From: a virus
Direction: 5' to 3' (one strand)
IMG/VR virus record: IMGVR_UViG_3300033145_000111
Coordinates: 1 to 48,433 of that record
DNA: 48,433 nt
Below the pieces are notes generated by a model. The model was not told the DNA's origin, did not search any database, and was given only the letters and a program-made list of their open reading frames with translations. The first letter of the stretch is position 1. Each line of letters opens with the position of its first letter. This document shows positions 1 through 48,433 of the stretch, in pieces. The position numbers were made by a program, and so were the translations under genes.

Positions 1-114
1 GGATTAATAATAATTGCATTAGCACCCGTTGAGTACAAGATAAAGCTCATGCCTGCCACCGCAGCCGGAAGGTCGTATGTCCCCGCTCCTGTTGCAAAAA
101 AGGCTGAGCCGTAC
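1..114. repeat. Terminal direct repeat, left copy
   Basis: These 114 bases are identical to 48320-48433. This is either a true terminal redundancy or the overlap left when a circular genome is assembled as a linear contig. A gene reads through the join in frame, which supports continuity of the molecule. Confidence 0.97.
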
Positions 115-1196
115 ATTCCAACAGCTGTCATCTCAGCTTGACTCATGTTATTAGCGTCAGAGTTAATAGTGATAGCACCTTGAATCGTGCCGGTAGTGAC
201 GAGATTGATAGCACTAAAATCTAACTTAGTGACTCCTGTCGATGTTGAAATTACTACTGCGTTAGCCGTGTCATCAAAGTTAAGAGTTAGGTCCTCGTCA
301 TTACCATCGCCAAGCCCTAAAACCGTGATAGCCCCATCTCCGTCTCCTGTCAGTTTCACTCCGGCAGAGCCAAGAGAATAGGAAGCTAATCCGATAATAC
401 TGGCAACAGAGGTCCCAGACTTAAAGGAAACTGTATTTGCCGCCGACCCTACATGAATATCAAAGTCCTCATCGTTAGTCCCAAAGAAGGTAAACTCACC
501 AGAGGCGTACCCGAACTCTCCAACGGCATCCGGAGTTGTGTCGCCAAGGACTACCCCTCCAAGGCTCATAGCGCCAAGCCCGTCAAGGGTAACATTAGCT
601 CCAAGGCTGATCGTAGGATTATCCCCATTAGTAAAAGTCAGTGCATCCCGCCAGGTCGTGTTATCAACATCGTAGATTTGAAACTTCAGGGCATGAGCAG
701 TGGTAGTCGTGCTTACCCGGATGATACCGCCATCGGTCAAGAACAGATCGTCTAAGGTAGGCTGAGATACCCATGTTGGTGCACCTGCCCCGTTAGCCTG
801 AAGAAGATAATTGACTGTCCCAGCAGCTAACCATCCATAAGTATTATCAGCTGTGCCATAAAGTATCCCACCATTAGTTTCAGTCTGCCCAGAGATTGAT
901 GCTAAACCTGCACTATAGGCTTGAACATCAGTACCTATGATAAGACCTATATTCACACGAAGATCTGCTTCATTAGTGCTTCCTAATAGAGTAATTACAT
1001 CTGCTGAAGGCGTGATGCCTGCAAAGGTATCCAAGTCAGCGTCATATTCTTGAACATCAACTCCTATTTCTAGGCCTAATGAAGCAGCTGTTACCCCACC
1101 TCGTCCTACAGGTCCTCTACCATGAGGAGAAGCAAATGCTAAAGTACTAAATAACAAGACAATCAAGACCGTTAAATATTTAAACAATCTATTCAT
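1..1196 (-). CDS. Tail fibre/appendage protein with signal peptide (N-terminal part; continues at 48319)
   Basis: The frame is open leftward from an ATG at 1196 (GAGGTG just upstream) to base 1. Through the terminal repeat it continues to the stop at 48160, giving about 451 residues in all. Residues 1-22 look like a classical Sec signal peptide: basic start (R3, K6), a Leu/Val-rich core, and AFA before the predicted cut. The rest is a Gly/Asp/Thr/Asn-rich beta-strand protein typical of phage fibres, ending in a compact domain that resembles the small domain shared by the proteins at 38624 and 39439. It lies in the appendage locus with 45891-47393 and 47396-48157, and is probably part of a tail appendage or a secreted surface-acting protein. 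One copy of the genome-wide 25-bp dyad lies inside codons 3-10. The fibre role is inferred from composition and context. Confidence 0.72.
   Translation of the reverse strand, partial: MNRLFKYLTVLIVLLFSTLAFASPHGRGPVGRGGVTAASLGLEIGVDVQEYDADLDTFAGITPSADVITLLGSTNEADLRVNIGLIIGTDVQAYSAGLASISGQTETNGGILYGTADNTYGWLAAGTVNYLLQANGAGAPTWVSQPTLDDLFLTDGGIIRVSTTTTAHALKFQIYDVDNTTWRDALTFTNGDNPTISLGANVTLDGLGAMSLGGVVLGDTTPDAVGEFGYASGEFTFFGTNDEDFDIHVGSAANTVSFKSGTSVASIIGLASYSLGSAGVKLTGDGDGAITVLGLGDGNDEDLTLNFDDTANAVVISTSTGVTKLDFSAINLVTTGTIQGAITINSDANNMSQAEMTAVGMYGSAFFATGAGTYDLPAAVAGMSFILYSTGANAIIIN
1166..1190. repeat. 25-bp dyad repeat, copy 1
   Basis: Half-sites AGACCGTTAAAT and TTTAAACAATCT. Lies inside the first codons of the fibre gene starting at 1196. 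Confidence 0.85.
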
Positions 1197-1204
1197 GATA
1201 CACC

Positions 1205-1513
1205 TCACTTGTAATATGTAGCTATTACCACAGCGTCTTCTTGATCGACTGCAGCTATCATACGAAAGTTTTGAATTGAATGAGGATCTACTATATATAT
1301 GTTATCTCCAGAGACTACAAGATGACCGTCAACTGGAGCAACAATAGGGTCTCCTCCATCAATTCGATATCTAATGCTAGCATCTTCAATTGTTAAGAAG
1401 ATTGCATTAGAGTCAGCCCGATAAGTTGCATCTAGTCTTACGACTGCAAGGCTGGTAATAGTAAGTTTTTCATAATAGAAAGGAGTCCTGTCTAATTCTT
1501 GAGTATAGTTCAT
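1205..1513 (-). CDS. Hypothetical beta-rich phage protein
   Basis: The protein has 102 residues, with start ATG at 1513 preceded by GGAAGG, and a 25-bp dyad (1529-1553) just upstream of that site. No signal peptide or membrane segment is visible. It looks like a single beta domain of alternating hydrophobic strands (for example DNIYIVDP). It lies between the holin candidate and the signal-peptide-bearing fibre gene in the leftward late block, so a virion or appendage accessory role is possible. I do not recognise the family. Confidence 0.6.
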   Translation of the reverse strand: MNYTQELDRTPFYYEKLTITSLAVVRLDATYRADSNAIFLTIEDASIRYRIDGGDPIVAPVDGHLVVSGDNIYIVDPHSIQNFRMIAAVDQEDAVVIATYYK

Positions 1514-1528
1514 TGTAGCACCTTCCTT

Positions 1529-1553
1529 AGTTCGTTTGAAAATTGAACGGTCT
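1529..1553. repeat. 25-bp dyad repeat, copy 2
   Basis: Half-sites AGTTCGTTTGAA and ATTGAACGGTCT. Between the holin candidate stop and the ribosome site of the leftward gene at 1513. Confidence 0.88.
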
Positions 1554-1819
1554 TAGAAATCAAACCACTGTTTGACGTAGCCAGTAACCACTACAAATGC
1601 TCCACCGCCAAAACCTGATACTGAAGCAATAGCAGTGTCTTTTTTCCCTTTGTTTTTTATCTTATTAAACTTTCCTTTACATTCTTCAACTTGTGACTTA
1701 TGACAAGTTACCATCTCATCTATCCTTGCTCCCATGCTGTCTAACATGTCAAATGTTAGTGCCTTAGTTGTTTTCTCATCTGCGTTTACGTAGGTTTCTT
1801 TCTTCACTCCGTGACTCAT
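1553..1819 (-). CDS. Small C-terminal-membrane protein, holin candidate
   Basis: The chosen start is the ATG at 1819. It overlaps the terminase stop as ATGA and has GGAG upstream. The upstream in-frame ATG at 1831 lies inside the terminase gene and is less likely. The 88-residue protein has a charged, probably coiled N-terminal two thirds (Lys/Glu-rich, with the CHKSQVEECKGKF region) and one hydrophobic segment near residues 62-82 rich in Gly and Val. A short cytoplasmic coil followed by one C-terminal membrane helix is the layout of XhlA-type lysis proteins. The holin role is inferred from layout and position only; endolysin lies in the same block. Confidence 0.5.
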   Translation of the reverse strand: MSHGVKKETYVNADEKTTKALTFDMLDSMGARIDEMVTCHKSQVEECKGKFNKIKNKGKKDTAIASVSGFGGGAFVVVTGYVKQWFDF

Positions 1820-3357
1820 GCGTATCTCCAATTCTCGACGGCTGGTTCATAGTCGAGTTCTTTGTACTCAGAATCAATATCATTAGGGTCTTCCTTTGGA
1901 CTAAAGTATCGTTCGCCTAGTTCAAGCATCTCAATTATGTATGCAAAGCAATCCATTATGTCCCAGAGTGCTGAGCGTGGAAACATTAAGAGTTGCTGTT
2001 CAAGCTTTTTAACTGTAGCACATGAGGCGTTGTGATATATATAGCCACCTCGATAATAGGGAACAAGCTCCTTAACACGAAGCTCTTTCTTCATTCCACC
2101 ACGGGCTTTAAGCCAGACAAGTTCAAAGAACGACCCTCGACGAAACATCTCATTTTTAATAGGTTGCTTAATAAATTCATTGAGAGAAGTTTCCTCAATA
2201 CCAAGGACTTTTGCTCCTAGTCTCTGTCCCATACCAAACATAGCATCGTAGATCTCATCAGGGTAAAGTTTCTCTGATATAATGTCTCTGATATAAAGTT
2301 TAGCACTTGCAAGGTCTATGCCTACTCCGACAATAGCTGATTCAGCACTGTGAACTTTCACAGTCTTTGCAGGGTCAAGGATGACTACTGTCTCAATGTT
2401 ATTATCTTGCTGAACTTCAACATCGAGTTTCTTAAGATCATCTTCTGTTCCATGTCGTTCTGGAGGTAAGTTGTAATAGCGAAAGTAATCTTGGCGAAAG
2501 GCTGAATCTTTAGTTGAGATAGGTAAGTTACGTAGCTCACGAAAGAAGACATCTGTCTGTCCAGCGTCAACATGCTGCTGCCATTCCTTTTGAATATCTG
2601 CATTAGACATAAAGTCAGGAGCTGAGGATTTAAAGTTGTCGTCGCAAGCCTCGAGTCGTATTGAGTCCCACTCAGACGACTCAATTAGTTTTTGTAGCAC
2701 AGAGTCTTCATGCTTTAAAGTATCAATGTAGACTATTTTCCAATTTTTAGAGTTCTTCCCTATCCGTGGAATGGCTTTGATCACATCTGCATAAAGCCAC
2801 TCATACCAAGATTTACGAATCTCATCGTTGTTAATTTTTTGCGGGTCTTCAAGGTCGTCTATTACTATTAGCCCAGGGCGGTCATTCTTGAAAAGCACTC
2901 CACGGACTTGCTGCCCAGCACCACGAGGCCAGACTAATGTATCATAAGCGACCCAGGCTTTTTTGCTAAACGTTTCTTCGAACTCCTTAGCATTAACATC
3001 TCGATATTTGAAGTGGCCGAAGAAGGCTCTTATTTCTCTGTTGGTGACTAGTTCACGGCGTAAGTTTTCAGTCTGAAGCGAGGCAGCGTCATGACTTTTG
3101 TTTATGTAGCAGATGAATCCTGTGTGATGGAATAGGATGTAACGAGCCATTAGAGCAAGTGCTACGATTGAAGTCTTTCCCCAACCACGAGGTGCAGCGA
3201 TGGCAACCTTTTGTGCTGGTCCGTCTATGAGATCAAAGATCTTCCCATGCACAGATTCAGCAAAAGGAAGTTCAAAGCGCTCAGGGAAGAACGTTTTAGC
3301 AGTTGCTCGTGTTGAGAAGCTGCATTGAGTTAAGATTTGTTCTAAGTATTTATCCAT
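1816..3357 (-). CDS. terL: Large terminase subunit (DNA-packaging ATPase/nuclease)
   Basis: This 513-residue protein drives genome packaging into the prohead through the portal and cuts the concatemer. An N-terminal ATPase carries Walker A APRGWGKT (55-62) and a Walker B strand LIVIDDLED (163-171). The C-terminal RNase H-like nuclease shows its acidic residues in ILDPA (Asp328), GIEET (Glu388/389) and WDIMDCFAY (Asp469). Length and motif order are normal for the family. It starts 5 bases after the tail spike stop with no clear ribosome site, so it is probably translationally coupled. It is separated from the small terminase candidate by three genes. Confidence 0.95.
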   Translation of the reverse strand: MDKYLEQILTQCSFSTRATAKTFFPERFELPFAESVHGKIFDLIDGPAQKVAIAAPRGWGKTSIVALALMARYILFHHTGFICYINKSHDAASLQTENLRRELVTNREIRAFFGHFKYRDVNAKEFEETFSKKAWVAYDTLVWPRGAGQQVRGVLFKNDRPGLIVIDDLEDPQKINNDEIRKSWYEWLYADVIKAIPRIGKNSKNWKIVYIDTLKHEDSVLQKLIESSEWDSIRLEACDDNFKSSAPDFMSNADIQKEWQQHVDAGQTDVFFRELRNLPISTKDSAFRQDYFRYYNLPPERHGTEDDLKKLDVEVQQDNNIETVVILDPAKTVKVHSAESAIVGVGIDLASAKLYIRDIISEKLYPDEIYDAMFGMGQRLGAKVLGIEETSLNEFIKQPIKNEMFRRGSFFELVWLKARGGMKKELRVKELVPYYRGGYIYHNASCATVKKLEQQLLMFPRSALWDIMDCFAYIIEMLELGERYFSPKEDPNDIDSEYKELDYEPAVENWRYA

Positions 3358-3362
3358 AAGAT

Positions 3363-5798
3363 TTATAATATAGCGTAGTGTTTTCTATAGATTACTATGA
3401 CTAACATAGTAGTATCATTCCCAGCGTTCCCACCAAATTCTGCACCACCAGTGTTAAACAGTCGAATTGCTTTATTCCTTATACTGCTTGCAGCAGTTGT
3501 TCCAAGAGCTAAACCATTAGCCATTATTACATAGTTTGCATTTTTATCAATAAATCCTGTCATTTCGATAGCTGCTGATATATCAACTCCATTACTATAC
3601 TCAACAACCAGATTATCACCTGCTTCTGTCAGTACATTTGAACCGTAGTCTAGCATTAGAATAACTCTGACTAGTTCCAAATACCAGTATGTTCCAGCAG
3701 TTGCTACAAGTTCTTTTGGTGATGCACGTAAGTTTTTAATCTCATTGTTTGTTAGTGTGACTTTTTCTACGAAGTAATTATTACTGGTTTCATATACAGT
3801 TGGAGGTGCTCCAGTTATTAATATACTATCATACCAGTTATTTGCATTATGCTCAGACTCAAAAGGCGTAGTTACATTGTCCATAACTACTTTACCGAAG
3901 ATGTTCCCATAGGTAAGATCATTATCAATTCCTATAGTACAGAATGATAATGTGACATCTCCGATAACTGCACCTTTTCCAGATATTTTCATACCATAGT
4001 CCCACCTATCAGATGTATCATACCCAGTGATAAATAATTCTGGGAAGTAGGTAGGGAGGCTAGTCGCCGTATTCTGTATATAAGCACCAGCTGGATCTTG
4101 GGTACTTAAGGATGGATCAGCAGGATCAAATGGTGGGATTGTTATAGTATCACTTCCATGGATGTTTAGATTAAATGTAGAATAAGCATTATTATATGAT
4201 CTTAAGCCTCTCCAACCAACATTCTGGATTGTTCCAGAGACACTAGAATAAAATGTTCCTTTGATATCTATTCCTGTGTCTAGTACATTATTCATAGATA
4301 CATTATTTATATGGATACGTGAAATGTAGTTTGCAGTAGGATCATTGTGACCTATTTCTAAGCCACGAAGAACATTGTTAATCTTTGCATTATTTACAGT
4401 TACGTCTGTAATCATGTTGTTATAAGCACCAGAACAAGAAATGTCCATTGCTTGAGGGGAAAGCCCATCATCACCTACAAAGATAGGACTATTGACAGTG
4501 ATGTTGGAGATGTTTTGAAATGGGTCAGCTCCTAAAGTAGTATCTGTCTGAATCTGCATACCGGCTACTTGTACAGCAGTATGTATAATTGGATTGTTGA
4601 AAGTGATACGATTAGCATAGATAACATTTAGAGATCCTTGCCATGCTCGATAGCGGTTATCTGCTTCCGCCCCTCGTACATCAAGACAATGAAATATGCC
4701 GTCATTTACTACCACATCATGTGTTTGTCCTGTTGCGGCTCGAGGACCAAAAGTAACCATTCCGTTAAAGGTAGAAGAACTAAAATCATAGATCATGTTT
4801 GAGCCAGTAAATAATACTTCTTGATCACCATCAGCTCCAAATAGATAAGTTTTGCCTGGGGCGGTTTTAAAGGTATTGCCACCATTTTCAGAGACAGATG
4901 CAAGTGCTTCTTCAAATGCGTCCTCATCATCAGTTGTTCCATCTCCAATAACACCAAACCATTCTGGAAGGACAGGGTTTTTCATCCCTACTGGGAATGT
5001 AAGAGCACCTATCCCAGTAAAACTAAATATCTGATAATCTCCAGCCTCTATAGATAAACCTGCAGGGATGATTAAGTCTGTGCTTATTTCACTTGACGTA
5101 GAAATCTCTAATATTACTTCTTCATCCTCAACCCAAGTAACTATACTACGAAGACGGTTGAACCAGGAAAGTTTAAGTCTAGTGCCATCAAGAAAGTCAA
5201 GGTCTCCAGCACCTGAGAAGATTTGGTAATTTTCAGCTTCTATATTCTTGATGTTAGATATAGTATCACCAGCGTTAACTGTTATGATAAGAGGAGATTC
5301 CCAGCGGAGAGTTACGTCGTTGCCTACTGCCATGTCGTTAGTAGTTGTTTCAGCCTCAGAAATTACTATAGTTAAAGTATCATCAGAGGTTACGTCTAAG
5401 GCTTCGTCAAGGTCTGAGAACCATGAGGAGCGGATGACAGAGCCTGTTACAAAGTCAATGTCACCAGTACCTGAGAATATCTGTCGGTCAGCGTCTGCTG
5501 AGACATCAAGTGTGTTGATAGTTAATTGCCCTGAATTGTTAATAGCGCCATCTTTGACAAATCTAAGACGTACATTAGCAGGGATTGTTAAGGCTGTGGT
5601 TGTCTCTGATCTGGCAATGTAGAGAGTTTGGTTAGTAGCTCCTATGTCAGTTATGGCATCATCTATGGTTAAGTAAGCACGAGAATCAGTCCAGAGGCCA
5701 CTAGTCCCAGTCATTATTGCATCAGTCATGTAGGTTGTAGCTGCTACATTTAGTATTAGGGATAATGAAAGGAAGAGTAAAAGGAATAGTTTTTTCAT
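3363..5798 (-). CDS. Tail spike with signal peptide, three N-terminal repeats and a pectate-lyase-like beta-helix
   Basis: The protein has 811 residues. It starts at 5798 with GGAGG eight bases upstream and a dyad copy (5808-5832) beyond that. Residues 1-20 form a typical Sec signal (KK, then a long Leu/Ser core, VAA). Three related modules follow, marked QIFSGTGDIDF (106-116), QIFSGAGDLDF (192-202) and QIFSFTGIGALTF (256-268), each followed by SWF or EWF. From about 279 the EWFGVIGDGTTDD signature opens a pectate-lyase-3-type right-handed beta-helix with many NN/VN strand turns up to about residue 650. Such proteins bind or cleave surface polysaccharide. The signal peptide is odd for a virion spike. 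It could also be an exported depolymerase. Confidence 0.85.
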   Translation of the reverse strand: MKKLFLLLFLSLSLILNVAATTYMTDAIMTGTSGLWTDSRAYLTIDDAITDIGATNQTLYIARSETTTALTIPANVRLRFVKDGAINNSGQLTINTLDVSADADRQIFSGTGDIDFVTGSVIRSSWFSDLDEALDVTSDDTLTIVISEAETTTNDMAVGNDVTLRWESPLIITVNAGDTISNIKNIEAENYQIFSGAGDLDFLDGTRLKLSWFNRLRSIVTWVEDEEVILEISTSSEISTDLIIPAGLSIEAGDYQIFSFTGIGALTFPVGMKNPVLPEWFGVIGDGTTDDEDAFEEALASVSENGGNTFKTAPGKTYLFGADGDQEVLFTGSNMIYDFSSSTFNGMVTFGPRAATGQTHDVVVNDGIFHCLDVRGAEADNRYRAWQGSLNVIYANRITFNNPIIHTAVQVAGMQIQTDTTLGADPFQNISNITVNSPIFVGDDGLSPQAMDISCSGAYNNMITDVTVNNAKINNVLRGLEIGHNDPTANYISRIHINNVSMNNVLDTGIDIKGTFYSSVSGTIQNVGWRGLRSYNNAYSTFNLNIHGSDTITIPPFDPADPSLSTQDPAGAYIQNTATSLPTYFPELFITGYDTSDRWDYGMKISGKGAVIGDVTLSFCTIGIDNDLTYGNIFGKVVMDNVTTPFESEHNANNWYDSILITGAPPTVYETSNNYFVEKVTLTNNEIKNLRASPKELVATAGTYWYLELVRVILMLDYGSNVLTEAGDNLVVEYSNGVDISAAIEMTGFIDKNANYVIMANGLALGTTAASSIRNKAIRLFNTGGAEFGGNAGNDTTMLVIVIYRKHYAIL

Positions 5799-5807
5799 AT
5801 TGCCTCC

Positions 5808-5832
5808 AGATTGTTTATAATTTAAACGGTCT
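5808..5832. repeat. 25-bp dyad repeat, copy 3
   Basis: Half-sites AGATTGTTTATA and TTTAAACGGTCT. Directly before the ribosome site of the tail spike gene (5798). Confidence 0.88.
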
Positions 5833-5838
5833 TTGGTG

Positions 5839-6309
5839 TTATCTAAGTCTCGGATTGCTGGATTTGTCGGTTATTAAGTCAGGATCTATGTCAGCTGCTT
5901 GCGGTGTTTCTCCCTTGAAGAAGGCTCTGTCTCCACCATAGCTTACTGCCTGATAATAAGTCATTACTCGTCTAAGACGTAAGATATCAAGTTTCTGATC
6001 TTCTTTCCCTTCACCGTGTGGAACATCTTGGATAACTACTGTCATATTCCATAGAAAAACCCTATCAGCGATTACCTTGTCTTCTTCTGTTTCTCCCTCA
6101 TAGTACATCCAGTCGTGTACTTGACAGGCAAGGAAAAGGCTCTCGCCCCATGCTGTGTCAGGTACAAGCCAGTCGCCGAGTCCTCCAGGGCCACAGCCAC
6201 CTGTGTGTTTCTCAATACTCTCTTCAGATGATTCAATAAAGGAAGTAGAAAGTAAAAGGTTAAATCCTTCATAATTATGTATGATTAAGTCCCACTTTCC
6301 AGCCTTCAT
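5839..6309 (-). CDS. Phospholipase A2-like / DUF1353-like HD-motif protein
   Basis: The protein has 156 residues, with its start overlapping the endolysin stop as ATGA and GAGGAG upstream. Residues 39-43 are CGPGG, followed by ACQVHDWMYYEG (61-72) and AD (81-82). A Gly-rich loop, then Cys-x-x-His-Asp and a downstream Ala-Asp, is the arrangement of PLA2-type catalytic sites. The WLVPDTAWG...HDWMY...ADRVF pattern also recalls phage DUF1353 proteins. It sits beside an M15 endolysin, so it may help break the envelope or act during entry. Membrane lipid hydrolysis is an inference, and I cannot decide between the two families by eye. Confidence 0.55.
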   Translation of the reverse strand: MKAGKWDLIIHNYEGFNLLLSTSFIESSEESIEKHTGGCGPGGLGDWLVPDTAWGESLFLACQVHDWMYYEGETEEDKVIADRVFLWNMTVVIQDVPHGEGKEDQKLDILRLRRVMTYYQAVSYGGDRAFFKGETPQAADIDPDLITDKSSNPRLR

Positions 6310-6659
6310 CTGTCTCCTCTGTTATACTGAAAGTGAATCCATTCTACAGGACCTTTTTTAGTTTCATGCTTCCTATAATAACCATAGTAGTTAGAGCCAA
6401 GAATTGCTTGCATGTTAGTGATAATTTCTTCTCTATTAATGCTTTCTGGTAAATCCCTTGTTCTTAAATCCAGTGCGTCAAAGATTGGTGGAAGATGCTT
6501 TGAATGCTTTGCTCCACCTTCTACTTCTTCACATCCACGAGTTATTTTAAGTACGTAGTCTTCAGGGTAGCTTTGTTCTGCAGCAAAGAGTATTCTTCTA
6601 ATACTACATTTCCAGTGCTCAACTGTTAGAATCACACTGTTCTTCTGCAGAACTCTCAT
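6306..6659 (-). CDS. Endolysin candidate, peptidase M15 (VanY/L-Ala-D-Glu peptidase) type
   Basis: I place the start at the ATG at 6659 (GAGG/AAAGAGA upstream), giving 117 residues. An in-frame ATG at 6686 would add nine. The M15 zinc-site pattern is visible: KHSKH (His55), FDALDLR (Asp61/Asp64) and EWIHFQY (His109). M15 phage enzymes cut the peptide stems of peptidoglycan at lysis. The gene overlaps the end of the small terminase candidate by about 40 bases and abuts the PLA2-like gene, forming a small lysis-like group. No signal peptide is seen, so it would need a holin for release. The family call is by motif only. Confidence 0.68.
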   Translation of the reverse strand: MRVLQKNSVILTVEHWKCSIRRILFAAEQSYPEDYVLKITRGCEEVEGGAKHSKHLPPIFDALDLRTRDLPESINREEIITNMQAILGSNYYGYYRKHETKKGPVEWIHFQYNRGDR

Positions 6660-7221
6660 TCTCTTTAACTTCCTCAGGCTCAGCATCTATGATCATTCCA
6701 GATTCACGCGCAGCTTGAACCCCACGCTTTTTAAATTCCTCAAGTTCGTCCTTGGTTAGTGTAGTACTAATCGATTGGCTTTGAATACGTGTAGGAGCAC
6801 GGAGACCGCTTAGTTCAAGTAATACAGTGTCAGCGACTTTCTTCTTATCATTCATGTTACACTCTCCAGACTCATCGTCGAAGATTTCATGATAGACACT
6901 GAGTGCCTTGTTAGATAATACTCGGATTTTTTCTACTGTTTTTTTAGCTTCATTATCTCGTTCAAGACGCATGTCGGAAAGTTTCTTTTCACCTAGATCA
7001 GAGTTTAAGGTACCAGAAACTGTTCTAGGAGCAATATTAAGAATCTCAGCTATGTCTACGCTCTTATATCCTTTAGCAGCAAGATTAATAATCTCATGAC
7101 TTCGCTGCCAGAGAGACTTAATGTTGTAAGTCTTACGTACTTCTCCTTCAGGGACTCGTCTCTTATCAACGTCCCTGAACTCAAGACCATAAAGACCCTT
7201 TCTTGTCTGTACGTTTTCCAT
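6619..7221 (-). CDS. terS: Small terminase subunit candidate (HTH protein)
   Basis: This 200-residue protein is the first gene of the leftward block, downstream of a good promoter at 7255-7283. Residues about 50-75 form a helix-turn-helix (KGYKSVDIAEILNIAPRTVS). A charged helical middle region and an acidic Glu/Ser-rich tail follow. An N-terminal DNA-binding domain followed by an oligomerisation region and acidic tail is the layout of small terminases, which recognise the packaging site. Large terminase lies about 3 kb further on in the same block. A transcription regulator is an alternative. Confidence 0.62.
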   Translation of the reverse strand: MENVQTRKGLYGLEFRDVDKRRVPEGEVRKTYNIKSLWQRSHEIINLAAKGYKSVDIAEILNIAPRTVSGTLNSDLGEKKLSDMRLERDNEAKKTVEKIRVLSNKALSVYHEIFDDESGECNMNDKKKVADTVLLELSGLRAPTRIQSQSISTTLTKDELEEFKKRGVQAARESGMIIDAEPEEVKENESSAEEQCDSNS

Positions 7222-7254
7222 TAGTCACCCTTAAAATAAATTTCTAATAGTCTC

Positions 7255-7283
7255 ATGATAACAGAAGAACACCAAAAAGTCAA
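7255..7283 (-). promoter_or_regulatory. Leftward sigma70-type promoter for the late block
   Basis: Read leftward: -35 TTGACT (7278-7283), 17-bp spacer, extended -10 TGT then TATCAT (7255-7260). It lies about 35 bases before the ATG at 7221 and is the only consensus-like leftward promoter I see at the head of the structural block. Confidence 0.72.
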
Positions 7284-7346
7284 CGTAATTTTTAGCACAT
7301 TCATTGCATCTTTGTCTACGATCTAATTAACTATGAAGTTTCCACC

Positions 7347-7371
7347 AGACCGTTCAATTTTTAAACATACT
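7347..7371. repeat. 25-bp dyad repeat, copy 4
   Basis: Half-sites AGACCGTTCAAT and TTTAAACATACT. In the divergent control region, upstream of the leftward promoter. Confidence 0.85.
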
Positions 7372-7531
7372 ACCTCTCATCCTTTCTGGACGATGTTAGG
7401 TATAATTAATGTACCACATTGTACGATTATATAGTTAGGGATAAAATGTGAGAGAGGTAACCCCGGCACTATTACATCAAAGTTCCCCCATCGACCTTGG
7501 ATGAACGGTATTTGTTCGTGTACGATTTATA

Positions 7532-7559
7532 TTGACATTGGTGTCCAGTCTGGTAATAT
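7532..7559 (+). promoter_or_regulatory. Rightward early promoter 1
   Basis: -35 TTGACA (7532-7537), 16-bp spacer, -10 TAATAT (7554-7559), about 88 bases before the first rightward ATG at 7647. It shares the start TTGACATTG and the stretch TCTGGTAAT with the promoter at 11475. Confidence 0.7.
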
Positions 7560-7646
7560 GTAATCAATGCAATATGCATTATGTTCTTTGATAATTGAAT
7601 ATCGGTTTAGAATATTGTATCGGATATCATCAATGGAGGTGGTATC

Positions 7647-7814
7647 ATGGAAACAATCAAGGACGTGGTTCGTGTACAAGTACTAGATAATAATGAAATG
7701 GAATTGGTGCTTAAGTCCGGTGATGTTGGGATACACTATGGAACAATCGATAATATAATAATCGATGAATCCGGAAACGATACACTTATCGTAACATATG
7801 ATACAATGGACTAA
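7647..7814 (+). CDS. Small early protein, unknown
   Basis: A 55-residue acidic protein (METIKDVVRV start) with GGAGGTGG upstream of the ATG at 7647. It is the first rightward gene after promoter 1, a position often held by phage proteins that act on the host early in infection. The sequence looks like a small beta-sheet domain of alternating strands. I do not recognise it. Confidence 0.6.
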   Translation: METIKDVVRVQVLDNNEMELVLKSGDVGIHYGTIDNIIIDESGNDTLIVTYDTMD

Positions 7815-7909
7815 ATAAACAATTATCCGGTATGATATACTAAGCCGATATTCATTCATACAATTAAATGCTCCATGTTGTCACATCCAATATGAAAGGG
7901 GTACACAAC

Positions 7910-8281
7910 ATGGAAAACACATTAGGTCAAATGATCGGCACGTTGAATCATGCATTGAGCATCACTAATGATAATAAAGAAAAGGTCTCGATCATGGTCA
8001 AGATTGACTTTACGACTGCAAGTGATATTGATATTAAGTCATGGCTTTGTGGGTCGAGGGCTATTGCGTTTCAGCGACCAACTCGGATGCTATCAAAAAC
8101 TGAAATTGAGGCCCTGAACAACACGACCGTGATAGCACAAAATGCCGGACAAAAGGTCAAGAGTCGTAAGGAACAAATTGCTTCATTGACTGCAATCGGG
8201 CTTCCGCTAAATGTAGCTGAAGCAGCAATCGACAATCCAGCAATACTTGCAAATATCAAACTGGACGCAGAAGTTGAATAA
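7910..8281 (+). CDS. Small early protein before a strong terminator, unknown
   Basis: The start chosen is the ATG at 7910, with GAAAGGGG ahead; in-frame ATGs at 7868 and 7892 lack a ribosome site. The protein has 123 residues: a short beta segment (SIMVKIDF), then charged helices including VKSRKEQIASLTAIG, and a C-terminal region LNVAEAAIDNPA. It ends 30 bases before a strong rho-independent terminator, so with the gene at 7647 it forms a short separate early transcript. This resembles the layout of the gene at 11563, which also has its own promoter and terminator. High expression and a nucleic-acid-associated role are guesses. Confidence 0.7.
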   Translation: MENTLGQMIGTLNHALSITNDNKEKVSIMVKIDFTTASDIDIKSWLCGSRAIAFQRPTRMLSKTEIEALNNTTVIAQNAGQKVKSRKEQIASLTAIGLPLNVAEAAIDNPAILANIKLDAEVE

Positions 8282-8310
8282 TTAACCTGATGGCATGGAG
8301 CATTTATTAC

Positions 8311-8346
8311 AAGGGGTGATAGCATTAGTTATCACCCTTTCTTTTT
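8311..8346 (+). terminator. Rho-independent terminator
   Basis: The stem GGGTGATA (8314-8321) pairs with TATCACCC (8330-8337). It is extended by A-T and G-T pairs and has an 8-nt loop and a following CTTTTT run. It ends the first rightward transcript. Confidence 0.9.
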
Positions 8347-8383
8347 GCCTATGATCTGCATTGTTTGACTATGGGATATAAAT

Positions 8384-8408
8384 AGTTCGTTTAATATTTA
8401 AACAAACG
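8384..8408. repeat. 25-bp dyad repeat, copy 5
   Basis: Half-sites AGTTCGTTTAAT and TTTAAACAAACG. Between the terminator at 8346 and promoter 2. Confidence 0.8.
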
Positions 8409-8501
8409 TGGGTTATTCTGAGTATTTGTAGAGTCTTTCACGTAACTACGTCCCGTGCCTGGTATATTCTATGCTACTTAAACAACATCCTGAATATTCC
8501 A

Positions 8502-8530
8502 TTGACAATGTGGAGTAGATCTGTTATATT
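8502..8530 (+). promoter_or_regulatory. Rightward early promoter 2
   Basis: -35 TTGACA (8502-8507), 17-bp spacer, -10 TATATT (8525-8530). The start point would be near 8537, giving a leader of about 260 bases before the gene at 8797. That leader contains the A/TA tract, a dyad copy and the ATACGG iterations. Confidence 0.75.
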
Positions 8531-8616
8531 GTATGCATGTTTGTTGTATTATGTATTATGTATATTGTGTTTGTTAGTTCAGAGGGGTGCGTGGGGATGT
8601 TGTTAAACGAACTTAG

Positions 8617-8765
8617 AAAAAAAAAATATATATATAGATATATATATATTATAAACAAGACCGTTCAACACCGTTTGAAATACACACCCCTGAACTCACA
8701 TACGGGTAATACGGAATACGGAATACATGCATACGGGATAGGAGATAGTAGGATAGTAGATAACT
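8617..8765. other. AT tract plus short iterated hexamers, origin-like region
   Basis: A run of ten A (8617-8626) is followed by about 29 bases of alternating TA with single interruptions (8627-8655). After a degenerate dyad copy (8658-8682), the hexamer ATACGG appears at 8700, 8709, 8716 and 8731, with a variant ATACAT at 8723, so spacings are 7-9 bases. GATAG-type units follow. An easily melted tract next to iterated motifs is the usual form of an origin. A regulatory leader is equally possible. The 77-codon frame crossing it looks non-coding. Confidence 0.4.
8658..8682. repeat. 25-bp dyad repeat, copy 6 (degenerate)
   Basis: Left half AGACCGTTCAAC matches; the right half is eroded. In the leader of the gene at 8797. 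A lone half-site TTAAACGAACT lies at 8603-8613. Confidence 0.5.
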
Positions 8766-8796
8766 TGTAACTTAAGATAAGAAAGGAGGAGGGAAA

Positions 8797-9357
8797 ATGA
8801 GTAGGGAAATTAAGCAGGAGGCAAGCGTACCGGTGCAGAGTAGAGTTGACCTGGTTAGCTTAGCGGAGTTAAGTATTTACTGGGAGAGCATAGGGCATGA
8901 GATAAGGACGATGAGTCAGTTGGTGTCGTGGAGTATTAGTCTGATGTGTGAAGTGCTCAGGGCAAATGATAAGATGCCAGTTACAGTTGAGTCAGTGAGT
9001 GAGGCTAATAACTATATGAGAGAGAAGGGATTGTATCAAGATAGTATGAAAAAGAGGAGTGTGAAGAAGATTAGCAATGCGATTGCATTTGAAAGCTTGA
9101 GGAATGAAGGAATAGATCCTAAGAACTATGTACCTCAGCAGTATAATATAGTGCATAATAAGAATAGTGTAGAGGTCATAGAGCCTGAGGTGAGAGTAGG
9201 AGATAGAGGAATGGGAGGAGACGGACAAGGAAAGTATTTAGGAGAACTAACAGAAGCTATGAAGAGGAGTAAGGAGGAAGGAGAGAGGGAATTTGAGGAG
9301 ATGAAGAAAGTTACGCTTGAATCATTGATAGAGTCAGGAGCTATTGTTAAGGAATAG
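8797..9357 (+). CDS. Unknown early protein with purine-rich coding strand
   Basis: The protein has 186 residues, with ATG at 8797 preceded by AAAGGAGGAGGG. It has an N-terminal helical region, a basic middle (MKKRSVKKI), a Gly-rich linker (RVGDRGMGGDGQGK) and a C-terminal charged helix rich in Glu/Lys. The coding strand is strongly enriched in A and G, with AGG/AGA used for nearly every Arg. Its neighbours do not show this, so it may have a different origin. I do not recognise the family. It is alone between promoters 2 and 3. Confidence 0.72.
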   Translation: MSREIKQEASVPVQSRVDLVSLAELSIYWESIGHEIRTMSQLVSWSISLMCEVLRANDKMPVTVESVSEANNYMREKGLYQDSMKKRSVKKISNAIAFESLRNEGIDPKNYVPQQYNIVHNKNSVEVIEPEVRVGDRGMGGDGQGKYLGELTEAMKRSKEEGEREFEEMKKVTLESLIESGAIVKE

Positions 9358-9380
9358 TGCGTTTAAATTTTAAACGGACT
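9356..9380. repeat. 25-bp dyad repeat, copy 7
   Basis: Half-sites AGTGCGTTTAAA and TTTAAACGGACT. Overlaps the stop codon of the gene ending at 9357. Confidence 0.9.
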
Positions 9381-9458
9381 GGTGGATTATAGAGATGGGC
9401 TAATAGAGGCATTCAAACTGTAATTGCAAAGGGGAGTGAAAATAATGGGTGCAAGTGC

Positions 9459-9487
9459 TTGACATTGGCTGGGTGGCATGGTATGAT
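9459..9487 (+). promoter_or_regulatory. Rightward early promoter 3
   Basis: -35 TTGACA (9459-9464), 17-bp spacer, -10 TATGAT (9482-9487), about 60 bases before the ATG at 9550. The gap 9358-9549 also holds a dyad copy (9356-9380) and nothing else that I can see. Confidence 0.75.
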
Positions 9488-9549
9488 ATGGCAGTTGAAA
9501 ATTGGATGAAGGACATTGGAGTGAACTATATTATTAAAGGAGGTACCAA

Positions 9550-9780
9550 ATGAGCAAGCCTACAGAAAAGGAAGTAAAGAAAGCCTGTCGGGTCATAGTT
9601 AATAATGCTGAGGTGAAGGCGCTTAATTATGCTGTTAACTATGCTAAGGTAGCAGCAGGGATGACTGGGCGTGGATTACAGGTTCAGATTCTTTATGTAT
9701 TAAATAATATAACTCATTGGCGTGGACTAGAAGCAAAGGAAGTTAGGAAAACTCTAAAGATGTTTATTAATGATATTTAG
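9550..9780 (+). CDS. Small early helical protein, unknown
   Basis: A 76-residue basic, mostly helical protein with AAAGGAGGT before the ATG at 9550. It heads a tightly packed operon (9550-11407) driven by promoter 3. Lys-rich N- and C-terminal helices flank a hydrophobic middle (NYAVNYAKVAAGM). No family is recognised. Confidence 0.68.
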   Translation: MSKPTEKEVKKACRVIVNNAEVKALNYAVNYAKVAAGMTGRGLQVQILYVLNNITHWRGLEAKEVRKTLKMFINDI

Positions 9781-9793
9781 GAGGTAGAGGAAG

Positions 9794-9955
9794 ATGACCA
9801 AGCAATGGGAAGATCTATTCAGATCTACTGCTGATTTTAAAGCATCACAGAAGGAGTTTAGTAGGTTTAATCTAAGCCATGTTATCTTGTTAACTATGTT
9901 CTGGCTTTCAGGTGTAGCATTTGGATATTACTGGTGCTGGAAAGCACTGAGTTAG
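9794..9955 (+). CDS. Small single-pass membrane protein
   Basis: A 53-residue protein starting at 9794 with GAGG upstream. Residues about 29-49 (HVILLTMFWLSGVAFGYYWC) are a membrane helix, preceded by a charged N-terminal half. It sits in the early operon, so an early host-membrane effect is more likely than lysis. No family is recognised. Confidence 0.6.
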   Translation: MTKQWEDLFRSTADFKASQKEFSRFNLSHVILLTMFWLSGVAFGYYWCWKALS

Positions 9956-9965
9956 GAGGTGAAAA

Positions 9966-10178
9966 GTGGACTGTCCTAAATGTGGAGAGTATTTAGACTT
10001 TCTGGAAGAAGCTAACAATACAGATGGGTATGTAAAGACTATCTGGGCATGTAATAACTGTAATATTATTATTCACTTATTTGAAAATGAGTATGACAGA
10101 TGTTTAGTATGTAACTCAGAATTAATCAAAGACAAAAATAACTTTTGGCACTGCCCTGCTTGTCAGGGTGGGAAATGA
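9966..10178 (+). CDS. Double zinc-ribbon small protein
   Basis: I infer a GTG start at 9966, ten bases after GGAGGT. The 70-residue protein carries four cysteine knuckles: CPKC (residues 3-6), CNNC, CLVC and CPAC, making two zinc ribbons. Phage zinc ribbons of this size often contact host polymerase or nucleic acid, but no target can be inferred. It is part of the 9550-11407 operon. Confidence 0.68.
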   Translation: MDCPKCGEYLDFLEEANNTDGYVKTIWACNNCNIIIHLFENEYDRCLVCNSELIKDKNNFWHCPACQGGK

Positions 10179-10189
10179 GAGGAAACTAA

Positions 10190-10486
10190 ATGACTACCAT
10201 TCTCGGAGAACACATCTCGGTAATCAAACCTTCTACACCTTATTCATGCAAGGTGTATAAGAATGAACTTCCCACGCCTAAATATCCTATAAAAACCTAC
10301 CGTTCCAAGACAATCAAGAAACACTCAGGGAAAGTTATCGCTATTGCTGTTAAGTTATATAGCGGAGGGATTAGATCTATTCTCAGAGGGACTCACGCAG
10401 ATGTGCTTGAGGATTTTAGTATTAACCCTAAAGATGTAGTAAGTGTGGGATGGGAGTTAGATAATGGTAACTTTGTATGGAGATAA
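10190..10486 (+). CDS. Hypothetical early protein
   Basis: A 98-residue basic protein with GAGGAAAC before the ATG at 10190. The N-terminal half is Lys/Pro-rich (YRSKTIKKHSGK), followed by a compact beta-type segment (VIAIAVKLYSGG). No family is recognised. A dyad copy begins at its stop codon. Confidence 0.62.
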   Translation: MTTILGEHISVIKPSTPYSCKVYKNELPTPKYPIKTYRSKTIKKHSGKVIAIAVKLYSGGIRSILRGTHADVLEDFSINPKDVVSVGWELDNGNFVWR

Positions 10487-10510
10487 GTTTGTTAATTTAT
10501 TAAACAATCT
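10486..10510. repeat. 25-bp dyad repeat, copy 8
   Basis: Half-sites AGTTTGTTAATT and ATTAAACAATCT. Fills the gap before the GGAGG of the gene at 10523. Confidence 0.82.
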
Positions 10511-10522
10511 GGAGGATTAAAG

Positions 10523-10831
10523 ATGTCACTAACGGAAGAAGAAAAAGACGAATTACGCCTTACTCGTGCTGAGGCAAAAAGTAGATGTAGAGAAACTTGG
10601 GAGGTTATACTTCAGACTCGTAAGATCCTAACCTCCTATGAAAATGATCACTTTAGGTGGTTAAGTAAATTTGAGAAAGCTGACAGGAAACTTGCAGAAG
10701 AAGAAAAAATGACTAAATTAATGACAGGGAAGAAGAAGGTAAATGTTACCTTAACTCAGGAACAGATACAGAAAATAGCAGACGAACTTGGAGTAGAGGT
10801 AAACTTTGGAAAGGGGAAGGAAGATGACTAA
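10523..10831 (+). CDS. Coiled-coil early protein, unknown
   Basis: A 102-residue, highly charged helical protein. GGAGGATT precedes the ATG at 10523, itself 12 bases after a dyad copy. A coiled coil is likely over residues 1-70. The C-terminus (VNVTLTQEQIQKIADELGVEV) looks like a small separate helical unit. Role unknown. Confidence 0.65.
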   Translation: MSLTEEEKDELRLTRAEAKSRCRETWEVILQTRKILTSYENDHFRWLSKFEKADRKLAEEEKMTKLMTGKKKVNVTLTQEQIQKIADELGVEVNFGKGKEDD

Positions 10832-11000
10832 AGTAAAAAAATCACCTTTGGCAAGGAAGCTTCAGCGTTTGGAGAAAGAATATGATAAGACTTCTGCAAA
10901 GGCAGTCTTGAAACGTGAAAGAATCATAAAGACTTCAATGACAGTAATGAAGAAGATAGAGGAGCAGAGAATAGATATTAATAGGAAAGGAGAATCTTAA
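10824..11000 (+). CDS. Short basic helical protein, unknown
   Basis: The ATG at 10824 overlaps the end of the previous gene and has GGGGAAGG upstream; a TTG further up is less likely. The protein has 58 residues, very rich in Lys and Arg, and is predicted helical throughout. It may bind nucleic acid, but this rests on charge only. Its stop overlaps the next start (TAATG). Confidence 0.58.
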   Translation: MTKVKKSPLARKLQRLEKEYDKTSAKAVLKRERIIKTSMTVMKKIEEQRIDINRKGES

Positions 11001-11407
11001 TGCCTATAAGATGGAAGGTGGTAACAAAGGATAGGGAAAGTTGGTCGATGCTTTTGAGACCGGAGATTTTTCCAGAGAAATTTGTCAAGATTTATAACTT
11101 AAATACTATAGTATCAGCACACCCGAAAAGCCTTGGGTTGATGACCTTTAAGACTAAGAAACATGCGAAGAAGTTTCAATCTAGACATCCCGTGTCGGGT
11201 TTAAGGATTATAAAAGTAAAGGGTATCGGAAGGGGCTATGTTCCTAAGGCTATTGTCGCACTCTTTAGGATTATAAGCCTAAATGGGATATTAGAAACAA
11301 CTCAAGAATTAAAAACAAGTGGATATTCTAGGCCATATTGCTCTTCGCTTTTCTGGTCCACGCCAGTAGGAACAATATGCTATAAGAAAGTAAAAGTATT
11401 AACTTAG
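11000..11407 (+). CDS. Hypothetical early basic protein
   Basis: The protein has 135 residues. The start at 11000 overlaps the upstream stop and has AAAGGAGA ahead. It is basic with mixed alpha/beta character and has no motif I can name. It is the last gene of the early operon. The 155 bases that follow hold promoter 4 and no gene. Confidence 0.62.
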   Translation: MPIRWKVVTKDRESWSMLLRPEIFPEKFVKIYNLNTIVSAHPKSLGLMTFKTKKHAKKFQSRHPVSGLRIIKVKGIGRGYVPKAIVALFRIISLNGILETTQELKTSGYSRPYCSSLFWSTPVGTICYKKVKVLT

Positions 11408-11474
11408 AGGGAAGTTAGCCTCAACAAAGAAAGAGAACTTAAAATGACTGGATCACAATATCCCAAATATTCCC

Positions 11475-11504
11475 TTGACATTGTTCACACCTTCTGGTAA
11501 TAAT
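11475..11504 (+). promoter_or_regulatory. Rightward early promoter 4
   Basis: -35 TTGACA (11475-11480), 18-bp spacer, -10 AATAAT (11499-11504). It drives the single gene at 11563, which has its own terminator. Confidence 0.75.
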
Positions 11505-11562
11505 GGATTTTACGTTTCGTTATCGGAGGATCTTATTAACCCACTAATTTTAGGAGGCTAAC

Positions 11563-11937
11563 ATGAAAAAAGTAGGAGTAGAAGCAAAAGTGCCGGAGAA
11601 CAAGGAGAAAGGAACACCTGAGATGTCGGCGATAGTTCAAATTAACTATGCCGAAAATATTAAAGAAGCAGTCGAGATGTTCGGAGAGGAGGCTCTGCTC
11701 ACTAATGCATTTGCTAATTGGAGAGTAACTATCCAAAGCAATATTCGAGGAGGTCTTCGCAAGGGTCATACTCCAGAGTCCATTGCTACCAGGCTCATGG
11801 GAGCCAAGATGGGTATTGCTGCTACTGGCGCTAAGGTTGATCCAGTCCAGGCATATATTGCAGTGTTTCAAAATGCTAATCCGGAAGAGCAGAAGAAGAT
11901 GTTGTCAGAGCTTTCTGCTAAGGCTGCTAAGAAGTAA
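11563..11937 (+). CDS. Monocistronic small early protein, unknown
   Basis: A 124-residue protein with AGGAGG before the ATG at 11563. After a disordered Lys/Glu-rich start, a beta segment (SAIVQINYAENI) leads into helices (EEALLTNAFANWRVTIQSNI) and an Ala/Lys-rich tail. A consensus promoter lies 60 bases upstream and a strong terminator 10 bases downstream, so the gene is an independent unit built for abundant early expression. Similar-looking proteins occur in many environmental phages without known function. A DNA-associated role is possible but not shown. Confidence 0.72.
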   Translation: MKKVGVEAKVPENKEKGTPEMSAIVQINYAENIKEAVEMFGEEALLTNAFANWRVTIQSNIRGGLRKGHTPESIATRLMGAKMGIAATGAKVDPVQAYIAVFQNANPEEQKKMLSELSAKAAKK

Positions 11938-11947
11938 CTATACCTAT

Positions 11948-11983
11948 AAGTGCTCTGAACTAATTGATTCAGGGCACTTTTTT
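11948..11983 (+). terminator. Rho-independent terminator
   Basis: A 12-bp stem, AAGTGCTCTGAA (11948-11959) with TTCAGGGCACTT (11968-11979; one G-T pair), has an 8-nt loop and a T run to 11983. Confidence 0.93.
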
Positions 11984-12020
11984 AATTCTTCAAAATGTAC
12001 CATGAAGTAGATATATAATA

Positions 12021-12045
12021 AGTTCGTTTAAATATTAAACGAAAT
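12021..12045. repeat. 25-bp dyad repeat, copy 9
   Basis: Half-sites AGTTCGTTTAAA and ATTAAACGAAAT. Upstream of the gene at 12067. Confidence 0.85.
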
Positions 12046-12066
12046 AAATGAAAGGAGAATAAGAAG

Positions 12067-12315
12067 ATGAAAAAGGTCAATAAGTCTAAAGAACCTACCT
12101 TAAAACAGATGCTTAACATGGCATCTAATCTCAGAGAGAAATTCGGTAAGCCTTCTGCAATAGAAATTAATGCGTGGGATTATAATACTTCGGAAGATAA
12201 TACTAATAAAACAAATTTTTGTCTATACATAGAATCTAAACACTCCATAGATTTTGACTTTTGGTATGAGCTGCAGGGTTATTACTTCGGCCTAATGGAG
12301 GATACTAATGCCTAG
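12067..12315 (+). CDS. Hypothetical small protein upstream of ligase
   Basis: An 82-residue protein with AAAGGAGAA before the ATG at 12067, and a dyad copy (12021-12045) upstream. The N-terminus is basic and helical, the C-terminus aromatic and acidic (DFDFWYELQGYYFG). Its end overlaps the ligase start by 8 bases, so the two are probably co-translated. No family is recognised. Confidence 0.62.
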   Translation: MKKVNKSKEPTLKQMLNMASNLREKFGKPSAIEINAWDYNTSEDNTNKTNFCLYIESKHSIDFDFWYELQGYYFGLMEDTNA

Positions 12316-13159
12316 TCAATGGCAGCGGTGGAAGGGGATAATGAAGTGTTATCCTTTTGAGGAGAAGCGCTTAGCTAAATGGAATCCTCCTTTCATAGTC
12401 CAACCTAAATATGATGGAGATAGGTGCAGAAACGAGCCTGCACAGAGTACCTCATTATTACTCACAAGCGAAGAAAATATCTTTTTCAGTGTCCCTCATA
12501 TTAATCAGCAGTTAATGAACCATAATCTATACTCAATTCCTTTTGATGGGGAGCTTTATAGTCATGAGCTTTTCCTTGAAGGTAGTCATGAACTTATCCA
12601 TTCAGTCTGCTCACGCACAGTTAATCTCCATCCTAGATATAAAGAAATGGAGTTCTGGATCTTTGATGTAAAGTATGAAAACAAGAGCCAAATAGAGCGG
12701 ATAAACTTTCTAAATAGCTTAGAATACCTAGGGCCTAACATAAAGTTAGCTCCTTACTGGATATGTAATACATTAGATGAGATTAAGAAAGTTTATGATA
12801 AACTAATAGCTATGAAGTATGAGGGAATCATAGTCCGTAATCTTTACAACATATATGAAGAAAAGCGTAGCACTATGATAATGAAATTCAAGCCTAAGAA
12901 ACATGATACTTATAACATAATAGGATGGAATGAAGAAATTTCCATCTCAGGTAATCCTAAAGGTAGAATTGGCTCCTTGATTATGTCTTCTCAAGCTGAA
13001 GATGAATTTAGTGTAGGTGCCGGACTTGATGATGAGGAGAAGGATCACTTATGGAATGTAAGGGATACCTTGGCTGGAAAGCAGGCAGTTATTCACTATC
13101 AGCATTTAACTAATAAAGGCATTCCTAAAGGAACCTTTGATGTGGAGGTGATTGAATGA
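12308..13159 (+). CDS. ATP-dependent DNA ligase (minimal)
   Basis: A 283-residue ligase with the nucleotidyltransferase motifs in order: I PKYDGDR (Lys34 takes AMP), III FDGE (79-82), IIIa FWIFDV (116-121), IV EGIIVR (172-177) and V KFKP (193-196). A C-terminal OB-like region (about 200-283) follows. It seals nicks during phage replication, repair or recombination. There is no N-terminal DNA-binding domain, as in compact phage ligases such as T7's. It lies in the replication block near the Sak4-like ATPase and DNA polymerase. Confidence 0.92.
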   Translation: MPSQWQRWKGIMKCYPFEEKRLAKWNPPFIVQPKYDGDRCRNEPAQSTSLLLTSEENIFFSVPHINQQLMNHNLYSIPFDGELYSHELFLEGSHELIHSVCSRTVNLHPRYKEMEFWIFDVKYENKSQIERINFLNSLEYLGPNIKLAPYWICNTLDEIKKVYDKLIAMKYEGIIVRNLYNIYEEKRSTMIMKFKPKKHDTYNIIGWNEEISISGNPKGRIGSLIMSSQAEDEFSVGAGLDDEEKDHLWNVRDTLAGKQAVIHYQHLTNKGIPKGTFDVEVIE

Positions 13160-13317
13160 AACCTATACCAGTCTCATCTTGCCATAACTGTGATCCTGAA
13201 TCTTGGATCATAGAAAGTGATAGTAGAGGATATTATAGATGTAATAAATGTCATGTAATTATAGCTAAAATTCTAAGGAGAGATTATGAAAGAGAAGACT
13301 CAGAAATGGACGACTAA
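13156..13317 (+). CDS. Tiny zinc-ribbon protein
   Basis: A 53-residue protein. The ATG at 13156 overlaps the ligase stop as ATGA. It carries CHNC (9-12) and CNKC (29-32), a single zinc ribbon, and a charged C-terminal helix. It overlaps the start of the HIRAN gene (13286) in another frame. Function unknown. Confidence 0.62.
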   Translation: MKPIPVSSCHNCDPESWIIESDSRGYYRCNKCHVIIAKILRRDYEREDSEMDD

Positions 13318-13966
13318 AGATGGAAAGAAAATAAGAATATGTGAGATGGAGGACTTGCATCTTAGTAATGCTATAGCAATGATGGAGAAAAAGACTAATG
13401 TAGTTATACAAGAAGCTATTAGTTCTGGATATAATTTATTAGATACTATATCAGGAGAAATAGCTATTTACACTATCGAAGACGAAATTGACAATCTAAT
13501 GTTAGAAGGCATTGTGCCTCAGGAGATCCATGAACTTTATCATACCTTAATAAATGAAAAAGAAAGGAGAAAAGCTATGAGTGAGCAAAGTAATGTTAAA
13601 ACCTTTTTTATCGCAGGAGTGCAATTCCATCAGATGAAAACTGTCCTGAATGAAATGTCAGTAGGTGATAATCTTCTACTCGTTCCTGAACCAACTAACA
13701 GATTCGATCCTAACGCAGTTCAGATCATCTACGCCAGACATGACAAGGAAGTCATGTGCGGCTTCGTACCGAAGAAATTCAGTGCTGAGGTAAGCGCATG
13801 GTTCGAGGCTGGACTAAAACTCGAATGTGTGATCTTGACTCTGGATATTAAGGCTCCTACTTATGAACAATGCATGGTGGAGATTAGGGAAATAGATAAT
13901 ACTGAAGAGACAGGCCCTGACATAGGAGACGGTCCTGACTATGATTCAGGAAGTAAGGAGAGATAA
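13286..13966 (+). CDS. HIRAN-domain protein fused to a small phage domain
   Basis: A 226-residue protein. Residues 7-95 are a helical unit seen alone in other phages (WTTKDGKKIRICEMEDLHL start). Residues about 104-205 are a HIRAN domain: GVQFHQ (111-116), PEPTNRFDPNAV (134-145), GFVPK (159-163). HIRAN domains bind DNA 3' ends or damaged/stalled DNA in SNF2 helicases such as HLTF, and stand alone in phages. A strong internal site AAAGGAGA (13563-13570) precedes an in-frame ATG at 13577, so a separate 129-residue HIRAN product is likely. The tail is acidic and disordered. It follows DNA ligase. Confidence 0.82.
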   Translation: MKEKTQKWTTKDGKKIRICEMEDLHLSNAIAMMEKKTNVVIQEAISSGYNLLDTISGEIAIYTIEDEIDNLMLEGIVPQEIHELYHTLINEKERRKAMSEQSNVKTFFIAGVQFHQMKTVLNEMSVGDNLLLVPEPTNRFDPNAVQIIYARHDKEVMCGFVPKKFSAEVSAWFEAGLKLECVILTLDIKAPTYEQCMVEIREIDNTEETGPDIGDGPDYDSGSKER

Positions 13967-13969
13967 AGA

Positions 13970-14113
13970 ATGAAACCAACAGCAGGACAGTTTAAGAATC
14001 ACCTAAAAGAAAAGATTAAAGAAACTTCTAAAACATCCTATGGAAAAAATGAGCTTGCCTTATTTATTGAGGAGACTTATGCAGAATTTATTGAGGAATA
14101 CTTGGAGGACTAA
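13970..14113 (+). CDS. Very small charged protein, unknown
   Basis: A 47-residue protein starting at 13970, three bases after the HIRAN gene stop, with GGAGAGAT upstream. It is helical, Lys-rich at the start and Glu-rich at the end (FIEEYLED). It fills the gap between two conserved phage genes. Confidence 0.55.
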   Translation: MKPTAGQFKNHLKEKIKETSKTSYGKNELALFIEETYAEFIEEYLED

Positions 14114-14116
14114 CTA

Positions 14117-14539
14117 ATGTCTAAACTATACTACTGTGCTAACTGCGGTCAGCGCTTAAGTGTCGTAAGAAAATCCCTACCCAAATATGGGACTATTATC
14201 GAACTAATCGAAGCCCACGAATGTCTTGATGAACCTATTGAGTTCGATCTTACTCCAATTAAGCCTACTCTTCGTATAAAAGACAAGAGTAAGACCAAGT
14301 TCGTTCAAAATTTAAACCAACTTAATCCTAAACCAGTAGTTACGCATCTCGATATCGAAAGTGATGCCACCAATCTTGATCGAGACAGAGGAGGTCGTGT
14401 AGAGCTCAAAGACCGCAGATCAAAAGAGTCTATTAAGACCTCAGCTCCATCCTCCCTCCTTGACCAAATAAAATCTATCGAAAACTCTATTCCTGTAGGT
14501 AATATAAACTCTGAGCCGGATGGTATGGAAGGAGACTAA
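14117..14539 (+). CDS. Zinc-finger-containing conserved phage protein
   Basis: A 140-residue protein. The N-terminus has YYCANCGQRL (CxxC) and a later HEC (34-36) that could complete a zinc site. The middle is Pro/Thr-rich, and the C-terminus is charged and probably disordered. Proteins with this layout are common, uncharacterised members of early regions in environmental phages. A dyad copy lies inside the coding sequence (14298-14322). A regulatory or polymerase-binding role is speculative. Confidence 0.7.
   Translation: MSKLYYCANCGQRLSVVRKSLPKYGTIIELIEAHECLDEPIEFDLTPIKPTLRIKDKSKTKFVQNLNQLNPKPVVTHLDIESDATNLDRDRGGRVELKDRRSKESIKTSAPSSLLDQIKSIENSIPVGNINSEPDGMEGD
14298..14322. repeat. 25-bp dyad repeat, copy 10 (intragenic)
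   Basis: Half-sites AGTTCGTTCAAA and TTTAAACCAACT. Lies inside the coding sequence of 14117-14539. Confidence 0.8.
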
Positions 14540-14540
14540 A

Positions 14541-14834
14541 ATGCCAAAAGTCTTTATCGTAAACAAATCAGCCCATGACTTCTCACCTGCTGAGCAGTTT
14601 GGTGAGATAGTCTTTCTTAGTGAAGGTCCAATGAATCGGTATAGTACTAATAATATGCATAGGTTATTCACTGCAAGTATGAAGGGATCTAAAAAAGAAG
14701 ACCACATAGTTCCCTGCTCCCTTAACGTCATGAATTCTATAGCCTGTGCTTTATTCGCTGTCAAACATAAAAGGCTTAATCTTCTACTATTCAAAAATGG
14801 AGAATATCTTGAAAGGAATCTTGTTTTTGACTAG
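14541..14834 (+). CDS. Conserved small phage protein, unknown
   Basis: The start is at 14541 with AAGGAGA at 14529-14535; an upstream in-frame ATG at 14520 lies inside the previous gene. The protein has 97 residues beginning MPKVFIVNKSAHDFS, with an alternating beta/alpha pattern ending in a basic strand (KHKRLNLLLFKNGEY). It travels with the zinc-finger gene 14117. No catalytic motif is seen. Confidence 0.7.
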   Translation: MPKVFIVNKSAHDFSPAEQFGEIVFLSEGPMNRYSTNNMHRLFTASMKGSKKEDHIVPCSLNVMNSIACALFAVKHKRLNLLLFKNGEYLERNLVFD

Positions 14835-21560: not shown

Positions 21561-24083
21561 ATGAAACGCACTTTTGTGCCTCCCTCAGGAAATCCTGAGG
21601 CTAAACTCGCTGGCTGTGGAGAACAGCCTGGAATCCATGAAGTTCGTGCTTACCCTCCACGTCCCTTCATTGGCCCTGCAGGTCAAGGCCTAGATGAATG
21701 CTTTCAGATGACTAAGTTACTAAGACGTGATATGTATCTTACTAATGTAATCAAAGATCTCGATGCTCCCCTTGAGCATTACATCTATATAAGTCCTAAG
21801 GGCAAGTCAACTATTCATCCCGAGGGCTACCTATATATCCAAGAGCTCGCAGAGGAACTTAAGAAACTAAACCTCAATGTTATTGTAGCTTTTGGTAACA
21901 TAGCTTTACTTGCCCTAACTAATCGCATCGGGATAACAAAGTGGAGGGGCAGTGTTATTGAGTCTACTATTGTCCCAGGACTAAAGGTAGTCCCTACATT
22001 CCATCCAGCTACATTTATCCCTCCTAAGTTCAACTTCCTAAACAAGCCTCTAATATGTGAAGACTTACTCCGTGCTAAATATGAGAGTGAGTTCCCTGAG
22101 ATTAGACGCAAGGAAAGAAAGATAGACATTAAGCCTACCTATGACTACTCAGTCAATGTACTTAATCACTGCTATGAAGTAGGTATGCATGGACAGACTA
22201 TCGGAATTGATATTGAAGTAGTTAATAAAGAACTAGACTGTATCTCCTTTTCATGGTCTGACTTTGAGTCTCTTAGCATTCCTTTCAAATATCATCAGGG
22301 TGACTATTTTAATGTAGACCAAGAATATGAAATAATGCTACTCATAGCAAGGATAATCCAAGAAGAGAAAATAGCTAAGGCCGGAGCTAACTTCATCTTT
22401 GATATGCAGTATCTATTCCACAAATATAGCATCAGACCTCGTGGTGTTCTTCATTGTACACAGATAGCACAGAAGATTTCATTTCCTGACTTTGCAGCAG
22501 GTCTTGGATTTGTAACTACAATGCATACTGATGTACCTTATTATAAAGAAGACGGTAAGCAGTGGATGAAGATGCAATCTGGTACATGGGAAGAATGGTG
22601 GAACTATAACGGCATGGATGCTATTATTCCTGTAGAAGCAATCCCTAAACAAATGCGAATCCTTGCTGAACAGCATAATACTGAAACTTATGAACGACAG
22701 CGGAAGCTAATAGAGCCTCTCATCTATATGTCAGAGCATGGGATTAAAGTAGATGTACAAGGGATCTTAGACCATAAGGTAAGACAGCAAAAAAAGTTAG
22801 ATCTTCTTGCTGAAGAACTTAATAAGGAAGTAGGTTATGAAATAAACTACAACTCACCAGATCAAGTAATGAAATATTTCTATGGTGATCTTAAGATAAA
22901 ACCTTACAAGAAAAAGAACTCACATGGTAAGTATGTTAAGACCTCAGACGTTGATGCACTTAAGCGTATTGCAAGACAGGGATACAAAGGTGCTCGAATT
23001 ATGCTTGACATTCGTGGGCTTAGCAAACAGGTATCAACTTACTTAAACATAGGAAAGGTGGATAAAGATGGAAGATATAGAAGCTCATATAAACCAGTTG
23101 GTACGGACACTGGACGACTCGCTTCAGGAGAAACTATCTTTGGGACTGGAGGAAACCAGCAAAACTGGCCACATGACCTCCTTAGATTTTTCCTCTTTGA
23201 TGAGGGATACATTGGATACTCATTCGACCTTAGTCAAATTGAAAACAGAATTGTTGCCTATGTCGGAGGAGTCATCTCTCAAATCCAAGCCTTCGATCAG
23301 GGAATAGACTTACATCGTCTTACTGCATCAGTAATATTTAACAAGCCTTATGATAAGATCTTAACTGAAGATGGTTCGTCTGACCTCGGTGATGGTAAGC
23401 AGAGTGAACGCTACTGGGGAAAGAAAGGTAATCATGCTATTAATTATGATGTAGGATTTAAGACCTTTGCACTTAAGAATGAGATTCCTGAAAAAGAATC
23501 TAAATTAATGCTAGAGACTATCCATCGAGGCTACCCACAGATCCGAGGTGGCTATCATGCTACTATACAAAACATGCTTAAGCGTAATAGAATAGTAACA
23601 AACTTATTCGGACGTACAAGGTTATTTCTAGGTCCAATTATCCCCTCTTATCCTAACGTATCTAAAGGCGCTTGCCTAGACACATATCGAAAGGCGTATG
23701 CACAGCTTCCACAATCAACCACTGCAGACAAAATTAATGAACAAGGAGTTGAGTTTATCTATTATAATCAACAGCTATTCAAACCTATAGAACTCCTTAC
23801 TCAAGTGCATGATTCTGTGGTATTCCAGATACCACTCTCTATTCCTTGGGAGGAGCATGCTAAGGAACTCTTACTAATTAAAGACTCCCTTGAGCAACCT
23901 ATCTACTGGCATGATACAGAGATTGCAACTCCCTGTGATTTATCAATAGGATTTAATATGTGTAAAGAAGACATGAAGGAAATGAAAAGTAAGGAGATAC
24001 CTAGTAATTATATAATACTTGCAGAAAAACTAAAGGGTGTTTATGACAACCTCAGTAGACAAGATAGTATCTCAAATAGCTGA
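21561..24083 (+). CDS. Family A DNA polymerase with N-terminal uracil-DNA-glycosylase-like domain
   Basis: The protein has 840 residues. The N-terminal ~170 residues are UDG-like: GEQPGIHE (20-27), PFIGPAGQGL (35-44), LTNVIKD and FHPATF (147-152). The usual N-terminal Cys pair for Fe-S is absent. The 3'-5' exonuclease shows IDIE (D217, E219), NFIFD (D281) and YNGMD (Y349, D353). The polymerase shows TGRLAS (517-522), motif A SFDLSQIENRI (D556), motif B GNHAINYDVGF and motif C QVHDSV (H750, D751). By eye His625 replaces the conserved motif B Lys, Tyr629 sits at the E. coli Phe762 position, and Ser752 replaces Glu in motif C. It is the replicative polymerase. AAAGGAG precedes the start, with a dyad copy upstream. 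Confidence 0.93.
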   Translation: MKRTFVPPSGNPEAKLAGCGEQPGIHEVRAYPPRPFIGPAGQGLDECFQMTKLLRRDMYLTNVIKDLDAPLEHYIYISPKGKSTIHPEGYLYIQELAEELKKLNLNVIVAFGNIALLALTNRIGITKWRGSVIESTIVPGLKVVPTFHPATFIPPKFNFLNKPLICEDLLRAKYESEFPEIRRKERKIDIKPTYDYSVNVLNHCYEVGMHGQTIGIDIEVVNKELDCISFSWSDFESLSIPFKYHQGDYFNVDQEYEIMLLIARIIQEEKIAKAGANFIFDMQYLFHKYSIRPRGVLHCTQIAQKISFPDFAAGLGFVTTMHTDVPYYKEDGKQWMKMQSGTWEEWWNYNGMDAIIPVEAIPKQMRILAEQHNTETYERQRKLIEPLIYMSEHGIKVDVQGILDHKVRQQKKLDLLAEELNKEVGYEINYNSPDQVMKYFYGDLKIKPYKKKNSHGKYVKTSDVDALKRIARQGYKGARIMLDIRGLSKQVSTYLNIGKVDKDGRYRSSYKPVGTDTGRLASGETIFGTGGNQQNWPHDLLRFFLFDEGYIGYSFDLSQIENRIVAYVGGVISQIQAFDQGIDLHRLTASVIFNKPYDKILTEDGSSDLGDGKQSERYWGKKGNHAINYDVGFKTFALKNEIPEKESKLMLETIHRGYPQIRGGYHATIQNMLKRNRIVTNLFGRTRLFLGPIIPSYPNVSKGACLDTYRKAYAQLPQSTTADKINEQGVEFIYYNQQLFKPIELLTQVHDSVVFQIPLSIPWEEHAKELLLIKDSLEQPIYWHDTEIATPCDLSIGFNMCKEDMKEMKSKEIPSNYIILAEKLKGVYDNLSRQDSISNS

Positions 24084-24198
24084 GCTATCACTTAAGAAAG
24101 AATCAAGTGACCCAGTTAGAAATATATACTCAGTAATGATGGAAGTTAATCTTAATTTATGTGAGATAATGAGACTAATGAGACAACAGGAGGAGTAA
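24043..24198 (+). CDS. Tiny helical protein, unknown
   Basis: A 51-residue protein starting at 24043 inside the end of the polymerase gene (41-base overlap), with AAAGGGTG upstream. It is predicted as two amphipathic helices, with a Met-rich middle. It lies between DNA polymerase and another tiny gene, perhaps a replication accessory. Confidence 0.5.
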   Translation: MTTSVDKIVSQIAELSLKKESSDPVRNIYSVMMEVNLNLCEIMRLMRQQEE

Positions 24199-24201
24199 CT
24201 A

Positions 24202-24387
24202 ATGACCACTGTACAAGACACCTTATTAAAAGCCTTCTCACCAAGGATGGTCTTAAAGCTAAGCTCCCTTGGAAATTCTGCTGGGAGTAAAGAGATTCTT
24301 AACATCTGTAATAGAGTACTTATGCGTAAGTATAATACACTTATTGATGTTTCTAAAGGAGTAATATATATTGGAAAGAGGATCTAA
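24202..24387 (+). CDS. Small basic protein, unknown
   Basis: A protein of about 61 residues with AGGAGGAG before the ATG at 24202. It has a basic C-terminal half (NRVLMRKYN, VIYIGKRI). It sits 6 bases before the helicase candidate. No family is recognised. Confidence 0.55.
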   Translation: MTTVQDTLLKAFSPRMVLKLSSLGNSAGSKEILNICNRVLMRKYNTLIDVSKGVIYIGKRI

Positions 24388-24393
24388 TAAACT

Positions 24394-25599
24394 ATGTCTG
24401 ACTCTATACGCAATCTCCCAGACTGGATATCTGCTTTTATGCAGCTTACGGAAAACTCTGAGCCACCAAAGTTATTCCGTAAGTGGACAGCTATCTCAAC
24501 TATTGCCTCAGCACTGCAAAGAAAGACATTTATAAATCTAGGAATTTCCCTAACATTTTATCCTAATTTCTACATCATCTTAGTAGGTCCCTCCGCAACT
24601 GGGAAGGGCACTGCTATGAAATACTCCTATGATATAATAGATAAGGTCCCTGCTATTAGACTTAGTGCTCAGGCTACTTCTCTCCAGGCACTAATACGTA
24701 GGATGAAGGAAAATAACTTAACTGACATAGATATAGAAACTGGTAAACAGCACTATCATTCATCACTTTCTATATTCTCTAATGAGTTTACTGTCTTCTT
24801 GGGGTACCATAATAATGAACTAATATCTGCTCTTTGTGACTGGTATGACTGTCATGAGCGCTGGACTTATGATACTATCAAGAGAGACAAGGAAGAGATA
24901 ATAGGAGTCTGGGTTAATATTTTAGCGGGTACTACACCTGATAACATACAGAGCTCACTACCTATGGAAGCAATAGGAGCTGGCTTAACCTCACGCATCA
25001 TATTTGTGTTTGAAGAGAAACGTGAAAAACTTGTGGTATTTCCTTCCGCATCTAAAGAAGAATTAGATATACAACAGATGCTAATCCATGACCTTGAACG
25101 TATCTCTTTACTCTCAGGATCATTTCATTTTACAGAAAACTCAGCTGCATTTTATATAAGATGGTGTCAGGAAGCAGACAAAAATCCTCCTTTCTATAAC
25201 TATAAGTTTGACGGATACTGTGGACGTAGACGTAATCATCTACTGTCTCTATCTATGGTATGTAGTGCAAGCCAGCGAGATAGTCTTATTCTATCAGAAA
25301 AGGATCTTCAGCGAGCTGCTGAACTATTAGCTGAAGTAGAAATAAAAATGGCTTTGGTTTTCAAAGGTATGGGTAAGAGTGATATCTCAAGTCTGATCAA
25401 TGATGCAGTAGTGTTCATTCAGAATTCAGCCACTGATGATATTCCACTATGGCAATTTGCTAGATATTTCGAGGGTAACATGGATAAGATTATAATGGAC
25501 AGGGTACTATTTACTCTTGAGACAATGAAGGTAATTACTATAATTAAAAAGCCTGGAACAGATACTATTATTAAGATATTAGATAAGGAGAGTATATAA
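24394..25599 (+). CDS. P-loop ATPase, DUF3987-like, replicative helicase candidate
   Basis: A 401-residue protein. Walker A is GPSATGKGT (65-73), a Walker B-type strand SLSIFSNEF lies near 127-135, and an ILAGTTP segment near 180 resembles the sensor region of phage/plasmid DUF3987 ATPases, which are often replication helicases or primase partners. The C-terminal ~90 residues look like a winged helix. No other helicase or primase is visible, so it may unwind DNA for the polymerase. It is the last rightward gene; its stop is three bases before a dyad copy and 26 bases from the end of the opposing leftward gene. Confidence 0.72.
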   Translation: MSDSIRNLPDWISAFMQLTENSEPPKLFRKWTAISTIASALQRKTFINLGISLTFYPNFYIILVGPSATGKGTAMKYSYDIIDKVPAIRLSAQATSLQALIRRMKENNLTDIDIETGKQHYHSSLSIFSNEFTVFLGYHNNELISALCDWYDCHERWTYDTIKRDKEEIIGVWVNILAGTTPDNIQSSLPMEAIGAGLTSRIIFVFEEKREKLVVFPSASKEELDIQQMLIHDLERISLLSGSFHFTENSAAFYIRWCQEADKNPPFYNYKFDGYCGRRRNHLLSLSMVCSASQRDSLILSEKDLQRAAELLAEVEIKMALVFKGMGKSDISSLINDAVVFIQNSATDDIPLWQFARYFEGNMDKIIMDRVLFTLETMKVITIIKKPGTDTIIKILDKESI

Positions 25600-25601
25600 T
25601 A

Positions 25602-25626
25602 AGTTCGTTTAATAAATAAACAATCT
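25602..25626. repeat. 25-bp dyad repeat, copy 14 (convergent junction)
   Basis: Half-sites AGTTCGTTTAAT and AATAAACAATCT. It alone fills the gap between the converging gene blocks. Confidence 0.88.
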
Positions 25627-28600
25627 ATTCTTCCTCTAACCTACTCAATTCATCATAGAATCTCTGAGAAGTATAACCTGACTCTTCTAATATAGTAAGC
25701 TCATCTTCAAGACCTTCTTGCTCTGATGAGCTTAGTACCTTCTTTATATCATAGAAGTCTTTAGCCTTAGCTTCTGGACTACTGCCAAACATACTTGACC
25801 ATGATCTTCTATTAGGCAGGTCCTTAATAGTTATAATAAACTCTACTTTCTTTTCCATACTTTCAACTTCCCAGTCATTCTCATACTGGTCTATATGTTC
25901 ATCTATAGCTGCTTCAGTTCCAGACCCTTTCCAGTGAAATCCTTCAGCTAAAGCATCTAGTTTATTAACTCTAATATATCTATCAAATTCTACATCTTCT
26001 CTTATCTCCTCCCTACCTGCCATTCTATATGCTCTAGGAATAGTTACACCCATAAAGCTTTTGATAAAAGGTATCTTTGACAAAGTCAATGCCCAGTGCT
26101 GTGATCTTTCCTTTGGGTCTACTTCATTAAAAGCTTGCTCATAAAGCTTTCCCATAATATAGACATACTCATTTCCAGAAGGAATGATGTTAGGGACAGC
26201 TGCTTCTAGTCTCTTAGGTGACAATCCAGTAAGTCCACCTACATCCTTTGCAAGTTGAGAAACTCTAGGGTCAAACCTACCTTCAATAGTACTCTTAGGC
26301 CAATTAAAAGTATCTTCATCAGACTGTATTTTTCTATCTCTCCATGTGCTATAGCTAGTCGTATAATCTACCCATGCTCTTACAGATGGACTTAGTGGAC
26401 TTTCCATAGGGTAAGTAGACTTCAGTGATCCTATTATAGCATCATAGTTAGGCTCTCTCTTTGTCAACCCAGCTTCATAAGCAAGCTTCTTAGTCATGCC
26501 TCTAAATACATTATAAAAGAATGCTGTATCAGGGTCAAGTGGCAGCTTGAAATAAAACCATCTATCATTACCTTCTTCATCCTGGAACTTAAAGAAATCA
26601 CCAAAGGGATAGACTACTACATTCCTATTATGTACATACTCAGGGACATCTCTATCAGCCTCTTCAGCTAATAATATAGCAGCTAATGTAACACCTACTG
26701 CAGCTGATCCAATAGAAGCAAGTCTAGCAGCAAAGTCAGCAGGGTTCTCTGAAGCTGCTCTCCACATGGTTCTCTTAGCATTATAAGACGCACTAATAAA
26801 AGGACCAAATATTTTATCTATAGACTTAACTAACCAACCTCCCTGAGCATAAGGTAATCTCTCAGCTGCTACATTCACAGCTTCCATTATCATCTCTTTA
26901 TTCTTATATGCTTCATCAAGAGTAATCCCTCTCTTCTTAGCTAATTGCTTAAGCCTCCTTTCCATTACGGCCACTCTATTCCATAACTCAGAACTCTTTC
27001 CTATCCAGGACATTCCATCTAACATCTTCTCATATCTATTAGGCATCCTAAGTCCCTTACCAAACATCTGATTCTCTCTTTGAGTAAGGAAAGGCATATG
27101 ACCTCCACTCTCCTCATATGCTTGAGTTTTAGGGCCTCTAGTAAATACATCAACAGCCACATTATTCATATCTGCTCCTAACTGTTTCACAAACACAGGA
27201 GGCAGAGCACTATAAAGTCTCTTATGTACACCTTCTCTAACCTCAACAAAAGGAAAACTTGGCTTTAATACCACTCCTTTAGCATCTGGTTCAAATGAAC
27301 GAGCTGAGAAGAATGTATGAGCAACGTCCATAGTTATACCACGAGACATTGCCCAAGCAGCTGATGTACTAACTGCTAATGTTCTAGTAGCATGAATACC
27401 TAATCCATGAGTTAATAATTTAGTAAGCCAGAAGCTTATCTCACCACCTCTGGTTAATATTTGAGTAGCAACATCTGGATGCCAGCGCATTTCAGACTTC
27501 TTTCCATCTATGTAACGATGGTCCTTGACCCATCCTGAAGGAGCATGTATCTTTACTCCCTCTGAGTCTTTCAATCCACTAACCCAACAGAAAGGATTAT
27601 CAGGATGCTTCTCAACAAAGTCCCACCAGACTGTCTTCATATCATTGTTCTTGACTCGACCTGCAATACGTGCAGCTAACTCATGTGATAGTGCTTTAGT
27701 ATCAGTCTCAAGCATATCAAAGCTTCCCTTACCTAACCTATCAACACCTGAATCATTTTGTCTTACTACCTTCTCACCTACAGATATCTTCGACTCCTCA
27801 TCAAAGACGCTCTCAACTGTGAATTTCTTCATCTTACGATAACTATGGGCCTTAAGTAGTTCACCTTCTTCCTTACTCTTAAGCCCTGATTTAACAAGTT
27901 CATCTATCCATAATTTATGATGCTCGAATATAATATCACTAGCTTTTTTAGCTTGTATGTATTCCTCTGGAGTTAGGCCTTTAGTTAATTCAATCAGCTC
28001 ACTAAATGCAGCTGCGTGTTCAGGCGTCATTCCCTGAGGTGTAGTATATTCCTTAGCTGTCTTATACCCAAAGATGTCAGTTAGTCTCTCAACTTGATTT
28101 ATTCTATTTATAATAGGATCTAATTTACTAGACATTCCCTTATAAGCCTCATCAAACATTCTGTTATATAAGACTCCAGCAAACCCATCACTAGCACGTT
28201 CAGCATCTGTGTACTGGACTACTCTATATCCATCTGCACCATAGTCTTTCTTTAACTTGTTTCTAAGTAATCCAGACTTCTCATGTACTGCATGATAAGT
28301 AGAAAACCCTGCACGATTAAGGAAGTGTTTGAAGTTGAACTTCTTAGCTTCTTCAGAGTCAACAAAGGACTTTTCATATTCTTGAGCTAGTTTGACAGTC
28401 TTACGATACTCAACTGGAACTTTGGATAGGTCAATAGGTTTGCCAGGTTTTTTCTTTTTAAATAGGTCTGATAATTTCTTTAACTGCTTAGCAGCTTCAT
28501 CAAGAGGTAAGCCGGTGTAGAGTTTAGTTCCAAATATTTTAGGTATTCTCTCATCCATCAACATTTTATCAAGGGTTTCCCAAGGAGGATTCTTTTTTCT

Positions 28601-31585
28601 TTCCTTCATAGACATACGAAGTCTTTCTTCAACAAGTCTACTATCCATCTCACCTAGACTTGTAAGAGTCTTAAATCTAGCCTCAGATTTGATAGGAAAG
28701 GACATTGAATTAGCTAAGCCTTCTGACTCAGTCTTTTTTACAAAAGGGATTAAATCATCCCAAAACCAATCTATATCTGATTGATCCTCTAATTTATCAT
28801 TCAGTAAATCTTCCATCCTTTCAGTTTCTTTTCTTACTTTTTTCTTTGTATCCTGATATCTTGATTTATCAACTAACTCTTTAAGCCTTCCAACTATAGT
28901 CTGAACATCCCCTCTTATTCTAACTTGATTTATGTCTGCACCCTTAGGTCCACCAAGTTCTTTATTTACTGCATGCTGAACTTCATGAAATAGTGTTTGT
29001 CTAGAAAAAGTACTAAACACTATTATATTTGAGTTCCGTAGATAATAGTTACCAATAGCATGTTTATCAAATTTAACTTTTGTATTTTTTAGGTTAGGTA
29101 CTGCATCATAAAGTTCTTTATATAATAGTAAGTCTGGTAACTTTTTAACTGTTGTTTCACCAAAAGATAACTCAATCCCAGTCTTAAATTCCTTATATAT
29201 AGCCTTACTATCATCTAATTCAAATCTCCACTTGCCATCCTTTCCAAGCCAGAATCCTGTTTTATCAAATACTTTTTTATTTCTAAATAGCTTACCAAAT
29301 TTAATATCCTTAACACCTTTGAATATATCCTTTACAAGTCCAGGAACTTTGTCTAAAGGAATCATCATATTTAGGTCAATAGTTGGTTTCTCAGTCGGTT
29401 CAATTTTTAAACGGTCTGCTTTTTTACCAAGTATATCATTCCATCTATCTTCCAGTGGTATAGCCTCTTCAAAGGTAGATCTTTTTGATATAGGTTTTTC
29501 AGTTCCTATCATACTATTATACAATTTCATAGATGTATCAGTAGACAGTGTATTAGTAATAGGGTCTGATATATCTAATCTATAGTTAACTATACCTCTA
29601 GTACCAGATACTATATTAGTCTCAAACTTTAAGACCTCAGTTGAGGCACCTAATTTTTTAGCTAATAGTTTTAATTCTGCTTTAGTAGGTATTTTTCCAG
29701 CAGCATCAAAACTTAGATATACCTCACTCCCTTTTCTATTAGCTGATACTAAGATAGGTTTCTCTAATATAGGATCTAGTGATAATCTATCTGCTTTCCT
29801 TGCCCAGTTAGCTGCCTCTGAAACTACCTCCTTCCAATTCTCAAAGTTAAGTGGGAAGTCTTCCATACTTATAAAGTGATCCCTAACTTCCTCTGCCCTA
29901 GACGCTAATTCACTAAGTGCATTCCTTACTTTATCAATAGGTATCTCCTCTCCATCAAGCCACCTATTAACATCATTGACTAATTTGTTAGTATACATCT
30001 CAGGATCTTTAGCTATGTTTTTAACCCGTTGTTCATAAGTCTCAGCCATTAACTTTGTTTTCTCTGGAGCTTCACGAAAGGGAGAGTTTTCTGTAGATAA
30101 TTCAATAGGCTCACGTGTTCCAGTTTGAAGATCTATGTTGGTAATAGGTTCTTCCTTAGGCACCTGCTCCAATGATTCCCTAAACAACTGTCCCTTTGTA
30201 GCCTCTACCAATGAAGCATTTAATCTCTTCGTAATGTCAGCCTTAGTCTCACCTTTGACTTTCTCCCTCAACCCCTTTGACTTAGCAAGTGACTCCTCAC
30301 GTAGACGTTTAAGCTTAGTGACTTGCTCAGATGTAGCAACTTTACCAAATGCTTCAGCTTGTTCAGTTGATTTAAATTCTGGGATTGGTTCCTTAGCATT
30401 AACCTTAATCCTCTCCATAGCCTTATCAACCTGTACATCAACTATGTCCCTACCAGCTTGCTTAATCTTCTTAATCTGTGTAGTCTTAGAACTTAAATCA
30501 TCCTTAATCATCTTTCCATAATCAAGGCTCTTTTGATTTCTATCAGACTCAAGAGCAGCTTGTCTCTTCTGCATGTCTAGAATTTTCTGCTGTGCTTCTC
30601 TATACACATCATCAGAGAGAGTATTAACTTCTTCTTGAGCCTTTTCCAGTTCATCTATCTTAGCCTCAGAAGCCTTAGCATCTACATAGTCTTTAGTCTC
30701 CCTATAGCTTTCACCTACATTTCTCTTTGATAATGCTTCCTTTCTCCACACAGGATTATCATACATCCTTATTAACTGTCCTTCAGTCATGTTAGGATTC
30801 TTCTGCATGGTCTCAGCAAGACTCTGAACAACTAAGGCTCTCTCCTTTATTGTCAAGTTTCTAAATGTAGTAGACTCTCTTAGCCCTTTAATAACTCTAG
30901 GCAGAGCAAATATTGCAGATGCCTCACCATAAGTAGCTAATAGTGGTTCTAGGAAAGTAGGCTCAAGACCTAATTCCTCCAATCCTGCATTAATCCTATT
31001 ACCTATCAGTCTCCATCCCTCACCTGCCATTTGAATAGGTTTCATGACAAGCATTAGGTTCTCAACTGCTTCAGCCTCTTCTGGTGTAGTAATTAATTTA
31101 GAAGGTATACTCATTACTTTACTAAATATATCCATAGCAGAATCTAAACTACCGGGTTGGATAAGTTTATTAGGATCAGTACTTATAGTTGGAATAAGCC
31201 CTGCTAACCCAGCTATTCCAGCTACAGGAAATGTTAGCAATGATCCACCTACAGCTGCTGTAACCTTACCTATTGCCTTTAAAGTAGGAGCAACTAACTT
31301 ATTCCCAAATCCTTCAGAGTAAGCTTCACCTGATGCATCTAGTGGTCGACCAAGCTCATCCCATTTTCCTGGAGGCTGAGGCATTAAGCTTGTTCCACCT
31401 GGCCGATCATAAAGTCCAGCAGAATGAAGCTTATCAGATCTATCCTCAGTTCTCAATCCCTCAGCTATCTCACTAACATTAAGGATCTTATCTACAGGAA
31501 TAATCTCTCCAAGCATAGTATCATGAAGAGACTTTGATCCCTTAACCTCTCCAAGCATAGTACTAAACAAATCTTTATTTGGCAT
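25625..31585 (-). CDS. Giant polyvalent virion protein (internal/ejected), HExxH protease-like motif
   Basis: The protein has 1986 residues and is the last gene of the leftward block. Visible parts: an N-terminal region with repeated TMLGE motifs (about residues 9 and 23), hydrophobic stretches near 90-130, long charged coiled coils (about 290-470), an HEVQH zinc-metalloprotease-like motif at 867-871, and a C-terminal half with KLLTHGLG...RTLAVST resembling the large polyvalent domain LPD38. Very large multi-domain proteins here in short-tailed phages are packaged and injected with DNA. A dyad copy lies inside it (29393-29417). Its start overlaps the next gene upstream. Confidence 0.82.
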   Translation of the reverse strand: MPNKDLFSTMLGEVKGSKSLHDTMLGEIIPVDKILNVSEIAEGLRTEDRSDKLHSAGLYDRPGGTSLMPQPPGKWDELGRPLDASGEAYSEGFGNKLVAPTLKAIGKVTAAVGGSLLTFPVAGIAGLAGLIPTISTDPNKLIQPGSLDSAMDIFSKVMSIPSKLITTPEEAEAVENLMLVMKPIQMAGEGWRLIGNRINAGLEELGLEPTFLEPLLATYGEASAIFALPRVIKGLRESTTFRNLTIKERALVVQSLAETMQKNPNMTEGQLIRMYDNPVWRKEALSKRNVGESYRETKDYVDAKASEAKIDELEKAQEEVNTLSDDVYREAQQKILDMQKRQAALESDRNQKSLDYGKMIKDDLSSKTTQIKKIKQAGRDIVDVQVDKAMERIKVNAKEPIPEFKSTEQAEAFGKVATSEQVTKLKRLREESLAKSKGLREKVKGETKADITKRLNASLVEATKGQLFRESLEQVPKEEPITNIDLQTGTREPIELSTENSPFREAPEKTKLMAETYEQRVKNIAKDPEMYTNKLVNDVNRWLDGEEIPIDKVRNALSELASRAEEVRDHFISMEDFPLNFENWKEVVSEAANWARKADRLSLDPILEKPILVSANRKGSEVYLSFDAAGKIPTKAELKLLAKKLGASTEVLKFETNIVSGTRGIVNYRLDISDPITNTLSTDTSMKLYNSMIGTEKPISKRSTFEEAIPLEDRWNDILGKKADRLKIEPTEKPTIDLNMMIPLDKVPGLVKDIFKGVKDIKFGKLFRNKKVFDKTGFWLGKDGKWRFELDDSKAIYKEFKTGIELSFGETTVKKLPDLLLYKELYDAVPNLKNTKVKFDKHAIGNYYLRNSNIIVFSTFSRQTLFHEVQHAVNKELGGPKGADINQVRIRGDVQTIVGRLKELVDKSRYQDTKKKVRKETERMEDLLNDKLEDQSDIDWFWDDLIPFVKKTESEGLANSMSFPIKSEARFKTLTSLGEMDSRLVEERLRMSMKERKKNPPWETLDKMLMDERIPKIFGTKLYTGLPLDEAAKQLKKLSDLFKKKKPGKPIDLSKVPVEYRKTVKLAQEYEKSFVDSEEAKKFNFKHFLNRAGFSTYHAVHEKSGLLRNKLKKDYGADGYRVVQYTDAERASDGFAGVLYNRMFDEAYKGMSSKLDPIINRINQVERLTDIFGYKTAKEYTTPQGMTPEHAAAFSELIELTKGLTPEEYIQAKKASDIIFEHHKLWIDELVKSGLKSKEEGELLKAHSYRKMKKFTVESVFDEESKISVGEKVVRQNDSGVDRLGKGSFDMLETDTKALSHELAARIAGRVKNNDMKTVWWDFVEKHPDNPFCWVSGLKDSEGVKIHAPSGWVKDHRYIDGKKSEMRWHPDVATQILTRGGEISFWLTKLLTHGLGIHATRTLAVSTSAAWAMSRGITMDVAHTFFSARSFEPDAKGVVLKPSFPFVEVREGVHKRLYSALPPVFVKQLGADMNNVAVDVFTRGPKTQAYEESGGHMPFLTQRENQMFGKGLRMPNRYEKMLDGMSWIGKSSELWNRVAVMERRLKQLAKKRGITLDEAYKNKEMIMEAVNVAAERLPYAQGGWLVKSIDKIFGPFISASYNAKRTMWRAASENPADFAARLASIGSAAVGVTLAAILLAEEADRDVPEYVHNRNVVVYPFGDFFKFQDEEGNDRWFYFKLPLDPDTAFFYNVFRGMTKKLAYEAGLTKREPNYDAIIGSLKSTYPMESPLSPSVRAWVDYTTSYSTWRDRKIQSDEDTFNWPKSTIEGRFDPRVSQLAKDVGGLTGLSPKRLEAAVPNIIPSGNEYVYIMGKLYEQAFNEVDPKERSQHWALTLSKIPFIKSFMGVTIPRAYRMAGREEIREDVEFDRYIRVNKLDALAEGFHWKGSGTEAAIDEHIDQYENDWEVESMEKKVEFIITIKDLPNRRSWSSMFGSSPEAKAKDFYDIKKVLSSSEQEGLEDELTILEESGYTSQRFYDELSRLEEE
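29393..29417. repeat. 25-bp dyad repeat, copy 15 (intragenic)
   Basis: Half-sites AGTCGGTTCAAT and TTTAAACGGTCT. Inside the giant polyvalent protein gene. Confidence 0.82.
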
Positions 31586-32708
31586 AAGGATTCACCATAA
31601 TTAGTTCATTATCTACATACCATCCATCAGATCTAATTTCAATCTTCTTACCTTTAAAGTGTACTCTGACATCACGATCTATTTGTCCAAGTATTAATTC
31701 CCTCTGGGCTCTAGATCTAGCATCTTTAGAACTCATACCTGATTCTCTGAGCTCTTTAGTTCTATCAGCTGCCCTCCAAGTAGTTCCACTCTTTTTAAGG
31801 TTAGTCTCAATACCTTGTATGTAATTAGGGTCTTGAAACTTAGCGGTCTGCCTACCCAAGGCACCTGCAGTAGCTCTCTCAGCAGTCTCCCCAAAGTTAA
31901 ATTGAGCTGCTCCAGCCTTAACCATATCAAGCATCCACTCATTAAAGGATCCTTCATAACCTCCTGCAATAGCAGCATTATAATCCTTCTGGTGAGTAGT
32001 CTTTGCATTATCTTGAAACTCTTCAAATGAACCTTTGAATCCTTTACCTTGAGCATATTCAAAGTTCTTCATTGCAGCTGTACGCTCATCTTTATCAGCC
32101 TCCTTATACCATTTAAGATACTGATCCTTTGTTAACTTAATATCAGTACCAGAAATAGTAATTGAAGGAGTTAGTCCAGCAGTTATTGCTTTAGACTCTT
32201 CAATTTTTTGGATTTTATATAAAGAGTCTACCACATTACTCATCTTCTTCTGTTTCAGTGCCTCGACACTCATAACACCACTAAGAGCACTCGAAATGTC
32301 TTGAGGAGATAAGCCAGCCAGATCGGCAGGTGAAAATGTATCTGACTGACTAGAGGCGAAAGGGTTTGCTAGGCCTGGAGCCTTACTGTCTAAGCCCTTG
32401 TTAACACCTTGACTACCAATATTTGGAGTCCCTTCTGGCACGAGTTGATTTTCACCACCTATATCCAAAGCATCCATAGACATCTTTGAAATATCTATCT
32501 TTGTTCCCTTGCTATTAGAAACAATCTTATCTCCTTCCCCAAACTTACCACTAAGCATCTTTTGAAATATCTTCATGTAGTTCTGAGACTTTATATTCTG
32601 CTGAGTAATAGGATCTAGCCCAGCACCTATTGGCTGTCCAGAACTAATAGCAGCTCCAGCACCCGAGAGATATTGTAGTAATAACTTATTATCAAAAGGA
32701 TTTTCCAT
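31575..32708 (-). CDS. Probable internal virion/tail protein, unknown
   Basis: The start is the ATG at 32708, nine bases after GGAGG; a TTG at 32711 is adjacent. The 377-residue protein has a Gln/Gly/Ser-rich N-terminus (SGAGAAISSGQPIGAG), then charged helices, with two short repeats around KGFKGSFEEF and GGYEGSFNEW. It overlaps the giant protein gene and follows a Gly-rich structural protein, the usual place for ejected internal proteins. Confidence 0.68.
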   Translation of the reverse strand: MENPFDNKLLLQYLSGAGAAISSGQPIGAGLDPITQQNIKSQNYMKIFQKMLSGKFGEGDKIVSNSKGTKIDISKMSMDALDIGGENQLVPEGTPNIGSQGVNKGLDSKAPGLANPFASSQSDTFSPADLAGLSPQDISSALSGVMSVEALKQKKMSNVVDSLYKIQKIEESKAITAGLTPSITISGTDIKLTKDQYLKWYKEADKDERTAAMKNFEYAQGKGFKGSFEEFQDNAKTTHQKDYNAAIAGGYEGSFNEWMLDMVKAGAAQFNFGETAERATAGALGRQTAKFQDPNYIQGIETNLKKSGTTWRAADRTKELRESGMSSKDARSRAQRELILGQIDRDVRVHFKGKKIEIRSDGWYVDNELIMVNPYAK

Positions 32709-32718
32709 CAACTACCTC

Positions 32719-33606
32719 CTATAGTAATGCACTAGCTGCACCAAGAATTCCACCAACAATAGCCCCAACTGGGTTTCCTGGAGTTACCATTGCTCCAGCA
32801 GCTGCTCCACTTAAAGCCCCACCTATTGCTGACTGAGCTGTTGAGGGCTTCTGAGTAGATGCAGTACCACCACCTATTGATGCAAGTAAGTTAGCTCCAT
32901 GTTGATAGACTTCAAGATCCCACAAAGCATCCTGTTCATCTATCTTAATATTAACATCCATTTCTTCTTTCTTTGCTACTATCTTTATTCGATAAGCTTC
33001 CATTAGTAAAGAGGAGACAACTTTTTGATATTCTAGTTTCATTTCTATGACTTTAATAGCGTCATCTGAAAATGCTTTCATATGAAGGTCAGCACTATAC
33101 TTAGCAATTTGTCTATCTTGACCTTCTTCAATATTAGCCCTACCAATAACAAAGGTAGATGAAACAACTGCATTAATATCTCGCATTCCAGCATTGAATC
33201 GAGGAAGGACTTCAGCTACTAATCTAGCATCTAGATCAGCTGCATATTCGTCTACTGAGTCATCTATTCTATCTTCATCAAGGACATTAGATATTAATGT
33301 ATCAAGTGTAGTGCCAGTACTAAGTAAAGTAACTAGTGTCTGCAGTGTGTCAGGCTGGCCTATTAAAGCAGTTATATCTGTATCAGGATCATAAGCAGTC
33401 TGAGCTGCCCAAGGTGAACTTCCCACAGCAGCATCCATAATATCTGTTATGGACGAAGTCATGGTATCAACACCTGTATTGTCTAACCAGTCATTATGAA
33501 TTACCTTCATATAGTCTGGATAGTCAACCTCACCAGATCCGCCACCTCCACCACCTTTGAAGTTTCTAAACTCCCATCCAAATTCGTAACTAAATTTTCT
33601 AAACAT
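32719..33606 (-). CDS. Virion-associated protein with Gly-rich N-terminus and hydrophobic C-terminus
   Basis: A 295-residue protein with GAGGTATAAAG before the ATG at 33606 and a dyad copy (33623-33647) upstream. A Gly run near residues 18-25 leads to EVDYPDYMKVIHNDWL, a segment found in structural proteins of podovirus-like phages. A helical middle (about 150-240) and an Ala/Gly-rich hydrophobic C-terminus (GAIVGGILGAASALL) could insert into membranes on ejection. The internal or tail role is inferred. Confidence 0.72.
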   Translation of the reverse strand: MFRKFSYEFGWEFRNFKGGGGGGSGEVDYPDYMKVIHNDWLDNTGVDTMTSSITDIMDAAVGSSPWAAQTAYDPDTDITALIGQPDTLQTLVTLLSTGTTLDTLISNVLDEDRIDDSVDEYAADLDARLVAEVLPRFNAGMRDINAVVSSTFVIGRANIEEGQDRQIAKYSADLHMKAFSDDAIKVIEMKLEYQKVVSSLLMEAYRIKIVAKKEEMDVNIKIDEQDALWDLEVYQHGANLLASIGGGTASTQKPSTAQSAIGGALSGAAAGAMVTPGNPVGAIVGGILGAASALL

Positions 33607-33622
33607 TCTTTATACCTCACAA

Positions 33623-33647
33623 AGACGGTTTAATTTTTAAACGGTCT
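33623..33647. repeat. 25-bp dyad repeat, copy 16
   Basis: Half-sites AGACGGTTTAAT and TTTAAACGGTCT. Overlaps the end of 33637-34089, upstream of the leftward gene at 33606. Confidence 0.88.
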
Positions 33648-34089
33648 TATTCAAATCGAAAGAGATAAAAGTATAATCTGTCTCACCACCTAAGCGCTTG
33701 GCTAGAGATATTATATTAGGTAAGTTTGAGTAAGCAATCATTTGAAGACATTTTCTTGACTTTGCATATTTAGCTAATGTCTCAAATCCCTTAATCCATA
33801 TATCATTACTTATATCTCCATAGCCGTATATACAATAGATTAATAAGTTCCTTGTATCACTTGCATCATCATAGAGCATTTTAGTAAGTGCTATACCTCC
33901 AAGAGTTAGTGCTCCTTCGTTTTTAGTATAAGAAGCCCAGACTTCAATCTTACCACTTAATGCAGATGATAGGATTCTATTTATCTTATCAGGATGGTCA
34001 CCTACTATTGGAGGTAAAGATTCCTCAACTGCATATTTAATAACATCCCAGAATTTTGATACTTGTTCTGGTAATAGTCTTAAAATCAT
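33637..34089 (-). CDS. GNAT-like acetyltransferase-fold phage protein
   Basis: The ATG at 34089 (AAGGAGAAG upstream) is preferred over one at 34131 that lies inside the previous gene. It has 150 residues with the alternating pattern of a GNAT fold (EVWASYTKNEGALTLGG strands, then a C-terminal LAKRLGG helix and FISFDL strand). Such proteins lie among tail genes in related phages. No clear acetyl-CoA loop is seen, so it may be structural. A dyad copy overlaps its last codons. Confidence 0.6.
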   Translation of the reverse strand: MILRLLPEQVSKFWDVIKYAVEESLPPIVGDHPDKINRILSSALSGKIEVWASYTKNEGALTLGGIALTKMLYDDASDTRNLLIYCIYGYGDISNDIWIKGFETLAKYAKSRKCLQMIAYSNLPNIISLAKRLGGETDYTFISFDLNKTV

Positions 34090-34099
34090 AATCTTCTCC

Positions 34100-35530
34100 T
34101 TACTGTCCTCTTGGAGGCGGAGCATATACACCCCTTATTCCTCGTAAGTCTGTCATCTTATAACGAATCTTAATATACTTTATAGGTGAATCAACTGCAA
34201 CAAGAGTACAGCTAATAAGAACTGTAAACTCATTTCCAGATGCTATAGTAGAAGCTATCCCTTCAATGTTTAAAGGTACAGCAGTAGTGAATCCCCATAC
34301 AGCTAATGAATTCATCCAGCCTACTGAAACAGTAGGACTAAATGTAAGTAAGGCATCTGACTCAACCGAGAAGATAGTCTTCTGTCCTCTATATCCCATA
34401 TCGAATATTGTAGTTGCTAATGCAGGTGGAGTGTCGTTTACTGTATTAGGTAGCATGATAATATCATCACTGTAATAATTAATAGACCATACTGCAGATG
34501 GATGCTGTTGGATTTCAGTTAGGCCATAGGGTGAGAGTAAGAAAGTCTTTTCACTATTACCTATGTAGAAGTCTTTCTTTATTCTGTCATATTTGATAAT
34601 AATATCATCTCCATTATCAAGCTCATTCATATATCTGTAGTAACCAAGTTCCTTCATACCTTCACTTGTAATCTCTCGTAGGATATAGTCTTCTCCTAAA
34701 TATACTTGACGTCTAAGACTACCATCCATAGCTCCTTGATTAATCAGGCCTACATCATCTACTTCAGTAAAAGCAAATGTTACAGCAGGTGATGCAACAG
34801 GAGTTAGTAAGGTAATTCCCTTAGATGAATAACCTACTACATTATTACCTAGTCGCCTAGTATGATAAACCTCTCCTCCATATGGACAGCGTCTATAGCC
34901 AGCTTCATTCTGCCTATCAGGTGTGAAGTCTATCTCACCAATCTTAGACCAACAATAGAAGGTCTCATCACAGTCATGCCAGGCATCGTAAGTTAAAGTA
35001 ACTCCATTCCAGAGACCTAAGACATTCCCACCTACTGCCTGACCTTTGAAGTTACATATAGTTCTCATCATTGGGATAGTAGCAATTGATCTGACTTGAT
35101 GCCAGTCAGCTAGACCTACGTCCCAGTAGATCATTATAACTCCATTCATCATTATAGCATACTCACCAAAGTCTGCTACTTCCATTAAAGTGCCAGTGCC
35201 AAAGGTTAATACATCTATATCAAATATGTGAGTAATAGTATAATCATCAGCAACTTGATATACACTATCTTCCATATCAACTGTTGAGTCCCTGGAGATT
35301 AGGAAGTTATATCTTTCACCTGTAATAAATTGTGGATAAGGCCAGGAGTAATCTATGTCTACTAGACCATCAAGTGGAGTATCATCAGATACTTTATATC
35401 CTTCAAGGTCATGCTTGCCTATTCTAAACCCAAAAGCAATCCATAACCACTGATCATTTATAGGAATAGATCGCTCAGGGCTAAGACCCTTCTTTAATGC
35501 CTCGTCTATTATAAGTTCAAATTCTCTCAT
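34100..35530 (-). CDS. Tail protein, beta-rich (tail tube/stabilisation type)
   Basis: A 476-residue, strand-rich protein with many aromatic/Asp turns (WDVGLADWH, CDETFYCW, YGGEVYHTRR), as expected of a beta-propeller or stacked-sheet tail component. It lies just downstream of the head-tail adaptor genes, as the tail nozzle or plug genes of short-tailed phages do. I do not recognise a specific family. It overlaps the previous stop by four bases. Confidence 0.68.
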   Translation of the reverse strand: MREFELIIDEALKKGLSPERSIPINDQWLWIAFGFRIGKHDLEGYKVSDDTPLDGLVDIDYSWPYPQFITGERYNFLISRDSTVDMEDSVYQVADDYTITHIFDIDVLTFGTGTLMEVADFGEYAIMMNGVIMIYWDVGLADWHQVRSIATIPMMRTICNFKGQAVGGNVLGLWNGVTLTYDAWHDCDETFYCWSKIGEIDFTPDRQNEAGYRRCPYGGEVYHTRRLGNNVVGYSSKGITLLTPVASPAVTFAFTEVDDVGLINQGAMDGSLRRQVYLGEDYILREITSEGMKELGYYRYMNELDNGDDIIIKYDRIKKDFYIGNSEKTFLLSPYGLTEIQQHPSAVWSINYYSDDIIMLPNTVNDTPPALATTIFDMGYRGQKTIFSVESDALLTFSPTVSVGWMNSLAVWGFTTAVPLNIEGIASTIASGNEFTVLISCTLVAVDSPIKYIKIRYKMTDLRGIRGVYAPPPRGQ

Positions 35531-36006
35531 GCTGCATCTCCTGAATCAAGAAGATCCTCTTCAATAGAGTCTATTAAGAACTTCTTAACCTCTACATCTT
35601 TCATAGTAGGAACCCATAAGAAGGAAATCCAGACCTCAGTAATTATTTCTTTCCCCACAGGCTTAATTGAGATAGTTAACTTATCACCACTGCAGGTTTT
35701 TAACTCAGGACTGAGTAAGAACTTCCTTCCATTCATTGTGTAGGACTTAGAGTTTACAAGAACCTCACCTCCAAGCCTAACCTCAACTAGAGCACCTTCT
35801 TTAAGTCTTTTCCCTACATCAATTAAGCCTTTGATAATAGTTCCTTCACAGGGAAACATGTAGCGAAGAATATGTCCTTTAATATCATCCCCTAAGACTG
35901 CATTTGAGATTGGGTAAGGGGTTATAATAGCTTGGACTTTCTTCCTTTCCTTACGCAGGAGACGTCTTACTAATAACTCGAGTTTTTTAATTCTATCTTC
36001 CATCAT
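35527..36006 (-). CDS. Hypothetical virion protein in the head-tail region
   Basis: A 159-residue protein, with start and stop overlapping its neighbours by four bases, so it belongs to one translational unit with 36003-36728 and 34100-35530. It has a basic N-terminal helix (RIKKLELLVRRLLRKERKK), then a beta-sandwich-like body. Probably a neck/tail component by position. Confidence 0.62.
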   Translation of the reverse strand: MMEDRIKKLELLVRRLLRKERKKVQAIITPYPISNAVLGDDIKGHILRYMFPCEGTIIKGLIDVGKRLKEGALVEVRLGGEVLVNSKSYTMNGRKFLLSPELKTCSGDKLTISIKPVGKEIITEVWISFLWVPTMKDVEVKKFLIDSIEEDLLDSGDAA

Positions 36007-36728
36007 CCCTCCATATGACTTACTTCAGCAATTATTTCTTCAACAAGATCAAAGCCTATTAAGTTTACTTGTTTCTCTATAGCTGCATCCCAGTCGTTAA
36101 CACCCTGAGTATTTCTATTGATAACCTCTAAGTGTCTCATAGTAGACATTATAAGAAGTAATGGATGAACTTCTGACCAGTAGTTTTTATCAGTCTCAGC
36201 AGTTAGATAATGTGAGTAAAACAATCCCCTAATATCAATCATAAGTTGTACGTCTGTAGGAACATTTAGAAGAATCGAGTTATACTCATGAGCATTACCT
36301 GCAGGGATTTCAATAAAGCCAATGAACGCTTCAAGGTCTCCTACTTCTGCATCCTCTGGAATATAGCGTGTTAGGCAGGGAGAGTAATAAGTTGGCATAC
36401 CCTGATTACGTGAGCTTGGAAGTCCTGTTAGATAACCACTTATCAAATCCTGAAGATCTTCCTTCTCAAGCTGCCAACGTCCCTTTGAAGTAGAAGCAAC
36501 CCAGACTTCCTTAATAGCTCGACAGTAAGGAAATGAGACACTGGACTGACCTATTTCGATTAGACGAAAGCAACTAGCCCATGACTTCTGATTTTCATTT
36601 AGACGATCAAGATGTCGACTTCCCTCATTGATAAAGAAGTCAGCTCCATTGTCTGTGAAGTCTTCATTGACAAGATCGAAGCGTCCAGAAAGAGATCTAA
36701 GCTTTGTTCTTAATTGTAGTAAGTTCAT
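36003..36728 (-). CDS. Head-tail adaptor (neck) protein
   Basis: A 241-residue protein with TTGGAGACGG before the ATG at 36728 and a dyad copy 14 bases up. The N-terminal helical pattern RFDLVNEDFTDNGADFFINE then LDRL is typical of adaptor proteins that bind under the portal (gp4/gp6-like). It follows the capsid gene in transcription order, which fits. Family assignment by pattern only. Confidence 0.72.
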   Translation of the reverse strand: MNLLQLRTKLRSLSGRFDLVNEDFTDNGADFFINEGSRHLDRLNENQKSWASCFRLIEIGQSSVSFPYCRAIKEVWVASTSKGRWQLEKEDLQDLISGYLTGLPSSRNQGMPTYYSPCLTRYIPEDAEVGDLEAFIGFIEIPAGNAHEYNSILLNVPTDVQLMIDIRGLFYSHYLTAETDKNYWSEVHPLLLIMSTMRHLEVINRNTQGVNDWDAAIEKQVNLIGFDLVEEIIAEVSHMEG

Positions 36729-36741
36729 ACCGTCTCCAAGC

Positions 36742-36766
36742 AGATCGTTTATTTTTTAAACGGACT
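36742..36766. repeat. 25-bp dyad repeat, copy 17
   Basis: Half-sites AGATCGTTTATT and TTTAAACGGACT. Upstream of the leftward adaptor gene (36728) and fused to the hairpin after the capsid gene. Confidence 0.88.
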
Positions 36767-36796
36767 GGAGGTAAAGGAGCGAAACCCTCCAGCCCG
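36761..36796 (-). terminator. Hairpin after the capsid gene, fused to a dyad copy
   Basis: CGGACTGGAGG (36761-36771) pairs with CCTCCAGCCCG (36786-36796), 11 pairs with one wobble on RNA. In the leftward RNA it is followed by TTTAAAAAAT, so termination may be partial. The distal arm is also the right edge of the dyad copy at 36742-36766. Confidence 0.6.
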
Positions 36797-36822
36797 TTAT
36801 TGGCCTAGTCGGAGGTTAGCAA

Positions 36823-38118
36823 TTACACAACATTAGGTAGGCCAACTCCATTGAGCACTGCACATTTCTGTGCAAGCCCAAACTCAAGACCAGCTTCAGT
36901 TAAGTATTCCTCATTAGTCCCATCAATACGGCGCTGTCCATATCCCTCAGGATGATTCTTCGCGGAACTCTCACCATAGAATTTTGTATCATCTATGTAT
37001 TTGTAAGTCAGTTCCTTAGGCTCAAGAAGAATCCCCATATTGCGGGTAGTTGCATCATAGGAAAACAGTGGATGAGTCTTCATGTAGATAGACCCGAATG
37101 GAGTTACCCATTCTCTAATCTGCATTCCGTAGATTTTCTGAGCAGGTTGAAGGTTAACTTGACCACCAGCCATTGCCAGAGCATCAATACCAAGTAGGAA
37201 GCCACTACCACAGAGGCAGAGTTTCTCCTCAGCGCCATAGCGGAAGATCTGCTCAAGATAATTCTTAAGCCAGAGTTCTCCACCAGCTGCCCAGGTCTGA
37301 CCAGAGTAAGTTGCATTCAATGTGAAGTCATCACAGTTGGCTGCAGCATAAGCTCTGATAAAGTTAATGATCCCCATAGTTGTTCGCTCAGGCTTTCCAT
37401 TGTCACCAGTGTTTTCAGTTCTAATACCCCAGAGAAACGCAAGCTCCATTTCCCAGGAATGCATCTCCAGACATTCAGATTTAGCTTTCTGATACTGGTC
37501 CCCAGTACGAAGCCGCGTCTTTCGAGCAGTACGAGTAAGAGACAGAGGTGAACGAAAGATCTGAGTATAGTTGTAGACCTTAGATGGATTGAGAGCTATG
37601 GCATCAGGCATCTCACCACCCTCAGGGTTTATGTTACCGACTATTTTGTAAGTGTCAGCATCACTGAGATCGCCACCAGTTACAGAGTTATCATCGTCTT
37701 CGAGTAACCTAACAGCAAGCACAGCTGTTGCACCTCTGGTTACGCCAGTTACTTTACCGATAACATCTACAGACCAGTCAGAAGCATCGCGAAGCAAAAT
37801 CTGGTGCCCTTCCCTAATCCGGTTAGCCTCAGTTGCATCCATCTCAACGAAGAGGGTATCTCCAGCCACACCACCAGTTACGTAAGCAACTGATAAGTCA
37901 GCTACAGTATATATACCATCTACATCTCCACCCACTGCACTCTGTAGCTGAGTCCACCAGTGAAACTGTGGATCGTCTACAGATTCAGATCCCATCATGG
38001 AGAGAATGGCTGTTAGAGGAGCCATTCCGTTAGGATAGAGATACATTATTTGCTGTCTCCAGTTCAATGGACGCTGGTCATTTACCCAGTCGTCATTTCC
38101 ACGCATACCTAAAAACAT
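36823..38118 (-). CDS. Major capsid protein, SU10-like (DUF5309)
   Basis: A 431-residue protein with GGAGG before the ATG at 38118. The text NYTQIFRSPLSLTRTAR with a following KAKSECLEMHSWEMELAFLWG helix and a later GFLLGIDALAMA region match the SU10 capsid family, an HK97-fold protein. A ~100-residue beta insert lies near 65-170. A hairpin follows the gene, separating capsid from the neck genes, as fits a highly expressed message. Confidence 0.88.
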   Translation of the reverse strand: MFLGMRGNDDWVNDQRPLNWRQQIMYLYPNGMAPLTAILSMMGSESVDDPQFHWWTQLQSAVGGDVDGIYTVADLSVAYVTGGVAGDTLFVEMDATEANRIREGHQILLRDASDWSVDVIGKVTGVTRGATAVLAVRLLEDDDNSVTGGDLSDADTYKIVGNINPEGGEMPDAIALNPSKVYNYTQIFRSPLSLTRTARKTRLRTGDQYQKAKSECLEMHSWEMELAFLWGIRTENTGDNGKPERTTMGIINFIRAYAAANCDDFTLNATYSGQTWAAGGELWLKNYLEQIFRYGAEEKLCLCGSGFLLGIDALAMAGGQVNLQPAQKIYGMQIREWVTPFGSIYMKTHPLFSYDATTRNMGILLEPKELTYKYIDDTKFYGESSAKNHPEGYGQRRIDGTNEEYLTEAGLEFGLAQKCAVLNGVGLPNVV

Positions 38119-38134
38119 AGTTAATTACCTCCTA

Positions 38135-38575
38135 TTAAATTCTATAGACCACAAAAGTGTTAGCAGCTGTTTTTCTACATCTGAAAGTGCCAGAGTTAGG
38201 AAACTCAGAGTCTGCATGAGCAGAGTCGACAACAGCTTGACCAACAATAGTGATCCCAGTACTAGCGGTTAATGTTATAGTATCTGCTAACGCAGCAGAT
38301 AGATTTATGATAGTAAAGTCAAATGAGGCATTATTAATAATAAATGAAGTTAGCTCAGCATCCAGAAGTGTGCCAGTAGGCAATGTATAAGCCTGAGTAG
38401 CACCTACTGTATGAGTACCTGTGATAATACCCTTAAGCAGATTAGCAGCAGTTATTGTAGCTGCCACAGTCATTGTAGCAGGCGCTTCTTGACGTTTAAG
38501 GGCTAAAGCGTTTATAAGGACTTCAACATCACTAGAAATTATCCCACGTTGTAAAAGACTATTACGGAATCCCAT
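38135..38575 (-). CDS. Probable capsid decoration or head fibre protein
   Basis: A 146-residue protein with GGAGGTACTA before the ATG at 38575 and a dyad copy upstream. A short helical N-terminus is followed by an Ala/Thr-rich beta domain (TITAANLLKGIITG onward). It lies directly upstream of the capsid gene in transcription order. The role is inferred from position and composition. Confidence 0.62.
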   Translation of the reverse strand: MGFRNSLLQRGIISSDVEVLINALALKRQEAPATMTVAATITAANLLKGIITGTHTVGATQAYTLPTGTLLDAELTSFIINNASFDFTIINLSAALADTITLTASTGITIVGQAVVDSAHADSEFPNSGTFRCRKTAANTFVVYRI

Positions 38576-38591
38576 TAGTACCTCCGTTCTA

Positions 38592-38616
38592 AGTTCGTTT
38601 AAAATTCAAACGAACT
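38592..38616. repeat. 25-bp dyad repeat, copy 18 (near-perfect palindrome)
   Basis: Half-sites AGTTCGTTTAAA and TTCAAACGAACT: one mismatched pair in twelve. Upstream of the leftward gene at 38575. Confidence 0.92.
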
Positions 38617-38623
38617 GTTAAGG

Positions 38624-38998
38624 TTAAGGTTGCATTTTAGGAAACAAGTCTTCCCATGTGAATCTAAAGGCACCTACCATATGCCAGAAGAGTCCATCAC
38701 TATACCATAATGAAGGAGCACAGGATTCATAGTAGACTACATCATCTGTCCAGCACTCAGAGTCATCTTTATGAGTAATGGTTACAGAATTGATCCAGTC
38801 AGCTTCACGAACTAAAATACTATAGAATCTCCCTTTAGCTTCTGCTACTGGAGGTAAGGTAATAGTAATAGGTCCAGAGCCTGCATTAGCCTTTGGACGC
38901 ATCACATAGTCCCTAGTACTCATTTGGTAGTCAGCCTCAGGGCCGTGATATTTGTCGACTACTTCTTTATCATGCTGTGCAAATTTATCTTCAAGCAT
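38624..38998 (-). CDS. Small virion protein, paralogue of the N-terminus of 39439-40962
   Basis: A 124-residue protein. The segments YQMSTRDYVMRP, ITLPPVAEAKGRFYSI and LWYSDGLFW recur almost unchanged in the protein at 39439-40962. It is therefore a single copy of a small beta domain that the larger protein uses as its head- or tail-binding N-terminus. GAGG lies upstream of the ATG at 38998. Confidence 0.7.
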   Translation of the reverse strand: MLEDKFAQHDKEVVDKYHGPEADYQMSTRDYVMRPKANAGSGPITITLPPVAEAKGRFYSILVREADWINSVTITHKDDSECWTDDVVYYESCAPSLWYSDGLFWHMVGAFRFTWEDLFPKMQP

Positions 38999-39025
38999 AA
39001 TAGCCTCTAATGGTTAGTTGTTTAG

Positions 39026-39343
39026 TTAAATAATAAACTTCTCATATAGAGAGAAGTGCTGGTCAGTGAGTTTTTCCTCTTTGTTTAGTTTCTCAAGCAT
39101 ACCTTTAATGACATTAGTCATAGTCTCACTAACAAGGATTTCTACATCTTGAAATTCAAGTGAAGCTTCAGGATTCCAAGTTACATTATCATCTTTTTGC
39201 ACAATCTTCAACTTTGCAAGTTCATCTTCAGTAAATGACAATGCCTCACGACCTACTCTGACAATCTTAAGGTTAGTAAAACTACCTCGATAATCAGCCA
39301 GCATCCCACCTAATAAAACTCTTTCCAATACTGATAATTTCAT
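39026..39343 (-). CDS. Hypothetical protein between structural genes
   Basis: A 105-residue protein with AGGAGATAT before the ATG at 39343. It has a helical N-terminus (LSVLERVLLGGMLADY), then a charged helical body. Small helical proteins of this kind are common between scaffold and capsid genes, perhaps assembly factors. Not recognised. Confidence 0.62.
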   Translation of the reverse strand: MKLSVLERVLLGGMLADYRGSFTNLKIVRVGREALSFTEDELAKLKIVQKDDNVTWNPEASLEFQDVEILVSETMTNVIKGMLEKLNKEEKLTDQHFSLYEKFII

Positions 39344-39375
39344 TTTATATCTCCTGTGATATCCTGAAAGTTGAT

Positions 39376-39428
39376 CGTGGGAAGGCTGGTCAGGAACCAG
39401 CTTTTCAGGGCATGCTCCCTATCCCACG
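39376..39428 (-). ncRNA. Intergenic three-way-junction RNA element
   Basis: An outer stem CGTGGGA (39376-39382) with TCCCACG (39422-39428) encloses two hairpins: GCTGGT (39385-39390) with ACCAGC (39396-39401), and AGGG (39407-39410) with CCCT (39417-39420). It lies in the 95-base gap between two leftward genes and has no T run. It may be a processing, stability or cis-regulatory element, or a weak terminator. Confidence 0.55.
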
Positions 39429-39438
39429 AAAGACATAA

Positions 39439-40962
39439 TTACACAACTGCATTATAAAGGGCCAACCAGCGTGTTCCACTAGGAGTTCTAACCTTTACCC
39501 ACTCCTCAACATTAACAGGGGCACCACCCTGATGGTCATACCACATTTTAGCTGCTCCACTTGCAAATCCCACAAGGTCAAACAATGCAGCATCATCATC
39601 TACGTCAACTACCCCAGTAGCATCTCCACCATTGACTATACGGAGAAAGCTCAGAAGCGACCCAGATGGGTCTGAGGCTGCTCCATCAGACCATAACTCA
39701 GCCTGAATAGCAGCCATTGTTCCTGCCTGAGTTCCCTGATTTGCAATATGAAGCGTAGCCCTCATAGCAACTCCAAGACCAGTTACAGTCCCTGTAGCAC
39801 CAAAGTTTAGTGAAATATGTGCTCCATGAACAGTTCCACAAGCTACATCTTCAACAGTGCTAAAGATTCGAACAGCCTCACCACCTCCACCAGCACCAGT
39901 AAGATACTGACGTAGATACATACCTCTGTTGTCGCCTGAAGTAGCACCATTATCAAGATAGAATGACATAAACTTCATGTTGGCCACATCCTGAACTATT
40001 CTAGCAGCAGAAGTACCAGCTTTAATTAAGCCTCCGCCTGTATTCTCCCCTGATACACCAAATAAAAGAGCATTACCAGTAATATCTCCAGCTCCAATCA
40101 TTATACCAGTTACCATTGGGCTTTCAAGAGATATTCCATTAGTAATGATACCTGTAGTCAACATACGTAAGCCATAAGTAGCTACAGTATTAGCTCCTGT
40201 AAATGTAGTATCAAGAATCTTAATGTATTCATCAAGAAGAGTTCCAGCACCAAATTTCTCATGTTCGAGAACTAAGCATCTATATGCACCAGTAGGCTGT
40301 ACAGAGGTTTTGACTCGAATATGAGCACCATACATAGATTGAATTAATGTTGGGGTGCCTTCGGAATCAGCAGCAACCATAAGACCACGCATAATGGTTT
40401 CAACTGAAGCACCGTCCTTAGCTATAGCTTCACAATAAGCAGCATTAATAGTAGCTGTAAACAGATCAGCATAAGCAATGCCCTGAGCATGAACGCCATA
40501 GCAAGCAGGGCCAGACCCTGTGTCAGCTTTGTGACCTTCAGACCTAAACCTACCAGCAACAATCTCACCTGAAATTCCAGCTGCCTGAGTATAAGATCCT
40601 CTTGCACTAGCTTCAATCTCAATATCAGCAAAGGTCCTGCCCATCCACTTCAATCCATCAGAGTAGAACAACTGACCACCACCAGTTTCAGTTAATCTAA
40701 TATCGCCTTCCCACTGTTCACTGTCATCCTTATCTTGGATAACAATGTTATGAGTCATGTCAGCATCTCTGGCAATAATAGAATACCATCTACCTTTTGC
40801 TTCCACAACAGATGGAAGGGTTATAGTTAAGTCACCTAGAATATCACTTGAATCTGGACGCATGACATAGTCGCGAGTAGTCATCTGATAATCTGCAACA
40901 GGGGCTGCATACTTATCAGGCACCTCACGGTAATGCTGTTCGTTATTTTGCTCAAGTCCCAT
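39439..40962 (-). CDS. Head fibre or appendage structural protein
   Basis: A 507-residue protein with GGAGGTAA before the ATG at 40962. The N-terminal ~105 residues repeat the domain of 38624-38998 (YQMTTRDYVMRP, LPSVVEAKGRWYSI, FYSDGLKW). A long Gly/Ala/Thr-rich beta region follows, with repeated short phrases such as ATYGLRMLTTG. This suits a fibre with a virion-binding head. It lies between the scaffold-like and capsid genes, so a head-associated fibre is plausible. Confidence 0.7.
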   Translation of the reverse strand: MGLEQNNEQHYREVPDKYAAPVADYQMTTRDYVMRPDSSDILGDLTITLPSVVEAKGRWYSIIARDADMTHNIVIQDKDDSEQWEGDIRLTETGGGQLFYSDGLKWMGRTFADIEIEASARGSYTQAAGISGEIVAGRFRSEGHKADTGSGPACYGVHAQGIAYADLFTATINAAYCEAIAKDGASVETIMRGLMVAADSEGTPTLIQSMYGAHIRVKTSVQPTGAYRCLVLEHEKFGAGTLLDEYIKILDTTFTGANTVATYGLRMLTTGIITNGISLESPMVTGIMIGAGDITGNALLFGVSGENTGGGLIKAGTSAARIVQDVANMKFMSFYLDNGATSGDNRGMYLRQYLTGAGGGGEAVRIFSTVEDVACGTVHGAHISLNFGATGTVTGLGVAMRATLHIANQGTQAGTMAAIQAELWSDGAASDPSGSLLSFLRIVNGGDATGVVDVDDDAALFDLVGFASGAAKMWYDHQGGAPVNVEEWVKVRTPSGTRWLALYNAVV

Positions 40963-40969
40963 AGTTAAA

Positions 40970-41821
40970 TTACCTCCCTAGAGTTTGGCTCATCTCGTCT
41001 AGCTCATTGAGAAGAGCGTCTGTTTTTGGTTTAGTTGAACTGCTTCCAGCCTTACCTTTATTTCCATGAAGTTTTGGAGGAGTATTATTTTTAGCAGGAG
41101 TAGCTTTTACAGCCTCCTTCTTCAACTCAAGCCGAGTACGTACTTCTATAGCAACATCTCCAAGGATCTCAGTATATGTCTTATCAGGATTGTCGCTTTG
41201 AAGTTCCTCAAAGACTGCACCAACAACTTTCTTAAAAGGTTTAAGATCCTTGTTCTCGTCATAGAAGTCATCTTTGGCTTTTTTTAGGTTAGAGATAGTT
41301 ACAATGTTAGCTTTAACAATATCAGGAATTGTTCGCAAAACACCTTCACCTAATGTCTTACGAGTGTCATTAGCTGCCTGTAGATAGACCTTGTTTAATA
41401 GCTTGTTAAACTCAGTAGGGTCACGAGTAACCTCGTCGAGATCAAGATCACCAATAAAGTCTTGTTCAGTTAGTTCTGTCTCTACTACTGGATCTGGCTC
41501 AGGCTCAGCTTTTGGCTTAGGAACTTCTGCAAGTTTAGCTCGAAGAGACTCATTTTCTTCACGTAGTTCCTTTTCCTTCTCAGTCTCAGTAGGTTCAATA
41601 GGCTCCACTGGTTCTACAGGCTCTATAGGCTCTATAGGTTCAACTGGCTCCACAGGGTCATCTGGATCTACCGAATCTACCGGATCTATTGGCTCCACAG
41701 GTTCGACAGGTTCAATAGGGTCATCAACTGGATCATCAACTGGCTCCTCCAACCCTTCGCTAAAAGATTTATTCATCATCTCCACATCAGTCTGTATTTC
41801 CTCTTTCACTTCATCTCCCAT
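40970..41821 (-). CDS. Probable scaffolding protein with acidic EPVEP repeats
   Basis: A 283-residue, strongly acidic and helical protein. Residues about 25-80 consist of tandem EPVEP/EPIEP/DPVD units, likely rigid and extended. A coiled segment with EKEKELREENESLRAKL follows, and a Lys-rich C-terminus (KLHGNKGKAGSSSTKPK) ends in a short helix. An acidic helical body with a basic C-terminal capsid-binding tail, between portal and capsid genes, is the scaffold layout. GGAGG precedes the ATG at 41821. Confidence 0.75.
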   Translation of the reverse strand: MGDEVKEEIQTDVEMMNKSFSEGLEEPVDDPVDDPIEPVEPVEPIDPVDSVDPDDPVEPVEPIEPIEPVEPVEPIEPTETEKEKELREENESLRAKLAEVPKPKAEPEPDPVVETELTEQDFIGDLDLDEVTRDPTEFNKLLNKVYLQAANDTRKTLGEGVLRTIPDIVKANIVTISNLKKAKDDFYDENKDLKPFKKVVGAVFEELQSDNPDKTYTEILGDVAIEVRTRLELKKEAVKATPAKNNTPPKLHGNKGKAGSSSTKPKTDALLNELDEMSQTLGR

Positions 41822-41834
41822 TTTGCTAACCTCC

Positions 41835-41859
41835 AGTATGTTTAATTTTTAAACGGACT
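41835..41859. repeat. 25-bp dyad repeat, copy 19
   Basis: Half-sites AGTATGTTTAAT and TTTAAACGGACT. Upstream of the scaffold-like gene (41821). Confidence 0.87.
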
Positions 41860-42319
41860 ATTTCACGGACGTAGTTCTAAATAGCTCCTTCCAGTATCCG
41901 TGAACAGCTGCTCCATCTCCATCTACATTAACCACAGCAAGTACATCATCTTGCTCTGGTACATAGTCTGATAATGCAGGTAGGTGATTAAGATAGAATT
42001 TTCCGTCAGCCTTAGCACCATCTGTTATGTCTACATTAGCATCCTGGAAAACAAATACTTTTACCTGCCCTTCACTTCCACCAAGCATAGTTGCAATAAC
42101 TACTGCAGCAGCTCCTGAGACCTTAACTATCTCAAATCCATAAGATCCAACATCTGAACCTATAGTTAATGAAGTTACTCCGAGAGCGATTTCTAGCTCA
42201 GTAATACCTACATTTCCAGACCCTGAGACGGAGTTTATAGCTACTCGATTAGCCCTAATATATGCAGGTATTTCACTATTTAATACTTGATCAGTCGGCT
42301 GATTTGCGTTCAAGGTCAT
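41858..42319 (-). CDS. Hypothetical virion protein, beta-rich
   Basis: A 153-residue protein with GGAGGATAAA before the ATG at 42319, overlapping the end of the previous gene by 29 bases. It is Val/Gly/Ala-rich with strand patterns throughout. It lies between portal and scaffold genes. A dyad copy overlaps its last base. Not recognised. Confidence 0.6.
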   Translation of the reverse strand: MTLNANQPTDQVLNSEIPAYIRANRVAINSVSGSGNVGITELEIALGVTSLTIGSDVGSYGFEIVKVSGAAAVVIATMLGGSEGQVKVFVFQDANVDITDGAKADGKFYLNHLPALSDYVPEQDDVLAVVNVDGDGAAVHGYWKELFRTTSVK

Positions 42320-42599
42320 CTTTTTTATCCTCCAGAATCTGTAAGAATATTTCAGGTAAGCTTAGAAAATAATTAACAGCTTTTCTTCTACCTTTAATGT
42401 CGCCTAAGTGAATTAATGTTTCAGATGAGTTAGGGACTATTTTATGTCCCTCATCGTCTACATGAGGTTCACCTACTATATCATACTCAAGTTGAGATCG
42501 TCTGGCTAGTTCTTTAAGCTCATGCTTAATATCAAGCCAGAGCATTGAGTCTTTGAATTCCTCTACTTGTGATTTAGTAGATCTTATAATCTCATCCAT
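42291..42599 (-). CDS. Small helical protein after portal
   Basis: A 102-residue, charged helical protein. The ATG at 42599 overlaps the portal stop (TAATG). A conserved-looking centre, VDDEGHKIVPNSSETLIHLGDIKGRRKAV, is flanked by coiled segments. Function unknown; position suggests a head-assembly helper. Confidence 0.62.
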   Translation of the reverse strand: MDEIIRSTKSQVEEFKDSMLWLDIKHELKELARRSQLEYDIVGEPHVDDEGHKIVPNSSETLIHLGDIKGRRKAVNYFLSLPEIFLQILEDKKDDLERKSAD

Positions 42600-44557
42600 T
42601 ATTCAGTCCCCACTGGTACTAAGTTTCCTTTACCTACTTGGTCTACAACCTGATCATCAGGCACTACTGTACTTTGAACTTGGTTAAGGTTACGTTTAAA
42701 GTCTTCTACATTCTTTGCTCCTAGCTGCTGTGCTATATAGGTGAATATTCTAAATACATCAAATTCTTGTCTTAGAGTGGGATCAGCAGAGATTATCTTC
42801 CATAACTCAATCCATGACTGAGAGAAATTCCCTCCTGGAATTGATCCGTCCCTTACAATAAGATCAGTGCTTACTGCTAGATCATATGGAGAAGCCTTGA
42901 CTCTGGTGCTATCCTCACCAAAGATTTTCTTAAGCTGACTTGCATACCTGCCTACAATCTTCACATATGTATCTTGAGTCATGTATTGCTGAGTATGGAC
43001 AGCAAACATAGTACCTATGTCCTGCATGTATTGCATACCTATTATCATAGCTACACGCTGCAAGCGGCTGATTGCACTGCCTCGTGTGCCTTGGAACTCA
43101 GCACCAGTTAATCGCTCAGGACCGCCCTGCCTAAGGGCTCCCTGCATAGATTGATCAGCCCCACTTATACGATCCATCCACTGGGTTATGTAGGCAGAGT
43201 CTTGAATGTTAGCTCTGGTAATATCTTGGACCATAAGTTGCTGTACAACTTTATCAACTCCACGTCCCCAAGCAGGGCGTCTTAACCTTATGAGTTTCCC
43301 TGCTTTGTCTGGATCTTTTAAATCATTCATGTTTACAAGGTAAGGATCAACTATCAGCATATCATTGATAGACTTTCTTACATTAGTTATATGCGAATTA
43401 AAGAGGAAGTCTAGCGTATGCTGCAGACCGTATAATACCTCCATGCGTCCAATAGGTGTAATTGAGTAGCCGTCAAATTCTGGTGATGCTACACTAATAG
43501 GATACATTCCGTGATTATGGTCTGCTTTCTCACATGCTATTATTACATCATCTGCAGCTAGTTCAAAGAACCACTTCTCAGGCCTTTCATAGTTTGATAA
43601 TCCCCAGTCTTTTGGAATTAAGTTAATATACATCTTGATAGTATCTACGGGATTTGTAGAGTTAGTCATTAACCTATTTAAGTCACTTGGACCACCTATT
43701 CTTTTCTCCCTGTCACTCTGATCAAGTGCAAAGGTAGACCTTTTGTCTTTCTTTGTCTTTAGATACTTAACATTGAATAAGGAAGAATTAGGCTCACCTT
43801 CCTCACTTAGTAGATTCATATAGTTATCACGATCTACCCAGCCTACGAACTCACCTTTCTGAACATCTATACTGGACACAGACGGATCAGGAAGCCACAT
43901 GTAAGGGTCTATATTGGTTAGGTTATTACCTTCAAACAGTAAAGAATGAACCATGTTTACAGAATTAGAAGTACTATCACCAAGTTCAGACTGCGTAATT
44001 ATAGATGATTTAATAGGCTTACGTCCATAAAGGGTACTCCATCCTGGGAGTGCTACACCTATACCATAACCTAAGCAGTCACGTAAGGAAGTATGAACAT
44101 TTAAGGGTACCTTGTTCTTAATACAGTGAAGTCTAATAACCAACTCCATTAACATAGCTCCCTCAGTATCATCGTCTTCTACACCTTCATATTGAAACAT
44201 AGGGTCTTGAAAGAAAGCCATTGTTAGGTAAGTTAGCAAAGCCTCAAGCATTGAGTAGCTGTAGGGGAAGACTACAGACACAGGCTTAGAAGAGTCTTTT
44301 TTCTTCAGTTTTTCCTCGTGGTCTTTGAGTGGAATGTAAGCTGTTAGGGTCTTATCTATTTCACGCCAGGAGTCAAAACGCTTAGATATTTCATTTCTTG
44401 ATTCCTGAGCACGTTGCCAGATTTTGCTTCGCAGCTTGTTATGAAAATCACTTCCGGGTTTTAGATCTAACCCATCAGGATATTCATAGTTATGATCTTT
44501 ATTATCATATATTTTATTCTTCCACCCTGTAGGTTCTCCACGAACTATATAAGGCAT
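42599..44557 (-). CDS. Portal protein
   Basis: A 652-residue protein. An N-terminal helical wing (KIWQRAQESRNEISKRFDSW), a beta/helical body with SLRDCLGYGIGVALPGW, and the long helical segment near 440-540 (SAYITQWMDRISGADQSM; GGPERLTGAEFQGTRG) are typical of large portals in SU10/podovirus-like phages. Twelve copies would form the DNA channel at one capsid vertex. Length and place before the scaffold and capsid genes agree. Confidence 0.85.
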   Translation of the reverse strand: MPYIVRGEPTGWKNKIYDNKDHNYEYPDGLDLKPGSDFHNKLRSKIWQRAQESRNEISKRFDSWREIDKTLTAYIPLKDHEEKLKKKDSSKPVSVVFPYSYSMLEALLTYLTMAFFQDPMFQYEGVEDDDTEGAMLMELVIRLHCIKNKVPLNVHTSLRDCLGYGIGVALPGWSTLYGRKPIKSSIITQSELGDSTSNSVNMVHSLLFEGNNLTNIDPYMWLPDPSVSSIDVQKGEFVGWVDRDNYMNLLSEEGEPNSSLFNVKYLKTKKDKRSTFALDQSDREKRIGGPSDLNRLMTNSTNPVDTIKMYINLIPKDWGLSNYERPEKWFFELAADDVIIACEKADHNHGMYPISVASPEFDGYSITPIGRMEVLYGLQHTLDFLFNSHITNVRKSINDMLIVDPYLVNMNDLKDPDKAGKLIRLRRPAWGRGVDKVVQQLMVQDITRANIQDSAYITQWMDRISGADQSMQGALRQGGPERLTGAEFQGTRGSAISRLQRVAMIIGMQYMQDIGTMFAVHTQQYMTQDTYVKIVGRYASQLKKIFGEDSTRVKASPYDLAVSTDLIVRDGSIPGGNFSQSWIELWKIISADPTLRQEFDVFRIFTYIAQQLGAKNVEDFKRNLNQVQSTVVPDDQVVDQVGKGNLVPVGTE

Positions 44558-44565
44558 CTTAACTC

Positions 44566-45219
44566 CTAATTCTTATATTCCATATAGGCTTGGTATAGGT
44601 CAAATATATTAGCTACGTCAGCACTTGCCCATTCAACAGTTAAAGTCACATCCATGTTTGCTGTAGTGTTTACATTAACAACTGCAATTATCTCAAGCTC
44701 TGTAGTATCTACTTGTGCATGCATATGCATTGCTCTTGGATCAGCAATACCTCCAATAGCCCTCTGTGTAGCATTTGCATCTATATGCCAATAAGCATTT
44801 GTCATGCCTCCAGCAACAGGGCTTAGTGTAGCTTTTGTTACTCCACCTACTTTAATTCTCAATGTAACTCGATGAGCTGGTGCAGCCCCAGCATTACTTA
44901 CAACACCATCTGCGTGAAACTTAAATACATTTCCTACAGCCAGACTACCAGCATCCATAGTGGCCGTCCAGATAGTTGTTTCAACTCCAAGGGCTGTATT
45001 CTCAGCTGTGACAGTTGTTTCAACTACATCACTTGTTCTATCAATAGATCTCTGATGAGCTATGTTAGTAATATAAAAACGACTGTCTGCAAACTCTATA
45101 TTACCAGTCTCCGGGATAGAACGAAGAATTGTAGATAAAAGTTTCAAATCTAATACAGATAAAGACCCATCTTCGTTAAGTCTAGGATACATATGTCCTG
45201 GAATTATTCTCTTTCCCAT
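44566..45219 (-). CDS. Tail appendage protein, beta-sandwich type
   Basis: A 217-residue protein. A short helical N-terminus leads into a strand-rich domain (TTIWTATMDAGSLAVGN, RVTLRIKVGGVTKATL) of the kind found at fibre tips or as carbohydrate-binding modules. It follows directly after the 45219-45605 gene. Role inferred. Confidence 0.62.
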   Translation of the reverse strand: MGKRIIPGHMYPRLNEDGSLSVLDLKLLSTILRSIPETGNIEFADSRFYITNIAHQRSIDRTSDVVETTVTAENTALGVETTIWTATMDAGSLAVGNVFKFHADGVVSNAGAAPAHRVTLRIKVGGVTKATLSPVAGGMTNAYWHIDANATQRAIGGIADPRAMHMHAQVDTTELEIIAVVNVNTTANMDVTLTVEWASADVANIFDLYQAYMEYKN

Positions 45220-45605
45220 TATGCTAAGAACCCAAATACGTCAATAGTTGCAGTGCAAGCTGCATTTGATCCAGTGTTTACATAGATGCCAAACACAGAA
45301 GTTGCAGCACAGTCTGTGTATTTAGTAACGTCAGCACCTTTAATTTCCATAAAGTCAGTGGCTAGTGTAGTCATACTTGAGAGATCAATGGTCTGTCTCC
45401 ATGTGTCGCAAAGAGCTCCAGTACCAAAGTCATAGTCTGTACCTCCAGTCATTGAGGCAGAAGGTTCCCTGATGACTACAGCTGTTGGATAGAATGTTTT
45501 TCCATCTGGGACAGTAAAGAGATCAGTCTTTGCTGCAGCAGTTTTCATATCTACTCCAGCAACTGAGGCTACTTTAGTTATTGCATTTTCTTTTAAATAA
45601 GGCAT
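45219..45605 (-). CDS. Small beta-structured virion protein
   Basis: A 128-residue protein with the phrase TDLFTVPDGKTFYPTAVVIR seen in small fibre-associated phage proteins. It is Thr/Ala-rich, with a C-terminal strand pair. The ribosome site is weak (GGA), so translation may depend on the gene before it. Adjacent genes overlap by one base. Confidence 0.6.
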   Translation of the reverse strand: MPYLKENAITKVASVAGVDMKTAAAKTDLFTVPDGKTFYPTAVVIREPSASMTGGTDYDFGTGALCDTWRQTIDLSSMTTLATDFMEIKGADVTKYTDCAATSVFGIYVNTGSNAACTATIDVFGFLA

Positions 45606-45613
45606 ATTAAGTC

Positions 45614-45847
45614 CTATATATAAACTACATCACCATCAAAGCAAATTACATTACCTTCAAATGTAACTATGGTACCAATAAAAGCTGCAAATAGTTCCCC
45701 TAAATCATTTAATCGCAAGACGTCATTTCCATCTATAGGAGTCCCACATTTGATAGGGGCTAATGTTTCAATAGCAGAATCATAATCTCCATCATCATAC
45801 TGATGAATGTTTATTAGACTGCCTATTCTTATCTGTACTGTTGCCAT
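45614..45847 (-). CDS. Small virion-region protein with no visible ribosome site
   Basis: A 77-residue acidic beta protein (MATVQIRIGSL start). The ATG at 45847 directly abuts a 25-bp dyad copy (45848-45872), and no Shine-Dalgarno sequence is present. Either the start is wrong or initiation is unusual. Contents suggest a small OB- or SH3-like domain. Not recognised. Confidence 0.5.
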   Translation of the reverse strand: MATVQIRIGSLINIHQYDDGDYDSAIETLAPIKCGTPIDGNDVLRLNDLGELFAAFIGTIVTFEGNVICFDGDVVYI

Positions 45848-45872
45848 AGTTTGTTTAAATTTTAAACGGTCT
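45848..45872. repeat. 25-bp dyad repeat, copy 20
   Basis: Half-sites AGTTTGTTTAAA and TTTAAACGGTCT. Directly abuts the ATG of the leftward gene at 45847. Confidence 0.88.
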
Positions 45873-45890
45873 GTTTGTTTATAATTATTT

Positions 45891-47393
45891 CTATTCTCCC
45901 GTTATTGTCCCTGTTCCCCCGCCTGTTATGCTACCGCCCCCACCTGTTGGACCTACCCCAGAGATTGACTTGTCGGAGGCTGATTGGCCTACGCCTTGAA
46001 GGGGGTGTTTGTACTCATAGGCTACATATCCATAGTAAGCATTTTCTACATCAGCGGTGAATGTCATGGTTCCTTCATTTGCATAAGGGTCTCCGTCTGT
46101 GGGGTGAGTTCCAGCAGCACCGTTTGCAGAGGTAAAAGTCTCAATCCCAAGCGTTTCTCCGTCTCCTATAGTTGATGGTTCGTGCATAAAGAAATCACGA
46201 TTTACCTTAATAAAAGCATCTTCCTCATCAAGATCGTAAGTCCCAATACCCACACCAGTACAGTTAGTGAATGGAGTTCCTGATCCTGTGCAATCATCGT
46301 TACTTGGCAACACAACTACATCGTCTACATCCGCAGCTACGCCCTGTATGGTATTGCCCCAAAAGAATGAGTTATGTATCTGATCTTCCGCTGGCCAAGC
46401 AGTTCTGAGAGGGTCCCATCCACTTAATACAGTGTATTCTTCTTCTCTCAGATATATTCTTGGAGTTCCAATAACTGAGGTTATGCTATTATTCCAGACA
46501 AGACACGCCCCACCACGCAACTGACATAAAAAATCAAGCCTGTATCCATGCATGGTGTTCTCATATATTTCGATAACCGAAGGACTTCTTCTCGCACCAT
46601 CTCCAGATTCCCAATATCCGTAAGTAGGAGTCCCGCCAGCATTTGCACTTCCATGAAGCATAATCATAGCTGCTGTTCCACCTTGATAAGCTATGTCATC
46701 AGTATCTAACGTGTTATGCCTTATAACTATTTTCCCGCCATTATATGCGCTGATTTGTTGTTGAGTAATTTCCCCAGGATAGTCGGCATTAAGAATAAAA
46801 TCATTATCCTCGATAAATAAAGCATTTGCCGTTCCAGCAGCCATTGAAGCCCATGAAGATAAAGCTTGAGCATTAGTGCCAGCCGTAAATTCAATGGCTG
46901 TACGAGCATTATAGAACGTATTATTATCTATAACACCATAAGACCCACCGACCGAAATACACTTTGCAAAGAAGTGAAAATCATTATTGTCTATACGAAG
47001 ATAGGTTAAGGCCATATTGGAACTATCAACATTAATGGCCTTTGCCGTTCCCTGGTCATTTCCTTGAAATATAAACCCCGTAATCTGCATGGTGTTGGTA
47101 TTATCTGTGAAGTTGGTTATATTAAAGAAACCATTTGTCAATGTTCCATTCTCAGTTAATGTAGTTCCCCCACCAGTAATAATAACGGCTTTCCCAACAG
47201 TTGCTTCCGCTGTCCATGTAGCATCGTTACCGTCAAACAGAATCGTATCACCAGAGGAAGCAGCAGCAAGGGCAGACTCAAAGTTGGTAATTGACATGGT
47301 GGTGTCGCCATAGTCAACGACATTAAAAGAAGCTGCAAGAGCAGAAGGCGCAAAGTACAACCAAAAGAATAAGGTAAATAGAATTTGCTTCAT
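45891..47393 (-). CDS. Parallel beta-helix protein with signal peptide (spike/depolymerase type)
   Basis: A 500-residue protein. Residues 1-20 form a Sec signal (K2, an aromatic/Leu core, SALA). From about 30 the sequence is a right-handed beta-helix of the pectate-lyase/NosD type: repeated DNNDFHFF, VIDNNTFYNA, FIEDNDF, VIRHNTLD rungs. A Gly-rich tail (GPTGGGGSITGGGTG) ends it. Such folds bind or cut polysaccharide. With 47396-48157 and the fibre at 1196, it makes a run of three secreted-type proteins. Confidence 0.8.
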   Translation of the reverse strand: MKQILFTLFFWLYFAPSALAASFNVVDYGDTTMSITNFESALAAASSGDTILFDGNDATWTAEATVGKAVIITGGGTTLTENGTLTNGFFNITNFTDNTNTMQITGFIFQGNDQGTAKAINVDSSNMALTYLRIDNNDFHFFAKCISVGGSYGVIDNNTFYNARTAIEFTAGTNAQALSSWASMAAGTANALFIEDNDFILNADYPGEITQQQISAYNGGKIVIRHNTLDTDDIAYQGGTAAMIMLHGSANAGGTPTYGYWESGDGARRSPSVIEIYENTMHGYRLDFLCQLRGGACLVWNNSITSVIGTPRIYLREEEYTVLSGWDPLRTAWPAEDQIHNSFFWGNTIQGVAADVDDVVVLPSNDDCTGSGTPFTNCTGVGIGTYDLDEEDAFIKVNRDFFMHEPSTIGDGETLGIETFTSANGAAGTHPTDGDPYANEGTMTFTADVENAYYGYVAYEYKHPLQGVGQSASDKSISGVGPTGGGGSITGGGTGTITGE

Positions 47394-47395
47394 TA

Positions 47396-48157
47396 TTAAT
47401 ACCCACTTGTTGCATAAGAAGTAAAATTATCCAGATAACAAGAAATAGTGTCTTGATTCGCCGTTCCGATCCGCAATTCTGTAAAAGCTGTATCTACTAA
47501 ACCAAGATCATCGTCCTGCTCTTCAGTAACACAGTTAGATACGCCATCAGCATCACAGATTTTTATATAATGATCGTTGCCATCCACGCCGTATTTCCAT
47601 CCATATTCTACATAAATCCACTCATCCTCAATCCTGTTAGAATCAACCAGCAAGGTGTCAATTGTACCGGCCCCACTGTAAACACCATAAAAATCAATCG
47701 CAGCAGAGTTTATTACCATCTGTATTTCAATGTAATCATCTGCGTCTCCTACGGCTGAAAAGACGGATTCGTCAGCATCAAACGTATCTATATAAACATA
47801 GAAAATCACCTTTCCTTCTGCAGCCGTTATTAAATCACCGCTTGACACAGTAAACGAATAATACTCATTATCTGCGTTGAATAAAGCAGAGGTAGATCCA
47901 TCTTGTTTTTGAGTTGCTGACAATTCAATAGATGCATTTGCTGTAGCAGTTATATCTCCCCCGGAATCCACACAACCACATGGAGTTCCTAATGTGAGAT
48001 CCACATTTTCCATATGCCAGGAGAATTTCAAATCACCTGAGCAGTCATCACAACTACCACCGCTTGGCACCCCTCCACTAATCCCTACCACACCCCAAGC
48101 ATAGGCCAGAGCAGGAATAAAAACCAAAAGTAAAAGTAAAGATATTTTCTTTCTCAT
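47396..48157 (-). CDS. Concanavalin/LamG-like protein with signal peptide
   Basis: The ATG at 48157 (GGGAGC seven bases up) is preferred over 48178. It gives 253 residues with a clear signal peptide (RKK, a Leu run, AYA). After CDDCSG it contains LKFSWHMENVDL, EYYSFTV, GKVIFYVYID, IEIQMVI and CYLDNFTS, a jelly-roll order typical of LamG/concanavalin-like carbohydrate-binding domains. Two N-terminal Cys clusters could form disulfides after export. It lies between two other signal-bearing genes. Confidence 0.76.
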   Translation of the reverse strand: MRKKISLLLLLVFIPALAYAWGVVGISGGVPSGGSCDDCSGDLKFSWHMENVDLTLGTPCGCVDSGGDITATANASIELSATQKQDGSTSALFNADNEYYSFTVSSGDLITAAEGKVIFYVYIDTFDADESVFSAVGDADDYIEIQMVINSAAIDFYGVYSGAGTIDTLLVDSNRIEDEWIYVEYGWKYGVDGNDHYIKICDADGVSNCVTEEQDDDLGLVDTAFTELRIGTANQDTISCYLDNFTSYATSGY

Positions 48158-48159
48158 AG

Positions 48160-48433
48160 TTAAGCTCCCGGGACCCACGTTCCGCTATGACCAAGCACAT
48201 ACCAATCTGTAGCATTCAATGCTATAAAAGCAATATAGTCACCTGCCCCCGATGGACTGGCAATCTGATCCCCAGCAGTATCTTTTACTCCGTCATAGGT
48301 AATTGTGTCCCCATCATCTGGATTAATAATAATTGCATTAGCACCCGTTGAGTACAAGATAAAGCTCATGCCTGCCACCGCAGCCGGAAGGTCGTATGTC
48401 CCCGCTCCTGTTGCAAAAAAGGCTGAGCCGTAC
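48160..48433 (-). CDS. Tail fibre/appendage protein, C-terminal part (continuation of 1-1196)
   Basis: This is the C-terminal end of the gene that starts at 1196, seen again because the contig ends overlap. An internal ATG at 48378 could be mistaken for the start of a 72-residue protein. Position 48378 equals position 59 in the left copy, which is in frame with the ATG at 1196, so that internal ATG is not the real start. The tail of the protein (ending WVPGA) is beta-rich with repeated Gly/Asp/Ala turns. It is followed after 2 bases by the ATG of the next leftward gene (48157). Confidence 0.75.
   Translation of the reverse strand, partial: YGSAFFATGAGTYDLPAAVAGMSFILYSTGANAIIINPDDGDTITYDGVKDTAGDQIASPSGAGDYIAFIALNATDWYVLGHSGTWVPGA
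48320..48433. repeat. Terminal direct repeat, right copy
   Basis: Identical to bases 1-114. The window therefore closes on itself, with a unique length of about 48,319 bp. Confidence 0.97.

Follow-up and report, generated by a model that had tools for sequence, protein, structure and literature searches.

The OB sites of plasmid RK2 are palindromes that occur at about a dozen places on the plasmid. KorB operators are located upstream of the target promoters, at a distance of either 4-10 bp or between 45 and >1,000 bp (PMC11790492). Fusions of the ParB-CTPase fold with an N6/N4 DNA methyltransferase are reported to be commoner in phages than in bacteria; in a PNAS 2025 survey their role is left open and an anti-defence function is suggested (PMC12704722). 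Here, we describe a phage contig in which such a fusion occurs together with a family of dispersed palindromes (Table 1). We propose that the palindromes are docking sites, similar to parS, OB and NBS, for the ParB-type domain of the fusion, a reading to which we give an even chance.

Table 1. Coordinates of the fusion gene, its domains and the palindrome copies in the window (scores in bits, matrix scan).
Feature	Position	Strand	Basis or score
ParB_N - helix-turn-helix - N6/N4 DNA methyltransferase fusion, 441 aa, proposed binder	20205..21530	+	Pfam, ParB/Noc structures
ParB_N domain (aa 20-93), GERR at aa 60	20262..20483	+	Pfam
Helix-turn-helix (aa 137-164), second helix from Lys149	20613..20696	+	model helices
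Methyltransferase domain (aa 232-426), DPPY at aa 237	20898..21482	+	Pfam
Palindrome copy 1	1166..1190		29.6
Palindrome copy 2, between genes 1553-1819(-) and 1205-1513(-)	1529..1553		32.4
Palindrome copy 3	5808..5832		31.8
Palindrome copy 4, divergent control region	7347..7371		29.9
Palindrome copy 5, after terminator-like hairpin (8311-8340)	8384..8408		30.8
Palindrome copy 6	9356..9380		35.7
Palindrome copy 7, weakest copy	10486..10510		23.6
Palindrome copy 8, after terminator-like hairpin (11948-11979)	12021..12045		31.6
Palindrome copy 9, inside gene 14117-14539	14298..14322		33.5
Palindrome copy 10	17723..17747		31.2
Palindrome copy 11	18429..18453		34.6
Palindrome copy 12, end of ParB-methyltransferase gene, before DNA polymerase gene	21520..21544		33.5
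Palindrome copy 13, fills convergent junction	25602..25626		30.2
Palindrome copy 14, inside 6-kb gene 25625-31585	29393..29417		32.3
Palindrome copy 15	33623..33647		33.4
Palindrome copy 16	36742..36766		33.3
Palindrome copy 17	38592..38616		35.3
Palindrome copy 18	41835..41859		32.0
Palindrome copy 19	45848..45872		35.6

The window, that is, the whole 48.4-kb phage contig that was analysed, holds 19 copies of an odd palindrome of 25 bp. A symmetric matrix was built from 18 copies, and scanning with it added the site at 10486-10510. The 19 sites score 23.6-35.7 bits and the next-best place in the window scores 2.2, while 50 first-order Markov shuffles, scanned with the same matrix, gave a mean maximum of 3.6 and a top maximum of 11.3. 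The family of about 20 exact 25-bp sites claimed in a preliminary description of this DNA is therefore real and not as frequent in shuffled sequence, with the count set at 19. According to our own gene calls, 14 of the 19 sites are flanked by two genes read in the same direction. One site (7347) lies between divergent genes; as previously described, another (25602) fills a convergent junction and three are found in called genes (14298, 29393 and 1166, the last near the 5′ end of an open reading frame that reaches the contig edge). Seven of the 14 same-direction sites (1529, 9356, 10486, 17723, 21520, 33623 and 41835) overlap the end of the upstream stop codon by 1-11 bases. The slight asymmetry along transcription was likewise recovered, with 15 A-C versus 2 G-U mismatched pairs at the 14 co-directional sites of the window; over 30 contigs it is weaker (178 A-C versus 127 G-U at 223 co-directional sites).

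The sites tend to lie upstream of promoter-like sequences. Among 56 gene-facing promoter-like sequences in gaps that contain a site, 47 have the site upstream, against an expectation of 34.6 when positions are drawn at random within those gaps (none of 5,000 simulations gave so high a number), and 39 of these sequences have it at 40-200 bp (22.2 expected). The promoters are consensus matches that, as a class, are not above shuffles in the window (63 vs 57.6; 39 vs 54.5), and the upstream bias is read against that background. For example, copy 4 lies upstream of both a rightward and a leftward promoter-like sequence, its centre being 173 bp and 76 bp, respectively, from their -35 elements, and copies 5 and 6 lie 106 bp and 91 bp upstream of the promoter-like sequences 8502-8530 and 9459-9487, respectively.

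Relatives keep the motif at similar density, so a lack of conservation, the other refuting outcome named in the preliminary description, did not come about either. Both the palindromes (9-22 sites each) and the fusion gene were found in all 20 of the examined records of at least 42 kb, namely 19 IMG/VR contigs, the window included, and Desulfofustis phage MD01, the closest named relative, which is predicted to be strictly lytic (PMC10370329). MD01 is a phage of pink-berry samples. Sites are retained at particular orthologous junctions, and their sequence shifts in concert within each genome. The spacing is more even than random in 17 of the 20 genomes, and the largest gap between sites is at most 7.9 kb in all of them. 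Gene 14117-14539 has a site inside it in 23 of the 29 contigs examined, and the 6-kb gene 25625-31585 in 18 of 20. Of the 338 sites collected, 10 lie at convergent junctions and 76 inside genes; some, among them one in G017 and one in G020, are apparently spurious, and G006 was dropped, as no seed family was found there. In G048, G045 and MD01, the outer AG of the site is changed to CT, a point that weighs against the proposed binder.

Among the viral contigs searched, the pattern is confined to this phage group. No close terminase relatives in host genomes (prophages) were found among 84,980 genomes scanned, and a pattern scan of genomes returned 12 stretches, two of them in phage contigs of one MAG and the other 10 without a homologue of the phage group. 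The cultured distant relatives VS-ABTNL-3, Mel-JY34, Kuura, PaP2 and Tiera have no convincing palindrome family, only families of 4-8 loosely alike places that we judged to be chance, and the same search in MW202489 gave only loosely alike places and no convincing family. Full-length homologues of the fusion occur in Mel-JY34 and VS-ABTNL-3 (ParB_N of the latter being below cut-off), and also in MW202489, phage JGon-2020a and Erysipelothrix phage phi1605; JGon-2020a has clustered 12-bp-spaced repeats instead of a palindrome family. Fusions in phages that lack the palindromes weigh against the proposal.

In the fusion, both ParB_N (PF02195, 3.6e-09) and N6_N4_Mtase are over the Pfam cut-offs, and the GERR motif together with ENFFRKD (aa 96) may represent boxes II and III of a nucleotide-binding ParB_N domain. 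The N-terminal part has sequence matches to ParB/Noc structures, and its best fold matches in Foldseek are ParB, Noc and KorB, with Noc 7nfu at the top and KorB 8qa8 also matched; the TM-scores of the ParB-type matches are low (0.18-0.28 by query length), and the underlying model reaches a modest mean pLDDT of 56.8. The helix-turn-helix (HTH) appears in this model as helices 137-143 and 149-164, and the corresponding Pfam matches, HTH_23 in the window protein (0.026) and HTH_ParB in MD01 (0.04), are both below cut-off.

Within the fusion protein, the residues that track site bases 5-7 are mainly in the HTH. In 24-column windows over 11 genomes, the correlation with site distance peaks over the HTH (r 0.65), stays between -0.13 and 0.14 over about the first 60 residues, and reaches up to 0.49 in the methyltransferase part. 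In 23 genomes left from 28 after de-duplication at 93% identity, r is 0.57 for HTH residues 128-165 (Mantel p 0.0005), 0.46 for ParB_N and 0.30 for the methyltransferase. For site base 6, a primase column ranks first among 9,722 alignment columns of the families tested (nine near-copies left out), followed by fusion columns aa 136 and 144 in second and third place, with Lys149 18th. The ranking for site base 7 says little because this base varies in essentially one genome, and the best fusion columns fall outside the recognition helix for bases 8 and 10-12 and, for the most part, also for bases 3-4 and 9.

Residue 149 is Lys in 23 of the 29 fusion proteins (26 distinct sequences when the HTH is excluded), and the G frequency at site base 6 accompanying these is 0.83-1.00; the other six (Asp, Gly, Asp, Pro, Pro and Gln, with G042 contributing one Asp) coincide exactly with the six lowest frequencies (0.00-0.80). 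The margin between the groups is narrow (0.80 in G025 versus 0.83 in G053, which has 3 sites), and the rule was read off all genomes together and is not a blind prediction. On a tree built without the HTH, the Lys149 label changes four times, three of these changes being forced by starred branches; of three independent contrasts on starred branches, two agree and in one the 0.75 threshold is not crossed, which is too few for a test. In our own alignment, guided by the S-[KR]-x-x-[VI] motif and by the distance to N178/Gln154, Lys149 seems to take the place of ParB R173, a residue whose part in specificity has been tested (PMC7383237). An apparent Thr/Ser/Ala code for base 9 of the site, seen in the first set of genomes, was abandoned, with exceptions in the new genomes G031, G051 and G053.

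Other proteins correlate as well or better in the 11-genome windows: DNA polymerase reaches 0.84, and values of 0.67 and 0.66 were obtained for the virion protein of the 6-kb gene and for protein 14541-14834, respectively. In the kinship-corrected whole-protein test (41 tests), the fusion comes second (r 0.29, p 0.10) after protein 14541-14834 (0.49, p 0.012). The near-copies G005, G006, G011, G022 and G023 were dropped from both of these analyses and from the promoter-position counts. With MD01 and G048 included (the same 23 genomes as in the Mantel set), many core proteins correlate at the whole-protein level, such as primase (0.71), 14541-14834 (0.68), portal and Sak4-like proteins (0.66) and the fusion (0.44), and the highest partial value belongs to the HTH window (0.50; others reach 0.46). 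Tests on whole-protein distances do not pinpoint which protein binds the sites. Protein 6619-7221 was rejected as a binder: it matches an MD01 protein annotated as terminase small subunit, and its site-distance r is unremarkable (0.11 in the kinship-corrected set, 0.47 with MD01/G048).

The sites may instead be operators of a different DNA-binding protein encoded by the phage, such as small early protein 8797-9357 or 19750-19992, which would silence or time transcription in the fashion of stoperators. Promoter-like sequences flanked by sites would suit this alternative, as would the conservation of several small early proteins of unknown function; moreover, protein 19750-19992 is shared with MD01, does not occur in any of the five cultured relatives that are without palindromes, and, once distant genomes are added, shows a correlation with the site (0.48). 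In the first set, however, its raw correlation is -0.11 and its predicted DNA-facing strand is near-constant, and protein 8797-9357 has no correlation (raw 0.02; whole -0.01; best window 0.19). We read both proteins as probably ribbon-helix-helix-like, a fold for which Pfam gave no match in either. Such operators are possible, but we find them rather doubtful. Stoperators in the strict sense, one of the options in the preliminary description, are disfavoured, as the sites are palindromic with slight asymmetry, neither tyrosine integrase (PF00589) nor ParA of family PF13614 was found in any of 16 contigs, and the named relative is predicted to be strictly lytic. The two gene searches and the lytic prediction also weigh against centromere-like partition sites of a ParABS system, a very improbable reading despite the ParB-type domain and the several sites per genome; the control of the PF13614 search matched in 14 of 14.

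If the phage encodes or modifies an RNA polymerase, the sites could be its promoters, which would be compatible with the many sites directly ahead of a ribosome site and with some right after terminator-like sequence; such promoters are nevertheless very improbable, since the sites are palindromic, some are at convergent junctions or in genes, and sigma70-like sequences lie downstream of them. T7-type polymerase (PF00940) had no match in 16 of 16 contigs, in a search whose control was without a match anywhere. We also considered whether the 1,986-aa protein contains a virion RNA polymerase of the N4 type, and dropped the idea: the polymerase patterns tried are absent save for short chance matches, and the Pfam domain is a large-polyvalent-protein one. 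The location of many sites between stop codon and ribosome site, and the near-perfect inverted repeats formed by the good copies, could also point to RNA hairpins acting in processing or mRNA stability. This we consider barely credible: RNA pairing would favour G-U over A-C, but in the sense strand A-C mismatches are the more numerous, and the convergent and in-gene copies argue against it as well. The interpretation in the preliminary description is partly supported: its promoter and mRNA-processing options are disfavoured, and the best fits are parS-like sites and sites bound by a phage regulator, given the ParB-type domain of the leading candidate binder and the position of the sites upstream of promoter-like sequences.

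If the palindromes are docking sites of the fusion, it would bind as a dimer with one HTH per half-site. By analogy with ParB, Noc and KorB, we infer that its ParB-type domain would then form a closed, nucleotide-dependent clamp that slides away from the site on the DNA. The 9-22 loading sites per near-complete genome would then spread clamps over the phage genome. Likely outcomes would be that promoters located downstream of a site are damped in a KorB-like manner and that the methyltransferase is carried along the phage DNA. A more speculative and, in our estimate, unlikely extension is a self-targeting methylation machine, in which the fusion loads at about 20 phage-specific sites, slides, and modifies the whole phage genome; linked shifts of site and HTH between relatives would keep the machine of each phage on its own genome.

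The analysis provides a predicted DNA target for a little-understood kind of protein, and for this phage group a target with 9-22 natural copies per near-complete genome and dozens of relatives, several with a shifted site. With the residues named, a single purified protein and a handful of 25-bp duplexes would be enough to address the question. If the proposal is true, clamp loading at dispersed sites would extend from chromosomes and plasmids to lytic-looking phages.

KorB and OB of plasmid RK2 resemble the present case in the ParB-type fold (8qa8) and in having operators upstream of target promoters (PMC11790492), the sites here lying upstream of promoter-like sequences, and Noc and NBS in the ParB-like fold (7nfu) and in sites scattered around the chromosome (PMC8429893). 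OB and NBS are both 16 bp long, compared with 25 bp here, and Noc binds the membrane. KorB is not known to carry a methyltransferase. The stoperators of Cluster A mycobacteriophages are also dispersed, and their motif distances follow repressor distances, but they are 13 bp long, asymmetric, mostly in one orientation to transcription, and belong to temperate phages (PMC6550527). The SAS/ESAS elements of Cluster K are dispersed repeats just upstream of start codons and kept at orthologous genes; the ESAS, inverted repeats of 17 bp, vary from phage to phage, whereas the SAS are 13 bp long, asymmetric, restricted to the right genome half and of unknown function (PMC3203893). The phage ParB-CTPase-N6/N4 methyltransferase fusions have the same domain pair as the protein described here; the accessible text of the survey names no DNA site for them, and both the site and the HTH that would read it are proposed here (PMC12704722).

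The window, a single IMG/VR phage contig 48,433 bases long, holds 19 palindromes of the build AGWYCGTTTAAA-N-TTTAAACGRWCT, with a single central base, which score 23.6 to 35.7 bits on a symmetric 25-position matrix. On the same matrix the best non-site place in the window reaches 2.2 bits and the maximum of 50 shuffled controls 11.3 bits, so the 25-mers stand clear of shuffled sequence. The matrix scan agrees with the coordinates and wording of the preliminary description, but the copy number is 19 rather than the 20 claimed there.

The palindromes are conserved in related phages. A terminase search of viral contigs gave 52 loci, a profile search for relatives was kept to the best 80 of 166, and the contigs fetched (30 from the first search and 19 more) were each scanned with their own matrix. 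The first set, including the window, comprises 30 contigs with 338 sites between them (2.3-6.3 per 10 kb); seed finding failed in its 31st contig, G006, which lies outside this count. In the second set, 16/19 contigs have 2.6-4.6 sites per 10 kb. There the AG..CT seed found 2 sites in contig G044 and none in G048 and G045, and a wider search found 8-9, 16 and 9, respectively, the outer letters being CT..AG instead of AG..CT in G048 and G045. Desulfofustis phage MD01, the closest named relative (terminase 46% identical), carries nine sites that share the 25-bp build but differ in sequence, RCTATGTCCCAA-N-TTGGGACATAGY, the weakest scoring 31.8 and the best other place 5.8. One subgroup (contigs G038, G042 and G047, and also G011, G012, G016 and G046) has AGWTAATTAAAT-type half-sites throughout; in G038 and G042 the 6-kb virion protein gene also holds no site, which gives the impression of a rebuilt set of sites.

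A degenerate pattern matched 63 stretches in 2.9 million viral contigs: 61 new loci, all encoding proteins of this phage group (several lie on contigs that also served as references), and two terminase hits already found. In 84,980 bacterial and archaeal genomes it matched 12 stretches, ten without a homologue of the phage group and two on phage contigs of one sulfur-cave MAG. These two small contigs (L211 and L215) belong to the phage group; their presence in this MAG, labelled Brevinema andersonii, either hints at the host or reflects an error in binning.

Our own simple gene caller places 254/338 sites between genes (223 co-directional, 21 divergent, 10 convergent), whereas intergenic sequence makes up 9.2% of the DNA; the remaining sites fall inside called genes (76) or at contig edges (8). 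Where gaps are short, many sites start on the stop codon, leaving about 9-25 bases between the site and the start codon. Site presence differs between orthologous junctions: three are well occupied (see table), and three others have it in 0/27, 0/24 and 0/22. In-gene sites recur in the 6-kb gene (18/20 contigs) and in a small gene (23/29), and are rare in the ParB-methyltransferase gene (2/27) and the polymerase gene (2/25). In most relatives the small-gene site encodes, in frame, the conserved peptide K-F-V-x-x-L-N-x-L, so the peptide and the palindrome may be under mutual constraint; four of the six contigs that lack it have an A5A6-type site. Sites are spaced more evenly than random placement would give in 17/20 near-complete genomes (P below 0.05), and more evenly than random gene junctions would give in 9/13 contigs (P below 0.05); the largest gap between sites is at most 7.9 kb in 20/20 near-complete genomes.

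Features of the window and their coordinates
Feature	Position (strand)	Observation
Fusion gene	20205-21530 (+)	ParB_N (PF02195), weak HTH match, N6/N4 methyltransferase (PF01555)
Pam3_gp32-like protein	14541-14834 (+)	PF23992
Small gene	14117-14539	In-gene palindrome at 14298-14322
Gene	32719-33606	Preceded by site in 12/15 orthologous junctions
Gene	40970-41821	Preceded by site in 18/24 orthologous junctions
Gene family	45219-45847	Preceded by site in 19/23 orthologous junctions
Terminase region	1816-7221	811-aa gene (no PHROGs match) and two small genes between large terminase and protein matching MD01 small terminase; terminase pair thus split
tRNA-Leu-like sequence	about 18254-18412 (+)	Acceptor ends pair (CTGGCAG ... 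CTGCCAGCA), ~70 extra internal bases; no call by ARAGORN or Rfam
int-alpA RNA (RF02996)	39362-39429 (-)	Rfam 39.2 bits, gathering 35.8; between two leftward late-region genes, name suggesting a different setting

The tRNA-Leu-like sequence is possibly an interrupted or remodelled tRNA; in contig G009 a similar 3' end precedes a palindrome.

The candidate binder is the fusion protein. Its sequence matches ParB structures over aa 11-192 and Noc over aa 11-159, and Noc and ParB are the best PDB matches of its fold, with KorB lower. Confidence in the structural model is modest (mean pLDDT 56.8, with block values of 53-85 across aa 1-190); its predicted HTH consists of helices 137-143 and 149-164. 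When windowed distance within this protein was compared with site distance, the peak lay over the HTH (r 0.65, 11 genomes), and in 23 de-duplicated genomes the HTH gave 0.57 (p 0.0005), ParB_N 0.46 and the methyltransferase 0.30. For site base 6, aa 136 and 144 rank second and third of 9,722 columns, behind one primase column. Residue 149 is Lys in 23/29 fusion proteins, with site-6 G at 0.83-1.00; the other six (Asp, Gly, Asp, Pro, Pro, Gln) have the six lowest values, 0.00-0.80. This rule was derived from all genomes together. On a protein tree built without the HTH the label changes four times, three forced by starred branches; two of three independent contrasts agree and one fails to cross the threshold, too few for a test. 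In our alignment Lys149 appears to correspond to ParB R173, and R173Q is one of four changes described as switching ParB from parS to NBS (PMC7383237). An analogous rule for site base 9 did not hold when new genomes were added.

Correlation with the site is not unique to the fusion protein. The HTH value of r 0.65 is equalled or surpassed by windows in three other proteins: DNA polymerase (up to 0.84), 6-kb virion protein (0.67) and Pam3_gp32-like protein (0.66). In a kinship-corrected whole-protein comparison (41 tests) the Pam3_gp32-like protein comes first (0.49, p 0.012) and the fusion protein second (0.29, p 0.10). Once the most distant genomes are added, kinship makes many core proteins correlate with the site, and the HTH window has the highest partial value (0.50; others up to 0.46). 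The case for the fusion protein therefore rests on the position of the signal within a protein of a palindrome-binding family and on the match to a tested specificity residue.

Several readings of site function can be weighed. The mRNA-processing option of the preliminary description, which would make the sites RNA hairpins, is disfavoured: on the sense strand of the 223 co-directional sites A-C mismatches (178) exceed G-U pairs (127), and selection in RNA predicts the opposite. Partition is unlikely because ParA of family PF13614 was found in 0/16 contigs; so is lysogeny, since a tyrosine integrase was found in 0/16 and MD01 is predicted to be strictly lytic (PMC10370329). In gaps holding a site, 47/56 gene-facing promoter-like sequences have it upstream, against 34.6 expected for places drawn at random from those gaps (a count reached in 0/5,000 simulations); for 39 of them the distance is 40-200 bp (22.2 expected). 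As a class such sequences are no commoner in the window than in shuffles, and some are therefore chance matches.

The ParB-family clamp KorB, from plasmid RK2, is described with operators 4-10 bp or 45 to >1,000 bp upstream (PMC11790492), and Noc with loading sites scattered round the chromosome (PMC8429893). From promoter placement and these two precedents we propose that the palindromes may be loading sites for a clamp bearing a methyltransferase, spread so that every part of the genome would stay near one. Promoter damping and genome-wide methylation would both be compatible with such loading.

The ParB and N6/N4 methyltransferase domain pair is already known, its phage role being described as open (PMC12704722). 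Within open-licence PubMed Central, titles and abstract openings gave no report of DNA sites for a ParB-type methyltransferase, and dispersed palindromes in phages had no literature match. Parageobacillus phage JGon-2020a (L331) encodes a protein that matches the fusion over its full length, and has three clusters of repeats resembling TAATGTTATCGATAATATTA at 12-bp spacing (about 37532-37587, 40043-40080 and 41563-41630), the nearest ~0.3 kb from the fusion gene; these are possibly a clustered counterpart of the dispersed sites. On the proposed reading, the palindrome system would be of the same kind as ParB/parS and KorB/OB.
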